A stretch of DNA of 64,000 nucleotides, taken from positions 434,001 through 498,000 of the forward strand of contig NZ_JAFMPM010000006.1 in the NCBI RefSeq assembly GCF_017349355.1, read 5' to 3'. Origin of the DNA: Thiothrix fructosivorans (lineage in GTDB: Bacteria; Pseudomonadota; Gammaproteobacteria; Thiotrichales; Thiotrichaceae). A program made the position numbers and the translations under genes. Below, in pieces: positions 1-64,000 of this stretch (positions are counted from its first letter, which is position 1; the number at the start of each line of letters is the position of its first letter). A model generated the notes under the pieces. That model had not been told where the DNA came from. It saw nothing but the letters and a program-made list of their open reading frames with translations, and did no database searches.

Positions 1-41
1 TTGCGTGAATAAGGCGAAGTGTTGGAATAGAACAGTTTCAT
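1..41 (-). CDS. Glutathione S-transferase, N-terminal start only (partial)
   Basis: The minus strand begins with ATG at 41 and reads MKLFYSNTSPYSR before leaving the window. That is the usual first beta-strand and catalytic-loop region (SPYSRKV type) of glutathione S-transferases. A good ribosome site (AGGAGAAG) lies about 8 bases upstream. It follows the AhpD-like gene in the same direction after 82 bp, so it may be the last gene of the sulfur cluster. Only 13 residues are visible, so the family call rests on a short but characteristic start. Confidence 0.55.
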   Translation of the reverse strand, partial: MKLFYSNTSPYSR

Positions 42-123
42 AGCGGATGCTTCTCCTCTTCGTGTTGATACGACATTATGCCTTCCTTGGCGTTGATAGA
101 GCAGCTTGGCACCTGTCGTTTGC

Positions 124-657
124 TTAAAAATCGCGTTCGACGTGCAGCGCATTCGACACAATATCGCCTGCCACCATCCATGCCCCCAGTGCCAAACCTT
201 CGTAAATGTCTTCATCGCTGTAGCCGAATGCCCGTAGCGCATCCACATCCGCTTGTGTGGTGCTGTTGGAATCTTTCACCGCTTTGAGGATGAACAGCAA
301 CAGGGCGGTTTCGCGCTCATCGAGATTGGCGTTGGCGGGGTCGGCTTGCGTTGCTGCCACTTGCTCCGTTGTCCAGCCGAACATATTCATCAGCATTCCG
401 GCATTCATGTCGATGCAATAAGCACACGCAGTACCCTGTGAAACGGTCATGCGTATCGTGGCTTGCAATGCGCCCGACAAATTGGGATTTTGCATACTGT
501 GTTTGATGAATTCCCATTTCTGGCGCAAATGGAAGGGCACGGCGCTATGCACCTGCATGATGCCCGGTACGCCGCCAAAGCTGGCGGTGATTTCTTGGTA
601 AACATCAGCAACATCGCCAGTGGCTTCGCTGGTAGCAACAGTTTTCAGATAACTCAT
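124..657 (-). CDS. Carboxymuconolactone decarboxylase / AhpD-like protein
   Basis: A 177-residue protein of the AhpD/CMD fold. It shows the CxxC pair (C78-A-Y-C81) expected of the thiol-disulfide site. The histidine that normally follows four residues after the second Cys in AhpD is replaced by Asn (N85), so classic peroxidase-recycling activity is doubtful. The start ATG overlaps the stop of the upstream TusA-fusion gene by 4 bases (ATGA), so the two are translationally coupled. The context (TusA, DsrE2, GST) suggests a role in thiol or persulfide handling. That role is inferred. Confidence 0.8.
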   Translation of the reverse strand: MSYLKTVATSEATGDVADVYQEITASFGGVPGIMQVHSAVPFHLRQKWEFIKHSMQNPNLSGALQATIRMTVSQGTACAYCIDMNAGMLMNMFGWTTEQVAATQADPANANLDERETALLLFILKAVKDSNSTTQADVDALRAFGYSDEDIYEGLALGAWMVAGDIVSNALHVERDF

Positions 658-1412
658 GTGGCTTCTCCTTGGTTGGTATGGTCAGTAACATTGTTGGTTT
701 TCATATCGAGACCGCGCTCTATATAGAATGAATAACCGTATTCTCCTTCCGCTAGGGCTATGTGTTTTGAGCCTGTGGATTTGCATAAAAATTCAATATC
801 GTTGACAGAACCCGGCTCAATCGTCACGATTTCGAGTATTTCCCCCACGGCTAAGCGACGCAGTGAGCGGGCAGTATGCACTAACGGCAGCGGGCATCCC
901 ATGCGTCTAGCATCAAGGGAATCTGCTATCTGTGGGTGTTTTGGTGCGTTGGGTAGCGCCTTGCCTAAGCTATGATTTTGTAATTTTGATGATTTCATTT
1001 TATTAGAGGAAAGCTGTGCAGCATCCATTGTGGCGATTACCCAACTTGGTGCGGGCGTATTGCCATAGATATTGCACATGGAGGTGAGATATTTTGGGTC
1101 AAAAACACGAATTAATGTGGGTTCTGTTAATGAGTCGGCGAATGCGAGTCCGCAGTAATCGCGGGGATGTGATTGTCGAAGGTAGTTTTTAAGTGCTGTT
1201 AAAGCAGAGCTAATGTTACCACTGGTATTGACATCATTGAGCCGAACATAACCAGCGGTAGAGGCATCATTATTGTGAAGATACCATTGGGTATTCTCCG
1301 AATGCTGTATGGCATACCAAACCTGATCGAGGGTATCCCAGTCAATGATACCCGCAAGCGTATCTGGCATTAACTCGATAGATCGCGTTGAGACGGTGTT
1401 GTTTTCTAACAT
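654..1412 (-). CDS. TusA/SirA-like sulfur carrier domain fused to an unknown N-terminal domain
   Basis: 252 residues. The C-terminal part (about 165-233) is a TusA-family domain with the hallmark MGCPLPL, in which C173 would be the persulfide-carrying cysteine. TusA proteins are normally about 75-80 residues and stand-alone. Here about 160 N-terminal residues precede it, with no family I recognise (soluble, Trp-rich start, cysteines at about 87 and 113). The gene sits 34 bp downstream of the DsrE2 gene and overlaps the AhpD-like gene, so the three form one transcription unit. DsrE2 and TusA are known to exchange persulfide sulfur in sulfur oxidisers. The fused domain may recruit a partner, which is inference. 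Confidence 0.75.
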   Translation of the reverse strand: MLENNTVSTRSIELMPDTLAGIIDWDTLDQVWYAIQHSENTQWYLHNNDASTAGYVRLNDVNTSGNISSALTALKNYLRQSHPRDYCGLAFADSLTEPTLIRVFDPKYLTSMCNIYGNTPAPSWVIATMDAAQLSSNKMKSSKLQNHSLGKALPNAPKHPQIADSLDARRMGCPLPLVHTARSLRRLAVGEILEIVTIEPGSVNDIEFLCKSTGSKHIALAEGEYGYSFYIERGLDMKTNNVTDHTNQGEAT

Positions 1413-1446
1413 GGTAATAGTCTTATAGGTTTGATGAATAGCGAAA

Positions 1447-2058
1447 TTAAATAAACAGGTTTACATCCGCTTTCTGTGCAATCGGTAGGAAACTCGCCGC
1501 ACCTACCCATTCGCTGATGCCGTCAATGAAGTCGGATTTTTCATGACCGAACAAATCCACCGTCATCTGACACGCCACCATTTTCACCTCGGCTTCTAAT
1601 GCCAACTCACGCAGCTCCTCAATGGATGCGACACCCTTCTGTTTCATGGTTTCCTTCATCATGCCGGTAGCGGCAGTCTCGAAACCGGGAATACCTGCCA
1701 TCAACAAATTGGGGATGGGCAAATTGGTCTTGCGTAACCACTCCGGCCCCATCGGCATTTTCATTGGCATGGCGGGATTGCCGAGTGGGCTGACTTTCAA
1801 ATCCAGCTTCTTTCTCAGCAAATCCAGACCATAGAATGTGAAAAATACCGTTACGTCCCAGCCCAAGGCAGCGGCGGTGGAGGCAAGGATGAACGGCGGG
1901 TAAGCCATATCCAACGTCCCCTTCGTAGAGATGATGGTCATGGAGGGTATGTGGTTGGCTTCGCGTTCATCCATTTTGTGCTGAAAACGTTCATCGAACC
2001 ATTGGTCAAACAAGGCTTTATCAAAACCCATCGGGCTGGTTTCTGCGGTGGCTGTCAT
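1447..2058 (-). CDS. DsrE2-type DsrE/DsrF/DrsH-like sulfur transferase
   Basis: 203 residues with the DsrE2 pattern: a beta-strand start (SMTIISTKGTLDMAYPPF), an internal hydrophobic helix, a Met/Pro-rich linker (MPMKMPMGPEW) and a C-terminal conserved cysteine in VACQMTVDLFG at about 163. Proteins of this family carry persulfide sulfur and work with TusA and rhodanese in cytoplasmic sulfur trafficking of sulfur oxidisers. It is the first gene of the leftward cluster. A probable TetR operator lies 50-66 bp upstream of its start codon. Confidence 0.85.
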   Translation of the reverse strand: MTATAETSPMGFDKALFDQWFDERFQHKMDEREANHIPSMTIISTKGTLDMAYPPFILASTAAALGWDVTVFFTFYGLDLLRKKLDLKVSPLGNPAMPMKMPMGPEWLRKTNLPIPNLLMAGIPGFETAATGMMKETMKQKGVASIEELRELALEAEVKMVACQMTVDLFGHEKSDFIDGISEWVGAASFLPIAQKADVNLFI

Positions 2059-2107
2059 CGTGCAACTCCTTACGATTTACGGATGTGGTTAAAAATGGGC
2101 AGAATTT

Positions 2108-2124
2108 TACCGACTGGTCAGTCA
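2108..2124. promoter_or_regulatory. Probable TetR operator upstream of the DsrE2 gene
   Basis: The sequence contains TACCGACTGGTCAGTCA. GACTGGTCAGTC is an imperfect palindrome (10 of 12 positions symmetric). It resembles the ACCGATCGGT palindrome in front of the TetR gene (shared pattern TTTACCGA..GGTCA). Two similar sites flanking the TetR gene, one before its target cluster and one before itself, is the usual layout of TetR autoregulation. Confidence 0.5.
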
Positions 2125-2144
2125 AGTTTTAGTATAAATTTTTT

Positions 2145-2753
2145 TCAGCTAATCGCTGTCTCTCCAATGCGGATGGTCAACATGGCAGCACCGATTTCAC
2201 GTATCAATTCGGGATCATTGCGGGTTTTTGCCAACAGCATCAGCCCTTCTATGAAGGCAAACATCGCCGCAGCCGTGGCAGCCGTATTGCACGGGGAAAT
2301 TTCCCCCTCGTGTAAGGCTTTATCCAGCGCGGTTTTCAGTGACATTTCCATTTGCTGCAACAGGCCATTGAGACGCTGGCGGATGACTTCATCCTGCGTA
2401 CTCATTTCCGACGACATATTTCCATAAGGGCAACCCAGCGTTTTGCCGATTTGTTCCTTGGTGCCTTTCTGGAATACATAAATATTTTCCAGCAGGGCAT
2501 TCAGTTGCTTCATTCCTGACCATTCAGGGCGGAACGAGCGGGAGAAAATCTCCTGTTTTGAAATAATGAAAAACTCATCCAGCACTGCCAGCGTTAGCTC
2601 CTGCTTGGAAGGGAAAAAGTGGTAGAAGCTACCTTTTTGTACCCCCGCCATGTCACAAATTTCCTTCACGCCCACGTTACCGTAGCTGCGCGAGTAGAGC
2701 AGTTCACGGGCGCTGTCGAGCAGGCGTTGGCGGGTATCGGTGGATGCTTTCAT
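2145..2753 (-). CDS. TetR/AcrR-family transcriptional repressor
   Basis: 202 residues from the ATG at 2753. The N-terminal helix-turn-helix reads GVKEICDMAGVQKGSFYHFF at about residues 25-45, typical of TetR/AcrR. The C-terminal half is the variable ligand-binding domain. A longer frame extends to 2789, but it would put a perfect operator-like palindrome (2771-2780) inside the coding region, so the 2753 start is preferred. It probably represses itself and the downstream DsrE2-TusA-AhpD-GST cluster, relieved by an unknown ligand such as a reactive sulfur or electrophilic compound. The ligand is inference. Confidence 0.85.
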   Translation of the reverse strand: MKASTDTRQRLLDSARELLYSRSYGNVGVKEICDMAGVQKGSFYHFFPSKQELTLAVLDEFFIISKQEIFSRSFRPEWSGMKQLNALLENIYVFQKGTKEQIGKTLGCPYGNMSSEMSTQDEVIRQRLNGLLQQMEMSLKTALDKALHEGEISPCNTAATAAAMFAFIEGLMLLAKTRNDPELIREIGAAMLTIRIGETAIS

Positions 2754-2770
2754 GGTTATTATCGTAGTTG

Positions 2771-2780
2771 ACCGATCGGT
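2771..2780. promoter_or_regulatory. Palindromic operator of the TetR gene
   Basis: ACCGATCGGT is a perfect 10-bp palindrome 18 bp upstream of the preferred TetR start. It matches the core of the site upstream of DsrE2. Confidence 0.5.
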
Positions 2781-2883
2781 AAAGCGCAAGTAGCGTTCAT
2801 GATTCTTGGATTGATGGAGGATTTACCCGTAGAAGCGTTGAAGAGTCCCTATTTAAGACCTATAGTACCCAAAATGTAACTTA

Positions 2884-2893
2884 CCTAATTAGG
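2884..2893. promoter_or_regulatory. Palindrome CCTAATTAGG just upstream of the nucleotidyltransferase gene
   Basis: A perfect 10-bp palindrome ending 5 bp before the ATG at 2899. Its position over the ribosome-binding region and the helix-turn-helix in the gene product suggest autoregulation. No binding evidence exists. Confidence 0.35.
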
Positions 2894-2898
2894 CAATC

Positions 2899-3498
2899 AT
2901 GGCAGTAAGCAGTATCGGTGACACCTTGTTTTCCAAAACACAGCAGCGTGTCTTGGGTTTGTTGTTTGGAAAACCTGATCAAAGTTTCTACCTAAACGAA
3001 ATGGTGCGTCTTGCCAATATGGGTAAAGGCACGATCAAGCGCGAGTTGGAACGGATGACTGCCGCTGGTTTACTGACCGTTACCACCATTGGCAACCAGC
3101 ATCACTATCAGGCTAATATTGCCTGCCCCATTTACCATGAATTACTCGGCATCACCCGTAAAACGTTTGGTTTGAGCGACGTGATTAGAACGGCACTGGT
3201 GCCATTGGATGCCAGCATAGACAGGGCATTCATTTATGGTTCGATTGCCAAGGAACAAGCGACAGCGCAAAGCGATATTGATTTGATGGTGGTGAGTGAC
3301 ACGTTGGCTTATGCCGATTTAATGGCGGCATTGCTTGAGGCAGAAGCCGCTTTAGGCAGACCGATCAACCCTAACATTTATACAACTCAACAATTCAACG
3401 AGAGGCTGCTGGCAAACAATGCCTTTGTCACGCGGGTAATGCAACAGCCTAAACTGTGGATAAAAGGCTCAGAAGATGACATTGGAAAAACTGGATAA
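2899..3498 (+). CDS. Winged-helix plus nucleotidyltransferase-domain protein (MNT-like)
   Basis: 199 residues. Residues about 10-70 form a winged helix (YLNEMVRLANMGKGTIKREL). Residues about 105-170 carry the minimal nucleotidyltransferase signature: G114-S115, then D126-I-D128 (motif GS-x10-DxD). The domain pair is found in regulators related to MNT antitoxins, which in MNT-HEPN systems AMPylate or neutralise a HEPN toxin. The stop overlaps the next gene, a HEPN-like protein, by 23 bp, consistent with a two-gene unit. Function in this organism is inferred from architecture. Confidence 0.75.
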   Translation: MAVSSIGDTLFSKTQQRVLGLLFGKPDQSFYLNEMVRLANMGKGTIKRELERMTAAGLLTVTTIGNQHHYQANIACPIYHELLGITRKTFGLSDVIRTALVPLDASIDRAFIYGSIAKEQATAQSDIDLMVVSDTLAYADLMAALLEAEAALGRPINPNIYTTQQFNERLLANNAFVTRVMQQPKLWIKGSEDDIGKTG

Positions 3499-3898
3499 TC
3501 TAGTAAAAATTAGGCAACTCAAAACCGAGCCTTTTGACCAAGCTGAATTCGATGGCATGGTTGCTTCAGCCAAACGTCGCTTGCAAGATGCGATGCTGGA
3601 AGCATTATCAGAGGAAAGCCGTTTTTCCTTGGCTTATGGTGCTGCTCATGCTTTATCCCTTGCCGCGATGCGTTGGCACGGCTACCGTTCGGACAACCGC
3701 TATCTGGTTTTCCAGTGTTTGGAGTACACCGCCAATTTTGATACGCAAAAATGGCGCGTATTGGACAAATGCCACAAACTGCGGAATTTGGCTGAGTATG
3801 AAGGGCAGTTGGATATTACCCCGCAATTATTGCAAGAACTGATCAGCATAACGCGGGAGTTGTTTGCACGAGTTGAAGCATCATGCAAGCCTACTTAG
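3476..3898 (+). CDS. HEPN-like protein paired with the nucleotidyltransferase
   Basis: 140 residues, all-helical in appearance, with LRNLAEYE at about 102-109, resembling the conserved RN..(H)Y helix of HEPN proteins. The RxxxxH ribonuclease motif is incomplete: no histidine follows the Arg in the expected place. It may therefore be a non-catalytic HEPN partner. Its overlap with the upstream MNT-like gene (23 bp) and the downstream transglutaminase-like gene (16 bp) shows co-transcription. The HEPN assignment is by pattern and gene pairing. Confidence 0.6.
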   Translation: MTLEKLDNLVKIRQLKTEPFDQAEFDGMVASAKRRLQDAMLEALSEESRFSLAYGAAHALSLAAMRWHGYRSDNRYLVFQCLEYTANFDTQKWRVLDKCHKLRNLAEYEGQLDITPQLLQELISITRELFARVEASCKPT

Positions 3899-4455
3899 CC
3901 AACAGCCATTACATCGACTGGCAACATCCCGCCGTTTTGGCACAAGCCCAAGCGTTAGCGGCAGGCTGCACCACACCCGAAGCCATTGCCAAAGCCTGCT
4001 TCGAGTTTGTGCGTGATGCCATTAAGCACAGTTGGGATTACCGCCTGAATCCGGTGACGTGCCAAGCGTCGGACGTGTTGCAACACGGCACAGGCTATTG
4101 CTACGCCAAAAGCTATTTGCTGGCAGCGTTGTTGCGGGCGAATGGTATTCCGGCGGGTTTGTGTTATCAGCGTTTGACCATCACCGACCAACCACCGTTT
4201 TGCCTGCACGGGTTGAATGCGCTCTATCTGCCAGAATACGGCTGGTATCGGGTGGATGCACGGGGCAATAAACCGGGCGTGGATGCCGAATTCTGTCCAC
4301 CTACCGAAAAGCTGGCGTTTCCGCTGCTGAATCCGCAGGAACAGGATTTGCCGGGGATTTTTGCCGAGCCGCTACCTGTGGTGGTGCAGGTGTTGGAAAG
4401 CAGCGAAACTATCGAACAGGTTTATGAAAATCTGCCAGATGCTGTTTCGATTTGA
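3883..4455 (+). CDS. Transglutaminase-like cysteine protease-fold protein
   Basis: 190 residues with the transglutaminase-core triad visible: C73 in GTGYCYAKS, H109 in FCLHGLNAL and D125 in WYRVDARGNK. The length fits the short cytoplasmic transglutaminase-like family. No signal peptide or membrane segment is seen. The ATG lies inside the end of the HEPN-like gene, so translation is coupled. The substrate is unknown. Confidence 0.8.
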   Translation: MQAYLANSHYIDWQHPAVLAQAQALAAGCTTPEAIAKACFEFVRDAIKHSWDYRLNPVTCQASDVLQHGTGYCYAKSYLLAALLRANGIPAGLCYQRLTITDQPPFCLHGLNALYLPEYGWYRVDARGNKPGVDAEFCPPTEKLAFPLLNPQEQDLPGIFAEPLPVVVQVLESSETIEQVYENLPDAVSI

Positions 4456-4476
4456 AACAAGGAAATTAAAGAGAAA

Positions 4477-4932
4477 ATGAATACTGTAACCGTTCGCCAA
4501 GCCACCTTGTCTGATCTTGATGCGCTCGTACCGTTGTTTGATGGCTACCGTCAGTTTTACGGTCGAGCAAGTGATACCCAAGCGGTGCGGGCGTTTCTAT
4601 CGGATCGTTTTAATCATGGCGAGTCAGCTCTGTTCCTTGCTTTTGAGGGGCAAACACCCATCGGGTTCACCCAGCTTTACCCAAGTTTTTCTTCGGTATC
4701 GCTTGCTCGCACGTTCATACTTAATGATCTTTTTGTACAGGAGCAGTCGCGCCGTAAAGGGATTGCATCAAAACTGCTGTCTGCTGCCGTTGTATTTGCA
4801 AACACGCTAGGTGCTGTCCGTGTCTCGCTATCAACGGCAATAGCCAACGAAACAGCCCAAGCCCTTTACCAATCCGCTGGTTGGAAGCGTGACGAACAAT
4901 TCTTTGTTTTCCACTTTCCACTTCCAGCATGA
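4477..4932 (+). CDS. GNAT-family N-acetyltransferase
   Basis: 151 residues with the GNAT fold: an N-terminal strand (VTVRQATLSDLDALVPLFDG), the acetyl-CoA-binding loop in LFVQEQSRRKGIASKLL at about 87-103, and a C-terminal LYQSAGWKRDEQFFVF strand. The acetyl-CoA P-loop follows the Q/RxxGxG/A form (RRKGIA). It begins 21 bp after the transglutaminase-like gene and precedes a second GNAT. Substrate not predictable. Confidence 0.85.
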   Translation: MNTVTVRQATLSDLDALVPLFDGYRQFYGRASDTQAVRAFLSDRFNHGESALFLAFEGQTPIGFTQLYPSFSSVSLARTFILNDLFVQEQSRRKGIASKLLSAAVVFANTLGAVRVSLSTAIANETAQALYQSAGWKRDEQFFVFHFPLPA

Positions 4933-4969
4933 GAGCAACGACATCAACATATCCTGCGAAGGAGTCAAT

Positions 4970-5458
4970 ATGCAAATCCACCCCGCCACACCCGCTGATG
5001 CGCCAACTATCGCCGTGATGGTTGGCGAATTGTTGCAAGAAATCATGCAAGCTATCGGCGAACAAGCATTCAACTTCGACCTGCCAGCCACCACCGCACG
5101 TTTGCAAACCTTCCTCCACGACGGGCATTACCATGCGTTCGTGGCAACGGATGAATCCGGCACGGCGGCAGGCTTCTTGACCCTGTACCAAAGTTACGCG
5201 CTGTACGCCGAAGGCAGTTTCGGCACGATTCCCGAACTGTATGTACGCCCAGCTTACCGCTCGCACGGCACGGGCAAACAATTGCTAGCAACCGCCCGCG
5301 CATTCGGTGCAAGCAAGGGCTGGACACGCTTGGAAGTGACCACGCCGCCATTGCCCGCGTTTGAACGCACCCTCGCATTTTATGAGCGCGAAGGCTTCGC
5401 GATCACTGGCGGGCGCAAACTGAAAACCTTGCTCCCAAAGGAGATGCCCCATGCTTGA
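4970..5458 (+). CDS. GNAT-family N-acetyltransferase (second)
   Basis: 162 residues from the ATG at 4970, chosen because GAAGGAG lies 5-6 bp upstream; the frame is open further upstream but overlaps the previous gene. GNAT core: IPELYVRPAYRSHGTGKQLL (acetyl-CoA loop RSHGTG) and ERTLAFYEREGFAITGGRK. Its stop overlaps the start of the DUF1272 gene by 8 bp. Substrate unknown. Confidence 0.85.
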   Translation: MQIHPATPADAPTIAVMVGELLQEIMQAIGEQAFNFDLPATTARLQTFLHDGHYHAFVATDESGTAAGFLTLYQSYALYAEGSFGTIPELYVRPAYRSHGTGKQLLATARAFGASKGWTRLEVTTPPLPAFERTLAFYEREGFAITGGRKLKTLLPKEMPHA

Positions 5459-5756
5459 ACTGCGCCCCTCTTGCGAAAACTGCAACAAACCGCTGCCACC
5501 TCATGCTACGGATGCGATGATTTGCAGCTTTGAATGTACTTTTTGTAGCGATTGCGTCAGCTTGCTCGGCAACACCTGCCCGAATTGTGGCGGTGGTTTT
5601 GTGCCACGCCCGATACGCCCCGTGACCAACTGGAAAGGTGATAATTACCTTGGGCACGATCCTGCCTCCACGACCGTCAAGTTTCGCCCCGTGGATTGGG
5701 AGGCGCATCAGCATTTGTTGCTACGCTTGCAGGGGATACCACCAGAACAACGTTGA
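5451..5756 (+). CDS. DUF1272 cysteine-rich small protein
   Basis: 101 residues. The N-terminal 60 residues match the DUF1272 pattern: SCENCNKPLPP, ICSFECTFCSDC and CPNCGG, giving at least eight cysteines that could bind zinc. Ribosome site AAGGAGA lies inside the end of the preceding GNAT gene. Function of the family is not known. Confidence 0.8.
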   Translation: MLELRPSCENCNKPLPPHATDAMICSFECTFCSDCVSLLGNTCPNCGGGFVPRPIRPVTNWKGDNYLGHDPASTTVKFRPVDWEAHQHLLLRLQGIPPEQR

Positions 5757-5774
5757 GTAACAGGAATACTGCCG

Positions 5775-6374
5775 ATGTACATCCCCCAACACTTTGCCGA
5801 ACACGACCAAACCGAAATCCTACGCTTCATCGCCGCCAACGCTTTTGGCACGCTGGTCACGGTGGAGAATGGCGTTCCCTTTGCCAGCCACATCCCGTTT
5901 TTGTTGGAACAGGGCGACACGCTCACGCTGTCTGGGCATCTTGCCAAAGCCAATCCGCAATGGCAGCACTTGACCGCAAACCCGCAAGTGTTGGCAATGT
6001 TCCAAGGCGCACACGCCTACGTTTCACCCACATGGTACGAAGGCGCAGGCGTACCCACTTGGAACTACACCGCTGTGCATGTTTATGGCACTGTCCGCGT
6101 CATCCACGATACCGCATGGTTGCAAGCACAAGTGGAATCCCTCAGCCATTGTTACGAAGGCGACACTCCCAACGCATGGATTCCGAGCTACCCCGCCAAA
6201 ATGCTGGAAGCCATCGTTGGCTTTGAAATCACCATCGAATCGCTGCAAGCCAAATACAAACTCAGCCAGAACCGCAGCGCGGCAGATCAGCACAACGTCA
6301 GGCAAGCCCTAGAAGCCAGCAGCGGGGAAAACGAGCGTGGGGTGGCGGCATTGATGGCGAAACATCAGGAGTAA
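5775..6374 (+). CDS. PaiB-like FMN-binding protein
   Basis: 199 residues matching the PaiB/FMN-binding negative regulator family. It has the start MYIPQHFAEHD, the split-barrel flavin fold, the signature AYVSPTWYE.. followed by VPTWNYTAVHVYG, and KLSQNRSAADQ near the end. In Bacillus PaiB is linked to the PaiA acetyltransferase, and here two GNAT genes precede it, so a functional link is reasonable. Ends 35 bp before the convergent Fic gene. Confidence 0.85.
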   Translation: MYIPQHFAEHDQTEILRFIAANAFGTLVTVENGVPFASHIPFLLEQGDTLTLSGHLAKANPQWQHLTANPQVLAMFQGAHAYVSPTWYEGAGVPTWNYTAVHVYGTVRVIHDTAWLQAQVESLSHCYEGDTPNAWIPSYPAKMLEAIVGFEITIESLQAKYKLSQNRSAADQHNVRQALEASSGENERGVAALMAKHQE

Positions 6375-6409
6375 ACATCGCTGATTTCCATCCCTGATGT
6401 TCCACCATG

Positions 6410-7738
6410 TCAGGTTTTACACCCCTGCTGCCAAGCCTCCAACTCCCGCACCGAAAAGCCCATCCCCGCAATGCTAAACGGGGCGAGATTGGCGAGATCC
6501 ACCTGCAAATCTGCCGCGAATTTCTCCTGATGTTCGGGCGGAATATGCGTTTCTGTATACGTTTGGATATGCGTCGCTAGCGCCTCACCGTGCAGGGATT
6601 GCTGCACAATAGTGCGGATCAGTTCGCGCCGTGTTTGACGGTATTGGACGCGCAACGGGTCGATGCCCATTGCCTCCACAGTGACGCTGTACAATTTACA
6701 CGAGCGTAAATACGAACTCACATACAGTTCTGCCAGCGGTGTGACATTATTGCGTTCATACGTCACCAGTACGGCACTGGCGTAATCATCCTTATCAATA
6801 TCGTTAAACGACAGTGGCACAAGGTTGTTACGTACCAACGGAATATTGCACGCCAAGCGTGAGGTGCGCTTATTCACGTCAATAAATGCCTGCAAATAAG
6901 CAATGTGAACCAGCAGGAAAAAGCTCTGCTCAAACGGGTCATTGATTGCTTGCGCGGTTGTGGTAATCGCGGTGAGTTGTTGTGCTAAACGGTTTTGATT
7001 ATCCATTGGCAGGTAGGTACTGGCAGAAATTCGCACGGAATCTTGCCGTATTTGCCCTGCTGCGCCCGCCGTTACCAAACCATCTGCCAATAGGTAATGC
7101 AGGGAACGGATATTATCCGGCGTAATGTCGAGCCGCTGAATACCATCCACTAAAAAACGGATTGCGTCTTTGTGGTTCAGCAGCATGATTTTTTCTGCAT
7201 CCAGCTTATTGTCAGCCGCCATGCCCTCCAGTAGCAGTTTTTGCGTATCCAACAGCGAATACGTATTGCCTTCCAGCCGCGAAGAGTTGTAGGACAAATC
7301 AATCAATAAACGGTTGAAAATACGTTGGGCATACGTACCCGCCGGTAATTCCACGCGCAGTTGTTGTCCTTGTTGCAGCAAAATCTCGCGCTGTCTGACA
7401 GAGAGGTAAAACGTTTGGTTCGGTTGGTAAGCCGCCAGCCATTCGGGGCGGTAGGTGCAAGGTTCACGGGTAATGAGCGGTTGCCGGATTTGGTGCAGCA
7501 ATTGCAGTGCCGTGGCGGAAAAGTACGGGTGAAGGTTGGTTTCAGCCGCATTAATGACTGTGTAGCGTCGCCCGCGTTTTGTGCCAGTGGCTTGAACTTG
7601 CCCTGAAGTAACGGCTTGAGCCAGCCAGCGGTGTAGAGTGCGCTCGGTGATGTCTAAATGCGGCAAAATGTCCGAAATGGCGGAGGGTTTATCGAGCTTT
7701 TGCAGGATTTGCAGGAGTGTTTCGGTGTTATCGGTCAT
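6410..7738 (-). CDS. Fic-domain protein with degenerate active-site motif
   Basis: About 442 residues from the ATG at 7738 (an in-frame ATG at 7750 lies inside an operator-like repeat and has no ribosome site). A winged or helix-turn-helix segment at the N-terminus (SAISDILPHLDITERTLHRW) precedes the Fic core. The inhibitory-helix motif SSRLEGN (S/T-x-x-x-E-G/N) is present at about 156-162. The Fic motif reads QAFIDVNKRTSR instead of HPFx(D/E)GN(G/K)RxxR: the catalytic His is Gln and the anion-loop glycine is Val. AMPylation is therefore doubtful. The protein may act as a DNA-binding regulator that kept the Fic scaffold. Confidence 0.8.
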   Translation of the reverse strand: MTDNTETLLQILQKLDKPSAISDILPHLDITERTLHRWLAQAVTSGQVQATGTKRGRRYTVINAAETNLHPYFSATALQLLHQIRQPLITREPCTYRPEWLAAYQPNQTFYLSVRQREILLQQGQQLRVELPAGTYAQRIFNRLLIDLSYNSSRLEGNTYSLLDTQKLLLEGMAADNKLDAEKIMLLNHKDAIRFLVDGIQRLDITPDNIRSLHYLLADGLVTAGAAGQIRQDSVRISASTYLPMDNQNRLAQQLTAITTTAQAINDPFEQSFFLLVHIAYLQAFIDVNKRTSRLACNIPLVRNNLVPLSFNDIDKDDYASAVLVTYERNNVTPLAELYVSSYLRSCKLYSVTVEAMGIDPLRVQYRQTRRELIRTIVQQSLHGEALATHIQTYTETHIPPEHQEKFAADLQVDLANLAPFSIAGMGFSVRELEAWQQGCKT

Positions 7739-7740
7739 AT

Positions 7741-7811
7741 TATCCGCCATTTTTGTCTGATATGTGGGGAATATCCGCCATATTGGGCTTGGCGGTCAAG
7801 TTATCCGCCAT
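7741..7811. repeat. Three TATCCGCCAT repeats upstream of the Fic gene
   Basis: Exact copies of TATCCGCCAT lie at 7741-7750, 7772-7781 and 7802-7811, spaced 31 and 30 bp (about three helical turns) so they face the same side of the DNA. The first touches the Fic translation start. This is the layout of an autoregulatory operator array. The rest of the intergenic stretch to 8024 is AT-rich and holds the promoter of the next gene. Confidence 0.6.
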
Positions 7812-8024
7812 TATTTGTGGCATTAGGTTTTGATCAGTTGAGGCAGGTAATGTGTTCATGAGAGCCTGATGTGAAAATTCTCATTAGTCTACGGTTTGTT
7901 TTTTGAGCATTAATGGTGGTTTGTGTGACACCTGTCACTTTTTGGTTACGTGGGTTTTGTTAAGATTCAAGCGTTAGCAATAAAAATAATTCATTGCTAA
8001 TTTTTTATATGAAAAGGATTGATT

Positions 8025-8864
8025 ATGCCCTTAATAAATTGCCCGGAATGTGGAAGTTCAGTAAGCGATGTTGCCTTACAATGTCCAAATTGTGGAATTC
8101 AATTAAAAAAATCCAAAGGGAGTCTTTTGATTAAGTCCGTAGTGGCTTTTTTAGGGGTTTCATCGGCAGTGGCTGGTCTTTTTCAATTTTATAATGTAGA
8201 AACCTTTCCTGTCATAAAGGGTGAGTTTTGTCTATCTGATAACAAAAAAAGTGGTAGATTAGTTGAATTAATTAATGCTATTTCAGATAAAAAAGATGAG
8301 ATTTTATTTTTTGATGAAGTGCGTATTAATTATGTTTGCCATGAAGGAAATTTATCGGGATCAGACTATCTTACTGTTGAGCCAATGAGCTATGTATTAC
8401 AGGATTCTGGCATTTCAGTTGTTACGCGAGAGGATTCTGATAAAAAAACTACATATAGGTTCAATTTCGACGGTTTGTTGGATGCCAGTATTTCAAATGT
8501 TGAAATGAGTGAGATTGAAAAATCTAAATATCTATTAAATTATCATGAGGTTGCTTTTGATGAATCTGCGCTGAAGGAATTTGAGAAAATGTGGCTATTT
8601 GGAATGAGTGGTTATAATGTTTTTCTAAGTTTTGATAATAGCAATCAGAATCAAAATCAATACTCAACTTTTGAAGGAGGTATCGGAGAAGGTACTGGGG
8701 ATTACATTAATGGCCCTTTTCAAATAAAAGATAGATCAGGTGGTGAATATGTCGAATATGAATTATCATCACCTATAATTGATTCTAATTCAAAAAAACA
8801 AATTGAATGTACTAAAAAAGATTGGAGTTCGATTGAGAAGTTATTGCTATGTCCTTTTTTATGA
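8025..8864 (+). CDS. Zinc-ribbon, single-membrane-span protein of unknown function
   Basis: 279 residues from the ATG at 8025, 8 bp after AAGGA; a TTG six bases upstream is less likely. The N-terminus is a zinc ribbon (CPECG...CPNCG at about 6-24), then a Lys-rich stop, then one hydrophobic segment (SLLIKSVVAFLGVSSAVAGL, about 35-55), then about 220 polar residues with no recognised domain. The gene is visibly AT-rich with Lys/Asn/Ile codons unlike its neighbours, suggesting recent acquisition. It stands alone between divergent Fic and the SH3 protein. Confidence 0.65.
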   Translation: MPLINCPECGSSVSDVALQCPNCGIQLKKSKGSLLIKSVVAFLGVSSAVAGLFQFYNVETFPVIKGEFCLSDNKKSGRLVELINAISDKKDEILFFDEVRINYVCHEGNLSGSDYLTVEPMSYVLQDSGISVVTREDSDKKTTYRFNFDGLLDASISNVEMSEIEKSKYLLNYHEVAFDESALKEFEKMWLFGMSGYNVFLSFDNSNQNQNQYSTFEGGIGEGTGDYINGPFQIKDRSGGEYVEYELSSPIIDSNSKKQIECTKKDWSSIEKLLLCPFL

Positions 8865-9054
8865 GCATTGGTTTTTCTTTTTAAGAATTCCCTGTTTTAT
8901 TTGATATATTACGATAGTATTTAAAATGTAGAAACTTATTCTCACACTGATTTTACTGCTATGTGAGCACTCTAGTTTTTCGCAAGATCGTATTCGCGAA
9001 TGCGTGAGTACTGGTCTTTAAAATGGCAAGCTGTAAATAAAGACGGATTAATCC

Positions 9055-9798
9055 ATGACTAAATCATTTTCTCTGTGCATCGCATTGGTGTTGACTGCAA
9101 CTACTGTCAATGCAGAAACAATTACTACCCGTTTTGGCTCGTTAAGCATCAATGATGAAAACATGCTATTATTCCAAGGAAAATCACTGACTCCAACTAT
9201 TCAAGGTAATAACAGTTTGAGTGTGTTAGGTACTTATCCGTTGAAAAATAGTGATGCTGTCTTAATTCAAGATAACGGTGGAACAGCTTGCCCCGCTCAA
9301 CTGTATTTCGTTGAATTATCAAAAAAAGGTGTGAAAGCTACGTCTGTATTTGGTAGTTGTAGTGATCTGGTTGAAGCCAAACAAACAGGTGAAGTCGTCA
9401 CTGTCACGATGCCCGGATTCATGGGGCCGTTTGAACCTGAATCGGAAAAAGAGAAAGCAGCTAATAGTACCGAAATCTATCGCTATACAGCAGGTATCGT
9501 GACAGAAGAAAAAGCGAAAGTGCCACAAAAATCCTCCGAAAACACGTCAGGTGAATGGCATACTGTCATTGCCGAACCTAATCTCGTGGTACGTAGCAAA
9601 CCCGCTGTTACGGGTGAAAAACTTGGTAATGTTCCTCATGGCGGAAAAATCAAAGTCATTGAAAAAACAGATAAAACCGATTCAATTGGTGGGCGTGATG
9701 GTGTTTGGGTAAAAATCGAATGGCAAGATACTACGGGCTATGCCTTTGATGCTTTTCTAGAATCAATGGATAGTCAGGATTCCGCAGGCGCAAAATAA
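9055..9798 (+). CDS. Secreted protein with C-terminal bacterial SH3 domain
   Basis: 247 residues. A signal peptide (SFSLCIALVLTATTVNA, cleavage about residue 20) predicts export. The C-terminal 80 residues are an SH3b-type domain (AEPNLVVRSKPAVTGEKLG ... VWVKIEWQDTTGYAF), commonly a cell-wall-binding or protein-protein module. The middle region (30-150) is unassigned. It is followed by the rtcB leader promoter, so it is probably a separate transcription unit. Confidence 0.75.
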   Translation: MTKSFSLCIALVLTATTVNAETITTRFGSLSINDENMLLFQGKSLTPTIQGNNSLSVLGTYPLKNSDAVLIQDNGGTACPAQLYFVELSKKGVKATSVFGSCSDLVEAKQTGEVVTVTMPGFMGPFEPESEKEKAANSTEIYRYTAGIVTEEKAKVPQKSSENTSGEWHTVIAEPNLVVRSKPAVTGEKLGNVPHGGKIKVIEKTDKTDSIGGRDGVWVKIEWQDTTGYAFDAFLESMDSQDSAGAK

Positions 9799-9819
9799 AA
9801 TAAAACCCTAAAATTTCCA

Positions 9820-9847
9820 TTGACTTTAGCAACATTACCGCTACACT
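9820..9847 (+). promoter_or_regulatory. Sigma-70-type promoter for the rtcB leader
   Basis: TTGACT (9820-9825) and TACACT (9842-9847) are separated by 16 bp, giving a likely start of transcription near 9854 and a leader of about 190 nt before rtcB. Confidence 0.5.
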
Positions 9848-9887
9848 TTCCCACCATTATCAACCTTATTACATGGAGACACACAAC

Positions 9888-9926
9888 ATGCTGAATAGAC
9901 AAATACGGAGCAATTCAATCAACTAG
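9888..9926 (+). CDS. Possible 12-residue leader peptide of the rtcB operon
   Basis: ATG at 9888 is preceded by GGAG at 9-13 bp upstream and reads MLNRQIRSNSIN before TAG at 9924. It uses AGA and CGG (Arg) and ATA (Ile), codons that are rare in most gammaproteobacteria. The stop codon lies one base before the first leader hairpin (9928-9952). This is the geometry of a translation-controlled attenuator. It is short and unconserved evidence only, so confidence is moderate. Confidence 0.35.
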   Translation: MLNRQIRSNSIN

Positions 9927-9927
9927 T

Positions 9928-10041
9928 GTCTCCCGCGCTTGTGCCGGGGGACTGATGTCAGTCATCCGGCGTAAGAATGCGGTGCTTCGTGTGCAGCATG
10001 TCGAAAACCCCGGATGGCCTAAAAACCAACGGGGTTTTTTT
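9928..10041 (+). promoter_or_regulatory. Structured attenuator-like leader RNA of rtcB
   Basis: Visible helices: P1, GTCTCCCG (9928-9935) plus GC with C-GGGGGAC back to 9952, bulged C and TTGT loop; P3, GTCATCCGG (9961-9969) with CCGGATGGC (10010-10018); P4 inside P3, AATGC..TGC with GCA-GCAT (9976-9999). P3 shares bases 10010-10012 with the 5-prime arm of the terminator helix (10004-10012 with 10030-10038), so P3 and the terminator cannot form fully together. That is a classic antiterminator/terminator switch. A small ligand, an RNA or a stalled ribosome could be the trigger. Confidence 0.55.
10004..10041 (+). terminator. Intrinsic terminator abutting the rtcB start codon
   Basis: AAAACCCCG (10004-10012) pairs perfectly with CGGGGTTTT (10030-10038), 17-nt loop, and a run of seven T (10035-10041) ends directly at the ATG at 10042. 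The helix would also hide the only ribosome-site-like bases, GGGG at 10031-10034. Confidence 0.65.
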
Positions 10042-11244
10042 ATGCCTATCAGTTTTATGCTCAATAAGGGCAAGGTTCCGGTCAAGATTTTTACTGACGA
10101 TGTGGATAGCGGTTCGCTGACACAATTGGGAAATCTGTCGCAACTGCCCTTCATCCACAGCCACATTGCAGCGATGCCAGACGTGCATCATGGCATTGGT
10201 GCGACCGTGGGTTCGGTGATTCCCACCCGTGGCGCGATTATTCCCGCCGCCGTCGGTGTGGATATTGGTTGTGGAATGAACGCGGTACGTTTATCGCTCA
10301 AAGCCCATGATTTGCCTGACAACTTGTACAGCATTCGCAGCGCGATTGAACAGCGCGTGCCGACCGGTTTTGACGAACACGAACGCCCCAGCATCAACGG
10401 TTCTACACTCAATAATATGGGTAAGCATCTGGATGTGATTACCGACAAGCACCCCGGTTTGGTGAAAATGTTGAAAAACTTTCACCGCCAATGGGGCAAG
10501 CAACTCGGCACACTCGGTGGCGGCAACCATTTTATCGAGCTGTGCATCGACGAAAGCGACGACGTGTGGGTGATGCTGCATTCCGGCAGTCGCGGGGTGG
10601 GCAATGCCATCGGGCGTTATTTCATCGAAAAAGCCAAAAAGGATGTGGGTCGGGAACTTGGTCAATTGCCGGACAAAGATCTCGCCTACTTCACCGAAGG
10701 CACGCAACACTTCGATGATTACGTGGCAGCGGTCGGTTGGGCGCAGGATTACGCGCTGGTCAATCGCCGTGAAATGATGCGCTTGGTATTGGACGCACTG
10801 CAACGCAGCAAAGCCTTGCCAGCCTTCACCACCACCCGCGAAGCGATCAATTGCCACCACAATTACGTGCAAAAGGAAGAGCACTTCGGCGCAGAAGTTT
10901 ACCTGACCCGCAAGGGCGCAATCAGTGCGCAGTTGGGGCAGCTCGGCATTATTCCCGGCAGCATGGGGGCGAAATCGTACATCGTGCGTGGCTTGGGCAA
11001 CGAACAATCGTTCTGTTCGTGTTCACACGGTGCAGGGCGACGCATGAGCCGCTCTGAGGCCAAACGGCGTTTCAACACCCTCGATCTGGAAGCCCAGACC
11101 AAGGGTATCGAATGCCGCAAGGATAAAGGTGTGGTCGATGAAATTCCCAGCGCGTACAAAGACATTGATGTGGTGATGCAGAACCAAAGCGATCTTGTCG
11201 AGGTCGTACATACATTGCGTCAAGTGATTTGCGTGAAAGGCTAA
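10042..11244 (+). CDS. rtcB: RtcB-family RNA-splicing ligase
   Basis: 400 residues from the ATG at 10042. RtcB joins RNA 2,3-cyclic-phosphate or 3-phosphate ends to 5-OH ends using GTP and Mn(II). The metal and guanylation residues are present in order: Cys in GVDIGCGMNAVR, His in GGGNHFIEL, His in MLHSGSRGVG, His in NCHHNYVQ and the guanylated His in CSHGAGRRMSR. An open frame extends upstream to an ATG at 9955, but that part overlaps the leader hairpins and terminator and is not RtcB-like. It is the first gene of a three-gene unit with the EIQSDW protein (12 bp later) and a 58-residue basic protein. No archease or prfH gene is adjacent. Confidence 0.92.
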   Translation: MPISFMLNKGKVPVKIFTDDVDSGSLTQLGNLSQLPFIHSHIAAMPDVHHGIGATVGSVIPTRGAIIPAAVGVDIGCGMNAVRLSLKAHDLPDNLYSIRSAIEQRVPTGFDEHERPSINGSTLNNMGKHLDVITDKHPGLVKMLKNFHRQWGKQLGTLGGGNHFIELCIDESDDVWVMLHSGSRGVGNAIGRYFIEKAKKDVGRELGQLPDKDLAYFTEGTQHFDDYVAAVGWAQDYALVNRREMMRLVLDALQRSKALPAFTTTREAINCHHNYVQKEEHFGAEVYLTRKGAISAQLGQLGIIPGSMGAKSYIVRGLGNEQSFCSCSHGAGRRMSRSEAKRRFNTLDLEAQTKGIECRKDKGVVDEIPSAYKDIDVVMQNQSDLVEVVHTLRQVICVKG

Positions 11245-11256
11245 ACGAGGTGATAC

Positions 11257-12207
11257 ATGGAAAAAACACAAGTTGAACTGATCCGCGAATGCTTAAGCGG
11301 CAACCGCACGGTGTTCCGCTACGCACCGGATAGCTACGCGCTGCAATTGCTCAAGGATTACATCGGCAATGGCATGGGGATTGCGGCGTTGCGCCGTTCC
11401 CCTTACGCCAAATTGTTAACCAAACCGATCGTGACGGAAGCCTTGGCGTTGGCGGGCAAAGGGCAATTAGAACCGTGGCATCTGGAGGCGGTCATTGCCC
11501 AATACCGCAACCACAAGCCGCTGAATTTCATCCTCACGCTGGACGAATGGGGCACAGATGACAAGGATGACCGCCACTGGAAACAGACCTGCCGCACGGG
11601 TTACGACTTGGTGCTGCAACTGAATTTTGCCAATGATCACCACCAGCACCTCAAAACGCTGGTCGGTGAGGATGATGTTGCGCCATTTTCCTATCATGGG
11701 CATCCAGTGCGCAAGGATGGCACAGTGGAAACACTGGCATGGGCGCGGATCGATCTTGATTTCGCCAGTAATCAGGCGTTGATCGAAGAAATCCAGTCCG
11801 ATTGGGTCAAAGGCGTGGCGGATAGTTACAAAAACTGGCTGTACGGCGAGGACAAGATGCAGCAATACCGCGAGGCATTACGCCCTTACGCTAAGGTGTG
11901 GGATGAGGCGATGTTGACGGCGGCACTGTGCTTTATTCGCCGCGAGTTGGGTATTCGCGACGTGTTTTACCACAGCTATGACACAGGTAATCGCCTCAAA
12001 GGCATCGAGCGTTACTACCATCTCGGCAAGCCGCCGCGTTACTTGTACACCGAATTGCCGAAAAAGTTTTGCTTCGTCCCAACCAGCGAAGCGCCGGACT
12101 TCCTCAAACCTGTCCGTTATTTGCATTACCTGCAACGCCACGGTAAAGCACAATGGTTCAAACTGCCAACACAGGAGCAATCTCATGGCAAAAAAGCAGC
12201 CGCGTAA
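11257..12207 (+). CDS. Unknown protein with EIQSDW motif, partner of RtcB
   Basis: 316 residues, soluble, no signal peptide. The central part contains ALIEEIQSDWVKG (about 175-186), followed 35-70 residues later by LRPYAKVWDEAMLTAALCF and ELGIRDVFYHSYDTGNR. From memory this order resembles a domain in large phage and plasmid polyvalent proteins (EEIQSDWHQ ... PFK.TW.EL.LKR.L..A...GYD). That is a remote pattern match, not an alignment. The N-terminal 110 residues are unassigned. It lies 12 bp after rtcB, and its end overlaps the next small gene by 23 bp. A role in RNA repair is inferred from position. Confidence 0.6.
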   Translation: MEKTQVELIRECLSGNRTVFRYAPDSYALQLLKDYIGNGMGIAALRRSPYAKLLTKPIVTEALALAGKGQLEPWHLEAVIAQYRNHKPLNFILTLDEWGTDDKDDRHWKQTCRTGYDLVLQLNFANDHHQHLKTLVGEDDVAPFSYHGHPVRKDGTVETLAWARIDLDFASNQALIEEIQSDWVKGVADSYKNWLYGEDKMQQYREALRPYAKVWDEAMLTAALCFIRRELGIRDVFYHSYDTGNRLKGIERYYHLGKPPRYLYTELPKKFCFVPTSEAPDFLKPVRYLHYLQRHGKAQWFKLPTQEQSHGKKAAA

Positions 12208-12361
12208 GCGCAATCCCGTCGCCCATCACCTGTTTATTCATCGGGGAGGGGTTCACGAAAAAAGCCAGTCTGCCAAGCGGCAGGAAGACAAACGCCAGTT
12301 GCGTAAGCTGGTATCGAAAGTGAGCGCCGGTGACCCCGGCGCTGACGCCCTTGCTGCCTAA
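12185..12361 (+). CDS. 58-residue basic protein, third gene of the rtcB unit
   Basis: Starts with ATG at 12185, 7 bp after AGGAG (12173-12177), inside the 3-prime end of the preceding gene. The product is rich in Lys, Arg and His (MAKKQPRKRNPVAHHLFIHR, then HEKSQSAKRQEDKRQLRK), as expected of a small RNA-binding or ribosome-binding protein. I recognise no family with confidence; a distant resemblance to ribosome-rescue peptides is speculative. The good ribosome site and tight coupling support that it is real. Confidence 0.6.
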   Translation: MAKKQPRKRNPVAHHLFIHRGGVHEKSQSAKRQEDKRQLRKLVSKVSAGDPGADALAA

Positions 12362-12440
12362 CTCATTAATTCTTTCCATCCGCAAAAGCACGCCATCTAT
12401 CCTACCTGAAGCCGTTAATCGGTGAGTCGCACATAGACTT

Positions 12441-12457
12441 TACGGTAATTTACCGTA
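12441..12457. promoter_or_regulatory. 17-bp palindrome upstream of the methyltransferase gene
   Basis: TACGGTAA-T-TTACCGTA is a perfect inverted repeat 12 bp before the ATG at 12470. It could be an operator or a small hairpin at the ribosome site. Confidence 0.4.
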
Positions 12458-12469
12458 GGAACTCTCTTT

Positions 12470-13435
12470 ATGAAACAGTCTGTCAAGCGTCTCGCCAAGC
12501 AATGGTTATTGCCCGTACCGAACGCCTTACGCAAGAACCAGCTCAAACCTGACCCCGCCGGATTGGCACACATCGAACACGCCATCCGCACCCATTATCA
12601 CCAAGATTGGCGCAGCGAAGCGCATTATTCCCCCGAAAAATACCAAGAAGATTTGCAAGCGCATTTATCCGAACGGCTGGAAAATGATCGACGTTTGATT
12701 GTGCCGTGGTTGAACAAAGCCAAACCGTTACGCGGACAGCGCATTCTGGAAATCGGCTGCGGCACAGGTTCATCGACCGTCGCTTTAGCCGAGCAAGGGG
12801 CGCAAGTCACTGGCATCGACATTGATCAAGGCGCATTAAAAGTAGCGCGTGAACGTGCGGCTGTGTACGGTATTTCCGCCGAATTTCAAAGCATTAATGC
12901 GAACCAATTACTCAAAACCTTTGGCACGAATCGCTTTGACAGCATTATTTTCTTTGCTTCGTTGGAACACATGACCTTAACCGAGCGGCTGGCATCCTTG
13001 CGGGATGCGTGGCGCATGTTGCAGCCCGGTGGTTTGCTGGTGATTATCGAAACGCCGAATCGGTTGTGGTTTTTCGACAGCCATACCTCGCGCTTACCGT
13101 TTTTTAACTGGCTGCCGGACAAACTCGCGTTCCGCTATTCGCAGTTCAGTCCGCGTGAAAATTTCCGCGAGTTGTATCGGCAATACACCCCTGAATCGGC
13201 AGAACATTTCCTGCGGCGCGGGCGCGGCATGAGCTTCCACGAGTTAGAAATCGCCATCGGTCCTGTGCAAAAGCTCAAGGTGGTGAGCAGCATTTCCTCG
13301 TTTCTGGGGATGCGTTACCGTTTGAAACAATCCGCTATCGACCGCGAATACAAAGCGTTACTAGGCAAGATTTACCCTGACATCCACCCCGGCTTTTTCG
13401 ACGATCATCTTTACCTCATCCTCGCTAAAAACTAA
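12470..13435 (+). CDS. Class I SAM-dependent methyltransferase
   Basis: 321 residues. The SAM-binding motif I is ILEIGCGTGSSTVALAEQ at about 92-109, followed by the acidic residue of motif II in VTGIDIDQGALKVA. Later motifs (FDSIIFFASLEHMTLTERL, LLVIIETPNRLWFF) fit a UbiG/UbiE-like small-molecule or sugar methyltransferase. The C-terminal third is lineage-specific. It ends 11 bp inside the convergent polysaccharide deacetylase gene. It may act on surface glycans or lipids, given the next genes. Substrate unknown. Confidence 0.8.
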   Translation: MKQSVKRLAKQWLLPVPNALRKNQLKPDPAGLAHIEHAIRTHYHQDWRSEAHYSPEKYQEDLQAHLSERLENDRRLIVPWLNKAKPLRGQRILEIGCGTGSSTVALAEQGAQVTGIDIDQGALKVARERAAVYGISAEFQSINANQLLKTFGTNRFDSIIFFASLEHMTLTERLASLRDAWRMLQPGGLLVIIETPNRLWFFDSHTSRLPFFNWLPDKLAFRYSQFSPRENFRELYRQYTPESAEHFLRRGRGMSFHELEIAIGPVQKLKVVSSISSFLGMRYRLKQSAIDREYKALLGKIYPDIHPGFFDDHLYLILAKN

Positions 13436-14474
13436 ACGGAGCAGAAACGCCGACGTTGGCGTTATGGCGGTACAAGATCGCGACATACGGCTGCCCCCGT
13501 TGTGGGTTGGCAACCGTAATGCCCAGTTTGCCGGAGGCGTTGCCGTCGGTGGTAGTGCCAGACATTCCTGCCTGCCATGCGGTTTGGCTAGCGGGGACGA
13601 TGCCGATAAAGTCGGTCGGGGTGTTCTCCCATTGCACGCGCACGCGCTCGCCTTCCACCGTGGCATGAATGTTGGCATGGTTGGGAGTTGTCGTCGTGCC
13701 TACACCGCTATTGCCGACGCGGTAGGCTTCCTGAAAGGTGTAAAACGGTAAGCCCAGTGCTTTGGCGTGATCAATCACGGCACTCAATTTGCTGGCAGGT
13801 ATGCCGTAATCGTGGGTTTCACCCGCAGGCAAAATGCGGTGGGCATACAGCGTGAGGAGTTCACCGCGCTCTTTAGCACGTTGCATAGCAGCATGGATTT
13901 CGGGCAATTCATTTTGGTAGCTGCTGTCAATACCATCACCCGACAAGAAGTCATAACGGCTGCTGCTGTTATGGTAAAGCTCATTCAAGGTGGATAAGGT
14001 TTGCCCGCCATTGGGGGTGGTGGCACGTAAGTAAGGCAGGTAGGGACGAATTGCGTCATCATACGCAGGCGTATGCCGCCCATTCGGATACGCAAAGCTC
14101 ACCGGATTAAACCCCGCCGCTTGCATATTGGCAATGGCGGGGAATACTTGTTCCGCAAGGTAAAGATTCACGTTGCCCGCTTCGGATAAATACGGCGCAT
14201 GGTGAATAGGCTTATGGTCATAACTGTGACAACCGATTTCATGCCCTTTATTTTGCAAGGTGCGCAGTTTATCAATTTGCGCACTAGATAAGGTATGCCA
14301 CTGGCTCACAAAAAATGTGGCTTTAATATCATTCCGTCCGGCAAAAAAATCATACCATTGATCAATTGACGTATCGTCAAAGGTTAATACAACACCCGAA
14401 GGTGCAGCATTAACCGTAACGGGTGCTAATAACAACCCAACAGAAAAAACAAAATGGTTGATAAAACGCTGCAT
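13425..14474 (-). CDS. Secreted polysaccharide deacetylase (NodB-like)
   Basis: 349 residues. Signal peptide (FVFSVGLLLAPVTVNA, cleavage about 24). NodB motif 1 VLTFDDTSIDQW and motif 2 GHEIGCHSYDH (metal-binding HxxxH) are present, so it is likely a zinc-dependent carbohydrate esterase removing acetyl groups from an exopolysaccharide or peptidoglycan. The last ~85 residues form a separate beta-rich module similar to one in the larger paralogue at 16229-18286. An IS66-family element is inserted 57 bp upstream of its start, which probably separates it from its native promoter. Confidence 0.85.
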   Translation of the reverse strand: MQRFINHFVFSVGLLLAPVTVNAAPSGVVLTFDDTSIDQWYDFFAGRNDIKATFFVSQWHTLSSAQIDKLRTLQNKGHEIGCHSYDHKPIHHAPYLSEAGNVNLYLAEQVFPAIANMQAAGFNPVSFAYPNGRHTPAYDDAIRPYLPYLRATTPNGGQTLSTLNELYHNSSSRYDFLSGDGIDSSYQNELPEIHAAMQRAKERGELLTLYAHRILPAGETHDYGIPASKLSAVIDHAKALGLPFYTFQEAYRVGNSGVGTTTTPNHANIHATVEGERVRVQWENTPTDFIGIVPASQTAWQAGMSGTTTDGNASGKLGITVANPQRGQPYVAILYRHNANVGVSAPFSF

Positions 14475-14531
14475 GACTTAACTCCCTAGCACTGTTTATT
14501 TTAAAGATGATTATCCCTAATCGGTTTACAG

Positions 14532-16171
14532 GTAATTGATCACATCCCCACCCCTTGCGGTAAAGCGGGCAGGGCAAAGCCAGCGCGGGCAGCGGTAATA
14601 ACACTGGCAAGATAAGCCAAGGCAGACTGTCCACGTTTGCGGCAAGTACCGATGATGCTGGCCAGCATGGCAAACGCACGGCTCCCCGTAGCACTCTTTG
14701 TGCCATGGTTGGTTTTGCGCAGGATCACCCAATGGCGCAACGCCCGCTCAGCCTCATTATTGGTCAAGGGAAGCCACGGGTGGTCAAGGATTCGGAAAAT
14801 GGCATCCCAATCATTGATGAACTCTTTCGCCAGTGCCGCCGTCTTGTCATGGGCAGATACGGCATGGATCAAGCATAATGCCCTGAATTCCAGGAGTTTT
14901 GCCTGATGGCGTTGACGGATCACGTCGGTTTGCGTCCCCACCGTGCCGCCTGCTGCCCGCCAAGCGTAAATGTCGTCCTGTAATACCCTCAGCCAAGCGA
15001 GGGTGAAGTTGCCAAACGTCCGCCCGTCTTTGTCCAGTGATTCTGCCAGCCCACGGGCTTTGCGGATCAGGTGCGCCCAGCAACGCAAGCGTTTGGGGTG
15101 GTGGCGGTAAGCGGCATAGCCATCACTCATCAGCCAGCCCCCAAAGTGGGGGCTAATCACGTTGTCGAGCATTTCAATGGTGCGCTGCCCTACGTAGAAA
15201 CAAACGCTGAGGGTGGTGACGAATGTCCATAGCCACAGGGCTTCGCCACGCTCTTTCCAAGAGGTTTCATCAATATACAGCACCCCGCCGTCAGCGGTGG
15301 CTTCTGCCAACAGCCCTTCCACCAAGGCATCTTCCAATGGAGAAGCACTCGCGGCTGCTTCCTCAAAACATTGCTGCAACACCCCGACACTTAGGGGAAT
15401 GCCCAACACCTCCCGCAACAGTTCTTGTGTGCCACGCAGTGACAAGCGTGAGCGCAGCCGTAGGTGGACAATAAGTGCCGCCAGATTGCCCCCAATCAGC
15501 CGCCACTCGCCCACATCAACCTCCGGGTATAACGGGTCGGGAGCTTGGCGATGCGGGATATGGCGGCTCACATGACCGCAGGTGCATACGCTATCGTGAA
15601 GGTGGTGGCGGGTGGTGATGACGGTCAGTCCGGGGTTCCCATCCGTGCCAAACTGGATGTCCACACTGTCATAGGCGGTATAAATACGGGAGACAGCCGC
15701 ATCCAGGGACCTGCCACAGGCTTCACATCGGCTGGGGTAATGGTGTTCGTCTGCATTGATGGGCGGATGCCATACCCGACCATAACCCGGTGCGCCGGGT
15801 TGTTTACCCGCTTTGCGTTTGGCTGGTTGGGCTGGCTTTGTGCCCGCCACAGCTTCTGGTTCCGGGGTTGGCTTTCCTCTGGCTGCACCCACCCCTTCTG
15901 TTTCGGGCAAAGCCACCGTTTTGGGTGACGTTTCCCACGGGAAACCGCTGCTGGGTGGTTTGGAGGAGTTGTTGGAGTTTTGGTTGATCTGTTCCCGCGC
16001 TTCTTTCAGGTCATGCAACAACTTGGTCGACAGGTGCAGCAGTTCCTCCGGCGTGAGCTTGGCAAGGTACTGGCTGTTAAGCTGTTTGAGGCTGTGGTCT
16101 TTCAGTTGTTGGGTCATCGGGGGAGTGTCGCAAATTTAGTGCGTTTGGGTAAGGGGGGACTGTTCAGTTAC
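14532..16171 (-). mobile_element. IS66-family insertion sequence, copy 1 (1640 bp)
   Basis: Ends are defined by comparison with the second copy at 56386-58025. The termini are GTAACTGAACAGTCCCC (transposase-start side) and, inverted, GTAATTGATCACATCCCC, imperfect inverted repeats beginning GTAA as usual for IS66. An 8-bp target duplication GTTTACAG flanks it at 14524-14531 and 16172-16179. Single transposase gene without tnpA/tnpB accessory genes. It sits between two deacetylase genes. Confidence 0.92.
14540..16117 (-). CDS. IS66-family transposase
   Basis: 525 residues. Order: N-terminal coiled region (KLLHDLKEAREQINQNSNNS), a Pro-rich linker with SSKPPSSG, a zinc-binding domain (CEACGRS...CTCGH) and the DDE core with Asp in VLYIDETSW, Asp in WLMSDGYAAY and Glu in NNEAERALR. 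Translation is identical in the two copies in this window. It is intact, so the element may be active. Its end lies 8 bp from the IS right terminus. Confidence 0.92.
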   Translation of the reverse strand: MTQQLKDHSLKQLNSQYLAKLTPEELLHLSTKLLHDLKEAREQINQNSNNSSKPPSSGFPWETSPKTVALPETEGVGAARGKPTPEPEAVAGTKPAQPAKRKAGKQPGAPGYGRVWHPPINADEHHYPSRCEACGRSLDAAVSRIYTAYDSVDIQFGTDGNPGLTVITTRHHLHDSVCTCGHVSRHIPHRQAPDPLYPEVDVGEWRLIGGNLAALIVHLRLRSRLSLRGTQELLREVLGIPLSVGVLQQCFEEAAASASPLEDALVEGLLAEATADGGVLYIDETSWKERGEALWLWTFVTTLSVCFYVGQRTIEMLDNVISPHFGGWLMSDGYAAYRHHPKRLRCWAHLIRKARGLAESLDKDGRTFGNFTLAWLRVLQDDIYAWRAAGGTVGTQTDVIRQRHQAKLLEFRALCLIHAVSAHDKTAALAKEFINDWDAIFRILDHPWLPLTNNEAERALRHWVILRKTNHGTKSATGSRAFAMLASIIGTCRKRGQSALAYLASVITAARAGFALPALPQGVGM

Positions 16172-16228
16172 GTTTACAGAGCTTAGCAAGAATCAAAAAC
16201 ACTGCACGCTGAAATGCTACACAAACCG

Positions 16229-18286
16229 TTACCGCGCTAACACACTCGCAACGGTCGAATAAGCCGACCCGCCGCTTGCGTGGGTAGCACGTACTCGGTA
16301 ACGGTAACGCGTTCCCACCACTAAGCCACTATCGCTAAAGGTCAGCACGTTCGCCCCCACCGTAGCAATGGCGGTGAAATTGGTGCAACTACCACCCTGA
16401 CAGCGCTCAATGCTAAAGCCGGTTTCGTACAAGTTGCTATCTGCCCAAGTGAGGGTGGCTTTACCACCGATTTGTGCGGTAGCGGTTAGTGCGGTGGGTT
16501 TAGCCAATGTTTGTGCATGAATAATAGTGGTGTAAGCGGAATTGGTCGTGCCTTGGTAAGCGCGTACCCGATAGCGGTAGGTCTGATTGGCCGTCAAACC
16601 CGTATTGCTAAAGGTTGTGACGTTTGCTCCCAGCGATTTGATGAGAGCGAAGTTCGTACAGGTTTCCCCCAAACACCGCTCGACTTGGAAGCCCGTTTCA
16701 TTACTACTGTTGTCCGTCCACACCAGTGCGACTTGAGTGCCATTCACCACGCTTGCCGCCAGATTGCTGGGTGGCGCTAGGATGGTGGGCGGTGCGGCAG
16801 GCGTGGTGACGCTTGCAACGGGGTAAGAGGTGGAAGCTGTTGTGCCACTGTAAGCCACGACACGGTAACGGTAAGTGGTGCTAGGTTGCGCACTGCCATC
16901 CGTGTAGGTGGTGACGTTGGGATTGACTGCGCCGAGCACCACGAAAGTGCTACAACTTGCCCCCGTGCAGCACCCAACCGCGAAGCTGGTTTCATTCATG
17001 CTGTTATCTGTCCAACTTAGATTAACCTGATTGCTAGTGGTTGCGGTGGCCATTAAGTTGGTTGGGGCTGCTACCACGACGGGTGGCGGTGGTGGCGGCG
17101 GGTTGCCTGCCAGAATGACAAAAGGTGTCGAAATGACCCGTTGCGTGCTGCCAGCGTAGGCAATTGCCACATATTGTGCACCTGCCACGACATTGGGAAC
17201 ATTCATGGCAATTTTGCCACTGGCTGCTCCGCCAGTGCTGGCACTGCTCAAGAAGACGGAGGGTTGGCTGGCAAGCGCAATGTACATCACATCATTCGGC
17301 AAATTCGTCCATTGCAGACCGACGCGGTAGGTGTTGTTACCTTTATCTTCGGCGTAGGCAAGGGTGATGCTGTCGGGGTTGCCCGTGCCGCCGTCACCAC
17401 TACCACCACATGTACTGGTGGTTTCGGGGGCTTCCGCAAACGCATCGCTGAAGCGGTAGAAGGTCAGCCCTTTGCTGTGTGCGTAGAGAATGATTTCTTT
17501 GAGGTTGGCGGCAGCAATCCCGTAATTGCTGGTTTCGCCGGGGGGAAGGATGCGATGCGCGTACAAGGTGATCACTTCATCGTTGGCGCTGGCACGATCC
17601 AACGCGGCTTTGACCTCGGCAACGTCATTTTGGTAAACCGTATCCAAGCCATCGCCGATCAAATACGGATAGCTTGCTCCGGTGCGCTTGTGGTAGATGG
17701 CGTTGGTATCTTTGAGCGGCAGGGCGGCATTGGTTTCCAGCGTGCCACGCACGTACCGTAAGCCTGTCTGGGTTTTGACGGCATTATCGTAGAAGGGGCT
17801 GCGTTCCCCAAACGGGTAAGAAAAACTCTTGGGGATGAAGCCGTTATCATTGGCTAAACCGGGGTCGCCTTGTGCCATTGCGGTGAGTGTGGGTTGCACT
17901 TCATCCGTCACGTACTGCGTGGCTTGGTCACAGACAAGGTTATAGGGGGCGGAATTTGCGCCCATGTGGTTGATGCCGTGTGAGGCAATTTCATGCCCCG
18001 CATTTTCTAATTGTTTGAGTTTGACGTAATGACTGTCATTGCTAAATTTGCCTTGATTCACGCCTTTTAAATCGGTTAACCAGTGCGCCACAAAAAACGT
18101 AGAAGTAGGGGTGATTTCTGGATTAGTGGTTTTTAGATCGGTAAAAAAAGTGTGCCATTGATCCACAAACCAATCATCAAACGTTAAAACAATGCCACCG
18201 TATTGGAGGGTTGTTGCTGCTACTGACTGCGGTAATAGACTAACGAGCAGGACTATATAAGCCAGCTTGTTAAAAAAACGGTGCAT
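16229..18286 (-). CDS. Secreted polysaccharide deacetylase with three fibronectin type III domains
   Basis: 685 residues. Signal peptide (LAYIVLLVSLLPQSVAA). The NodB domain (about 28-290) carries VLTFDDWFVDQW and GHEIASHGINHMG. A beta-rich module follows, then a Pro-rich linker (PPPPPPVV, about 390) and three FN3 repeats that start PTNLMATA, PSNLAASV and PTALTATA, each with a W(T/A)D(N/S) core and a Cys pair. It is a paralogue of the 349-residue gene across the IS. FN3 domains probably tether the enzyme to a polysaccharide or sheath. GGAGA ribosome site precedes the start. Confidence 0.85.
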   Translation of the reverse strand: MHRFFNKLAYIVLLVSLLPQSVAATTLQYGGIVLTFDDWFVDQWHTFFTDLKTTNPEITPTSTFFVAHWLTDLKGVNQGKFSNDSHYVKLKQLENAGHEIASHGINHMGANSAPYNLVCDQATQYVTDEVQPTLTAMAQGDPGLANDNGFIPKSFSYPFGERSPFYDNAVKTQTGLRYVRGTLETNAALPLKDTNAIYHKRTGASYPYLIGDGLDTVYQNDVAEVKAALDRASANDEVITLYAHRILPPGETSNYGIAAANLKEIILYAHSKGLTFYRFSDAFAEAPETTSTCGGSGDGGTGNPDSITLAYAEDKGNNTYRVGLQWTNLPNDVMYIALASQPSVFLSSASTGGAASGKIAMNVPNVVAGAQYVAIAYAGSTQRVISTPFVILAGNPPPPPPPVVVAAPTNLMATATTSNQVNLSWTDNSMNETSFAVGCCTGASCSTFVVLGAVNPNVTTYTDGSAQPSTTYRYRVVAYSGTTASTSYPVASVTTPAAPPTILAPPSNLAASVVNGTQVALVWTDNSSNETGFQVERCLGETCTNFALIKSLGANVTTFSNTGLTANQTYRYRVRAYQGTTNSAYTTIIHAQTLAKPTALTATAQIGGKATLTWADSNLYETGFSIERCQGGSCTNFTAIATVGANVLTFSDSGLVVGTRYRYRVRATHASGGSAYSTVASVLAR

Positions 18287-18470
18287 AGATTATCTCCGCT
18301 GCATTAAATTATTGTGTTTACTACTGTAGATGAAGTTATCCTAAGCAGATGACGCTGACAGATAAAATGCGGCTTGTTACTGATAAGCTGAATTATGTTG
18401 TCTGGGTGAATAAGCTTGCCACCTGCTACCCGCCGATTGTCGTAAATCACTTCAGCCTCGTCATGAGGAA

Positions 18471-19789
18471 ATGACAGACTCACCGTTTATACGTTATCAA
18501 CAAGAGCCACAAGCCATGCGTACTCTGATTTTGGGGCTGTTTGCCCTGCATTTTATTTTTCTGGCGTACTTTAATAATGTGTATGTGGCGGGCTTGCCAG
18601 TGCGCTCGTTTTTGATTTTGTTGGCAGGTGGTTTGGTGGTCATGCGTGATTACAGCACGCTGTTCCGCATCGGGCTGGTGAGCAAGGTGTATTTGTTGCT
18701 GGGCATCGTGGGCTTGCTGGTGTCGCTAGCGAATAATGTGACACTCGGCAATATTGCGAATGGCGAGTTGAAGCTATTGCAATCGTATCTGATGGTATTG
18801 GTGGCGTTTTTTGTGGTGGAACAGTTTGGGTTTCGCACGCTGGGGTATTTGGTGGTGGGGATTGCCTTGCCATCGGCGCTGGTGGGGATTCTGCAAGGCT
18901 TGGATGTGCAGTTGGCGTGGAAGTTGCAAAGTGGCTTGCTGAGCATTCAAAACAAGGAACTCAGTGACGAAATCCGTTCACAGATGACCGAAGCCTTGTC
19001 ACGCCCACCCGGATTGAGTTTGTACGCAATTCCACAGACGTACATGCTGTTGGGCGCGTTAATGATCAATTTGTATTTGGTGCTGCAAAACCGTTACAAC
19101 CCGCGTTTTCAGATGGTGGCAGTTGGGGTGGGGGTGATTTTGATCGGGGGGATTTTTGCTTCTGAAACGCGTTCGGCGATGGGAGCGGCGTTGTTGATGC
19201 CTGCGTTGATTTACGTCATTCTGTTTCCTGCACGGGTGATTCCGGTGACGGGGTTATTGGTGCTGTTGGGGGCGGTGGCAGCGCTGGCGTTGGCGGATAA
19301 AGCGGGCATGGATTCGCGTTTGGTGAGTTTGGATGATGCGTCGGCGGTCGGGCGTGCCACGTTGTATAAATACGGCACGGAATTGTTTTGCAGCAGCCAT
19401 TCGGCTACGGTTTCAATTTTGATACGGTGGAATATGCGGTGGAATATTTCGTCAATGACAATAATCTGTTCCGCTACGAGCCGACTGAGAAGGCGCATTA
19501 CATTGTGCCAGTGCATAACTCGATCTTGAATCTGGTGCATACTTTTGGGTTTATCGGAGTGTTATTGCTGGTGTATTACGTGTATCGCTTGATTGGCAAT
19601 AGTTGGTATCGGGCAGTATTGATTGCGGGGGCGTTCGTGAATTCGATTTTTCATAACGCAGGCATTCTGAGCAACGACCTATTTATGGATATGGTGATTG
19701 CAGTGATGATGTATGAGTTGTATCGCCAGAATACAGCGGGTGTTACATTGACCCCGTGTTACACAAATTATACTGAGCAAAAAATTTAG
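18471..19789 (+). pseudogene. O-antigen ligase-like membrane protein, broken by a 1-base frameshift
   Basis: The first frame (18471 to about 19385) encodes about 305 residues with many membrane spans (LILGLFALHFIFLAYFNNVY onward) and FASETRSAMGAALLMPALI, typical of Wzy/O-antigen ligase-like proteins. The sequence then continues in the next frame from LQQPFGYGFNFDTVEYAVEY to the TAG at 19789. One missing T in the run 19386-19389 (TTTT, expected TTTTT) restores a single 440-residue protein ending with three more membrane spans. Either a true recent mutation or a base-call error. The neighbouring deacetylases support a role in exopolysaccharide assembly. Confidence 0.7.
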
Positions 19790-19805
19790 GTTGGTAAAAA
19801 GTTGG
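19789..19805 (-). promoter_or_regulatory. CCAAC-repeat operator, site A (ABC importer)
   Basis: On the minus strand it reads CCAACTTTTTACCAACC: two half-sites 11 bp apart. It lies 62 bp upstream of the substrate-binding-protein start. One of eight matches in the window, and the only one clearly reversed relative to its downstream gene. Confidence 0.6.
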
Positions 19806-19866
19806 TAGCATTCCCCCCCGCTTTGCGGTATCAAGAAGCCTTCATGTCATCGTGGAGGAGGACATT

Positions 19867-20874
19867 ATGTCGGGTTCATACCGTCGCTTGGTGGTGCGCT
19901 GTGTCGCTGTCTTGGGTTTGCTCGCAGGGCTGATTTCCCCCACATTTGCGCTGGAAAAAGTCCGCGTCGGCGTGCTGGAATTCGGCACGGTCAATTGGGA
20001 AATGGACGTGATCCAAACCCACAAACTCGCCGAACAACAAGGCATTGAGCTGGAAGTCGTGCCACTCGCCTCCGCCGATGCCTCCACCGTTGCCCTGCAA
20101 GGTGGTGCGGTCGACATGATCGTCTCCGACTGGGTGTGGGTCGCCCGCCAACGCGCTGCCGATTTCGATTACACCCTGTTCCCGTATTCCAACGCGGTCG
20201 GCGAATTGCTGGTCAAGGTCGACAGCCCCATCAAGACGCTGGCTGACCTCAAAGGCAAAAAGCTTGGTGTGGCAGGCGGTGCTTCCGACAAAAGCTGGCT
20301 GCTGTTACGCGCCTTTGCCCAGCAAACCCAGAAGTTGGATTTGCAGGCCGAAACCGAGCCGCAATACGCCGCACCCCCCTTGCTGAATGAGCTGATGCAA
20401 CGCGGCGATTTGGATGCCGTGCTCAACTTCTGGAACTACGCCGCCCGCCTCAAAGCTGCCGGAATGCGCAGCATCATCACCGTCCCCGATACGCTGGAAG
20501 GCTTAGGCATCCAACGCGACCTGCCACTGATCGGCTGGGTGTTCAGCGAAAAATGGGCGAAAGAACACGCCGCCACTGTCAATGGTTTCCTCAAAGCCTC
20601 GTATGCCGCCAAGCAAATCATGCAGGCTGACGATGCCGAATGGGTACGCCTACGCCCACGCATGAAAGCCGACGATGACGCGGTATTTACTGCCTTGCGT
20701 GACGGTTTCCGCGCAGGCATCCCCGCCTGTTTTGGCGACAAAGAAAAGCAAGCCGCTACTGACACCTTCCGTATTCTGGCGGAAATCGGCGGTGAAAAAC
20801 TGGTGGGCACTGCCAAAGTGCTCGACAAGGGCGTGTTCTGGCCTGACTTCAGCCTGCCTGCTTGCACGAAGTGA
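19867..20874 (+). CDS. ABC-transporter substrate-binding protein (NitT/TauT type)
   Basis: 335 residues from ATG 19867, chosen for the GGAGGAG upstream. A signal peptide ends near SPTFA (about 27), so it is periplasmic. The fold is that of SsuA/NMT1-like binding proteins (VRVGVLEFGTVNWEMDVI, GAVDMIVSDWVWVARQR, IKTLADLKGKKLGVAGG). Ligand unknown; aliphatic sulfonate, taurine or another small organic compound are possible. Its stop overlaps the permease start. The CCAAC-repeat operator upstream places it in the presumed PQQ/alcohol oxidation regulon, and proteins of this kind are often encoded beside PQQ-alcohol dehydrogenases. Confidence 0.8.
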   Translation: MSGSYRRLVVRCVAVLGLLAGLISPTFALEKVRVGVLEFGTVNWEMDVIQTHKLAEQQGIELEVVPLASADASTVALQGGAVDMIVSDWVWVARQRAADFDYTLFPYSNAVGELLVKVDSPIKTLADLKGKKLGVAGGASDKSWLLLRAFAQQTQKLDLQAETEPQYAAPPLLNELMQRGDLDAVLNFWNYAARLKAAGMRSIITVPDTLEGLGIQRDLPLIGWVFSEKWAKEHAATVNGFLKASYAAKQIMQADDAEWVRLRPRMKADDDAVFTALRDGFRAGIPACFGDKEKQAATDTFRILAEIGGEKLVGTAKVLDKGVFWPDFSLPACTK

Positions 20875-21617
20875 ATACCAACCACCGTTACGTGCGGGTG
20901 TTAGTGCTGGGCGGCTTTTTGCTGGCTTGGCAACTGCTCGCCGTGCTATTAGCCAGCCGTTCCCTGCCCAGTCCGCTGGCGGTTCTGGACACGCTCTGGC
21001 AACAGCTCGTTAACGGTGAATTACTGTTCCACCTCGGCGTCACCCTGTTGCGCGTCATGGTCAGTTTCACGCTGGCAATGCTGGTCGGCGTAGCCATCGG
21101 CATCCTCATGGGCAGCCGTAAAGCGTGGGACAACGTGCTGGATGTATTGCTGATTCTAGGGCTGAACATTCCCGCGCTCGTTACCATTATCCTCTGCTAC
21201 ATCTGGCTGGGTTTGGGCGAAACCGCCGCCGTCCTCGCCGTTGCTTTGAACAAAATCCCGATGGTGATCGTGACCTTGCGCGAAGGGGCGCGTGCCGTCG
21301 ACCACGATTTGTTGCAAGTGGCGCAAGTCTACCGCCTGACCCGCTGGCAAACCTTCCGCAGCGTCTACCTGCCACAACTTTACCCTTACTTGTTCGGCGC
21401 GGCACGCAATGGCTTGTCGCTGATCTGGAAAATCGTGCTGGTGGTGGAACTGCTAGGGCGCAGCAATGGCGTGGGTTTCCAGTTGGGTAATTACTTCCAC
21501 TTCTTCGACATCAAAGGCATTCTGGCGTACACACTGGCGTTTGCGCTGATCGTATTGGCGTTGGAAGCCCTGCTGTTGCGCCCGCTGGAACGGCATTTGA
21601 ATCGGTGGCGCTCATGA
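20871..21617 (+). CDS. ABC-transporter permease (NitT/TauT type)
   Basis: 248 residues, starting at GTG 20871, which overlaps the preceding stop (GTGA). Six membrane spans are visible. The EAA loop reads VDHDLLQVAQVYRLTRWQTF at about 140-160, followed by the permease helices FGAARNGLSLIWKIVLVVEL. Belongs to the BPD_transp_1 family with SsuC/TauC. Stop overlaps the ATPase start. Confidence 0.88.
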   Translation: MNTNHRYVRVLVLGGFLLAWQLLAVLLASRSLPSPLAVLDTLWQQLVNGELLFHLGVTLLRVMVSFTLAMLVGVAIGILMGSRKAWDNVLDVLLILGLNIPALVTIILCYIWLGLGETAAVLAVALNKIPMVIVTLREGARAVDHDLLQVAQVYRLTRWQTFRSVYLPQLYPYLFGAARNGLSLIWKIVLVVELLGRSNGVGFQLGNYFHFFDIKGILAYTLAFALIVLALEALLLRPLERHLNRWRS

Positions 21618-22384
21618 GTTTCCTCTCCGTCGATTTGCACAGCAAAACCTACCCTAACAGCGTATGCGCGGCGCAAGATTTACGTTTTGCCGCCAAACAG
21701 GGCGAATTCATCGCCATCGTCGGGCCGTCGGGGACAGGCAAAAGCACTCTGCTGAACCTGATTGCGGGACTGGATACTGACTTTGCCGGAACGATCAGCT
21801 ACCCGCCGCAAACCACCTTGAGTTTCATGTTCCAAGAACCGCGCTTGCTGCCTTGGCTGAGTGTCGCGGACAACATTCGGCTGGTGCTGGATGCGCCGCA
21901 ACACTGCCATGACAGCGCACGCTTGGCGCGAATGGATACGCTGTTGCAGCAGCTCGGCTTGCAAGATTTTCGCGACAGTTTCCCCAATCAATTATCGGGC
22001 GGGATGAAACGCCGTGCCGCCTTGGTTCGCGCCTTCGTCACCCAGCCGCAGCTATTGCTGATGGATGAACCGTTCCAGTCGCTGGACGAACCCACCGCGC
22101 AAGACCTGCGCCAAGTGCTGCTGAAGTTGTGGGCAGAAAGCCAGCCTACGGTGCTATTCGTCACCCACAGTTTGAACGAAGCTTTGTTGCTGGCGGATCG
22201 GGTGCTGTTCCTGTCGCCGCGTCCCGCCAAAGTGATTCTGGATTACCGTGTGCCGTTGCCACGTCCGCGCCCGCAAGCGACCAGCGGATTGCAATCCTTG
22301 CAGGCGGAACTGCTGCACGAATTCCCCGCGTTGCTCTCCGGTCTGCTTACACCGCCAACCTTTTCCCAACCCCATTCCCCCTAG
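21614..22384 (+). CDS. ABC-transporter ATPase (NitT/TauT type)
   Basis: 256 residues from ATG 21614 (ATGA overlap with the permease). Walker A GPSGTGKSTLL, signature LSGGMKRRAALVRAF, Walker B LLLMDEPFQSLDE and H-loop VTHSLNEALLLADRV are all intact. Completes an importer of the SsuABC/TauABC type. The regulatory CCAAC-repeat for the next gene lies inside its last codons. Confidence 0.9.
   Translation: MSFLSVDLHSKTYPNSVCAAQDLRFAAKQGEFIAIVGPSGTGKSTLLNLIAGLDTDFAGTISYPPQTTLSFMFQEPRLLPWLSVADNIRLVLDAPQHCHDSARLARMDTLLQQLGLQDFRDSFPNQLSGGMKRRAALVRAFVTQPQLLLMDEPFQSLDEPTAQDLRQVLLKLWAESQPTVLFVTHSLNEALLLADRVLFLSPRPAKVILDYRVPLPRPRPQATSGLQSLQAELLHEFPALLSGLLTPPTFSQPHSP
22355..22371 (+). promoter_or_regulatory. 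CCAACC-repeat operator, site B (cytochrome c)
   Basis: CCAACCTTTTCCCAACC, 58 bp before the cytochrome c start, the same distance as at pqqA. It lies within the 3-prime end of the ATPase gene. Confidence 0.65.
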
Positions 22385-22428
22385 ACTTGTGTGTATACCT
22401 TTCAGATTGGCGTTAGCGGAGATTGATA

Positions 22429-23097
22429 ATGAAGTATTTGAAAATCATGGCATTGGCAGCCTTAGTAGGCGTCAGCGGCGCAGCCCATGCCAACGGGCAA
22501 ATGCTGGAAACGGCTACCAAAAATGGCTGTTTCATTTGCCACTCGGTACAAGCCAAGACCGGCCCAGCTATTCCTCTCGCCCCCGCGTATGCGGATATTG
22601 CCGAGCGCTTCAAAGACCAAAAAGACGCCGCGAGCTATTTGTCACAGCGTATTCTGCAAGGCACGGTCAACACTAAGCAAGACTGGGAAGGCAAGGTCAA
22701 TATGCGCTTCATGCCCCCTAACGTGAGTGTGTCTGCCGAAGAAGCCACCAAACTGGCTGAATGGATTCTCAGCATTAAAAAAGATGCGATCAGCGAAGAA
22801 GTCATTACCCACGAAGGAATGCTGACACTGGCAGCGCAAAACGGCTGTATTGCCTGCCACGGTGTTTCCCAACAAACCGATAGCCATTACATCCCGCTCG
22901 CACCCGCTTTCCACGCGGTCGCAGAACGCTACAAAGGCAATGCCGATGCCAAAAAGACGTTGGTGGAATCCATTATCAGTGGCACGGTGGACAAGGAAAA
23001 GAAATGGCCAGACGTGAACATGCGTTTCATGCCGCCCAACCCTTCATTAAGCCCTAAAGATGCAGAGACATTAGTCGATTGGATTTTATCGCAGTAA
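22429..23097 (+). CDS. Periplasmic diheme cytochrome c
   Basis: 222 residues from ATG 22429 (GGAG upstream). A signal peptide ends at AAHA (about 21). Two tandem cytochrome c domains: heme sites C34-F-I-C37-H38 and C140-I-A-C143-H144, each followed by a NMRFMPPN segment that supplies the Met ligand (about 95 and 200), so the protein arose by internal duplication. It probably takes electrons from a periplasmic quinoprotein dehydrogenase. The operator upstream links it to the pqq genes. Confidence 0.9.
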   Translation: MKYLKIMALAALVGVSGAAHANGQMLETATKNGCFICHSVQAKTGPAIPLAPAYADIAERFKDQKDAASYLSQRILQGTVNTKQDWEGKVNMRFMPPNVSVSAEEATKLAEWILSIKKDAISEEVITHEGMLTLAAQNGCIACHGVSQQTDSHYIPLAPAFHAVAERYKGNADAKKTLVESIISGTVDKEKKWPDVNMRFMPPNPSLSPKDAETLVDWILSQ

Positions 23098-23130
23098 GCT
23101 GGACAGCCATATGCCAACGGGAGACTTACC

Positions 23131-23889
23131 ATGCTTGATCAGCCAGTGCTGACTGTCGTCGCCGTCAGCAAATCCTACGGCAAGCTATGTGCCGTCAATC
23201 AGGTCAGTTTCCAGCTTGGCAGCGGCTTTCACGCGCTGTTAGGACCCAATGGGGCGGGGAAATCCACGCTGTTCCAATTACTTACCGGACTATTTGCGCC
23301 GGATCAGGGTGATATTCATCTCAACGACATCAGCCTCCGCCAACACTTGCCGCAAGCCTTGGCGCAAATGGGCGTGGTCTTCCAGCAACCCGCGCTTGAT
23401 CTGGATTTGAGCGTGCAAGCCAATCTGGATTTTTACGGGCGTTTGCACGGCATGAGCAAAGCTGCCATCCGCGCTCGCAGCACGCAAGTGCTTACCCAAC
23501 TGGAAATAGCCGAAGTTGCCCCGACCCCCTGCCGCAATCTCAGCGGGGGCAATCGCCGCAAAGTGGAACTAGCACGCGCCCTGCTCACCGAACCCAAGCT
23601 GCTGTTGATGGATGAAGCCACCGTCGGGCTTGATCCCGCTTCTCGCGCCACCTTGCTGGCGTATGTACACCGCCTCTGCCGCGAACAAGGTTTAAGCGTG
23701 CTGTGGGCAACGCACTTGATCGACGAAGCCGAGCAAGCGGATCAAGTGCTGGTCATGCACAAAGGCAAATTGCTGGCACAAGCCCCCCCTGCTGCTTTGA
23801 TTAATCAAACCCAAACCGCCTCCTTGTTGGAAGCCTTCTTTCAATTATCTGGCGAAACGCGCGTAGAAACCCGCACCGCCCAGCTATGA
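23131..23889 (+). CDS. ABC-2-type ATP-binding protein, PQQ-alcohol-dehydrogenase-associated type
   Basis: 252 residues. Walker A GPNGAGKSTLF, signature NLSGGNRRKVELARAL, Walker B LLLMDEATVGLDPASR and the ATHLIDEAEQADQVLVMHKG motif are intact. It resembles ATPases that sit in PQQ-dependent alcohol dehydrogenase clusters, which normally pair with a permease. No ABC-2 permease is encoded here; the next gene is an aminopeptidase overlapping by 4 bp (ATGA). The partner permease must be elsewhere or lost. It follows the cytochrome c by 33 bp, probably one operon. Confidence 0.85.
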   Translation: MLDQPVLTVVAVSKSYGKLCAVNQVSFQLGSGFHALLGPNGAGKSTLFQLLTGLFAPDQGDIHLNDISLRQHLPQALAQMGVVFQQPALDLDLSVQANLDFYGRLHGMSKAAIRARSTQVLTQLEIAEVAPTPCRNLSGGNRRKVELARALLTEPKLLLMDEATVGLDPASRATLLAYVHRLCREQGLSVLWATHLIDEAEQADQVLVMHKGKLLAQAPPAALINQTQTASLLEAFFQLSGETRVETRTAQL

Positions 23890-24812
23890 ACCTGCCCGTT
23901 ACCCAAGGCCATGTGCTGCATTACGCCGAATTCGGCAATCCGGCGGGAATACCATTGCTGTTTGTGCATGGTGGCCCCGGTTCTGGCTGCAATCCCGCTC
24001 ACGCCATGCTATTGCACCCTAACGGTTTCCGCATTATCCAAGTCGACCAACGCGGTTGCGGGCAATCAACCCCCAAGGGCAGATTGTTAGGCAATCGTAC
24101 CGCTGCACTGGTGCGAGACATGGAAGCCTTGCGCCAACACCTCGGCATTCAACACTGGGCGATTTACGGCGGGTCGTGGGGCACAACACTGGCACTGGAA
24201 TACGCGAAACAGTACCCACAACGGGTGTTGGGCTTGCTGTTACGCGGGGTATTTTTGGCACGGTTGGAAGATTGGGAATGGTTCAGCTTACCTCATGGGG
24301 TAGCGCAGCAATTTCCGCTGGCCTACCAAACACTGTTAGACACCTTGTCGCCGCGCCAAGGAGAAAATCCTATCAACAGCCTGTATCGGCAATTGCTGAA
24401 TCCACGCACGCCCCTCGAAACGGCTTACCGTTACGCGCTCGCTTGGGATGCGTGGGAAGCAGCGGTGATGGGCTTGCCTGCCCCCGCCTTTGACCCTGAT
24501 GCCACACACTGGCAGGCACGGCTTCACCGCGCTCGTGTTTACAGCCATTACTGCGTCAACCACTTTTTTCTGCTGCCAACAGGCGTATTGCCGAACCTAA
24601 CAACGTTGCAACACCTCCCCATCAGCGTAGTACACGGCGTGAAAGATCAAGTCTGCCGCTTTGCCAGCGTCCACGCATTGACCAATGCCTTGCCGCAAAC
24701 GCAATTGTTCGCCGTCGAGGCAGGGCATGGAATGCACGAGCCTGCCCTACAGAATGCCGTGCAACACGCCGCCAGCACCTTACATGCCACGCTGATACGC
24801 ACCCAGCTCTGA
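23886..24812 (+). CDS. pip: Proline iminopeptidase (alpha/beta hydrolase)
   Basis: 308 residues. The alpha/beta-hydrolase oxyanion segment LLFVHGGPGSGCNP and nucleophile elbow GGSWGTTLALEYA (Ser about 105) are typical of proline iminopeptidases. It also has the DQRGCGQSTP motif and the catalytic His in EAGHGMHEPAL. Removes N-terminal proline from peptides in the cytoplasm. Overlaps the ATPase gene by 4 bp, so it is co-translated with the cytochrome c operon, although a functional link is not evident. Confidence 0.88.
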   Translation: MNLPVTQGHVLHYAEFGNPAGIPLLFVHGGPGSGCNPAHAMLLHPNGFRIIQVDQRGCGQSTPKGRLLGNRTAALVRDMEALRQHLGIQHWAIYGGSWGTTLALEYAKQYPQRVLGLLLRGVFLARLEDWEWFSLPHGVAQQFPLAYQTLLDTLSPRQGENPINSLYRQLLNPRTPLETAYRYALAWDAWEAAVMGLPAPAFDPDATHWQARLHRARVYSHYCVNHFFLLPTGVLPNLTTLQHLPISVVHGVKDQVCRFASVHALTNALPQTQLFAVEAGHGMHEPALQNAVQHAASTLHATLIRTQL

Positions 24813-24890
24813 CGCACCTCGGCGGATTTGTTTGCGCACCACCCGCAGCTAGCAGAAAATGCAGACTGGTCATTACGGAACGCTTTATTC

Positions 24891-26051
24891 ATGCTCACTG
24901 ATTCAGAACTTCGCGCTCGCCTGCATTTTTGGCGGGCCAAAGGCATCGGCCCCAGCAGCCTGCGCCGCATTGTGGAACATTTCGGCGGTGCTGCCGAAGC
25001 CCTGCGCGTCTCCGACACGGCGTTGCTGGAAGCCGGTTTGAAAAAGGAAGGCATTGCCGCCTACCGCGCCCAAGCAGACGATTCCGCTGTACCCGACTGG
25101 CGTTGGCTGGAAGCGGCGGATGATCACCACATCCTCGTACCCGAAGACAGCCGTTACCCCGCCTTGCTGAAACGTATCCGTACCGCCCCGCCGGTATTGT
25201 TTGCACTCGGCAATGCTGACTTGCTCAATGACCCGCAAATCGGCATGGTCGGCAGCCGCAATCCCACCCAAGGCGGCAAAGAAAACGCCCGTGCCTTCGC
25301 TGCCCATTTCGCCGTGAATGGCTTAACCGTCACCAGCGGTTTAGCCGTCGGCATCGACGCGCACAGCCACGAAGCCGCACTGGAAGCAGGCGGACATACC
25401 ATTGCCGTGGTTGGCAACGGTCTCGACATTATCTACCCCCTACGCAACCGCAAACTGGCGGAACGCATTACCGCGCAAGGCTGCATCGTCTCCGAATTCC
25501 CCATCGGCATCCCCGCGCACCCGCAACATTTTCCGCGCCGTAATCGCATTATCAGCGGTATGAGTTTTGGCGTATTAATCGTCGAAGCAGCCTTGCAAAG
25601 CGGCACGCTCGTCACCGCCCGTCATGCGATGGAACAGGGGCGCGAAGTCTTCGCCATTCCCGGCTCGATTCACAACCCGCTGGCACGCGGTTGCCACCAT
25701 TTAATTCGCCAAGGCGCAAAATTAGTCGAGACAGCTCACGATATTTTGGAAGAAATTTCACCGCAATTAAACGTCTGGTTACAACAGGATAAATTCCCGA
25801 CTACTGTTCAAGGAAAAGGGCTACAGATGACTGGTCATACGCTGCCTGACAGCGATACCTTTGATCCTGAATACGCACAAGTACTTGATGCGTTGGGCTA
25901 CGAACCGCTACCGATAGACCAGATTATCCTGAATACAGGCTTGACCGCTGAAGCAGTTTCATCCATTCTCCTTATGCTTGAACTGCATAACCTTGTAGCA
26001 GCATGTGGTGGTGGTCATTACATGCGATTGGGGTCAGGAACTGGAAACTGA
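24891..26051 (+). CDS. dprA: DNA-processing protein DprA
   Basis: 386 residues from ATG 24891; an upstream TTG at 24828 would add 21 residues not typical of DprA. An N-terminal helix-hairpin region (RARLHFWRAKGIGPSSLRRI) precedes the Rossmann fold with MVGSRNPTQGGKENARAFA, SGLAVGIDAHSHEAAL, PRRNRIISGMSFGVLIVEA, SGTLVTARHAMEQGREVFAI and PGSIHNPLARG. A C-terminal winged helix (PLPIDQIILNTGLTAEAVSS) completes it. DprA loads RecA onto incoming single-stranded DNA in transformation. One-base overlap with smg. Confidence 0.93.
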   Translation: MLTDSELRARLHFWRAKGIGPSSLRRIVEHFGGAAEALRVSDTALLEAGLKKEGIAAYRAQADDSAVPDWRWLEAADDHHILVPEDSRYPALLKRIRTAPPVLFALGNADLLNDPQIGMVGSRNPTQGGKENARAFAAHFAVNGLTVTSGLAVGIDAHSHEAALEAGGHTIAVVGNGLDIIYPLRNRKLAERITAQGCIVSEFPIGIPAHPQHFPRRNRIISGMSFGVLIVEAALQSGTLVTARHAMEQGREVFAIPGSIHNPLARGCHHLIRQGAKLVETAHDILEEISPQLNVWLQQDKFPTTVQGKGLQMTGHTLPDSDTFDPEYAQVLDALGYEPLPIDQIILNTGLTAEAVSSILLMLELHNLVAACGGGHYMRLGSGTGN

Positions 26052-26524
26052 TGAAAGAAAATACGCTGGACGTTCTCTTCTACCTTTTTGACAACTATCC
26101 CGACATGGGTGATAACCTGCCGGAAGACCGTGCCTCCATGCACGGTTATTTACAAGACGCTGGTTTCCTGAACAGCGAAATTACCCGCGCTTTTGACTGG
26201 CTGGAAAGCCTCGGCGACGACGCAGAGCGCGTGGAAGTCACTTACCGTTCTTCCGCCACCCGTATCTTTTCCCCGCAAGAACGCTACTGGCTGGATGGCG
26301 AATGCCAAGGCTATTTAATGTTCTTGGAACACGCAGGCGTGATCAGCGCCGAAGCCCGCGAACAAATCCTCGACCGCGTGTTGGAATTACAAGATGAAGA
26401 CTTTAACCTCGACCGCCTCAAATGGGTGGTATTAATGGTATTGCTGAATCGCCCTGAAGAAGGCAATAGCTTTTTCTGGGCAGAAGGCTTAAGCGTTTCC
26501 GGCGAAGCGCCTGTGTTTCATTGA
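26051..26524 (+). CDS. smg: Smg (DUF494) family protein
   Basis: 157 residues from the ATG at 26051, which overlaps the dprA stop by one base. Typical Smg start MKENTLDVLFYLFDNY and core WLDGECQGYLMFLEHAGVIS ... FNLDRLKWVVLMVLLNRPEE. dprA-smg is the usual order in gammaproteobacteria. Molecular function is not known. Confidence 0.9.
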   Translation: MKENTLDVLFYLFDNYPDMGDNLPEDRASMHGYLQDAGFLNSEITRAFDWLESLGDDAERVEVTYRSSATRIFSPQERYWLDGECQGYLMFLEHAGVISAEAREQILDRVLELQDEDFNLDRLKWVVLMVLLNRPEEGNSFFWAEGLSVSGEAPVFH

Positions 26525-26594
26525 AGAGTCATTCACCCACCTGACAGCTTGTGGCATCATAGCGCCTTTGTGTGAACAACCAACAGGCGCTGCC

Positions 26595-27452
26595 ATGACA
26601 ACCCAACCTAACTGGTTTACTGAACTTTCTGATTCCGGCACGATTTTCGGGCTGGAATTAACCGATGCGGGCAAAATTCACGAAGAGCAAACCCCGTTCC
26701 AGAAGCTCGCCATCTACGACACCAAAACCTTCGGCAAGCTGATGACGCTGGACGGTTGCACGATGGTGACGACCCGCGATAACTTCGTTTACCACGAAAT
26801 GATGGCACATCCGGTATTGTTCAGCCACCCATCCCCGAAGCGCGTGTGCATTATCGGCGGCGGTGACTGCGGCACGTTGCGTGAAGTCTTGCGCCACCCC
26901 GAAGTCGAAACGGCGATCCAAATCGACATCGACGAGCGCGTGACCCGCGTCAGCGAAATGTTCTTCCCCGAATTGTGCGAATCCAACAATGACCCGCGTG
27001 CGACCTTAGCATTTGAAGACGGTATTGCGTGGATCAACAATGCTGAACCCGGTTCGTTGGATGTGCTGATCGTGGATAGCACTGATCCGGTGGGGCCTGG
27101 GGCGGTGTTGTATAGTGAAGAGTTTTTCCGTGGCTGCTGGCGGGCGCTGGGCGAAAACGGTTTGCTGGTGCAGCAAAGTGAATCGCCCTTGGTTCACGCG
27201 GAAAAGATTATCAAGCCAATGCACGACACCATGCGTCAGGCGGGTTTCAGCGACACCAAACTGCATCAGTTTCAGTTGGTGAGCTACCCGACTGGCTGGT
27301 GGAGCTGCACGATTGCGGCGAAAGCAGGCAAGGTGGAATTTGCACGGCAAGCGGCGGCGGAAGCGTTGGCGTTCCCAACCCGTTATTACAATGCGGGGGT
27401 GCATCAGGGCAGCGCGGCGTTACCGCAGTTTATGAAGGAATTGCTGGGTTAA
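26595..27452 (+). CDS. speE: Spermidine synthase
   Basis: 285 residues from ATG 26595; a GTG at 26568 would add nine unconserved residues. The aminopropyltransferase core is clear: WFTELSDSGTIFGLEL, LMTLDGCTMVTTRDNFVYHE, the nucleotide loop CIIGGGDCGTLREVLRH, QIDIDERV, and LIVDSTDPVGPGAVLY. Transfers aminopropyl from decarboxylated SAM to putrescine. Stands alone, ending at a hairpin shared with the convergent yaeQ. Confidence 0.93.
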   Translation: MTTQPNWFTELSDSGTIFGLELTDAGKIHEEQTPFQKLAIYDTKTFGKLMTLDGCTMVTTRDNFVYHEMMAHPVLFSHPSPKRVCIIGGGDCGTLREVLRHPEVETAIQIDIDERVTRVSEMFFPELCESNNDPRATLAFEDGIAWINNAEPGSLDVLIVDSTDPVGPGAVLYSEEFFRGCWRALGENGLLVQQSESPLVHAEKIIKPMHDTMRQAGFSDTKLHQFQLVSYPTGWWSCTIAAKAGKVEFARQAAAEALAFPTRYYNAGVHQGSAALPQFMKELLG

Positions 27453-27476
27453 AGGAATTTCTGCCTGCAAAATGTG

Positions 27477-27501
27477 GGTAGTGACCCTGATGGTCACTAC
27501 C
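27477..27501. terminator. Hairpin between convergent speE and yaeQ
   Basis: GGTAGTGACC pairs perfectly with GGTCACTACC around a 5-nt loop. It has no T run, and it overlaps the last bases of yaeQ. Probably a bidirectional stop or RNA-end stabiliser. Confidence 0.45.
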
Positions 27502-28033
27502 GCGCCTGCAATACGTCCCAGTGAACCTCGACCTCACCCTTATCCCCCGCAACATAAGCAGAATCGCCGGTAATCGTGATCGACAAATCCATCGTGCGGC
27601 TCACCAACGCCGCCAACGCTTCAATTTCTTCTGCGGGAAAGCGGTAAAACGCAGCATCCAACTGACTAAACTTCTTCACATTTTGTGACCACCAGACATC
27701 CGACTTGCTGTTAAAGCTGTAAACACGCACCGCTCGCGCCCGATGCGTCGCCTTTTTGACGCGCTCTGGCGTAGGTTCGCCCAAATCAATCCACAGAGCG
27801 ATTTGCTCATCCATCGTGCGTACCCAAATGGCGGGTTCTTCCACGTCTTCCAGCCCTTTGGTTAGCTCAATCCCCTCCTGAGCATTAAGGCAATACGCCA
27901 AAATACGCACCATCATGCGCTCCAGCGTTTCGGAGGGATGCTGGGCAATGGTCAGATTCAGGGAATCGTAGTAATTACGTTCCATATCCGATAACGAAAT
28001 TCTGGCTTTGTAAATGGTTGGTTTGATTGCCAC
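27497..28033 (-). CDS. yaeQ: YaeQ family protein
   Basis: 178 residues starting at GTG 28033 (AAGG 8-11 bp upstream), which gives the standard YaeQ N-terminus VAIKPTIYKARISLSDMER. Further hallmarks are ETLERMMVRILAYCLNA, PAIWVRTMDEQIALWIDLGEP and the Trp-rich SDVWWSQNV. The family has a PD-(D/E)XK-like nuclease fold; its cellular role is unclear. An upstream in-frame ATG at 28084 would place the soe terminator at the start and is less likely. Confidence 0.85.
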   Translation of the reverse strand: MAIKPTIYKARISLSDMERNYYDSLNLTIAQHPSETLERMMVRILAYCLNAQEGIELTKGLEDVEEPAIWVRTMDEQIALWIDLGEPTPERVKKATHRARAVRVYSFNSKSDVWWSQNVKKFSQLDAAFYRFPAEEIEALAALVSRTMDLSITITGDSAYVAGDKGEVEVHWDVLQAR

Positions 28034-28082
28034 GGTGAACCTTGTCTGTTGCGTTGCTGGAACGGTGCGTGCGCATACTAAC

Positions 28083-28110
28083 AAAAACGCCCGCTGATGC
28101 GGGCGTTTTC
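28083..28110 (-). terminator. Intrinsic terminator of the soe operon
   Basis: AAAACGCCCGC and GCGGGCGTTTT form an 11-bp stem with a 4-nt loop; on the minus strand the stem is followed by TTTTTGTT. It lies 24 bp after the soeC stop. Confidence 0.85.
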
Positions 28111-28133
28111 ACGATCACTCACCACCAACCAAC

Positions 28134-29111
28134 TCACGTTGCCTGATAGTAAAGATTCTGCGGATGATTCGCCTGTGCGAAGAAGAACCAGCGCTCCGCC
28201 AGCAACCCCACATACTGAATCAACGCTGCCGCCAGCAACACCAGCGCAAACTGATTCGACCAACCAATCACCACCAGCGTCACTGGCACAATAAACGCCA
28301 TAATCAAGAAAAACACCTTGATCGCCTGCATGAACTGCGGCGTTTTGTGATGGAAAAACTCACGGGTATTAAACGAGCCGCCCATCGCCCCCTGTGAAAT
28401 CTGGGTAATCTTCGGGTGGCGTACCCCAATGGCGGTACAAGCCGTGCTCTTATACTTGAGGCGACCATTACGACGCAACGCAAATATACGGCTCACAAAG
28501 CCCACCAAGGTAAACACTAACGCCCACAACGCATACGCATCTACCAAGCTGCTACAGTAATACGCACTCAGCGCGGCAGCCAGTGAGAACCCCGATGCCA
28601 AACCCAACAGCGTGTAGTTAACAATCGTCAGCGGTGTTGCCCATTCCTGAATGAATTTGATCGCCGCGTAAATCATCCCCGTACACACATACAGCAAGAA
28701 CGCCAGCACACCCGCCACCAAACCCACCAACAAGGTCAGTTTGACTTCTACCGTACCCGTAGTAAAAACGACCGGATCAATCCCGAAATAGTGCAACGCA
28801 CCCCAAAGAAACGCCGTCCCCGCAAACGCTGGCAACACAATCACTTCACGCGCCAACCAGGAAGTACGCCACATGGTCGCTGCTCGCCATGCCCGTTCCG
28901 GTCTTCCTAAATGGAAAAACGACGCAAACAAACCCAACGCCATGAGCAACGTCACGATGACCGTGCCAGCAATGTACAAGGGCTGCGGCGGCATAACATC
29001 ACCCACCACCCCAAACGTGTTGTAAACCTGACCCGTGTACAGCGCCAGAAACAAGCCCTGACCCGCACCAATCAATGTGGTCAAAAAAATGACCGAAAAA
29101 GCAGGATGCAT
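28134..29111 (-). CDS. soeC: Sulfite dehydrogenase membrane subunit SoeC (DmsC-like)
   Basis: 325 residues from ATG 29111 (AAGGAG 8-13 bp upstream; the longer frame adds unconserved residues). Eight membrane spans and the DmsC/SoeC start MHPAFSVIFLTTLIGAGQGL. Also FHLGRPERAWRAATMWRTSW, typical of DMSO-reductase anchor subunits. It anchors SoeAB to the inner face of the cytoplasmic membrane and passes electrons from sulfite to quinone. Gene order soeA-soeB-soeC, leftward. Confidence 0.88.
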   Translation of the reverse strand: MHPAFSVIFLTTLIGAGQGLFLALYTGQVYNTFGVVGDVMPPQPLYIAGTVIVTLLMALGLFASFFHLGRPERAWRAATMWRTSWLAREVIVLPAFAGTAFLWGALHYFGIDPVVFTTGTVEVKLTLLVGLVAGVLAFLLYVCTGMIYAAIKFIQEWATPLTIVNYTLLGLASGFSLAAALSAYYCSSLVDAYALWALVFTLVGFVSRIFALRRNGRLKYKSTACTAIGVRHPKITQISQGAMGGSFNTREFFHHKTPQFMQAIKVFFLIMAFIVPVTLVVIGWSNQFALVLLAAALIQYVGLLAERWFFFAQANHPQNLYYQAT

Positions 29112-29124
29112 AAATCCAATCTCC

Positions 29125-29856
29125 TTAGAACAGGAAGTCGTCCAACGATGGCAAGTCAGAGCTGACCGGCGCACGCTGTTCTTCTTTCTTCAACGGGTTA
29201 TCAATACGGTTCAAGGATTCCTCAGTCACCTGAGACTTCATCTTACGCCGAGGCAGGTAATGGTTAGACGGGCGCGTCCCCCATTCCGGCATCAACTGAT
29301 AACCGCCACGTTCATTAATTGCCACCGACACGGCTGACATCGGGTCATGCACATCACCAAACAGCCGCGCACTGGTTGGGCAAGCCAACACACACGCCGG
29401 TTTGCGGCGATCTTCGCGCAAGCTGGTGTCGTAAATCCGATCCACGCACAAGGTGCATTTCTTCATGACCTTCTGCTTTTCGTCGATTTCACGCGCACCG
29501 TAAGGGCAAGCCCACGAGCAATACTTGCAGCCGATGCATTTGTCGTAATCGACCAGCACAATGCCGTCTTCCTTGCGCTTGTAGCTGGCTCCTGTCGGGC
29601 AAACCGGCACGCACGGTGGATCTTCGCAATGCAAACAGCTTTTCGGGAAATGCACCGTTTCCACGTTGGGGTATTCGCCCACTTCAAAGGTTTGCACGCG
29701 GTTGAAAAACGTCCCCGTCGGGTCTTTGCCATACGGGTTTTTGTCCACCATACCACCGCCGCCTTCGCTGGAGGTGTTCCACTCTTTGCAACTGGTGACG
29801 CAGGCGCTACAACCCACGCACACATTTAAGTCAATGACTAACGCTAACTGGGTCAT
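29125..29856 (-). CDS. soeB: Sulfite dehydrogenase iron-sulfur subunit SoeB
   Basis: 243 residues with four 4Fe-4S binding blocks: CVGCSACVTSCKEWN, CLHCEDPPCVPVCPTGAS, CIGCKYCSWACPYGA and CTLCVD with CVLACPTSAR. The last 30 residues are a charged tail. It conducts electrons from the molybdenum subunit to SoeC. Overlaps soeA by 4 bases and is followed by soeC after 13 bp. Confidence 0.9.
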   Translation of the reverse strand: MTQLALVIDLNVCVGCSACVTSCKEWNTSSEGGGGMVDKNPYGKDPTGTFFNRVQTFEVGEYPNVETVHFPKSCLHCEDPPCVPVCPTGASYKRKEDGIVLVDYDKCIGCKYCSWACPYGAREIDEKQKVMKKCTLCVDRIYDTSLREDRRKPACVLACPTSARLFGDVHDPMSAVSVAINERGGYQLMPEWGTRPSNHYLPRRKMKSQVTEESLNRIDNPLKKEEQRAPVSSDLPSLDDFLF

Positions 29857-32756
29857 GCTTCACCCCTTTTAAACCGATTCTTAAACAGACCAGAACCACC
29901 GATAAAGGTCTGCCATTTACCCACAGGCTTCGCCATGCCGGGGTAACGCGGCTGGGTCGGGAATTGTGGGAAAGTTGAACCTTGGTCTTTCTTATCCGCC
30001 TTGTAGACTTTAACGCGCACATCGAACCACGCCGCCTGCCCCGTGATCGGGTCGGAGTTGGAGATATGCTCGCCTTCCGCCTGATTCGGCAGCTCTTCGC
30101 CGATAATGTGATTCAGCAAGAAACCACGGGTGCATTCGTTGGCATCTTTTTCCAGACCCCATGCACCAGAGGCTTTACCAATGGCGTTCCACGTCCACAC
30201 CGTGTTCGGCTCGACCGATTGCGAGTAACGTGCTTCGCAACGCACGCGCCCGTGGGTGGATTCCACCCAAATCCAATCGCCGTCTTCAAAGCCGTACTTT
30301 TCGCCGACACTGGGGTGCATGTGCAAATAGTTGTGCGCGTGAATCTGCCGCAACCACGCATTCTGCGAATCCCACGAGTGATACATCGCCATCGGACGCT
30401 GCGTTAAGGCACTGAGCGGGAAATCTTGCTTATTGATCATCTCGTTTTCGAGCGGCTCGTGGTAAAACGGTAGCGCATCGAAGAAACGTTCCACCCGTTT
30501 ACGCAAGCGTTCCGGCGGCTGCTTGCCGTGCGAAATGCCTTGCGCGGCACGACGGAATTTGTGCAGCACTTCAGAATACAGGTGAATATTGATCGGCTCA
30601 GCGTGACGGGTCAGACCGTTAGCCTTCGCCCATTGCAGGTAGCCTTCGTTCCAGTTACGCATGTACTGGTAGGATTTCGGCATGACGTGGTGGTGCATAC
30701 AATTGTTTTTGGCGTACTGTTCCCACTGATTCGGGTTGGGTTCGCCACGCATGGTTTTCTGACCGTTTTGCCCGCGCCAACCGCTCAAGAAACCAATGCC
30801 AGACCCCGGTGCGGTTTCAAAATTGATAATGAAATCGGGGTAGTCTTTAAACTTACGCTTGCCCTTCGCATCGGTAAACGCGGGGAAGCCAAGGCGTGAA
30901 CCCAACTCAATCAATACTTCTTGGAACGGCTTGCACTGCCCCGTCGGTGGCAAAATCGGAATCCGCACCGAATCAACAGGGCCGTCGTATTCAGAAATCG
31001 GACGATCCAACATCGACATGACATCGTAACGTTCCAGATAGGTGGTATCCGGCAAGATCAAATCCGCAAACGCTGTCATTTCCGAATGGAACGCATCGCA
31101 CACCACCAGAAACGGGATTTTGTAGTCGCCGTTCTCATCCTTGTCCTTGAGCATGTCGCGGACTTCGGTGGTGTTCATCGACGAGTTCCACGCCATATTC
31201 GCCATGAAAATCAGCAAGGTATCGAGCTTGTATGGGTCGCCGCGCCATGCATTGGTAATGACATTGTGCATCAAACCGTGCACCGACAGCGGGTATTCCC
31301 ACGAGAAACCTTTGTCGATCCGCACCGGTTCGCCCGCATCATCGACGAACAAATCATCGGGGTCGGCAGGCCAGCCGAGTGGCATCCCGTCCAGCGGCGT
31401 ATTCGGCTTGACCGCATCCGGCGACGTACCCGTTTTCGGGCAAGGCGGAATCGGGCGCGGATACGGCGCTTTGTGGCGGAAACCACCGGGACGGTCAATC
31501 GTCCCCAGCAACGACATCAGGATGCTGAGTGCGCGAATGCTTTGGAAACCGTTGGAATGCGCCGCCAAGCCACGCATGGCATGGAACGCGACCGGATTAC
31601 CCGTAACGTGATCATGCTCATTGCCCCACACGTCTGTCCACGCAATCGGCAATTCGATTTTCTGGTCACGCGCTGTAATACCCATCTCGTGCGCCAAGCG
31701 CTTGATGGTCGCCGCCGGAATACCGGTAATGTCTTCCGCCCATTCCGCCGTGTACGATTCGACCCGCTCGCGCAGCAATTGGAACGCGGGTTTAACCGGT
31801 GTGCCATCTTTGAGCTTGAATTCGCCAATGAGGAATGGGTCGGCACCCGGTGTGTGCGTCGAAATCGGCTTATTGAGGTCTTTATCCCACCACAGCTTGT
31901 TTTGCGGATCAAAACAGCCTTCTTCCAACGGCACTTCAAAGCGCAGGAACATGCCGTATTCGCGGTTGTTCGGGTCAAGATTGACCAGTTCGGGGCCGTT
32001 GGTGTAATTCACCACGAAGTCGCGGTCATACAAACCTTGCTCGATGATTTCACGCGTAATCGCCAGCAGCAATGCACCATCTGTGCCGGGGCGGATCGGA
32101 ATCCACTCATCCGCCACCGCTGCGTAACCCGTGCGCACCGGGTTGATCGCAATCATGCGTCCGCCGTTGCGCTTGAATTCCGCCAACTCGATTTTCAGCG
32201 GGTTGGAATGGTGATCTTCCGCCGTGCCGATCATCACGAACAATTTGGCGTGATGCAGGTCGGGGCCACCGAATTCCCAGAACGAACCGCCGATGGTGTA
32301 GATCATGCCTGCCGCCATATTGACGGAGCAGAAGCCACCGTGTGCGGCGTAGTTCGGCGTACCGAATTGCTTGGCGAACAAGCCGGTGAGGGCTTGCATC
32401 TGGTCACGTCCGGTGAATAGCCCGAACTTTTTCGGGTCAGTGGCACGGATGTGGCGCAGACGGGTTTCGAGGGTGTCGAAGGCTTCTTCCCACGTAATCG
32501 CTTCAAATTGCCCTTCGCCACGGGTCGCGTTGGCTTTGCGGCGCAACGGCGTGGTCAGGCGGGCAGGTGAATACTGCTTCATAATGCCGGATGAACCCTT
32601 GGCACAAATCACGCCCTTATTGAGCGGATGGTCGGGGTTGCCCTCAATGTATTTCACCTCACCATTTTTGAGGTGGACATTGATGCCGCAGCGGCAAGCA
32701 CACATGTAGCAAGTGGTGCTTTTGATTTCGGTTGCTTGATTTGTTTGGGTAGTCAT
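29853..32756 (-). CDS. soeA: Sulfite dehydrogenase molybdopterin subunit SoeA
   Basis: 967 residues, the usual SoeA length. The N-terminal cluster site is CYMCACRCGINVHL (about 16-29) with a fourth Cys in VICAKGSSG. The bis-MGD domain has ARLTTPLRRK, FGLFTGRDQMQALTG, the FVVNYTNGPEL segment and the C-terminal PNTVWTWNAIGKASGAW. No Tat signal is present, consistent with the cytoplasmic SoeABC enzyme of sulfur oxidisers that converts sulfite to sulfate. A polysulfide or tetrathionate reductase is a less likely alternative because those subunits are normally exported. Possible FNR-type box 56 bp upstream. Confidence 0.9.
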   Translation of the reverse strand: MTTQTNQATEIKSTTCYMCACRCGINVHLKNGEVKYIEGNPDHPLNKGVICAKGSSGIMKQYSPARLTTPLRRKANATRGEGQFEAITWEEAFDTLETRLRHIRATDPKKFGLFTGRDQMQALTGLFAKQFGTPNYAAHGGFCSVNMAAGMIYTIGGSFWEFGGPDLHHAKLFVMIGTAEDHHSNPLKIELAEFKRNGGRMIAINPVRTGYAAVADEWIPIRPGTDGALLLAITREIIEQGLYDRDFVVNYTNGPELVNLDPNNREYGMFLRFEVPLEEGCFDPQNKLWWDKDLNKPISTHTPGADPFLIGEFKLKDGTPVKPAFQLLRERVESYTAEWAEDITGIPAATIKRLAHEMGITARDQKIELPIAWTDVWGNEHDHVTGNPVAFHAMRGLAAHSNGFQSIRALSILMSLLGTIDRPGGFRHKAPYPRPIPPCPKTGTSPDAVKPNTPLDGMPLGWPADPDDLFVDDAGEPVRIDKGFSWEYPLSVHGLMHNVITNAWRGDPYKLDTLLIFMANMAWNSSMNTTEVRDMLKDKDENGDYKIPFLVVCDAFHSEMTAFADLILPDTTYLERYDVMSMLDRPISEYDGPVDSVRIPILPPTGQCKPFQEVLIELGSRLGFPAFTDAKGKRKFKDYPDFIINFETAPGSGIGFLSGWRGQNGQKTMRGEPNPNQWEQYAKNNCMHHHVMPKSYQYMRNWNEGYLQWAKANGLTRHAEPINIHLYSEVLHKFRRAAQGISHGKQPPERLRKRVERFFDALPFYHEPLENEMINKQDFPLSALTQRPMAMYHSWDSQNAWLRQIHAHNYLHMHPSVGEKYGFEDGDWIWVESTHGRVRCEARYSQSVEPNTVWTWNAIGKASGAWGLEKDANECTRGFLLNHIIGEELPNQAEGEHISNSDPITGQAAWFDVRVKVYKADKKDQGSTFPQFPTQPRYPGMAKPVGKWQTFIGGSGLFKNRFKRGEA

Positions 32757-32811
32757 ATCAGTACGTAACTAAATAATGAATTACTGAAATACAGCGTTAC
32801 GCCGATAGTGC

Positions 32812-32825
32812 TTGAGATAGGTCAA
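32812..32825. promoter_or_regulatory. Possible FNR/CRP-family box upstream of soeA
   Basis: TTGAGATAGGTCAA has the symmetry TTGA-N6-TCAA, differing from the FNR consensus TTGAT-N4-ATCAA at one base per arm. It lies 56-69 bp upstream of soeA. Confidence 0.3.
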
Positions 32826-32937
32826 GGAATCAATCATAAAGATTATCTATATCAATAGATTTTTTCTATGGGAAGACAGCGCTACCCACAAGAGGTAGCG
32901 TTACTTTCAAAAAGGCTATTACAGAAGGGATAGTGGC

Positions 32938-33729
32938 TTATACCGCTTCAACCATATCGCGGTAAGCGTGCCAACTCGCATACGAAATCAACGGCATAGC
33001 AATAACCAACCCAACATCAAACGTCAAAATCCCCAGCCCGATAATCACCGCAATCGTCGCCGCCCACCACACCATCACCTTCCAATTGGCAAGGATAGCG
33101 CGAATGCTGGTATTCAGTGCCGTCACCAAACTCACCTTACGCTCCAGCAACATCGGCACAGTCGCCACGCCGGTCACAAACGACACCAGCGCGAACATCA
33201 GCCCCACCGACAAAAACGCCAGCGTAAACAACCAACCAATTTTCGTTGCCAACAACAAATTAACAAATCCCATGTAAGTTTGTTCCGCAACAGGCAAATC
33301 GCCAAAAAACAAGCTCATCACCACTGAAGACATGCCCAGCCACAACAACATCAGCATTCCCAAAAACACCGCGTACAAAGTCAAATTGACCGGATTACGC
33401 AGCAACGCCACCGCAGACAGCACAAATCGCGTCGGCTCACCTTGGGCACGGCGGTAACTCATATCATACAAACCCAGCGCAAGGAACGGCCCCAGCAACA
33501 TAAACCCCGCCGCTTCCGCCACATAAAAGCCAGGATTGTTGATGGAAAAAAACCCCATCACAATCCCCACCCCCGCAAAAATCGCTCCATACAACAGGCT
33601 AGACAAGGGATTCGCTTTAAAATCATCCCACCCTTGGCTTAGCCACTTAGGAATATCGGCAAGCGTCACCTGACGCACGGGGTATTCAGTGAAGGGCTGT
33701 TCGGTGCTGATCGGCTGCATCATTATCAT
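32938..33729 (-). CDS. DUF2189 integral membrane protein
   Basis: 263 residues. The polar start (VRQVTLADIPKWLSQGWDDF) and following six hydrophobic helices match DUF2189, with FLALGLYDMSYRRAQGEP between helices 2 and 3. AAGGAG lies 3 bp before the ATG at 33729 and 9 bp before a second ATG at 33723, so the true start may be the latter. In other bacteria the family sits near respiratory genes; here it lies upstream of soeA in the same direction but with a 180-bp gap and its own ribosome site. Confidence 0.8.
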   Translation of the reverse strand: MIMMQPISTEQPFTEYPVRQVTLADIPKWLSQGWDDFKANPLSSLLYGAIFAGVGIVMGFFSINNPGFYVAEAAGFMLLGPFLALGLYDMSYRRAQGEPTRFVLSAVALLRNPVNLTLYAVFLGMLMLLWLGMSSVVMSLFFGDLPVAEQTYMGFVNLLLATKIGWLFTLAFLSVGLMFALVSFVTGVATVPMLLERKVSLVTALNTSIRAILANWKVMVWWAATIAVIIGLGILTFDVGLVIAMPLISYASWHAYRDMVEAV

Positions 33730-33782
33730 TTACTCCTTAAGGGATTTTCATCTTAAGCAGTATAATACACGCCTACTTCACC

Positions 33783-34901
33783 TTAAGGATTGCCGATTTG
33801 ATCCCCATTGCGCACTTCGCGGCTAGCATCCATCACCAAGCCGTAACTCACCCGATCCGTGACCTTATAAATCACTAAATTGGCGACTTTTTCCGGTGGC
33901 AACTGACTGCATACCGCGCCGGATTTTTTCTTGCACGATTCGACCTCATCCACTACATACCGGCCTTGGGTGTAAACCCCCAGCGTATGCCCGACCTCAA
34001 TCCGATCGCGTATTCCTTGGTTAATGACAGCAACCATGTAGTTACCAGCAATCTCTTCCGCATCAAACAACGACACAATGTCACCGCGCACTTTGTGGGT
34101 CGGCGCATGAATCACGCCTTGCAACTGATCCACTTCATCGACAGCAGTAAACAAACGGTCACCTTTGCGGATTTCACGTTGCGCATCCAACACCGTGGCG
34201 GTGGAGGTGCTATCCACCCGCTCCACGCGGCTGAACCCGCCATACGTCACTTCATAGCCCAGCAATGCGCCCGTGTGCGGGTCATGTAAGGCTTCATTCG
34301 GATGGAAAATTGCGCAGCGTTCGCCCACTTGGGTATTGCGCAAGTTTTTCACGTAAATGGTTTCGCCTTCCGCAATCAAGGCATGATCATCGCGGGAAGC
34401 CAAAATATACGGCGCATTTTTAATAGTGGCTTCATCCAACACACGCGGCCAGACCGTGAACGGCGCTAGTGTGGCAATCGGCTCGCCTTGACCGCGCTGA
34501 TCCACGCGGATGCGCGGCTGGAGTTTATTACCCGACCCGCCCCCCGCATAATCCAACGTCAGCACATCGCCGGGGTAAAGCTGATGCGGATTCGCCACGC
34601 GCTGGTTTTTATCCCAGATTTCTGGCCAATGCCACGGCGTATGCAAAAACTTACGTGCAATACCCCACAAGGTATCGCCTTTTTTCACGGTGTAGGTTTG
34701 GGGGGCAGACGGGTTAACAATAATACTACCGGAATCAACCACATCACTTGATTGTGCAGTCGTTTGCCCATAATACTTATCGTAAGGATCGGTGCCGCTG
34801 CGTGGGCTAGACATGGTAGTGGTACTGCACGCACTCAGCGCCAGCACTGTGCCGATACTCAGGCACAGGGTTTTTAAGAAAACGGTGGAAGAATGCCGCA
34901 T
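33783..34901 (-). CDS. LysM-domain lipoprotein
   Basis: 372 residues. Lipoprotein signal with lipobox LALSACSTT (Cys about 25). A LysM domain at about 70-118 (YTVKKGDTLWGIARKFLHTP ... PHQLYPGDVLTLDY) binds peptidoglycan; the remaining 250 residues are the conserved region found in this gammaproteobacterial family. The gene is divergent from def with 96 bp between, the usual dprA/def-region arrangement in gammaproteobacteria. Likely attached to outer or inner membrane and cell wall. Confidence 0.85.
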   Translation of the reverse strand: MRHSSTVFLKTLCLSIGTVLALSACSTTTMSSPRSGTDPYDKYYGQTTAQSSDVVDSGSIIVNPSAPQTYTVKKGDTLWGIARKFLHTPWHWPEIWDKNQRVANPHQLYPGDVLTLDYAGGGSGNKLQPRIRVDQRGQGEPIATLAPFTVWPRVLDEATIKNAPYILASRDDHALIAEGETIYVKNLRNTQVGERCAIFHPNEALHDPHTGALLGYEVTYGGFSRVERVDSTSTATVLDAQREIRKGDRLFTAVDEVDQLQGVIHAPTHKVRGDIVSLFDAEEIAGNYMVAVINQGIRDRIEVGHTLGVYTQGRYVVDEVESCKKKSGAVCSQLPPEKVANLVIYKVTDRVSYGLVMDASREVRNGDQIGNP

Positions 34902-34997
34902 GGTGGTATCCTTGGCTTTATTATGGGTTGGATGTGCGGGTTATAATAAACTACAGCCTGAACAACATTCAGAACTTTTAGATTTTCGGTATTTACA

Positions 34998-35540
34998 ATG
35001 GCAAAACTAGCGATTTTACACCATCCCGACCCGCGTTTACGCAAGAAAGCAGCCCCCGTTGCCACCGTCAACGCCAGCATCCGCAAAATAGTGGATGATA
35101 TGTTTGCAACCATGTACGCCAACCAAGGCATTGGGCTGGCAGCCACACAGGTCAACATCCACCAACGCATCATTACCATTGATGTGTCAGAAAATAAGGA
35201 TGCGCCGCTGTGCCTAATCAACCCCGAAATCGTTTCCAAAGAAGGGCAGCTTGAACACGAAGAAGGCTGCCTTTCCGTCCCCGATTACTACGAAAAAGTC
35301 ACGCGGGCGGAACGCATCCGCTTCCGTGCACTGGATCTTGACGGCAATGTGTTTGAACGCGATGCCGACGAATTGCTAGCCATCTGCGTCCAACACGAAA
35401 TTGATCATTTAGAAGGCAAGCTCTTCGTCGATTACCTCTCCACACCCAAGCAGCAAAAAGCCCGTAAAGTGGTACAAAAGTGGGAAAAAGACCAAGCGCA
35501 AAAAGCCGCACGTAATGCAGCAAAGGCAGCGAATTCATGA
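34998..35540 (+). CDS. def: Peptide deformylase
   Basis: 180 residues with all three deformylase motifs: [10 protein letters not shown] (about 45), EEGCLSVP (about 90, Cys metal ligand) and [12 protein letters not shown] (about 133, two His ligands). Removes the N-formyl group from nascent proteins. Stop overlaps fmt start (ATGA). A Lys/Ala-rich tail ends the protein. Confidence 0.96.
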
Positions 35541-36487
35541 GAATTGTGTACGCAGGCACGCCCGAATTTGCTGTCCCCGCCTTGCAAGCCTTGCTCGCAT
35601 CCGCTCATGAAGTTGTCGCGGTGTATTGCCAGCCTGACCGTCCGGCAGGGCGTGGACGCAAGCTCACCTTTGGCGCGGTGAAACAAGTGGCGGTGGAGGC
35701 AGGCATTCCGGTCGAACAGCCGCTTTCCCTGAAAGCCGTGGAAGAGCAGGATAAGCTGCGAGCTTACGCGCCGGATGTGCTGATCGTCGCCGCCTACGGG
35801 CTGATTTTGCCGCAAGTGGTATTGGATATTCCACGCTACGGTTGCCTGAATATCCACGGCTCATTATTACCGCGCTGGCGCGGGGCAGCACCGATTCACC
35901 GCGCCATTCAAACGGGCGACACCGAAACTGGCGTGACCATTATGCAAATGGCAGCGGGGCTGGATACCGGCGACATGCTTTACAAAGTCGTCTGCCCGAT
36001 TACCGCGACGGATGGCGGGCAAAGCATCCACGACAAACTCGCAGCCCTTGGCGCAAGCGCATTGCTGCACACCTTGGACGTGCTGGAGGCAGGCAAGCTG
36101 CAACCAGAGGTGCAAGACGACACCCTCGCCAATTACGCCCATAAACTCACCAAGGCAGAAGCGCAAATCGACTGGACACAATCAGCGGCAGTTATTGACC
36201 GCACCATCCGCGCCTTCGATGCGTATCCGGTGGCGTTTACCTTATACGAAGGGCAACCCTTGCGCCTCTTCGCCTCTTCGCTCCCTTCACCCCTTGCGGG
36301 GGAAGGGCTGGGGATGGGGGGTAATTCTTCTCCCCCCGGCACGGTCATTGCCGAAAGCAAATCCGGCATCGACATTGCCACGGGCGATGGTGTCGTTCGC
36401 ATCCTGAGTCTGCAACTCCCCGGTGGTAAACGCTTAACGGCAGAGCAATTCCTCAACGGACGTTCCTTGCTAGGGGTGCAACTGTGA
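35537..36487 (+). CDS. fmt: Methionyl-tRNA formyltransferase with a repeat insertion
   Basis: 316 residues. Formyltransferase signatures: [47 protein letters not shown] and the C-terminal tRNA-binding domain ending [16 protein letters not shown]. The C-terminal domain contains an in-frame insertion (about residues 249-264, [15 protein letters not shown]) encoded by a palindromic repeat also present twice near 63.7-63.9 kb. The insertion replaces a loop between beta-strands and the gene is otherwise intact. Stop overlaps the rsmB GTG start. Confidence 0.95.
36283..36321 (+). repeat. GC-rich palindromic repeat inside fmt
   Basis: A 39-bp core starting CCCTTCACCCCTTGCGGGGG and ending GGGGATGGGGGG. 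The same core occurs at 63718-63755 (inverted) and within 63865-63923. The hairpin-forming CCCCTTGCGGGG centre is in all copies. Confidence 0.85.
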
Positions 36488-37782
36488 GCGCCCGCGCCAC
36501 GGCGGCGCTGTGTTTGCAACGCGTCATTTACGAAGGCGAATCCCTCACCGAAGTGCTGCAAGACCGAGCCGTTGCCAATCTCAATCCGCAAGATCAAGCC
36601 TTGCTGCGTGACATGTGCTTCGGCACATTGCGCTGGCATGAGCGTTTAAGCGCCATCCTCAAAAAGCTGGTAAAAAAAGCCTTAAAAGCAGCGGATAAGG
36701 ATGTGGAATGCCTGTTGCGCATTGGCTTGTACCAGCTCATTTACCAGCGTAAACCCGATCACGCCGCCGTCAACGAAACCGTTAAAGCCACCAAAAAGCT
36801 CAAAAAAGACTGGGCGGGCAAACTGGTGAATGGCGTATTGCGCACTTTCATTCGCCAACAAGCCGAACTGTTGGTACAAGCGGATAGCAGTGTCACGGCA
36901 CGTTACGCCTTCCCCGACTGGCTGCTTAAACGCATTCAAATCGCGTGGACAGACGATTGGGCGGACATCCTCAGTGCCAGCAATACGCACGCACCAATGA
37001 CCTTGCGGGTGAATCAACGCGTGCAAACCACAGCGGCGTATCAAGCCTTGTTGCAAGAGGCTGGCATTGCGGCGGAGCTTGTCCCCGTAGTGGATAGCGC
37101 CCTGATTTTGCAAACGCCGGTCGGTGTTGAACAACTTCCCGGCTTTTTCAGCGGCACGGTGTCGGTGCAAGATGCAGCCGCGCAACTCGCCGCGCAATTG
37201 CTGGATTGCCAAGCCGGAATGCGTGTGTTAGATGCGTGTGCCGCCCCCGGTGGCAAAACCAGCCACTTGCTGGAACGTACCGACGGCTTACATCTCATCG
37301 CCATTGATGAAAGCGAAGCACGCCTCAAACGCGTCACCGAAAACCTGACCCGCTTGCACTTGCACGCCGAATTGGTTACGGCGGACGCGGGAGACACGGC
37401 GGCGTGGTGGGATGGGAAATTATTCGACCGCATCCTGCTAGACGCGCCGTGTTCTGCCACGGGCGTAATTCGCCGCCATCCTGACATTAAAGTCTTACGT
37501 CGCGACAGCGATATTGCCGAGTTGCAGCAAGAACAAGAGCAATTATTGAACAATTTATGGCATACTTTACGTCCCGGCGGCTTGTTGCTGTATGCGACGT
37601 GCTCAATCCTGCCGGAGGAAAACAGTCGTCAGGTCGAAGCCTTTCTGGCAAAACAGCCCGACGCTACCCTTGAGCCAATGAGTGCGGTCTGGGGTCGGGA
37701 ACAACCTGCTGGTCGGCAACTGCTACCGGGCGAACATGCCACGGATGGGTTTTACTACGCCCTGTTGTGCAAAGCAGGGTAG
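36484..37782 (+). CDS. rsmB: 16S rRNA m5C967 methyltransferase
   Basis: 432 residues from GTG 36484. The N-terminal NusB-like RNA-binding domain (about 1-145) is followed by the SAM-binding domain: VLDACAAPGGKTSHLLE, the active-site cysteines in LDAPCSATGVIRRHPDIK and LLYATCSILPEEN. Modifies 16S rRNA in the small subunit. Coupled to fmt as in most gammaproteobacteria. Confidence 0.95.
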   Translation: MSARATAALCLQRVIYEGESLTEVLQDRAVANLNPQDQALLRDMCFGTLRWHERLSAILKKLVKKALKAADKDVECLLRIGLYQLIYQRKPDHAAVNETVKATKKLKKDWAGKLVNGVLRTFIRQQAELLVQADSSVTARYAFPDWLLKRIQIAWTDDWADILSASNTHAPMTLRVNQRVQTTAAYQALLQEAGIAAELVPVVDSALILQTPVGVEQLPGFFSGTVSVQDAAAQLAAQLLDCQAGMRVLDACAAPGGKTSHLLERTDGLHLIAIDESEARLKRVTENLTRLHLHAELVTADAGDTAAWWDGKLFDRILLDAPCSATGVIRRHPDIKVLRRDSDIAELQQEQEQLLNNLWHTLRPGGLLLYATCSILPEENSRQVEAFLAKQPDATLEPMSAVWGREQPAGRQLLPGEHATDGFYYALLCKAG

Positions 37783-37792
37783 GAAGCAAACA

Positions 37793-38367
37793 GTGACTAC
37801 AATAAAGCGTTTAATAACAGCACGTTTCTGCGGGGGGCTATTGCTCCTCAGTCTCATGGGGCAAGCACTGGCGGCGGAGGATGCTATTCACTTCAGTGAA
37901 TTTTCGATTCGACTCCAGAAACCGAAAACCTTAATCACCAACCTCAAACTCGATTACGACTTAAGCGAAGACTTGCGTGAAGGCTTGCTCAACGGTTTAA
38001 CGCTGGAAAACGAAACCCGTTTTACCCTCGAATGGCATAATACGTGGTGGTGGAATACCCAAAAACCGCTGGCTATTGTAAAAACTGAGCTAAAATACCA
38101 TCCACTCAGTAAGCAATACCAAGTGATGCGTAAAGACACCGATGAAAACCGCAACTTCCCCAACTTGCCTGCGGCAGTGGCGTATATGGGTACGTTAACG
38201 GAATACACATTGCCGCGTTTACCCAATGATGCGTGGGGGATAACGCCGCCATTTTTGTGGATGCGACTCTGACGCAACAATCGTTAGCCTTGCCCCTGAA
38301 ACTCAAAGCCTTGTTCTCTGATGACTACACACTAGAAAGTGATGGAGTGTTGTGGCCGATACCCTAA
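37793..38367 (+). pseudogene. DUF4390 protein with a 1-base frameshift
   Basis: Starts at GTG 37793 with AGGAAG upstream. A signal peptide (GGLLLLSLMGQALA) is followed by the DUF4390 region (IHFSEFSIRL, LEWHNTWWWNTQ, YQVMRKDTDENRNFPNL). The frame ends at 38272, but the family C-terminus (DNAAIFVDATL then LALPLKLKALFSDDY, VLWPIP) continues in another frame to TAA at 38367. One missing G in the run 38235-38239 explains this. The restored protein is 191 residues and overlaps the kinase start by 16 bp, as expected for the operon. Possible base-call error. Confidence 0.75.
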
Positions 38368-40526
38368 AAAGCCGCGTGTGGCAGTGGTTGCCCTTAGCAC
38401 TGGTGTTCCTGTTGCTACTGGCATCGCTAGTTCTGCTTAATTTTCTCACACTTACCCCGAAAAACTTAGAGCATTACGGCGACTGGTATCTCTACTTCAG
38501 TGTGGTATTGCTGGTATTGCTGAGTGTTACGACTGTCGCCAATATGGTGCGCATGTTCAACGAATGGCGCACCAAACAAGCCGGTTCACGCTTTACCCTG
38601 CGGTTGATGCAAGGTTTTTTGGTGTTGACCTTACTGCCGGTGCTGTTTGTGTCGTTGTTTGCCATCCAACTGATTGGCCCACGTATTGACCGTTGGTTTG
38701 AAGCCTCGATTGGCAGCGCCCTGCGTGACTCGCTCGAACTCAGCCAATTGGCATTGGAAAGCAGCAGCCGCCAATACCTTGCCACCTTAAAACGTTTCCG
38801 CCCCTCGCTGCATGGCAAAGAGTTGCAAGAAATCCCGCCGATGTTGGAACAATTGGTTAATCTCAACGCCAGTGAAATCTTGCTACTGGACAATTCCCAG
38901 AAATTGCTGGCAATGGCACTGGAAGATACTGAAACCCTGATTCCGCACAAACTGGATATTAGTATCTTCCGGGCGCTGCAAGTGCGGAATGACTACTACG
39001 CTCTTGAACCCGAAGGGGATGATAAATTGTTTTCGCGTGTAGCTTTAAATGTACGCTACGGGCGCGACAATGAATTCAGTGCGATTTTGACGGCACGTTT
39101 CCGGGTGGGTGAAAAAGAAAAAGAACTTGCCGATAGTGTGCAAAAAGCCGTGCTGGACTATTCAAAACAATTGCACGGGCGCGAGATTGTCAAAAATGTG
39201 TTTCGCCTCACTATTCTCAGCCTGATGGTATTGAGCACCTTGTTTTCCTTGTGGGCAGCGTTTGTGTTTGCCCGCCGCATTACCCGCCCCGTGCGCAATT
39301 TGGTGGAAGGCACACTCGCCGTGGCAGCAGGGGATTTGGATAAAAAAATCCCCGTGTCGGAACGCGACGACTTCAGCATGTTAGCCATGTCGTTCAATAC
39401 CATGACCAAGCGCCTCTCGGATGCGCGGGCGGAACGCGAACAAGCCCGCCGCCAATTACAACAAGAACACGATTATCTGCATGTGGTATTGGAACATTTA
39501 TCCTCCGGCGTACTGACTTTGGATGAAAATGGCATTGTGCGCCGTGCCAATTCCGCCGCGAGCAATATCCTGCAACAACCGCTGTTAGGGCAAGTTGGCA
39601 AACCCTTAGCCGAACTCGGCACTGACCTTCCCGTGCTGCAACCGTTTTTAGACATGGTGCAAACCCATTGGAAAGACATGCAATCGGGTCAAGAATGGCA
39701 GGCAGAAATTACCCTAAATACCGATAAAGGGCGCTTGATTTTGGTGTGTCGGGGTGCATCCTTGCCCACGGGCACAGCAGGCTTGCAAGGCTCAGTGCTG
39801 GTGTTTGATGACGTGACTGACCTGATTCAATCCGAACACGATGCCGCATGGGGTGAAGTGGCACGGCGGCTGGCACACGAAATCAAAAACCCGCTCACCC
39901 CGATCCAATTGTCGGCGGAACGCTTAAGTCGCAAATTGTCAGGCGAACTCAGCACCGAATCCGCCAGCTTCCTCAGCCGCATGACCAATACCATTATCCA
40001 GCAAGTCGATAATTTGAAGTCGATGGTGAATGCGTTCAGCGATTACGCCCGCGCCCCCAGCCTGCATTTGCAACGCGTCGATTTGAACGCGCTGGTGTTG
40101 GACGTTGCCGAGTTATACCGCCTTAACGAAGGGCAAGTGCAAATTCAGGTGCAATTGGCAACCGGCTTACCCACCTTGCGCTTGGATGTGCATCGCCTGC
40201 GCCAACTGCTGGTCAACCTAATCAAAAACGCGCTGGAAGCCCTCGAAGAGCATCACGTCAGCCCAGCGTGCGTGACCATCAGCACGCAAGCGTCAGCGGA
40301 TGCCAAACACGTTATCCTCAACGTGCACGATAATGGCTTAGGGATTCCGGCGGAATTATTGCCACGCTTGTTCGAGCCTTACGTCACCAGCAAGCACAAA
40401 GGCACGGGGCTAGGGTTAGCCATCGTTAAAAAAATCGTCGAAGAACACGGTGGACACCTCACCGCACGCAATCATGACAACGGCGGTGCTATCATTAGCG
40501 TGAAGTTGCCACTGACACAGGAGTAG
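38352..40526 (+). CDS. NtrY-like membrane sensor histidine kinase
   Basis: 724 residues from GTG 38352. Three N-terminal membrane spans (about 12-33, 45-66, 86-108), a periplasmic or linker region to 280, a fourth span (SLMVLSTLFSLWAAFVFARR), HAMP (RRITRPVRNLVEGTLAVAAG), a PAS domain, the H-box RRLAHEIKNPLTPIQLSAER and an HATPase with LINLIKNALEALEE and GTGLGLAIVKKIVEEHGG. NtrY kinases monitor nitrogen or redox state. Its partner response regulator follows 7 bp later. Confidence 0.9.
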   Translation: MADTLKSRVWQWLPLALVFLLLLASLVLLNFLTLTPKNLEHYGDWYLYFSVVLLVLLSVTTVANMVRMFNEWRTKQAGSRFTLRLMQGFLVLTLLPVLFVSLFAIQLIGPRIDRWFEASIGSALRDSLELSQLALESSSRQYLATLKRFRPSLHGKELQEIPPMLEQLVNLNASEILLLDNSQKLLAMALEDTETLIPHKLDISIFRALQVRNDYYALEPEGDDKLFSRVALNVRYGRDNEFSAILTARFRVGEKEKELADSVQKAVLDYSKQLHGREIVKNVFRLTILSLMVLSTLFSLWAAFVFARRITRPVRNLVEGTLAVAAGDLDKKIPVSERDDFSMLAMSFNTMTKRLSDARAEREQARRQLQQEHDYLHVVLEHLSSGVLTLDENGIVRRANSAASNILQQPLLGQVGKPLAELGTDLPVLQPFLDMVQTHWKDMQSGQEWQAEITLNTDKGRLILVCRGASLPTGTAGLQGSVLVFDDVTDLIQSEHDAAWGEVARRLAHEIKNPLTPIQLSAERLSRKLSGELSTESASFLSRMTNTIIQQVDNLKSMVNAFSDYARAPSLHLQRVDLNALVLDVAELYRLNEGQVQIQVQLATGLPTLRLDVHRLRQLLVNLIKNALEALEEHHVSPACVTISTQASADAKHVILNVHDNGLGIPAELLPRLFEPYVTSKHKGTGLGLAIVKKIVEEHGGHLTARNHDNGGAIISVKLPLTQE

Positions 40527-40533
40527 GGAAACA

Positions 40534-41916
40534 ATGACAGCACAGTACATCATGGTCGTAGACGATGAGCCGGATATTCGCCAGCTTGTCAGTGAAATTC
40601 TGGAGGACGAAGGCTACCGCGTCGTCACCGCCGAAAACGCCGCCAAAGCCAAGGAATTGCACCGCAGCCGCAAACCCGATTTGGTCTTGCTCGATATTTG
40701 GATGCCGGGGCAAGACGGCATTTCCCTGCTCAAAGAATGGCGTGAAAACGACACGCTGTGCTGCCCTGTCATTATGATGTCCGGGCATGGCACGATTGAA
40801 ACCGCCGTGGAAGCCACCAAACTCGGCGCACACGATTTCATCGAAAAGCCGTTGTCGATGGCAAAAATGCTGCTGACCATCAGCAATGCGCTGCGTGCCA
40901 GCCAGTTGGAAAAGGAAAATCGCGGCTTGCGCAAGCAAATGGTCGGCTCACTCGAACCCGTCGGCGGCAGCCAAACCATGCAGCGGTTGCGCGAACAAGC
41001 CAGACGCATTGCCCAACATGACAGCCGTGTATTGCTGTACGGCGAACCGGGGGCGGGCAAGGAAACGTTCGCCCGCCACTTGCACGCGCTAAGCAACCGC
41101 AAGCAACGCCCATTTGTACGCGCCGCTTTTTCCAGCAATAAAGACGCGACCAATACCCTCAGCCACCTGCTGTTTGGGCGCGAAGACCACGGCAAAGTCC
41201 AATACGGCTTGCTGGATGAAGCCAATGGCGGCGTGCTGTTTCTGGCAGAAATCTTTGAGCTGGATAATGATGCGCAACACCGCTTGCTGAATGCGCTCAA
41301 GGAAAACCGTTACCTGCGCGTCGGCGGCAATGACTGGGTGGACATGGATATTACCTTGATGGTGTCCTCTTCCCACGATTTGCAGGATGATGTCAAAGGC
41401 GGCAAATTCAACGAAGAGCTGTATTACTTGCTGAATGTTGTGCCGCTATTGATCCCACCACTGCGCGAACACCCCGAAGATGTGCCGGAATTGCTCAGTC
41501 ATTACGTTGATATTCTCACCGCGCAAGATGGCTTGCCATATCGGCATATTTCCTTGGCGGCGCAAAATTTCCTGCGTAACCATCTGTGGCCGGGCAATAT
41601 CCGCGAACTGCGCAATCTGGTACAACGCTTGCTGATTCTGGGCACAGATACCGAAGTCACGCTGGAAGAAGTGGAAGAAGCGGTCGGCGCCCGCATCCCC
41701 GTGTTTGCCCAAGAAATCGGACACATTCCCGAAAGTTTGTTCGATTTGCCACTGCGGCAAGCACGCGAGCAATTTGAGCACGATTATTTGATTTACCAGC
41801 TTAAACAAGCCGATGGCAATGTCAGCAAGCTGGCGGATCAGGTGAAAATGGAACGTACTCACTTGTACCGCAAAATGCGTTCCCTCAATGTCGACCCGAA
41901 AAAATACGGACGCTAA
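40534..41916 (+). CDS. NtrX-like response regulator with altered AAA+ domain
   Basis: 460 residues. Receiver domain with acidic pocket D10-D11 and phospho-site D54 (VLLDIWMPG). AAA+ region: Walker [10 protein letters not shown] (170-178) is intact, but the sigma-54-contacting GAFTGA loop is missing ([12 protein letters not shown] instead), and the Walker B Asp is Ala ([10 protein letters not shown]238). A Fis-type HTH ends the protein ([20 protein letters not shown]). It probably binds DNA and regulates sigma-70 promoters rather than activating sigma-54. Preceded by its kinase, followed by trkA. Confidence 0.88.
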
Positions 41917-41924
41917 ACGCAGCT

Positions 41925-43298
41925 ATGAAAATCCTGATCCTAGGTGCTGGGCAAGTGGGTCACTCCGTTGCTGCATCCCTTGCGCATGAAGACAATGATG
42001 TGACCATTGTGGACACCAATGCCGCCGCCTTGCGGGATTTGCGCGAAAAGCTCGATGTGCGCGTGGAAGTGGGGCAAGCCTCCTACCCCCGCGTGCTAGA
42101 ACGCGCCGGTATTGAAGATGCCGACATGCTGATTGCCGTCACTAACAGTGATGAAATCAATATGATGGCGTGTCAGGTCGCGCATACGCTCTACCATACG
42201 CCCACCAAAATTGCGCGTATCCGTTCCTCACATTATCTGGATCGCAAGGAACTGTTTATCAGCGGTGCTATCCCCATTGATGTGCTAATCAGCCCCGAAC
42301 AACTGGTTACGGAACACATTTTCCAATTGCTCACGCACCCCGGTTCATTACAAGTGCTGGATTTTGCCAACGGCAAGGTACAAATGGTCGGCGTGAAAGC
42401 CCTGCATGACGGCCCGTTGGTCGGGCATCAGCTCACGGAGATGCGCGAACACATGCCCGGTCTGAAAGCTCGCGTCGCCGCACTGTTTCGCAAAGGCAAA
42501 CCGATTACTCTCAATGAAAGCACCATCGTTGAAGCGGGTGATGAGCTGTTTTTCATTGCTAGCCCTAAGCATATTCGCGCCATTATCAGCGAATTGCGCA
42601 AACTGGATAAGCCCTACAAGCGCATTATGCTGGCGGGTGGCGGCAATATCGGCAATCGCTTGGCGCGTTTGCTGGAAGATTCACGCTATCAAGTCAAAAT
42701 CATCGAAAAAGACAATGCTCGCGCCTCCAAACTCGCCGAACGGCTGGATAAAACCATCGTGCTCGAAGGCGATGCTGCCGATGAAAGCTTGCTAGCGGAA
42801 GAAAATATTGAAAACACCGATGTCTTTATCGCCATCACCAATGACGATGAAGCCAATATCCTCTCCTCCATGCTCGCAAAACGACTAGGCGCAAAGCGCG
42901 TGATGTGTTTGATCAACCGCCTCAGCTACATTGATTTAGTGGAAAGCAATATCGACATTGCCATTTCCCCGCAACAAATCACCATCGGCGCATTGTTAAC
43001 CCACATCCGCCGAGGCGACATTGTAGCGGTGCATTCCTTACGCCGTGGGGCAGCCGAAGCGCTCGAAATCATTGCGCACGGCGACCGGAAAACCTCCCGC
43101 GTGGTCGGGCGGCGGCTAGATGAAATCAAGTTACCCCCCGGCACAACCATTTGCGCAGTGGTACGTAAGGAGGATGTCATGATGGCAAATACCGATACGA
43201 TTATTCTCGCTGACGATCACATCATTATGTTTGTGACCGATAAACGCTACGTGCCTGCGGTTGAAAAACTGTTTCAGGTCGGCATCCATTACTTTTAA
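41925..43298 (+). CDS. trkA: Trk potassium uptake regulatory subunit TrkA
   Basis: 457 residues with two RCK modules: [19 protein letters not shown] at the start and [18 protein letters not shown] at about 230, each a NAD-binding Rossmann fold followed by a TrkA-C domain. Gates TrkH in response to nucleotides. The order ntrYX-like-trkA-trkH is common in gammaproteobacteria. Confidence 0.95.
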
Positions 43299-43312
43299 GC
43301 TGATACCCCCTT

Positions 43313-44764
43313 ATGCAATTCAGTGTCATTCTGCGGATTTTCGGTCTGTTATTGATGGTGTTCAGCCTCACCATGCTCCCGCCGATTTTGGTCGGCTGGT
43401 TAATGGGCGATCCTGAATTAGCCCCGTTTGGGTGGGCAGGCGCTATTTTGTTGGGGGTTGGTCTAGTTTTGTGGTCTCCGGTACGACACGCCCGTGCAGT
43501 ATTGCGTACCCGTGATGGCTTTTTGATTGTTACGCTATTTTGGGTGGTCTTGAGTTTGGCGGGCGCGTTGCCGTTTGTGTTTGCAGAGGCAGTCCCTGCC
43601 AGTTTCACCGATGCGGTGTTTGAAACAGCGTCAGGCTTAACCACGACGGGCGCAACCGTTTTTATTGGCTTGGATGCGTTCCCGCGTTCCATTCTGTTTT
43701 GGCGCATGGAGCTGCATTGGTTGGGCGGCATGGGTATTATCGTATTAGCCGTCGCGATTTTGCCGATGTTGGGAGTCGGGGGAATGCAAATCTACAAAGC
43801 CGAAGCCCCAGGTCCGATCAAAGATGCCAAGCTCGAACCGCGCATTGCCGAAACGGCGAAGTTATTGTGGTACACCTATTTAGCCTTAACCATTTTATGC
43901 GCCATTGCTTTCCGATTCGCGGGCATGGACTGGTTCGACGCGGTAGGGCACAGTTTCTCTGTGTTGGGTACGGGTGGATTTTCCAACCACGATTCCAGCC
44001 TCGCTTTTTTTGACAGCCCGACTATCCACTACATCGCGATATTTTTCATGTTTCTGGCAGGGGCAAACTTTGGGCTGCATTTCATTGCGTGGCGTGACGC
44101 TACCCTTCAACCGTATGCCGAAGACTCTGAATTCCGCTTTTACACCTTGCTGACAGTGGTCAGTATTGGCATCGTCGCCCTTAGCTTATTCATGTACGGT
44201 ACTTATCCTGACGCGTTTGATGCGCTGCGTTATGCGGCTTTTCATGTGGTTTCGGTGATGACCAGTACGGGGCTGATTATTGGCGACCATTCGGTTTGGC
44301 CGACGTTTTTGCCAGTGTTTATTACCTTACTCGTGACCAGCGGTGGCTGTTCGGGGTCAACAGGTGGCGGCATGAAAGCTATCCGCTTTTTGCTGCTCCT
44401 CAAGCAAGCGATTCGGGAAATCAATTTATTGGTACACCCACGGGCACACATGCCGATCAAGGTCAATGGGCAGGTGGTGGATGAGCAAATCGTCAAAGCC
44501 GTGTGGGGATTTTTCTTCATTTACGCCTCCCTTTTCATGGTATTCATGCTGGGGCTGATGGCGGATGGCGAAGACCAAGTGACGGCCTTTTCAGCCGTCG
44601 CCGCCACCATTAACAATATGGGCTTAGGCTTGGGCAGAGTCGCCTCGAATTTCGCGCCCTTGAGTGATTTTTCCAAATGGTGGCTATCGCTGTGCATGAT
44701 CATGGGACGCTTAGAGCTGATGACTGTACTGGTATTGCTAACCCCCGCATTCTGGCGCAAGTAA
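43313..44764 (+). CDS. trkH: Trk potassium channel subunit TrkH
   Basis: 483 residues, about ten membrane spans, with four TrkH selectivity-filter loops including SGLTTTGAT, SVLGTGGFSNHD, MTSTGL and the SGGCSGSTGGGMKAIR motif. Takes up K+ into the cytoplasm. Starts 14 bp after trkA. Confidence 0.95.
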   Translation: MQFSVILRIFGLLLMVFSLTMLPPILVGWLMGDPELAPFGWAGAILLGVGLVLWSPVRHARAVLRTRDGFLIVTLFWVVLSLAGALPFVFAEAVPASFTDAVFETASGLTTTGATVFIGLDAFPRSILFWRMELHWLGGMGIIVLAVAILPMLGVGGMQIYKAEAPGPIKDAKLEPRIAETAKLLWYTYLALTILCAIAFRFAGMDWFDAVGHSFSVLGTGGFSNHDSSLAFFDSPTIHYIAIFFMFLAGANFGLHFIAWRDATLQPYAEDSEFRFYTLLTVVSIGIVALSLFMYGTYPDAFDALRYAAFHVVSVMTSTGLIIGDHSVWPTFLPVFITLLVTSGGCSGSTGGGMKAIRFLLLLKQAIREINLLVHPRAHMPIKVNGQVVDEQIVKAVWGFFFIYASLFMVFMLGLMADGEDQVTAFSAVAATINNMGLGLGRVASNFAPLSDFSKWWLSLCMIMGRLELMTVLVLLTPAFWRK

Positions 44765-44923
44765 CACACCCCTGTGTCTGCCTGAGGAAACCGTTCATCC
44801 CCTTGCGCCATATCTCTCCGCACAGCTTCGGTATACTCCGAGCCACAAGGAAGTACGTGCACGGCATGGACGCCTTTTCTTCCCTGAATCCCAACAATAA
44901 GACACAGCTAAGGGAATAATTTC

Positions 44924-45541
44924 ATGAAGCAGTACGCAAATCAGTACACGCAACGCGGTCTGACGATGATCGAACTCCTCGTCACTGTTTCTATTGTGGC
45001 GATACTCGCAACGATGGCGACCCCATCTCTCCGTGAAATGATGGAAAACAGCCGCCTAACGGCATTGAACAACCAACTGGTTTCCACCATCAACTACGTG
45101 CGCGGCGAATCCATCAAACGTTCTTTCCCCGTAACAATGTGCGTGCGCGATGGTACGGGGGCTGGCTGTGCAAACAGTGGGGGCTTCGAAAATGGCTGGA
45201 TAGTGTTCGTAGACTGTAATGGTAACAATACTGTTGATGCCACTGGCTGCAATTACGGCCCTGGCAACACCAATGCGGCTGAAGAAATCCTATTGGATAC
45301 TACCCCTAACTTTAATGGCATAACCATTACCAGTAACAACGTCAGCCATCCGCGCACGCTGACCTACAAACCCAATGGCAAAGTTTCCAATGCTGGAACG
45401 TTAACCATTGGCACAGAAGGCGCGGATGAACTAGAACTGGATTTCAAGCTCGGCAGCACACCACGCTACAAAATCGTCATTGCACCCCTGACCGGACGCG
45501 TCCGTTCTTGTCGCATTAAGCCGGGTACAAGTGCCTGTTGA
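44924..45541 (+). CDS. GspH/FimT-type pseudopilin
   Basis: 205 residues. Type III signal: a short basic leader then GLTMIELLVTVSIVAILATM (cleavage after Gly, with Glu5 in the mature protein), followed by NSRLTALNNQLVSTINYVRGESIKR, the FimT/GspH signature. Minor pseudopilin of a type IV pilus or type II secretion system, possibly with DNA uptake function. Its 3-prime end overlaps the convergent moeB-like gene by 26 bp. Confidence 0.88.
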   Translation: MKQYANQYTQRGLTMIELLVTVSIVAILATMATPSLREMMENSRLTALNNQLVSTINYVRGESIKRSFPVTMCVRDGTGAGCANSGGFENGWIVFVDCNGNNTVDATGCNYGPGNTNAAEEILLDTTPNFNGITITSNNVSHPRTLTYKPNGKVSNAGTLTIGTEGADELELDFKLGSTPRYKIVIAPLTGRVRSCRIKPGTSAC

Positions 45542-46283
45542 TCCCGCCACACACAGGGCAAGCGGGATCACGCGGCAAGGCAAACCCCATCCATTCCATT
45601 GCCTGTCCATCAAACAACAATACCCGCCCCGTCAACGTCGTTCCCACGCCGACCAGCAATTTGACCACTTCTAATGCCTGCATACTGCCCAAAATCCCCA
45701 ATAACGGCCCCACCACCCCGTTTTCACTACAGGTTTGCGCAATACCGCCGACCTTGCCGTAGAAGCAATGGTAGCAAGGATTTTCCCCCAAATACGGCTG
45801 GAACACGCTGATTTGCCCCTCCCAACGGATCGCCGCTGCCGACACCAGCGGCTTCCGCGCTGCCACCGCCACCCGATTAATCAGCAAGCGCGATTCAAGG
45901 TTATCGGTACAATCCACCACCACATCTGCCCGCTGCATCTGGCTGAGCAATGCAGTCTCATCCAGCTTGCGCGGCAAGGTTTCCACCGTGATGTCTGGAT
46001 TAAGGCGGCGCAAGGTTTCCGCTGCTGACGCCACTTTAAGCTGCCCAACCTTAGGCGTATCGTGGATAATTTGGCGCTGCAAATTGGTCAAATCCACCAC
46101 ATCAGGGTCGCACAAGACCAGTGTTCCTACCCCGCTGGTCGCAAGGTACATGGCCACCGGCGAACCTAAACCACCCACACCCATGATCAGCACGCGTGCC
46201 GCACTGAGTTTTTCCTGCCCTGCAATATCAATCTGCGGCAGCATGATTTGGCGGCTGTAACGCAGCAGTTGTTCGTCATCCAT
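45516..46283 (-). CDS. moeB: MoeB/ThiF-family adenylyltransferase
   Basis: 255 residues from ATG 46283. E1-like fold: MDDEQLLRYSRQIMLPQIDI, nucleotide loop ILIMGVGGLGSPVAMYLA (first residue Val variants aside), DLTNLQRQIIH, and zinc pairs CYHC and CPVC at the ends. Adenylates the C-terminal Gly of a ubiquitin-like sulfur carrier (MoaD or ThiS). MoeB is more likely than ThiF because molybdenum enzyme soeA is in the region, but the two cannot be separated here. Longer frame to 46403 overlaps the regulatory repeats upstream of the aldehyde dehydrogenase. Confidence 0.85.
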   Translation of the reverse strand: MDDEQLLRYSRQIMLPQIDIAGQEKLSAARVLIMGVGGLGSPVAMYLATSGVGTLVLCDPDVVDLTNLQRQIIHDTPKVGQLKVASAAETLRRLNPDITVETLPRKLDETALLSQMQRADVVVDCTDNLESRLLINRVAVAARKPLVSAAAIRWEGQISVFQPYLGENPCYHCFYGKVGGIAQTCSENGVVGPLLGILGSMQALEVVKLLVGVGTTLTGRVLLFDGQAMEWMGFALPRDPACPVCGGINRHLYPA

Positions 46284-46337
46284 CAGGTTTCTCCCGTCGC
46301 TTTTACTTAGCATAACCAAACCTGCCAAAGGTTGTAC

Positions 46338-46382
46338 CCAACTTTTTCCCAACCTTGTCATTTCCCCAACCTTTAGCCAACC
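46338..46382 (+). promoter_or_regulatory. CCAACC-repeat operators, sites C1 and C2 (aldehyde dehydrogenase)
   Basis: Two complete repeat pairs: CCAACTTTTTCCCAACC at 46338-46354 and CCAACCTTTAGCCAACC at 46366-46382, offset 28 bp. The second ends 86 bp before the aldehyde dehydrogenase start. Confidence 0.65.
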
Positions 46383-46467
46383 TTGATGCCTTATGTTATC
46401 CACAAGAGCCGCACAGAGGAGTCGGCTTCGACCTGATTCAAACAGTCATTGAGAGAGGAAAACAACC

Positions 46468-47988
46468 ATGCAATACGCCAACCCCAATACCGAAGGTGCT
46501 GTCCTTAACTTCAAAGAGCGCTACGAAAACTTCATCGGTGGGCAATGGGTTGCCCCCGTCAAAGGCGAATACTTCGACAATATTTCCCCAGTGAATGGCA
46601 AGCCATTCTGCCAAATTCCGCGTTCTAGCGCTGAAGACATTGAACTGGCGTTGGATGCTGCACACGCTGCCAAAGATGCGTGGGGCAGAACGTCTGTGAC
46701 TGCACGTTCCAATATCCTGCTGAAAATCGCGGATCGCATTGATGCGAATCTGGAAATTCTGGCCGTCGCGGAAACTTGGGACAATGGCAAAGCCGTGCGC
46801 GAAACCCTCAACGCTGACGTACCGCTTTCCTCCGACCATTTCCGTTATTTCGCAGGCTGCTTGCGTGCGCAAGAAGGCACAATGGGCGAAATCGACGAAA
46901 ACACCGTCGCGTATCATTTCCATGAGCCATTAGGTGTGGTTGGTCAGATCATTCCGTGGAACTTCCCACTGTTGATGGCGTGCTGGAAACTCGCTCCGGC
47001 ACTGGCAGCGGGCAATTGCGTGGTATTGAAACCTGCTGAACAAACCCCTGCCTCTATCCTGATCATGATGGAACTGATTGCGGATTTGTTGCCAGCAGGC
47101 GTATTGAACGTGGTTAACGGCTTCGGCGTGGAAGCAGGCAAAGCCTTGGCAACCAGCACCCGTATCGCCAAAATCGCCTTCACTGGCTCGACACCTGTTG
47201 GCTCGCTGATTATGAAATATGCAGCAGAAAATATTATTCCATCCACCGTCGAACTGGGCGGCAAATCCCCGAACATCTTCTTCGCTGACGTGATGGATCA
47301 AGAAGATGCATTCGTGAGCAAATGCGTAGAAGGCGCGGTACTGGCATTCTTCAACCAAGGCGAAGTGTGCACTTGCCCATCACGCTTGCTGATCCAAGAA
47401 TCCATCTACGAAAAGTTCATCGGCATGGTGATCGAGCGTGCAGCGCAAATCAAACGCGGCAACCCGCTGGATACCGAAGTCATGGTCGGTGCACAAGCTT
47501 CCCAAGAGCAGTACGACAAGATTCTGGAATACATCCAGATCGGTAAAGACGAAGGTGCTGAAGTGATTACCGGTGGTAATTCAGAACAACTCGGCGGCGA
47601 TTACTGCGATGGTTACTACATCCAGCCGACCCTGCTGAAAGGCACCAACAATATGCGCGTGTTCCAAGAAGAAATCTTTGGGCCAGTCGTATCCGTTGCC
47701 ACCTTCAAAGACGAAGCCGAAGCGCTGGCGATTGCCAATGACACCGAATTCGGTCTGGGTGCGGGTGTGTGGACGCGTGACATGAACCGTTCTTACCGCA
47801 TGGGGCGTGGCATTCAAGCTGGTCGTGTGTGGACAAACTGCTACCACCTCTACCCAGCTCACGCGGCGTTCGGTGGCTACAAAAAATCTGGCGTAGGCCG
47901 CGAAACCCACAAAATGATGCTGGATCATTACCAACAAACCAAAAATCTGCTGGTGAGCTACGACATCAACCCGTTGGGCTTCTTCTAA
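46468..47988 (+). CDS. Aldehyde dehydrogenase (NAD(P), acetaldehyde-type)
   Basis: 506 residues. ALDH superfamily signatures: [31 protein letters not shown] (general-base Glu about 266), catalytic Cys in [11 protein letters not shown] (about 302), and [12 protein letters not shown]. Closest in kind to ExaC/AcoD acetaldehyde dehydrogenases that act after PQQ ethanol dehydrogenase. Two CCAACC-repeat operators and the PQQ neighbourhood support a role in oxidising aldehyde formed from alcohol. A terminator follows. Confidence 0.93.
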
Positions 47989-48019
47989 GTTTCCTTCCTC
48001 CTCACTGCGATGTGATTCG

Positions 48020-48048
48020 GGTCAGGCTTATGCCTGACCTGTATTTTT
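48020..48048 (+). terminator. Terminator after the aldehyde dehydrogenase gene
   Basis: GGTCAGGC-TTAT-GCCTGACC (8-bp stem) followed by TGTATTTTT. Overlaps the last bases of convergent dsbB. Confidence 0.75.
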
Positions 48049-48528
48049 GAGCTTACCAAATAGCGCCCATGCTGCTACCACAAAGGCTGCCGAGAAAGAC
48101 ACCAACGCCCAATTCGCAAGGGAAAGCCCCAAAATCACCAATTCCGCGTCTTCACACAAGCCGCTAACCTCAAACAGGCTGGGTACATTATCGCTCAGGA
48201 AATACACCAATTGCTCAATCAGATTCGGTTGACTGCCTGCGCAAGAAGCACTTCCGGGCGGCTGTAATTGCAACCATGTTTGATAGCTTGCGGTGCCTAT
48301 TCCCACACCTGCCAGCAATAGCACCAGACTACCCCACACTTTCTCACCAAACCCGGTCACCGCCAGCAGGCCAAGCACACCAATCAACATGAACAGTAAG
48401 CGCTGGAAAATACATAAATAGCAGGGGTGAAGATCCAGCAATGCCGTTAGTACAAAGCTGCTGGCCGCGAGGCTCAGTGCCGCGAGGCCAATAGCAAGCC
48501 AGAGGTTTTGACGGGTTAGGGTTAGCAT
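48028..48528 (-). CDS. dsbB: Disulfide bond formation protein B
   Basis: 166 residues from ATG 48528; an upstream in-frame ATG adds residues with no DsbB similarity. Four membrane spans with the first periplasmic CYLC pair (HPCYLCIFQR, about 40) and the second cysteine pair (SASCAGSQPN and GLCEDAE). Reoxidises DsbA and passes electrons to quinone. Convergent with the aldehyde dehydrogenase. Confidence 0.92.
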   Translation of the reverse strand: MLTLTRQNLWLAIGLAALSLAASSFVLTALLDLHPCYLCIFQRLLFMLIGVLGLLAVTGFGEKVWGSLVLLLAGVGIGTASYQTWLQLQPPGSASCAGSQPNLIEQLVYFLSDNVPSLFEVSGLCEDAELVILGLSLANWALVSFSAAFVVAAWALFGKLKNTGQA

Positions 48529-48670
48529 TTTTCGGGGTATCCTTTGTTTGTATTCTTCCAGTGTAGCCTGCTTGCCGCACAGAGGGGATGACAAAAGACA
48601 AGTTCTTCCATTCACTGTTCACCTGTGCCAAAATCCCAGACACATATACCAAATACATTTGGAGGCATAC

Positions 48671-48895
48671 ATGCCACAACTTCACTGTTACGTCGCGGAA
48701 GATGTCGCCGCTCAACTTCAGCACAAGGCTGAACAAGTACACTTGTCCCTATCCAAGTACCTCGCCCTGCTGATTCAGAAAGACATTGGCACACAATGGC
48801 CGGAAGGCTATTTCGACCTGTTCGGCTCATGGGAAGGCGACGTCTTGCAACGCCCAGAGCAAGGTGAATACGAACTACGTGAGGCGCTGTTCTAA
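48671..48895 (+). CDS. vapB: VapB-type antitoxin
   Basis: 74 residues from ATG 48671 with GGAGG at -10 to -6. N-terminal part (LHCYVAEDVAAQLQHKAEQV) reads like a ribbon-helix-helix DNA-binding region. The C-terminal acidic/Trp part (WPEGYFDLFGSWEGD) would wrap the toxin. The stop overlaps the PIN toxin start by one base (TAATG), the standard antitoxin-toxin order. Confidence 0.8.
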   Translation: MPQLHCYVAEDVAAQLQHKAEQVHLSLSKYLALLIQKDIGTQWPEGYFDLFGSWEGDVLQRPEQGEYELREALF

Positions 48896-49293
48896 TGTAC
48901 CTGTTGGACACCAACACCTGTATCCAATTTCTGAACGGTACGTCACCAGCCGTTAAGCAACATTTTCAACAAACGCTGCCTAGCGAAATTGCCGTATGCA
49001 GCGTGGTAAAGGGAGAATTGCTATTTGGGGCACGGCATAGCCAACGGGTGGAAGCCAATTTGCAAAAGTTAAAACTGTTTTTTGCCCCACTGCAAAACCT
49101 GCCGTTTGATGACCGTTGCGCCGAAGAATACGCACAAATACGCGCCGATTTGACCCGTCAAGGCAAATTGATTGGCCCCAACGACATGCTGATTGCCGCC
49201 ATTGCACGGGCACATGATGCCGTTCTAATCACCAACAACACGCATGAATTTGAACGCGTCGCCAATCTACGTTTGAGTGACTGGCAAAAATAA
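48895..49293 (+). CDS. vapC: VapC-type PIN-domain RNase toxin
   Basis: 132 residues. PIN-domain acidic residues: D5 in MYLLDTNTCIQFL, Glu in SVVKGELLFGARHS, Asp in NDMLIAAIARAHDAVLIT and the ITNNTHEFERV end. Mg-dependent tRNA or rRNA nuclease of a type II toxin-antitoxin pair. Coupled to the antitoxin; intact catalytic residues. Confidence 0.9.
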   Translation: MYLLDTNTCIQFLNGTSPAVKQHFQQTLPSEIAVCSVVKGELLFGARHSQRVEANLQKLKLFFAPLQNLPFDDRCAEEYAQIRADLTRQGKLIGPNDMLIAAIARAHDAVLITNNTHEFERVANLRLSDWQK

Positions 49294-49306
49294 CTATCCG
49301 ACACCT

Positions 49307-49885
49307 TCAACGTTTCGCACACTGCCGAACCTGCACACCTTTGGGCGCGAGGTAAAACTTCGTCGTGGTACGCAACGCCATTCCCGATATACCAGACGGG
49401 TTAGCGGGCGGATCAATGCAAAATTCCACCGCATTCGCCCCCACTCTGGTCTGGCGGTATTCACCAAAGGGCGGACCACCGTCCATCAAATTCACCACCA
49501 CCAAATCGTTGCGGCTGAAATCCACCGCTTGCGTGGCACGTTGCACCATCGTATCCGCCGCACGCTGCGGATTTTTTAGGTCAGGCATCGTGGCTAATTG
49601 CTTGAGCGTATCCGCCCGCAAACTGTCGGCAGAGCCATAGCTGAACACTCTATCCCCTGTCCCGCCATTTACGGTTGCACCAAACGCAAACAACCAGTCG
49701 ACCAATTCGCCGACAGCACTGGGTAGAGCGGTATCAAGGTGAATCTCCTGCAAGGCAACCTGCGCTTGTGGCTGCGTGCTGCCATTCTGGGACAGCGGCG
49801 GGTTGGAAGCCGCAGGCGTTGGGGATGGCGCAACACATCCTGCCAATACCAGTGCTAGGGGTATGAGCAAATAGCGATTTTTCAT
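49307..49885 (-). CDS. Lipoprotein of unknown function
   Basis: 192 residues from ATG 49885 (GGAG upstream). Lipobox LVLAGCVAP, then a Pro/Ser-rich linker (to about 45) and a globular domain with LPSAVGELVDWLFAFGA and NDLVVVNLMDGGPPFGEYRQ. The DLVVVNLMDGGPPFGEYRQT stretch is well ordered but not a family I can name. Convergent with vapC. Confidence 0.65.
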   Translation of the reverse strand: MKNRYLLIPLALVLAGCVAPSPTPAASNPPLSQNGSTQPQAQVALQEIHLDTALPSAVGELVDWLFAFGATVNGGTGDRVFSYGSADSLRADTLKQLATMPDLKNPQRAADTMVQRATQAVDFSRNDLVVVNLMDGGPPFGEYRQTRVGANAVEFCIDPPANPSGISGMALRTTTKFYLAPKGVQVRQCAKR

Positions 49886-49967
49886 GGCAAACTCCAAAAG
49901 AAGACATAGATACCTCTTAGAGTCATTTACGAACCAACTGGTTCATCCATTAACCCAGTTCAAACGC

Positions 49968-50987
49968 ATGAAACACTTGACCGACCTGAGCTTCCACAAC
50001 CGCTTCCACGCCCTAGGCTCACATTTCTACAGCGAATGCCCACCACAAGGTTTGGAAAATCCCACCTTGGTATGCAGCAGCCCGGAAGTTTTGCAGTGTG
50101 TGGGCTTACCTCCTGACGAAGCCAACACAGATTTATTCCTGCAAGTGTTCAGCGGTAATGCCTTGCTGCCGGGTATGCAACCGTTGGCGCAAGATTACGC
50201 CGGGCATCAGTTTGGCAACTTCAACCCATTTCTGGGCGACGGTCGCGCCCTGTTGCTCGGCGAAGTCGCTACTCCCACCGACATTCTGGACATTTATCTC
50301 AAAGGCGCAGGCAAAACGCCCTACGCTCGAAACGCTGACGGACGTGCAGGCTTGCGCGAATGCCTACACGAATTCGATACCACCACACAATTAGCCGCCT
50401 TGGGTGTGCCGACCGCACGGTGTTTATGCGTCGCTTCCGGTAGCCAACTCGTCTATCGCGCTGGCTTTGAACCCAGCGCTATCGTGACGCGCATTGCTCC
50501 TAGCCATATCCGCTTTGGCACGTTTGAAAATTATTTCTTCCAAAAAAATCATGCGGCATTACGCCAACTCACCGAGCATGTCATCGCTTGCCATTACCCA
50601 ACCTGTTTGGAGGCAGGTGAAAACCGTTATGCCGCGTTTTTTCGGGAAGTGGTGTTACGCACGGCGCGTTTAATCGCGCACTGGCAAGCGGTCGGTTTTA
50701 CGCATGGCGTGATGAATACCGATAACCAATCTATCCTCGGTATCACCTTGGATGTGGGTGCAAGCAGCTTCACTCCCGACCATGACCCCAACTATGTCAC
50801 TCACCCTGCTGATGAACACAAGCGTTATGCCTTCGGGCAGCAACCCGTGGTCGGTTTGTGGAACTGCAATGTGCTGGCACGGGCGCTGTCACCGCTGATT
50901 GCTGCGCAGGACTTACGGCAAGCATTGTTAGCATATGAAAGAGAGTATTTAAGAAAAAGTAAAATTTTTGTGACAATGTCCGTATAA
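49968..50987 (+). CDS. selO: Truncated SelO/YdiU-family protein AMPylase
   Basis: 339 residues from ATG 49968 (an ATG at 49884 is also in frame). SelO hallmarks: FLGDGRALLLGEV, YLKGAGKTPYARNADGRAGL, RIAPSHIRFGTFENYF and THGVMNTDNQSILGITLDVG. Full-length members are about 480 residues. Here the frame ends in LAYEREYLRKSKIFVTMSV, so roughly the last 130-140 residues, including part of the C-lobe, are missing. The DYG segment reads DVG. It is probably non-functional or a shortened derivative. Confidence 0.75.
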   Translation: MKHLTDLSFHNRFHALGSHFYSECPPQGLENPTLVCSSPEVLQCVGLPPDEANTDLFLQVFSGNALLPGMQPLAQDYAGHQFGNFNPFLGDGRALLLGEVATPTDILDIYLKGAGKTPYARNADGRAGLRECLHEFDTTTQLAALGVPTARCLCVASGSQLVYRAGFEPSAIVTRIAPSHIRFGTFENYFFQKNHAALRQLTEHVIACHYPTCLEAGENRYAAFFREVVLRTARLIAHWQAVGFTHGVMNTDNQSILGITLDVGASSFTPDHDPNYVTHPADEHKRYAFGQQPVVGLWNCNVLARALSPLIAAQDLRQALLAYEREYLRKSKIFVTMSV

Positions 50988-51048
50988 AATGCGACATTAC
51001 TACCAGCCCAATTCGGTTAACAAACACACGAAAGAACCAGGAGTATCT

Positions 51049-51858
51049 ATGGATGAGCAACCCTCGGCACGAATTATACTACTAGTACGCGGCACATTAA
51101 TCTTCACAGGTTTATTACTGTTGGTGTTGTGTGTTGGCTTTTTGTACCACTGGTCATGGGTTATCGGTATATGGCCATGGTCGGATGGTAACTTATCTTA
51201 CCGATTTTTAGGCTCTATCATGGCAGCGATTGCTATGCCAGTGATTTGGATTGGTTGGTCGGGTGAATTAGCCGCTATGCGTGCCGGAGCACTGGATTTT
51301 GCACTAAATTATACAGGGCTCGGGGCGATGGTATGGCTGTTTCAGGAGCAGGTGAGTACGTGGGTCACGTTTTCATGGACGTTGGGATTCTGCATTCTAT
51401 CCGCCTTGTTTAACTTGTCGTTATATCAATGGGCGCGTAGGTTGCTTTTCAAGGATACAACACCTATTCCTGTCTTGCTTAGGGGAGCATTTTTACTCTT
51501 TACACTGGTGTTGATGGCAGTCGGTACCGCCTTGATTTTATGTTATCCCTATGTGTTTCCATGGCCTTTGCAACCCCAAACCTCCATCGTTTTCGGTTGG
51601 GTTTTTATGGGAGCTTCTCTTTTCTTTTTACACGGTTTTATCTACGCGGTACGTGGTAATGTCAGAGGGCAGTTACTCGGTTTCATAGCGTATGACCTGA
51701 TATTACTCATACCTTTTTTCGAACACATTCAAAAAGTGACAGCAGAACGCCAATTAAGCCTGAGCGTATACTTAGGGGTTATTATCTTCAGTTTAGGCTT
51801 ATCGATTTACTACCTGTTTATGCATCCACACACACGCTTCCGTTGGAGACATGGGTGA
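51049..51858 (+). CDS. Multi-pass membrane protein of unknown function
   Basis: 269 residues from ATG 51049 (AGGAG 7 bp upstream). Seven to eight hydrophobic helices, starting LLVRGTLIFTGLLLLVLCVG. No known domain recognised. Its end overlaps the 3-prime end of the convergent ATPase regulator by 41 bp. Confidence 0.6.
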   Translation: MDEQPSARIILLVRGTLIFTGLLLLVLCVGFLYHWSWVIGIWPWSDGNLSYRFLGSIMAAIAMPVIWIGWSGELAAMRAGALDFALNYTGLGAMVWLFQEQVSTWVTFSWTLGFCILSALFNLSLYQWARRLLFKDTTPIPVLLRGAFLLFTLVLMAVGTALILCYPYVFPWPLQPQTSIVFGWVFMGASLFFLHGFIYAVRGNVRGQLLGFIAYDLILLIPFFEHIQKVTAERQLSLSVYLGVIIFSLGLSIYYLFMHPHTRFRWRHG

Positions 51859-54808
51859 ATATATTCTGCACCGTGGCAACATTAGCAAAACTGCGTTGGA
51901 GCGCTGGATAAGATTCTAAACTCTCTAATAAGCGCTGTAATTGCTGCTGTGCTTGTTGGGTTTGTTGTTGCAACGCGTGAAAACGCCATGCAGAAACGCT
52001 GGGTTCAGGCGTTTCTAGTAATGCTTCTGCTGCCGCAATACTGGTTTGTATGGGTTGCTGCTGCGCTTGCTGGGCATGAGCCATGAAAGTATATGCCAAC
52101 AGCAAATATGTACGTTCCCCTGACTGAGCGGCTAATACCTGTAATTGTTGTGCTGAAGCGACTGCCTGTTGCCATGCACCGATTTCCAACCAATATTCAG
52201 TTAACGCTTGTTGCAATGGTAATTTCAATATCCAATCCATAGCTTGCGCATCCTGTGCCAAACAGGTTGTGATTTCATCTACATAACCTTGCGCGGTTTC
52301 CCAGTGATGCTGTCCGGTAGCGATCTGTAGTAAAATCGTCAAACTAAAAAAATATGCACTACTTTTCTTTGGTAATTGACATGTTTGTGAATAAATAGGC
52401 TGACTTAGAGCCGTTGCCATACTGTAATCACCAACTTGCGCCAATAACCATGCATGTTGTAACAAAAAGTGTACTTTCCAAAAGGGGTAATCGTTTTTAT
52501 CTACCCATTGCAAGGCTTGCTCGATAACAGTCAGCATTTCTCCCCACTGCCCCCGATAAAACAACGCCCAAGCATGGAAAAATACTCCTGCTAAATAATT
52601 ATTACCATCCCCTGCGGCTTTTGCTAACGCCTGTGTGGTCAGGGCAAAATCACATGCCTGTGCATACTCGGCACGAATGATTAAATAATAAATGTAAAGC
52701 AAATGATGGGTACATTTCAGATTGAGGTCATCAGTTTGTTGAGCCATACCTAGAGCAGCATCGTAAGCAGCCGCGTGTTCTTGCCGATAACCTTCAATAA
52801 TAGCTTGCCAGTGTGCTTGTTTTCCGCGTGCGTGGATATGCAAATTCGGAGAGGAACAATATTGGCTTATTTGTACCGCTTGTTGCGCGTATTGTAGGCA
52901 TTGCTTACGATCAATCCAGAAAAATGCGCCTGCTAAACCTAGCAAAGCACGTACTTGAATATCAGATGCATGGGGTTGTTGGCAGGCAGTAGCTAATTGC
53001 TGATATGCTGTAATCGCATCCATCAACCTGCCGCTTGCCAATAACAAGGTACAGTATTGCTCCGTAATGTTCAGGAGCGAGCGGGTATCATAAGAATGCG
53101 CCCGCAGCAAATGGAGCAGCTTTTCCATGTGTTGGATGGCTTCGGCATAAGCAAAACGTTGACTGGCGATTGCACAAGCTTGTCGCCGAAACGTTATTGA
53201 CTGTTGAACATCACCACCTGCTTCAAAATGGTAAGCTAATTTGGTCGCAATCTGCTCCGTTTGTCCTTGATAAGCAGCTAGTAAACGTTTAGCGAGACGT
53301 AAATGATAATGACGACGCCGGGCGGCGGAAAGGCGGGTATAGAAAAATTCTCGGTAAAGCTGATGCCGAAAACGGTAACTTTCACAGATCGATCCATCTG
53401 GCCAATGTTGTTCACCTTGGAGGGTGAGCCAAAAAGCTTTCAAGAGCAAGCGTGTGCAGCAGTCTTCAACACCCAGCACATCTTGTTCTAGAATAGCTGC
53501 AATGCCTTCCGCCGTTATCTGGTTAATGGCAATACTGGAAGCTTGTAACAGCGTTAGCTCAGTGCTATCCAACGACATGATTTTCAATTCAAGCAACGTT
53601 TTCAAACCGCCAGAAATACAATTTTCCAGCCACTCCGCTTGCACGTCATCAATATCAACAAGGTTTTGTTGTACATGTTCAAGTGCAGTGTAAACAAACA
53701 GCGGGTTGCCTTCTGTATACCGTACAAATAATTCTACTAACCAATCATGATGTAAATTTGGGGTTAATCGGGAAAACAGAAAGGACTGTAAGGCTGACCG
53801 ATCAAGCGTACCCAATACAATGGTTCGGCATTTTCCCTTCAACATCAACTCCCCAATGAGTGATTTCAGGCGGGGCTGACCTTGCTCTACTTCGGAAGGT
53901 CTAAAACTACCCACGACCATTAAACGGGCGAGACTCGTGCGATAGGCTAACACCGCTAGCAGTTCAATAGAGGCGGTATCACACCAATGTAGATCCTCGA
54001 TTACCAGCAGGTGAGGCAAGTACTGACTGAGATTTTCGATAAAGTCAGCAAATTCACGCAATACTCTACCTTGCGTTGCCCCAAACAACTCCTGTTTTAG
54101 CACCCCACATTCTTGTTCTTGATAACGAATCGGTAACTGGATAAGCCATGTAGGTGCGTATTTTTTGAGCAATTGTTTGACGTAAGTTTGATGTGAAGAT
54201 TCCAGCAAATAACCCATCACATCGATAAATGGTTGATAAGCCTCACTTTGTCCGTATTGATCAAGGCATTGCACTTTAATCATATGTACTGTTTCAGGAT
54301 TAGCCTGTTGTTGTGCAAGCCAGCAAGAAAGCAGAGTAGTTTTACCGAATCCAGCTTCCCCTTGCAAAAAAGCAATGTGGCGCTGTCCCTGTTGAGTGGC
54401 ATCCCAATCCTGTTGCAAATGCGCGAATGCTTGTTGCCGACCAAATAGGGTTTCGCGTATTTGGGGTAGGGAAATGATAGGTGTCAGTTGTTGGAGTGCT
54501 ACTGCTTCCAATAGCGGCAGTTCTCCAACGAAGCGGTAGCCACGCCTATGGACAGTTTCGATGTAACGCGGTTGTTTGGGGTCATCTATCAATATTTTCC
54601 GCAAATCAGCAATAGCGACTTTTAACACAGCATCCGTCACGAATAAGCCTGGCCAGACAGCGCTTAACAATTCTTCCTTGCTAACCAACTGATGCGGACG
54701 TTGATGCAAGTAATCCAGTATCGCAAACGCTTTGGGAGGCAACTGGATAGCTCCATTAACGCTGTGCAAGGACTGATTGGCAGGGTCAAATTGCATAAGG
54801 TCTGGCAT
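51818..54808 (-). CDS. Large transcriptional regulator: winged helix, AAA ATPase, TPR
   Basis: 996 residues from ATG 54808 (MPDLMQFDPANQSLHSV). Residues 1-105 form an OmpR/CadC-type winged helix (LPPKAFAILDYLHQRPHQLV ... IAIADLRKILIDDPKQPRYI ... VHRRGYRFVG). Then a predicted ATPase with Walker A FLQGEAGFGKTTLLSC (about 150) and Walker B HLLVIEDLHWCD, then a long helical TPR-like region. This is the LAL/CadC-ATPase class of one-protein sensors. Tandem ACTTTACC repeats lie in front of it. The target may be the divergent secreted proteins. The ligand is unknown. Confidence 0.8.
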   Translation of the reverse strand: MPDLMQFDPANQSLHSVNGAIQLPPKAFAILDYLHQRPHQLVSKEELLSAVWPGLFVTDAVLKVAIADLRKILIDDPKQPRYIETVHRRGYRFVGELPLLEAVALQQLTPIISLPQIRETLFGRQQAFAHLQQDWDATQQGQRHIAFLQGEAGFGKTTLLSCWLAQQQANPETVHMIKVQCLDQYGQSEAYQPFIDVMGYLLESSHQTYVKQLLKKYAPTWLIQLPIRYQEQECGVLKQELFGATQGRVLREFADFIENLSQYLPHLLVIEDLHWCDTASIELLAVLAYRTSLARLMVVGSFRPSEVEQGQPRLKSLIGELMLKGKCRTIVLGTLDRSALQSFLFSRLTPNLHHDWLVELFVRYTEGNPLFVYTALEHVQQNLVDIDDVQAEWLENCISGGLKTLLELKIMSLDSTELTLLQASSIAINQITAEGIAAILEQDVLGVEDCCTRLLLKAFWLTLQGEQHWPDGSICESYRFRHQLYREFFYTRLSAARRRHYHLRLAKRLLAAYQGQTEQIATKLAYHFEAGGDVQQSITFRRQACAIASQRFAYAEAIQHMEKLLHLLRAHSYDTRSLLNITEQYCTLLLASGRLMDAITAYQQLATACQQPHASDIQVRALLGLAGAFFWIDRKQCLQYAQQAVQISQYCSSPNLHIHARGKQAHWQAIIEGYRQEHAAAYDAALGMAQQTDDLNLKCTHHLLYIYYLIIRAEYAQACDFALTTQALAKAAGDGNNYLAGVFFHAWALFYRGQWGEMLTVIEQALQWVDKNDYPFWKVHFLLQHAWLLAQVGDYSMATALSQPIYSQTCQLPKKSSAYFFSLTILLQIATGQHHWETAQGYVDEITTCLAQDAQAMDWILKLPLQQALTEYWLEIGAWQQAVASAQQLQVLAAQSGERTYLLLAYTFMAHAQQAQQQPIQTSIAAAEALLETPEPSVSAWRFHALQQQTQQAQQQLQRLLESLESYPALQRSFANVATVQNIFTHVSNGSVCVDA

Positions 54809-54852
54809 GTAGGCTTCCACTAGTGATGGTTGTATCTGGATACCTTTATAAC

Positions 54853-54872
54853 AACTTTACCCAAACTTTACC
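54853..54872. repeat. Tandem AACTTTACC repeats with 11-bp period
   Basis: AACTTTACC at 54853-54861 and 54864-54872, 45 bp before the regulator start and about 110 bp before the divergent secreted-protein gene. OmpR-type winged helices bind such 11-bp-spaced direct repeats, so this is a likely operator for the regulator itself. Confidence 0.5.
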
Positions 54873-54982
54873 GTATTCTTATGACTGGATTTCGCCCTAT
54901 ACGTAAACTGGCTGCAACACGGTAAGGAACACAACACTCCAACCGATGCAATGCAAGTCAAATACGATACGAGGAATTGAAG

Positions 54983-55744
54983 ATGAAAACGAATACTATA
55001 TTAAAACTGTCAACAGCTTGTGCTGCAATCCTATTTTTATACGGCAACGCTGCTCAAGCTACTGAACAAGAAGGTGTTAGTTGCCCTTCTGGCTCTACAG
55101 CAGAACGCTCTAATAATAATAAAACATTAAAGTGCAAAAAAGGTCTTCATGTATTGCCTTCCATTTGTCCACCCTTGAATAACCTTGGTCATATTATTCC
55201 CAAGGTTCGTTCTGGAATAGATATGTGTGGCACAGTAATCATTCCTGCACCAGATGTACCTTCTGCAATGGCACCACCATTGCCTGGAATGCCATCTGCC
55301 TCAAAATTCACACGTGATGTAAATGGTGCTAATGGCAATGTTGATAGATTCATTGCTTCTCATTATGTTTTTCCTAATGGTCTTACTGTCGGTCTTGTGC
55401 CTGTACCTTATAACCCGCTACATGACTCATCCAAGGGCGTCAGTTGTCCTAGTGGCTATAGCGGTCTAGCTACTGCAAATGGTATTCGTTGTTTTAAAGC
55501 TGAATCCCCCAAACCTGCTGATTGCGATTTTCCTTGGAGATTCATTATGAATGGGGGAGCTGGCGACCAAGATTCATGTCAATTGGGCGTACTGGATAAT
55601 GGTGTAACTAAGCCCCAAGGAATGACAAAAATTCAACATGATTTTGATAGATCGTTGGGTAATATTAGTTGGATTCTGAATATAAAAGCGGGCAATGATG
55701 AATGGGTGCGTCGAGTTTATAAATACCCTGAATCAAAAAGCTAA
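54983..55744 (+). CDS. Secreted protein with GVSCPSG repeats, unknown function
   Basis: 253 residues from ATG 54983 (GAGGAA 6 bp upstream). Signal peptide ends at NAAQA (about 27). Two internal repeats begin GVSCPSG (about 35 and 151), each with a later Cys, suggesting disulfide-bonded modules. AT-rich relative to its neighbours. A strong hairpin follows. Adjacent to the wHTH-ATPase regulator and a second secreted protein, it may be under its control. No family recognised. Confidence 0.6.
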   Translation: MKTNTILKLSTACAAILFLYGNAAQATEQEGVSCPSGSTAERSNNNKTLKCKKGLHVLPSICPPLNNLGHIIPKVRSGIDMCGTVIIPAPDVPSAMAPPLPGMPSASKFTRDVNGANGNVDRFIASHYVFPNGLTVGLVPVPYNPLHDSSKGVSCPSGYSGLATANGIRCFKAESPKPADCDFPWRFIMNGGAGDQDSCQLGVLDNGVTKPQGMTKIQHDFDRSLGNISWILNIKAGNDEWVRRVYKYPESKS

Positions 55745-55750
55745 CATTAT

Positions 55751-55784
55751 CAAGCTCCCTTGGCAATCTTAACAAGGGAGCTTG
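55751..55784. terminator. 12-bp hairpin after the secreted protein gene
   Basis: CAAGCTCCCTTG pairs perfectly with CAAGGGAGCTTG around a 10-nt loop. No strong T run, so terminator strength is uncertain. Confidence 0.55.
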
Positions 55785-55862
55785 GTACCACAAGGCAACT
55801 TGACAATTGAATTTTAGTATCAAAAAACAATACTTTTTTCCAAAAAAACGAGGAATTTTCTC

Positions 55863-56201
55863 ATGAAAATCAAACATATTTTTTCCATCAGCGTATCCGC
55901 TCTTTTATTAAGTTCATTAACACCTAATGCTTTTGCAGATGTTTATATTAATGGTCACTATATATCACCTAAAAATATTGAGATTTTGGAAAAATTTAGT
56001 GGAGAAAAAATTCCGAGTGGACGTTACTGGTTAGATCTTGCAACGGGTAAATCAGGTTATGGTGATGCTCCACCAGTATCTCATACATCTTCACCTTATT
56101 ATGAAGATCGTGTCGCAGCATCTATTGCAGGCATGGGTTACTCGATCCCAACACCATCAACGGCATTTACGCCAGGGAGTAGTTTTACTTACCCATACTA
56201 A
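55863..56201 (+). CDS. Small secreted protein, unknown function
   Basis: 112 residues. Signal peptide (FSISVSALLLSSLTPNAFA), then VYINGHYISPKNIEILEKFS and a Ser/Pro/Tyr-rich tail ending FTPGSSFTYPY. GAGGAAT ribosome site. AT-rich. Follows the larger secreted protein after a hairpin. No domain recognised. Confidence 0.55.
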   Translation: MKIKHIFSISVSALLLSSLTPNAFADVYINGHYISPKNIEILEKFSGEKIPSGRYWLDLATGKSGYGDAPPVSHTSSPYYEDRVAASIAGMGYSIPTPSTAFTPGSSFTYPY

Positions 56202-56301
56202 GTTTATTTAATTTGAGGTTTTATTAACATTTTGAGAGTTGGATTGGTTAGAATGCGAGGTCATCCTGAGCGCTTCTTCACTTTATTAACGGTGTTTTAT
56301 C

Positions 56302-56385
56302 ATGTTGCGTACATTACAGCGTGCCGATGCATTCAAAGACCGCAGTTATTGGCTGTTGCACGCAGGCTTTTTTACCTGTGGGTTT
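56302..56385 (+). pseudogene. MFS transporter remnant, left of the IS66 copy
   Basis: Encodes MLRTLQRADAFKDRSYWLLH followed by AGFFTCGF, which matches the start of the second half of MFS transporters. The first half of such a protein is absent upstream. The frame continues exactly after the IS (TCGF-HIAFLVTHLP), so the insertion broke an already decayed or partial gene. Confidence 0.7.
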
Positions 56386-58025
56386 GTAACTGAACAGTCC
56401 CCCCTTACCCAAACGCACTAAATTTGCGACACTCCCCCGATGACCCAACAACTGAAAGACCACAGCCTCAAACAGCTTAACAGCCAGTACCTTGCCAAGC
56501 TCACGCCGGAGGAACTGCTGCACCTGTCGACCAAGTTGTTGCATGACCTGAAAGAAGCGCGGGAACAGATCAACCAAAACTCCAACAACTCCTCCAAACC
56601 ACCCAGCAGCGGTTTCCCGTGGGAAACGTCACCCAAAACGGTGGCTTTGCCCGAAACAGAAGGGGTGGGTGCAGCCAGAGGAAAGCCAACCCCGGAACCA
56701 GAAGCTGTGGCGGGCACAAAGCCAGCCCAACCAGCCAAACGCAAAGCGGGTAAACAACCCGGCGCACCGGGTTATGGTCGGGTATGGCATCCGCCCATCA
56801 ATGCAGACGAACACCATTACCCCAGCCGATGTGAAGCCTGTGGCAGGTCCCTGGATGCGGCTGTCTCCCGTATTTATACCGCCTATGACAGTGTGGACAT
56901 CCAGTTTGGCACGGATGGGAACCCCGGACTGACCGTCATCACCACCCGCCACCACCTTCACGATAGCGTATGCACCTGCGGTCATGTGAGCCGCCATATC
57001 CCGCATCGCCAAGCTCCCGACCCGTTATACCCGGAGGTTGATGTGGGCGAGTGGCGGCTGATTGGGGGCAATCTGGCGGCACTTATTGTCCACCTACGGC
57101 TGCGCTCACGCTTGTCACTGCGTGGCACACAAGAACTGTTGCGGGAGGTGTTGGGCATTCCCCTAAGTGTCGGGGTGTTGCAGCAATGTTTTGAGGAAGC
57201 AGCCGCGAGTGCTTCTCCATTGGAAGATGCCTTGGTGGAAGGGCTGTTGGCAGAAGCCACCGCTGACGGCGGGGTGCTGTATATTGATGAAACCTCTTGG
57301 AAAGAGCGTGGCGAAGCCCTGTGGCTATGGACATTCGTCACCACCCTCAGCGTTTGTTTCTACGTAGGGCAGCGCACCATTGAAATGCTCGACAACGTGA
57401 TTAGCCCCCACTTTGGGGGCTGGCTGATGAGTGATGGCTATGCCGCTTACCGCCACCACCCCAAACGCTTGCGTTGCTGGGCGCACCTGATCCGCAAAGC
57501 CCGTGGGCTGGCAGAATCACTGGACAAAGACGGGCGGACGTTTGGCAACTTCACCCTCGCTTGGCTGAGGGTATTACAGGACGACATTTACGCTTGGCGG
57601 GCAGCAGGCGGCACGGTGGGGACGCAAACCGACGTGATCCGTCAACGCCATCAGGCAAAACTCCTGGAATTCAGGGCATTATGCTTGATCCATGCCGTAT
57701 CTGCCCATGACAAGACGGCGGCACTGGCGAAAGAGTTCATCAATGATTGGGATGCCATTTTCCGAATCCTTGACCACCCGTGGCTTCCCTTGACCAATAA
57801 TGAGGCTGAGCGGGCGTTGCGCCATTGGGTGATCCTGCGCAAAACCAACCATGGCACAAAGAGTGCTACGGGGAGCCGTGCGTTTGCCATGCTGGCCAGC
57901 ATCATCGGTACTTGCCGCAAACGTGGACAGTCTGCCTTGGCTTATCTTGCCAGTGTTATTACCGCTGCCCGCGCTGGCTTTGCCCTGCCCGCTTTACCGC
58001 AAGGGGTGGGGATGTGATCAATTAC
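56386..58025 (+). mobile_element. IS66-family insertion sequence, copy 2 (1640 bp)
   Basis: Same element as 14532-16171, in opposite orientation. Ends GTAACTGAACAG at the left and ...GATCAATTAC at the right. Target duplication GTGGGTTT at 56378-56385 and 58026-58033. Inserted in an MFS gene. Confidence 0.92.
56440..58017 (+). CDS. IS66-family transposase
   Basis: 525 residues, translation identical to the copy at 14540-16117; DDE residues in VLYIDETSW, WLMSDGYAAY and NNEAERALR. The identity of both copies indicates recent transposition within this genome. Confidence 0.92.
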   Translation: MTQQLKDHSLKQLNSQYLAKLTPEELLHLSTKLLHDLKEAREQINQNSNNSSKPPSSGFPWETSPKTVALPETEGVGAARGKPTPEPEAVAGTKPAQPAKRKAGKQPGAPGYGRVWHPPINADEHHYPSRCEACGRSLDAAVSRIYTAYDSVDIQFGTDGNPGLTVITTRHHLHDSVCTCGHVSRHIPHRQAPDPLYPEVDVGEWRLIGGNLAALIVHLRLRSRLSLRGTQELLREVLGIPLSVGVLQQCFEEAAASASPLEDALVEGLLAEATADGGVLYIDETSWKERGEALWLWTFVTTLSVCFYVGQRTIEMLDNVISPHFGGWLMSDGYAAYRHHPKRLRCWAHLIRKARGLAESLDKDGRTFGNFTLAWLRVLQDDIYAWRAAGGTVGTQTDVIRQRHQAKLLEFRALCLIHAVSAHDKTAALAKEFINDWDAIFRILDHPWLPLTNNEAERALRHWVILRKTNHGTKSATGSRAFAMLASIIGTCRKRGQSALAYLASVITAARAGFALPALPQGVGM

Positions 58026-58033
58026 GTGGGTTT

Positions 58034-58350
58034 CACATTGCGTTTCTGGTGACGCATTTACCCGGTGAAGTTAATTTATGTGGTTTACCGCCTGCTGTTG
58101 CCAGTTGGTCGCTTGCCATTATTGGGCTGGCCAATGTATTTGGCAGTTTGTATGCAGGCTCATGTGTTACCCGTTACCGCAGCAAGTAACCGTGCTATCG
58201 CATCAGCTCGGTGGCTTTTTAGGGGCTTACCTCGGCGGCTGGTCGATCAGCCACTTCGGTGATTTTACGTGGATGTGGTATGCGGATATGGGCTTAGCAG
58301 CCGTTCCTTTAAACTTATGCAAACTTAACCAAGGTCAAGTTTGCGGTTAA
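58034..58350 (+). pseudogene. MFS transporter remnant, right of the IS66 copy
   Basis: After the target duplication the frame reads HIAFLVTHLPGEVNLCG and continues to GSLYAGSCVTRYRSK then TAA. A later frame resumes with LSHQLGGFLGAYLGGWSISH and WYADMGLAAVPLNL, the C-terminal helices of the same family. About 60 residues between the two parts are deleted. The remnant runs up to the tnpB element. Confidence 0.65.
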
Positions 58351-58480
58351 ATTCCTGCTTCATTGGGGCTGGTTTCGTCTTCGGCTTGCGCCAAGACCAG
58401 AGCCTTCCCCTCCACAGGCCGACACCGTGGAACTCACGGCGTGGTTGCTGAGCGTAGCCGAAGCATACTCTTGCAAATTC
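58350..58480 (-). ncRNA. Possible omega RNA scaffold of tnpB
   Basis: TnpB guide RNAs span the 3-prime end of tnpB and the right end of the element. The minus strand just past the coding end reads TGAAGCAGGAATTTAA, a form typical of TnpB right ends, after which the guide segment would start (about 58330-58349). Extent is a guess. Confidence 0.3.
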
Positions 58481-59556
58481 TTGGCAGCGTTTACGTCACG
58501 GTCATGGACTGCGCCGCAAACGGGGCAAATCCATTCACGTACCGACAGCAGCAGTTTGTCCACTTTATGCCCACAACCGGAGGCAGAACAGGTTTTGCTA
58601 GAGGCAAAAAACCGATCAGCCACGACCACCACGCTGCCCCGTATTCCCGCTTTGTATTCCAGTTGCCGCCGAAACTCGAAAAAGCCCATATCACTGATGG
58701 CACGGGATAAATGGCGGTTTTTCACCATGCCCGACACGTTCAAATCTTCAATGCCGATGGTATGGAAACGGCGGGTCAAATCCGTGGTGAGTTGGTGCAA
58801 ACTGTCTTGGCGGATATTGGCTATCTTGGCGTGAAGCCTTGCCAGCTTCTGTTTCGCCTTGTGGCGGTTGGCACTGCCTTTGACCTTGCGCGACAGGCTG
58901 CGGGATAGCCGTTTTAGGCGTGAAAGCAAGGCTTTATGCGGCTTTGCTCCTGTAACTTTTTCCCCCGTTGATAACGTTGCCAGTGCGGATACGCCCAAAT
59001 CCACCCCCACTGTGCCTTGGTTTTCAGCAGGCGGGAGGTGGTTTTGATCCGTATCCACGGTAATGCTGGCGAACCACTGGTCAGCGGTGCGGGAAATGGT
59101 GGCGGAGAGGATTTTACCGGAAAAGCGTAACGTTTCCCGCATCCGCACTAACCCAAGGTTGGGAATGCGGATGCGGGAAGCATCAAGCGAAAATTGATCG
59201 TTGGTGAGGCTGAAACTGTCACGGCTCTTGCCTTTCTTTTTGAACTGCGGGTACTGGGCACGTCCGGCAAAAAAGTTGTTGAACGCTTGCCCCAGTTGGA
59301 TAATCGCCATTTGTGGAGCGTTTTTGGTGACTTCGAGCATCCACGGGAATTGTTCACGCTTGATGGCGTTCAATTGGCGGCGCAAGCTCATTTGATTGGG
59401 TTTGGGCTGGGTGTTGTCGTCTTTCCACGCGGCGTATTGGGTTTGCCATTCCGCCAACCCCCAGTTGTAAGCAAACCGAGCTGTACCTGCGGCTTTCGCC
59501 AAGTACGTGGCTTGTTTATTGTTGGGGTCTAGGCGGATTTTGTGGCTGATAATCAT
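58360..59556 (-). CDS. tnpB: TnpB-like RNA-guided endonuclease (IS200/IS605 group)
   Basis: 398 residues. Wedge/REC part (AYNWGLAEWQTQYAAWKDDN, LGQAFNNFFAGRAQYPQFKK), then RuvC with Asp in VGVDLGVSALATLSTG, Glu in TIGIEDLNVSGMVKN and Asp in HDRDVNAAKNLQEY. A zinc finger lies between (SGCGHK..CPVCG). All catalytic acids are present. No tnpA transposase is next to it, so it is a stand-alone tnpB (IS1341-like). The C-terminal tail (GGEGSGLGASRRRNQPQ) is the part normally overlapped by the omega RNA. Confidence 0.9.
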   Translation of the reverse strand: MIISHKIRLDPNNKQATYLAKAAGTARFAYNWGLAEWQTQYAAWKDDNTQPKPNQMSLRRQLNAIKREQFPWMLEVTKNAPQMAIIQLGQAFNNFFAGRAQYPQFKKKGKSRDSFSLTNDQFSLDASRIRIPNLGLVRMRETLRFSGKILSATISRTADQWFASITVDTDQNHLPPAENQGTVGVDLGVSALATLSTGEKVTGAKPHKALLSRLKRLSRSLSRKVKGSANRHKAKQKLARLHAKIANIRQDSLHQLTTDLTRRFHTIGIEDLNVSGMVKNRHLSRAISDMGFFEFRRQLEYKAGIRGSVVVVADRFFASSKTCSASGCGHKVDKLLLSVREWICPVCGAVHDRDVNAAKNLQEYASATLSNHAVSSTVSACGGEGSGLGASRRRNQPQ

Positions 59557-59647
59557 GAGGGATAGGATGCAATACAGCAGGTTTTGTGTCTAGGGGTGGG
59601 TGTTTTTGATGTTGCTATCGACAGATGAACGGTAGTCTGTGCCTTAC

Positions 59648-59680
59648 AACTTCTCCAAAATGACAAAGATTGGAGAAGTT
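59648..59680. repeat. 11-bp inverted repeat between tnpB and the GAF regulator
   Basis: AACTTCTCCAA (59648-59658) and TTGGAGAAGTT (59670-59680), perfect, 11-nt loop. It lies just past the end of the regulator gene (minus strand), so it may stabilise or end its transcript, but there is no T run. Confidence 0.4.
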
Positions 59681-59765
59681 TGGGTGGGTTTTGTGGTAGC
59701 TGCTTCAAACCCTTGCCGTGCTGATCAATTTGCCGATTCGGGAAGCGCCTATCAGCAAACCAACC

Positions 59766-60950
59766 TTAAATCCGCCGTGGTGGGCGGGAAACTAATTCTT
59801 CTAAGCGCTCACGCACCAACTCACTGCCGGAGGTGCTGTGGCAAAGTTTTTCCATCAATACGCTAGGGTCTTGGCAAGAATCCAGTGCTTTGCCCATGAC
59901 GGCATCAATGCAATGCCGCCATTCTTCCAGCTCTGGCGATGCGGATTGCGGCAAGAACGAACCACGGTACAGCGAAAACGCTTCCTGACTTTGCTGCTGA
60001 CGCAAGGCTTGCCAAACGTGGATAAAGTCCGCCCACACTGGAATCTGCAAACGATACGGACGTGAACCAATCTGCCCATCCAACAAACGGCGCAAATGCG
60101 ATAATTCTGCTTTTAGTGTTGTGGTCGACACGCGTGCATCGCCATACAGCGCTGCGTGGAAGCCTTCTAGGGTCAGCCCTTGCGGATTCAGTGCCAATAA
60201 GCAAAGGATTTCCACCTGTCGCATCGGCAAATTCATTGGCTTGCCACGAAACAAGATGCGCGGTTGCCCCAGCGCGTGGATTTCGAGTTCGGCACGCGGC
60301 AAATTTTGCGGCAAGCACCGCCCAATCGAACGCGCTAATTCCGTGACTGCCGCTTGCCCAAGCGGGGTATGGCGATTCCACGTCGTGGACATATCCAGAA
60401 TACCCACGATTTCACCCGATTGCGGGTGCATGATCGGCGCGGCATAACACACCCAATCGTGTACAAACGGCAAATAATGTTCGCAGGAAAATACGGTCAC
60501 GGAACGTTTGAGTTTCATGCACAAACCGACGGCATTCGTGCCAACCGAATGCTCATCCCACAAACCACCGGCGGTAAAATTGACGGATTCGGCACGCGGA
60601 CGCATGTGACTGCTGGAAAATGTCCACAGCAAGCGTCCGGTTGGGTCAGCAATGGCAGCGACGAGTTCGCCTTCCTTCGCCAATTGCATCATTTGCTCTT
60701 GTTCGCGCTGAGCCGCTTGGCGCAACAAGGATTCCTGCCAGCGGTGCGCAGCGCTGTATTCATCTTCCGCTGGCGCATGAACTTGACGAGGTTTAATACA
60801 TTGAGCACTACGCTGCCACGATGACATGATGTCTTCACGTATCTCGGCACCTTGTAACGACGCACTACCGGCAAGAAGCCGACTCCACTGCGTTTCGATG
60901 GTGCGTCTCCGTTGCGACAAATTGCCCGTCGCTAGACTTACTGACTCCAT
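59766..60950 (-). CDS. GAF-domain regulator with SARP-like winged helix
   Basis: 394 residues. N-terminal AcoR-like region (about 30-210) with a GAF domain containing GGLWDEHSVGTNAVGLCM and EHYLPFVHDWVCYAAPI, like the sensor half of sigma-54 activators. There is no AAA+ domain. Instead residues 222-300 form a winged helix (LEIHALGQPRILFRGKPMNL, AELSHLRRLLDGQIGSRPYR) of SARP/OmpR type and a helical C-terminal domain follows. SARP-type proteins bind direct repeats with 11-bp period, and its own promoter region holds such a repeat (60998-61014). It is the best candidate regulator of the CCAACC-repeat regulon. Confidence 0.75.
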   Translation of the reverse strand: MESVSLATGNLSQRRRTIETQWSRLLAGSASLQGAEIREDIMSSWQRSAQCIKPRQVHAPAEDEYSAAHRWQESLLRQAAQREQEQMMQLAKEGELVAAIADPTGRLLWTFSSSHMRPRAESVNFTAGGLWDEHSVGTNAVGLCMKLKRSVTVFSCEHYLPFVHDWVCYAAPIMHPQSGEIVGILDMSTTWNRHTPLGQAAVTELARSIGRCLPQNLPRAELEIHALGQPRILFRGKPMNLPMRQVEILCLLALNPQGLTLEGFHAALYGDARVSTTTLKAELSHLRRLLDGQIGSRPYRLQIPVWADFIHVWQALRQQQSQEAFSLYRGSFLPQSASPELEEWRHCIDAVMGKALDSCQDPSVLMEKLCHSTSGSELVRERLEELVSRPPRRI

Positions 60951-60997
60951 ACGCCTCCTCCTGCGCTAAGCACTTAAGCAGATAGGGAAAGAGCCTC

Positions 60998-61014
60998 CCA
61001 ACCTTTTCCCAACC
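60998..61014 (+). promoter_or_regulatory. CCAACC-repeat operator, site D (GAF regulator)
   Basis: CCAACCTTTTCCCAACC, 48 bp upstream of the divergent GAF regulator start, suggesting autoregulation. The 421-bp gap 60951-61372 also holds site E. Between them I see AT-rich DNA and short unsupported frames only. Confidence 0.6.
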
Positions 61015-61284
61015 TTTACGCTGTTAATATTGGCAAGTAGCTGATGTTAACAGACGACTGGAGACAAGATTACCACGCAATATTGAATATGAAAAGGGCA
61101 TTATCAATAAATATATCAAGCGAAAAACCAAAGCAATCGCTGCTGATTATTTTTTACAAAACTTATTTTCACCTGACAATGAAAAAATATAACTAATTGA
61201 TAAAATTGGTAATATTGTTTATTTCCATTTATTTTCATTAGTGAAAAAAATTAAGCTCAATCTGCTAATTTTTTTGTGCAACAC

Positions 61285-61301
61285 CCAACCTTTTTCCAAC
61301 C
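61285..61301 (+). promoter_or_regulatory. CCAACC-repeat operator, site E (porin)
   Basis: CCAACCTTTTTCCAACC, 72 bp before the porin ATG. Confidence 0.65.
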
Positions 61302-61372
61302 CCAACAGTTTTACGCTCAGCCTCGCCGATAAAAGGTTTATTTAAACGACCGACTATTAAGGAGAGGAGATC

Positions 61373-62590
61373 ATGCATAAAAATTTAATCGTTCTAGCGG
61401 TGTCTGCCGCACTGGTATCCAACGTTCTGCCCACCGCCCAAGCTGCTTCGTGGAAAGCGGGTGACTGGGATCTAGGCTTAGGCGGCAACGTCAACACCTA
61501 TTACACCGTGACCACTTGTGATGCGGACAAGCTGGGTACAGGCGGTGGCACGATGGCGGGCTTAGCCTGTTTAGATTCTGATACAGGTACATTTGCAGAT
61601 GCCAATACGCACAGCGTTTCTAATGGCTTGCTGCCCGCATCCCTGAACTTCAGCGCTAAAACCAAGCAAGAAGGCTACGACTTGAGCGGTAATGTGAACG
61701 TCTATTACGGCGTTGCCAGTTCCCAAGGTGGTGCTAACGGAGATGCACTGGACTTTTCCAGCGTCGATGCACGGCAGGTCTACATGACCGTTGGCAATGA
61801 AAAGATGGGTACGGTGAAAGCAGGGCGTGACTTCGGTCTGTTCGGTTTCGATGCGGTCATCGGCGATATGTCATTGCAAGGCACAGGTGCGAGTTTTGCT
61901 TCCGCAGGCCCTGGGCATACCACGCTGGGTGGCTTGGGCTACGGCTACGTGTACACCGACCGCTTGGCGCAAATCAACTGGACTTCCCCGAAGAAAAACG
62001 GCGTGGAAGCCACGCTTGGGGTATTCAACCCGCTGGATGGTCAAGAATCCAATGGCAAATCCACGGGTGACGGCGGACAACCGGGCTTGCACGGCAAAAT
62101 CAGCTACGACGTGGACAATGGCAATGGAGTCAAAACCCACTTATCTGCCAGCGCCCTGAACCAGAAAGTCAAACTCTCCAACGGTCAGAAGCCTAGCATC
62201 CAAGGCACGGATGTCTTTGCACGCGTAGACATCAACAAAGCCAGCCTTGCGGGCGGCTACTTCCAAGGCGAAGGCATGGATACGCTGGGCATTGGCGGTA
62301 TCGTGTTCCCCGGCTTCAGCAGCACTACGGGTGAAGCGGAAAAAGCCAAAGGTTACATGGCTCAAGCATCTTACAAGCTCAACAAAACCAAGCTGGGCGT
62401 GAACTACGCGCAAAGCAAGCAAACCAACCTCACCAAAGTCAAAAACGACAAGGTAACACTGGGCGCTTACCACAGCTTGACCGATAACCTCACGCTAGTT
62501 GGGGAAGTATCGCAACAGAAAAGTGAGCTGGACGGCAAAGGTACGGATAAATCCGGCACGGTCGCCGTGGGCGCAATGTTCTCCTTCTAA
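61373..62590 (+). CDS. Gram-negative porin
   Basis: 405 residues from ATG 61373 (AAGGAGAGGAGA upstream). Signal peptide ends at PTAQA (about 24). The mature protein has the alternating-strand pattern of general porins, motif VDARQVYMTVGNEKMGTVKA and a C-terminal Phe (VGAMFSF), which is the outer-membrane assembly signal. Gly/Asn-rich loops. The CCAACC operator and position beside pqqA suggest entry of an alcohol or other substrate into the periplasm. Confidence 0.85.
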   Translation: MHKNLIVLAVSAALVSNVLPTAQAASWKAGDWDLGLGGNVNTYYTVTTCDADKLGTGGGTMAGLACLDSDTGTFADANTHSVSNGLLPASLNFSAKTKQEGYDLSGNVNVYYGVASSQGGANGDALDFSSVDARQVYMTVGNEKMGTVKAGRDFGLFGFDAVIGDMSLQGTGASFASAGPGHTTLGGLGYGYVYTDRLAQINWTSPKKNGVEATLGVFNPLDGQESNGKSTGDGGQPGLHGKISYDVDNGNGVKTHLSASALNQKVKLSNGQKPSIQGTDVFARVDINKASLAGGYFQGEGMDTLGIGGIVFPGFSSTTGEAEKAKGYMAQASYKLNKTKLGVNYAQSKQTNLTKVKNDKVTLGAYHSLTDNLTLVGEVSQQKSELDGKGTDKSGTVAVGAMFSF

Positions 62591-62607
62591 CCAACCTTTC
62601 GCCAACC
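62591..62607 (+). promoter_or_regulatory. CCAACC-repeat operator, site F (pqqA)
   Basis: CCAACCTTTCGCCAACC, starting directly after the porin stop and ending 58 bp before pqqA, the same distance as at the cytochrome c gene. Confidence 0.65.
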
Positions 62608-62664
62608 TCATCACGGGCATACTGTAACCTCACCTTAAACCCTTAATCGAGAAGGAGATAGCTT

Positions 62665-62751
62665 ATGAAAAAGTCACTGAAATGGACTAAGCCAGCATTC
62701 AACGAAATGCGCTACGGTTTCGAGATTAACCTGTACATCATGAACCGTTAA
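62665..62751 (+). CDS. pqqA: PQQ precursor peptide PqqA
   Basis: 28 residues: [20 protein letters not shown] then INLYIMNR. The conserved Glu and Tyr (E20-x3-Y24) that PqqE links to make PQQ are present. AAGGAGAT ribosome site. It is followed 2 bp later by pqqB. Too short for usual gene finders. Confidence 0.93.
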
Positions 62752-62753
62752 TC

Positions 62754-63671
62754 TTGTTTACCTTGGTACTCGGTTCTGCGGCGGGGGGTGGATTTCCCCA
62801 GTGGAACTGTAATTGCCCAATGTGTACCGGGGAGCGGACGGGTGACATTGTTGCCCGTTCGCGCACCCAGTCCTCGATTGCGGTTTCCACCGACAAAGTG
62901 AACTGGTTGCTGGTGAATGCCTCGCCAGACATCCGTACCCAACTCAACGCTAATCACGCATTGCTGCAACCTGCTCGCCACTTACGCGATACAGGCATTG
63001 TGGCGGTGATGCTGGCTGATAGCCAAATTGACCATACCACGGGCTTGCTGATTTTGCGTGAAAGCAAGCAGCCACTGGAATTGTATTGCACCGATAGCGT
63101 CTACGAAGACCTGACCACAGGCTTCCCGATTTTGAACATGCTGGAACATTATTGCGGGGTGAATCGCCACGCGCTGCCGCTGGATGGCGCTGCGTTCAGC
63201 ATTCCCGGTTTGGATAATTTACGCATCACCCCCGTAGGCTTGCACAGCAAAGCGCCGCCGTATTCCCCGCATCGCCATAACCCCGGTATCGGCGATAACG
63301 TTGGCTTCTGGTTTGAAGACACTGCCACAGGCGGCAAGCTGTTTTATGCGCCCGGTTTGGGTGAAATCGAAGCGCACTTGCAACCGTTCTTTGCCAACGC
63401 CGATTGCGTGCTGGTGGATGGGACGTGTTGGACAGATGACGAAATGTTACGCCGTAAAGTCGGCACGAAACCCGCGCTGGACATGGGACACCTGTCGCAA
63501 TCGGGTGAAGGCGGCATGATGGAATGGCTGGCAAACTTCCCCGACACCCGCAAGATTCTGATTCACATCAACAACACCAACCCGATTCTGGAAGAGACTT
63601 CGCCCGAACGTGCTGAACTGGCTGCTGCGGGGATTGAGGTTTCATTTGATGGGATGTTGTTGGCGTTGTAG
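62754..63671 (+). CDS. pqqB: PQQ biosynthesis protein PqqB
   Basis: 305 residues. Metallo-beta-lactamase-fold protein with start [36 protein letters not shown], the [11 protein letters not shown] segment and [11 protein letters not shown]. Hydroxylates a cross-linked PqqA-derived intermediate. The start is a TTG 2 bp after the pqqA stop with no clear ribosome site, so its translation is likely coupled to pqqA. pqqC-E are not adjacent in the visible 329 bp downstream. Confidence 0.92.
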
Positions 63672-63698
63672 GAGCATGAGTTTGCTGGTTGCATTTAC

Positions 63699-63923
63699 CG
63701 CCTCACTCCGAACTTCCCCCCATCCCCAGCCCTTCCCCCGCAAGGGGTGAAGGGAGCTAAGATTTTCAAGTGCTACGGTTCTGGAATCACGAAATCTTGA
63801 ACCATCAAGCAGTCGCCATACAACAAATTCGCCAAGCTCTACACGAGCAGTCGCAGCACCTCTTGCCCCCTTCACCCCTTGCGGGGGAAGGGCTGGGGAT
63901 GGGGGGAAGTTCGGAGTGAGGCG
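63699..63923. repeat. 59-bp inverted repeat with GC-rich palindromic core
   Basis: Arms 63699-63757 and 63865-63923 are reverse complements with one mismatch, separated by 107 bp of unique DNA without a gene. The arms share a 39-bp core with the insertion in fmt (36283-36321). It looks like a short non-autonomous (MITE or REP-doublet) element. No other gene is seen between pqqB and the window end. Confidence 0.8.
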
Positions 63924-63971
63924 ATGAAGATAACCACCAAACTTGTATAAATACTCATGACCTAATCCCAA

Positions 63972-63988
63972 CCAACCTTTCTCCAACC
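63972..63988 (+). promoter_or_regulatory. CCAACC-repeat operator, site G (gene beyond the window)
   Basis: CCAACCTTTCTCCAACC, 12 bp from the window end. It predicts that the next rightward gene belongs to the same regulon, possibly a PQQ dehydrogenase or further pqq gene. Confidence 0.6.
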
Positions 63989-64000
63989 CCGCCCCTTCCA

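Follow-up and report, generated by a model that had tools for sequence, protein, structure and literature searches.

A conserved putative operator and a candidate GAF/winged-helix regulator of PQQ-dependent alcohol oxidation in Thiothrix fructosivorans

The window, a 64,000-nucleotide stretch of the Thiothrix fructosivorans genome, carries an ABC importer operon, genes for a cytochrome c, the acetaldehyde dehydrogenase ExaC, a candidate regulator and a porin, and the beginning of a pqq cluster (Table 1). The open reading frame of the NMT1-type binding protein opens at GTG 19852, and an ATG with a ribosome site is found at 19867. The PQQ_ABC_ATP subunit encoded behind cytochrome c scored 299.1 bits against TIGR03864, just below the cut-off of 302.25. 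The peptide gene upstream of pqqB is presumably pqqA, judging from its resemblance and its position. The start of pqqC, at the window-equivalent position 64036, lies beyond the window end. Conserved clustering suggests that the NMT1 importer and the porin serve the alcohol-oxidation pathway.

Table 1. Putative operator sites and genes of the window, with the number of bases between site and start codon.
Feature	Position	Strand	Bases to start	Remarks
Operator CCAACTTTTTACCAACC	19789..19805	-	61	Exact match; inverted relative to NMT1/SsuA-type ABC importer operon (ATG 19867)
ABC importer operon (NMT1-type binding protein, permease, ATPase)	19852..22384	+		Homologues in relatives' PQQ clusters
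Operator CCAACCTTTTCCCAACC before cytochrome c gene	22355..22371	+	57	Exact; TAGACT 10 bp downstream
Cytochrome c (ATG 22429) and TIGR03864 PQQ_ABC_ATP subunit	22423..23889	+		Pfam Cytochrom_C, two stretches
exaC upstream operator CCAACTTTTTCCCAACC	46338..46354	+	113	Exact; without TANNNT at 9-10 bp
exaC proximal operator CCAACCTTTAGCCAACC	46366..46382	+	85	Exact; TATGTT 9 bp downstream
exaC, acetaldehyde dehydrogenase	46468..47988	+		NF050026, 967 bits, above cut-off
Candidate regulator, GAF and winged helix	59766..60950	-		Domain matches, fold comparison
Operator CCAACCTTTTCCCAACC between regulator and porin	60998..61014	+	47 (regulator), 358 (porin)	Exact; inverted on regulator side, direct on porin side
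Operator CCAACCTTTTTCCAACC before porin	61285..61301	+	71	Exact; TACGCT 10 bp downstream
Porin_4 family porin	61373..62590	+		Pfam family match
Operator CCAACCTTTCGCCAACC before pqqA	62591..62607	+	57	Exact; CATACT 10 bp downstream
pqqA-like 28-residue peptide gene	62665..62751	+		Position before pqqB
pqqB	62754..63671	+		TIGR02108
Operator CCAACCTTTCTCCAACC before pqqC	63972..63988	+	47	Exact; CATACT 10 bp downstream

An initial annotation had reported eight copies of the motif CCAAC(C/T)-N5-CCAACC, a direct repeat of CCAACC half-sites spaced 11 bp apart, and no such pair elsewhere in the window. All eight proved exact at the positions given, and no further exact copy was found in the window; 100 dinucleotide shuffles yielded a mean of 0.04 and a maximum of 1. 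The distances of 48-86 bp to the start codons, with exactly 58 bp before both cytochrome c and pqqA, hold if counted to the A of ATG and from the nearer exaC site, but not for the upstream exaC site at 113.

The whole 4.36-Mb genome contains 13 exact copies of this pattern, 11 of which fit the stricter form CCAACYTTTNNCCAACC, with TTT after the first half-site: the eight of the window and those at C6:678087, C6:700265 and C6:708126. All 11 precede PQQ alcohol-oxidation genes or genes conserved beside the pathway, in line with the claim that every copy in the window stands before a gene that fits one pathway. The units behind the three sites outside the window are those of a PQQ alcohol dehydrogenase, a PedC-type permease and a beta-propeller/binding protein. 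The initial annotation had predicted genome-wide hits before PQQ dehydrogenase, pqqC-E and ABC-2 permease genes, and the motif indeed precedes pqqC(D)E, an ABC-2-type permease and the PQQ alcohol dehydrogenase. One-mismatch sites occur at C8:1256092, C3:833 and C8:743722. The first falls within a coding region and, like the second, was taken as a chance match; the third sits between two paralogues of the DNA-binding part of the candidate regulator. Backwards-pattern and reversed-string controls were biased, since the near mirror symmetry of the motif lets real sites match in reverse, and were set aside; chance was judged from shuffles and from genomes or promoters without the regulator.

Three of the 11 genome sites, those of the ABC importer (19789), the regulator (60998) and PedC (678087), are inverted relative to the gene that they precede. 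Because inverted orientations recur in relatives, there appear to be two operator geometries, direct and inverted. We analyzed 77 direct sites, after removing from 99 distinct sites 7 beside Thiothrix regulator genes, 4 of NMT1, 5 of pedC (one of which has a beta-propeller gene 89 bases away) and 6 unassigned ones, which included window site 63972, the same site as the retained L015:3973. In 59 of the 77, the last CCAACC is followed at 9-10 bp by a -10-like TANNNT hexamer, against a chance mean of 4.2 and a maximum of 14 (shuffles, 8-10 bp allowed); these -10 assignments come from sequence matching, not from mapped starts, and orthologous promoters among the 77 are not independent. The rule was poorly followed at porin promoters (2 of 4) and at pqqC promoters (1 of 9, with CATACT instead). 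Among nine direct sites checked in T. fructosivorans, eight showed a -10-like hexamer at 9-10 bp, and the best -35 match at those eight promoters comprised 1-3 of 6 bases, which makes promoters with direct sites look activator-dependent. An alternative hexamer at the pqqA promoter lies at 12 bp, and there the -35 matches at 4 of 6 bases.

At the inverted sites of the NMT1 importer and pedC, a TATCAA hexamer is located 22-24 bases downstream; all four NMT1 promoters compared combined an inverted site with TATCAA at 23-24 bases. The site between regulator and porin was found at the equivalent place in relatives, and no conserved -10 was seen among them for the regulator's own inverted site. Tandem double sites precede exaC in T. 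fructosivorans and in one relative, G006.

We compared the occurrence of the motif with that of the pathway and the regulator. Among 16 genomes of the genus, the eight with a PQQ dehydrogenase contain 11, 6, 7, 3, 10, 8, 7 and 11 exact sites, and the eight without it 2, 2, 0, 1, 1, 1, 0 and 1. Of 63 genomes of the order, 21 encode a regulator homologue (E<=1e-15); the exact motif was present in 18 of these 21 versus 1 of the 42 others. Restricting the count to the 46 genomes with a completeness of 90% or more and a contamination of 5% or less gave 18 of 21 with the regulator versus 0 of 25 without it. The three regulator-bearing genomes without the exact motif (G014, G043 and G044) have more distant regulator homologues. 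A site in G001, at 173858, falls within a long open reading frame with no pathway gene. In a class-level sample of 369 genomes, 41 possess exaC, and the motif occurred in 3 of the 7 with the regulator and 0 of the 34 without it; the other four regulator genomes have a site with 1-2 mismatches before exaC instead. Five genomes of the sample without the regulator each contain one exact site, a chance-like number. The regulator family extends over Gamma- and Zetaproteobacteria and Actinobacteria; the Nocardioides and Streptacidiphilus homologue loci examined showed no site with two or fewer mismatches.

The exaC promoters were compared across loci. In 34 regulator-bearing loci, the best match had 0 mismatches in 21 promoters, 1 in 4, 2 in 4 and 3 in 5, whereas all 26 exaC promoters from genomes without the regulator had 6-7. 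Two of the five 3-mismatch promoters (L130 and L136) match better, with 2 mismatches, when read in reverse. In nine actinobacterial loci, the site before exaC is exact though the regulator is only 38-40% identical (about 39%), and relatives without a PQQ dehydrogenase retained the site mainly before exaC. exaC is the most widely conserved predicted target of the operator, and it looks as though an exaC switch was recruited for PQQ alcohol oxidation.

The protein encoded at 59766-60950 is predicted to have a GAF domain (about residues 35-211) followed by an OmpR/SARP-type winged helix at the C-terminal side (about 220-302) and a short helical tail. In fold comparison, the GAF half resembled DhaR (4lrx, E 2e-10), and the C-terminus resembled the SARP-type EmbR (E 4.8e-6) and AfsR (E 5.7e-6), the structures matched being 8hvr, 8k60 and 2ff4. 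Trans_reg_C matched the C-terminal parts of all 46 family members at E<=1 (best 6.1e-7); in T. fructosivorans the match had E 0.011 and 16.2 bits, under the Pfam cut-off of 26.2. NF008485 (DhaR) matched in 23 of 23 members, the T. fructosivorans protein giving a partial match of 67 bits, under cut-off. DhaR/AcoR-type regulators contain AAA+ and Fis-type helix-turn-helix domains; the protein shares their GAF receptor half, but neither domain gave a Pfam match in it, and the model has the winged helix in their place. The fold suits the motif because OmpR/SARP winged helices bind 11-bp-spaced direct repeats. In the pho box of PhoB, such repeats lie about 10 bp before the -10 and take the place of the -35. 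The same period and -35 replacement are proposed here; unlike PhoB, the protein has a GAF-like N-terminal half, and no receiver domain was matched.

Similar gene content is known from Pseudomonas ped/exa, which includes a PQQ dehydrogenase, a c-type cytochrome and a PedC-type ABC system; in T. fructosivorans these were recognized by family names. Control there relies on LuxR-type regulators, namely the activator AgmR and the two-component system PedS2/PedR2 (PMC12997753), unlike the one-component GAF/winged-helix protein considered here; a word search of the main text of that paper found no mention of GAF, OmpR or direct repeat. SARP activators such as AfsR and EmbR have, like the candidate, an OmpR-type winged helix followed by helices, and SARP sites are described as direct repeats 11 or 22 bp apart, with the 3' repeat 8 bp from the -10 and the box overlapping the -35 (PMC10936776). 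The sites here are likewise direct repeats of 11-bp period beside a -10-like hexamer, with a gap that comes to 8-9 bp when the repeat is taken to be 7 bp long. In SARPs, however, the DNA-binding domain is N-terminal and precedes a bacterial transcriptional activation domain (BTAD); here it is C-terminal behind the GAF domain, the helices that follow are short in the model, and BTAD is absent among the Pfam matches listed for the 46 members. The candidate is also linked to alcohol/acetaldehyde oxidation rather than antibiotics, and occurs in Gamma- and Zetaproteobacteria as well. We found no published account of the regulator or the motif in the open-access literature searched, which does not show that none is in print.

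Other readers of the motif were considered. A BaeR-like response regulator (L017:15183-15917) adjoins the site at 708126, and its OmpR-type winged helix could also bind 11-bp direct repeats. Its close orthologues (at least 72%) occur in 6 of the 16 genus genomes, being missing from PQQ-positive G003, G006, G007 and G009 and present in PQQ-negative G011 and G014; this profile speaks against it, and it is scarcely credible as the reader. Crude clustering of the longest open reading frames at 20 relatives' loci gave seven unlabelled families in at least three genomes. A Pfam scan of one member each of six families (SelO, PqqD, alpha/beta hydrolase, AAA_14/DUF4143, TfoX_N and the unmatched L068:5832-6623; the seventh, of the L068:2020-2763 type, was left out) and of four other frames near sites found no transcription factor. 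The 59766-60950 protein, named as regulator in the initial annotation, withstood the profile that the other tested candidate failed, and it is most likely the reader of CCAACYTTTNNCCAACC. A promoter element recognized by an alternative sigma factor would agree with the fixed 9-10 bp to the -10-like hexamer, but this reading is highly improbable given that inverted sites recur with another distance to the -10, that exaC has tandem sites in both genomes and that the motif co-occurs with the gene of the GAF/winged-helix protein.

Another reading is that the motif is a dispersed repeat, or arose by chance, and regulates nothing; the little in its favor is an excess of loose matches in the window (two or fewer mismatches; 33 versus 12.4 expected, 8 of the 33 being the exact sites). 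The probability of this reading is negligible: 11 of the 13 exact genome copies adjoin one pathway, rather than the motif being scattered randomly as the initial annotation would have expected of a false lead, and the same site stands at orthologous promoters across genera and phyla. The 59766-60950 protein could also act as a repressor that blocks RNA polymerase and is relieved by a GAF ligand; the overlap of the site with the -35 region suits this, as would the inverted sites and the one next to the regulator's own gene. We consider repression unlikely: the eight direct promoters with a -10-like hexamer and a poor -35 have an activator-dependent look, their geometry equals that described for SARP activators, and the phase to the -10 is kept at 59 of 77 sites.

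The computed motif, gene content, conservation, co-occurrence and predicted fold make it very probable that CCAACYTTTNNCCAACC serves as operator for a single regulon of periplasmic PQQ-dependent alcohol oxidation and acetaldehyde removal, most likely read by the 59766-60950 protein as an activator. We infer binding, activation, signal and history as follows. Two winged-helix domains would bind next to each other, one on each CCAACC half-site, the 11-bp spacing corresponding to one helical turn. At direct sites, the regulator would stand in for the missing -35, 9-10 bp upstream of the -10, and recruit RNA polymerase in the manner of SARP and PhoB; where the site is inverted, at the NMT1 importer and pedC, it may activate from a more upstream position. 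The site next to its own gene suggests autoregulation, and the signal received by the GAF domain is presumably related to alcohols or aldehydes. The ancestral unit was probably exaC with the regulator and the site, extended in Thiothrix to pqqABCDE, PQQ dehydrogenase, cytochromes, porin and transporters. The fuller history, an ancient GAF/SARP-like switch with a near-unchanged 17-bp exaC operator in Gammaproteobacteria and Actinobacteria, captured for PQQ in Thiothrix, using two geometries and giving rise through duplication of its DNA-binding part to a sister system with altered operators, is somewhat favored. Apparently, a one-component regulator runs the PQQ pathway in these sulfur bacteria; its DNA-binding part is SARP-like, an architecture familiar chiefly from antibiotic control in Streptomyces. 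Because the operator is so highly conserved, regulator and targets may be predictable by sequence across phyla.

The only non-canonical CCAACCTTTNNNNAACC sites in the T. fructosivorans genome sit between the two paralogues mentioned above; CCAACCTTTGTTAAACC is the altered site of this sister locus, as opposed to the canonical one. All five genomes that carry the variant site pair have a paralogue with an altered recognition helix. At least G000 and G011 additionally have, at the sister locus, a paralogue with the main-type helix. This prevents a secure pairing of altered site with altered helix, and the notion of a clean co-variation of the two was dropped. The locus could serve to test how such proteins recognize DNA. 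In G012-G014 the paralogue reading frames are intact, the two apparent TGA codons being alignment overhang.

The initial annotation had proposed a PQQ/alcohol-oxidation regulon from eight copies of CCAAC(C/T)-N5-CCAACC in the window; all eight proved exact and correctly placed, versus a mean of 0.04 copies (maximum 1) in 100 dinucleotide shuffles of the window. The same pattern occurred 13 times in the whole genome (4,355,037 bases). Two of these copies (C6:1767403 and C8:1417018, on two contigs of this genome) lacked the TTT present in the others, and CCAACYTTTNNCCAACC fitted the remaining 11, namely the 8 in the window and those at C6:678087, 700265 and 708126. Permitting one mismatch added 3 further sites. 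The 11 CCAACYTTTNNCCAACC sites precede genes of the pathway or their conserved neighbours, among them those for the PQQ dehydrogenase, pqqC/pqqE and the PedC permease. The proposed regulon is largely upheld, and assignment of the motif-flanked genes to it appears well supported on sequence grounds.

Putative operator sites, their target genes and other features (L, locus handles; C, contigs)
Feature	Location	Remark
Site before NMT1/SsuA-type ABC importer	window	
Site before cytochrome c gene, then TIGR03864 ATPase gene	window	
Two sites before exaC (acetaldehyde dehydrogenase)	window	NF050026, 967 bits
Site before GAF regulator gene	window	
Site before porin gene	window	Porin_4
Site before pqqA and pqqB	window	pqqA, 28-residue peptide
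Site before pqqC, then pqqE	window	
Site before TIGR03075 PQQ alcohol dehydrogenase	outside window	
Site before TIGR03866 beta-propeller and TIGR03863 binding protein	outside window	
Site before TIGR03861 PedC permease	outside window	
Candidate regulator gene	window 59766-60950 (-)	GAF/winged helix
TnpB-family gene	window 58360-59556	IS200/IS605-like
Inverted repeat	window 63679-63943	79-nt arms, 107 nt apart
PQQ alcohol dehydrogenase gene	L017:7383-9137 (C6:700382-702136)	
Sites near Pyr_redox_2 gene	L074:1253; L071:10795	
Variant pair	L013:1466-1517 (C8:743687-743738)	own genome
Variant pairs	L101, L105, L106, L107, L158	

The ATPase, matching the 'PQQ-dependent alcohol dehydrogenase system' family, scored 299.1 bits, slightly below the cut-off of 302.25. 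Genes for the ATPase, permease and binding protein of the ABC system are dispersed over ~250 kb, with a site present at each unit. Grouped with the TIGR03075 dehydrogenase target are genes for a PedF cytochrome c550, a SoxYZ-like carrier, a metallohydrolase and a CXXCW protein. The nearest structures to this dehydrogenase are 6zcv/6zcw, with which it shares WDFDG, the corresponding motif of ExaA (1flg) being WDFSG; the extra Asp is the hallmark of enzymes that depend on lanthanides, PedH for example. The inverted repeat between pqqB and the pqqC operator (arms 91% complementary) resembles a short MITE-like mobile element inserted among the pqq genes, and a gene for a TnpB-family RNA-guided endonuclease immediately adjoins the regulator gene.

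Conservation of the sites was followed in 16 genomes of the genus, 8 of which encode a PQQ alcohol dehydrogenase that scores above the cut-off of its family. These PQQ-positive genomes carry 11, 6, 7, 3, 10, 8, 7 and 11 exact sites, confined to 9-41 kb in 6 of the 8; the PQQ-negative genomes carry 2, 2, 0, 1, 1, 1, 0 and 1. Because 6 of the latter 8 sites precede exaC, it is exaC that persists once the PQQ pathway is lost; one further site adjoins the regulator gene and one (G001:173858) has no nearby pathway gene. In two genomes (G007 and G010) a site lies just before, or in the upstream open frame of, a gene with a pyridine-nucleotide disulfide oxidoreductase domain (Pyr_redox_2), possibly an extra regulon member.

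Our first suspect for the protein reading the motif, a BaeR-like OmpR-family response regulator encoded beside the 708126 site, was rejected on its orthologue distribution: 4 PQQ-positive genomes, each carrying 6-10 sites, lack a close orthologue, and 2 PQQ-negative genomes have one. Unlike this protein, the GAF/winged-helix candidate named by the initial annotation survived the profile test. It has a close orthologue (at least 77%) in precisely the 14 genus genomes, out of 16, that contain the exact motif. The two genomes without the motif have no close orthologue; one (G008) has no homologue, and the other (G014) has a paralogue at 48% together with a partial match at 58%. Among 63 genomes of the order, a homologue (E<=1e-15) was found in 21, and the exact motif in 18 of these, the other three (G014, G043 and G044) having distant homologues. 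Only 1 of the 42 homologue-less genomes (G049, 69% complete) contains the motif, as a single site. When only the 46 genomes with completeness of 90% or more and contamination of 5% or less were counted, the motif occurred in 18/21 with a homologue versus 0/25 without; with a cut at 59% identity, chosen afterwards, the counts were 18/18 versus 1/45 (Fisher 7e-15, relatedness ignored). The protein is well supported as the candidate regulator.

Class-wide, we scanned 369 sampled Gammaproteobacteria (exaC, E<=1e-200; regulator, E<=1e-60). The exact motif occurred in 8 genomes, 3 of which (G000, G060 and G206) encode the regulator; the sites in the other five (G086, G112, G200, G294 and G410), with no exaC or regulator within 1.5 kb on each side, are about what chance allows. 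Among the 41 genomes with exaC, the motif was present anywhere in 3/7 with the regulator and 0/34 without (Fisher 0.003). An exaC start with sufficient upstream DNA was available in 34 of 60 regulator-bearing loci from a scan of named genomes, and all 34 promoters contained a forward site with at most 3 mismatches (0 in 21, 1 in 4, 2 in 4 and 3 in 5); at two with 3 mismatches (L130 and L136) a better match, with 2, lies in reverse. In 26 exaC promoters from regulator-less genomes (26 of 34), the best match had 6-7 mismatches. At L130, L136 and L207, where the regulator is 67-72% identical, the best forward site is CCTACC-N5-CCTACC, both half-sites being altered alike, a possible co-variation with the regulator. 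Among the exact exaC sites are those of Thiomicrorhabdus, Thiohalocapsa, Granulosicoccus, a Competibacteraceae genome and 9 actinobacterial loci, the regulator being just 38-40% identical in the last. Loci of Nocardioides and Streptacidiphilus had no site at up to 2 mismatches, and that of Flexivirga endophytica (L161) had a single one-mismatch site immediately 3' of the regulator gene.

The AlphaFold model of the regulator (mean pLDDT 85, pTM 0.63) comprises a GAF-like half (35-211), a C-terminal winged helix (220-302) and more helices up to residue 388. Foldseek matched it to DhaR(N) (4lrx, E 2e-10), EmbR (4.8e-6) and the AfsR SARP in promoter complexes (5.7e-6 and 1.3e-5). The Pfam Trans_reg_C match is weak, yet found in 46/46 members of the family at E<=1. 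According to an AfsR study (PMC10936776), the direct repeats bound by SARPs recur every 11 bp, the same layout as that of the motif here. The regulator would couple SARP-like DNA reading to a GAF sensor; what is new is the putative operator and its predicted target pathway.

Of 99 distinct exact sites collected, 77 were classed as direct relative to the gene that they precede. TANNNT follows 9-10 bp after 59 of these 77, versus a mean of 4.2 and a maximum of 14 in 1000 shuffles with 8-10 bp permitted. By target, it was found at exaC in 27/32, PQQ dehydrogenase in 12/12, beta-propeller in 7/7, cytochrome c in 5/5, pqqA in 5/8, porin in 2/4 and pqqC in 1/9, with CATACT in its place at the other 8 pqqC sites. 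In T. fructosivorans, [T/C]ANNNT stands at 9-10 bp in 8 of 9 direct sites checked, the exception being the upstream exaC site, and the best -35 match at these 8 has 1-3 of 6 consensus bases. In the SARP boxes described by the AfsR study, direct repeats are spaced by 11 or 22 bp, the final one lies 8 bp from the -10, and the box overlaps the -35 (PMC10936776). The direct-site geometry and this layout fit a mechanism in which a side-by-side dimer would activate in place of a -35 element. In a second geometry, sites are inverted and TATCAA lies 22-24 bases after the site, as in 4 of 4 NMT1-importer sites shown and 6 of 8 pedC sites shown; of the other two, one has TATCTA and one has no such hexamer. 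In two genomes (G003 and G009) one site between divergent genes is direct to the beta-propeller gene and inverted to pedC. The site adjoining the regulator gene is inverted relative to it, and no conserved -10 was seen there.

Flanking the one-mismatch site at C8:743722 are two paralogues of the DNA-binding part of the regulator, neither with a GAF domain. Variant sites CCAACCTTTNNNNAACC (e.g. CCAACCTTTGTTAAACC) at such loci form an outward-facing pair, 35 bp apart, in five genomes (G000 and G011-G014), and some of the paralogues beside these pairs have no GAF. Another genome (G010, L115) has a single variant site, and 5 of the 17 paralogue loci scanned have none. The background was 3 non-canonical variant matches in 385,162 bases of relatives' cluster loci; in the whole T. 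fructosivorans genome, this looser variant pattern matched only the 8 canonical sites that it covers and the C8 pair. All five genomes with variant pairs encode a paralogue whose recognition helix is altered to TI[K/R]xxLTxLR from the T[L/V]KxExSxLR of most of the regulator family; G000 and G011 have an additional paralogue with the main-type helix. The variant pair and its paralogues are a putative second, sister regulatory system, and this locus supports a predicted link of the DNA-binding family to CCAACC-type repeats rather than a definite pairing of helix to site.
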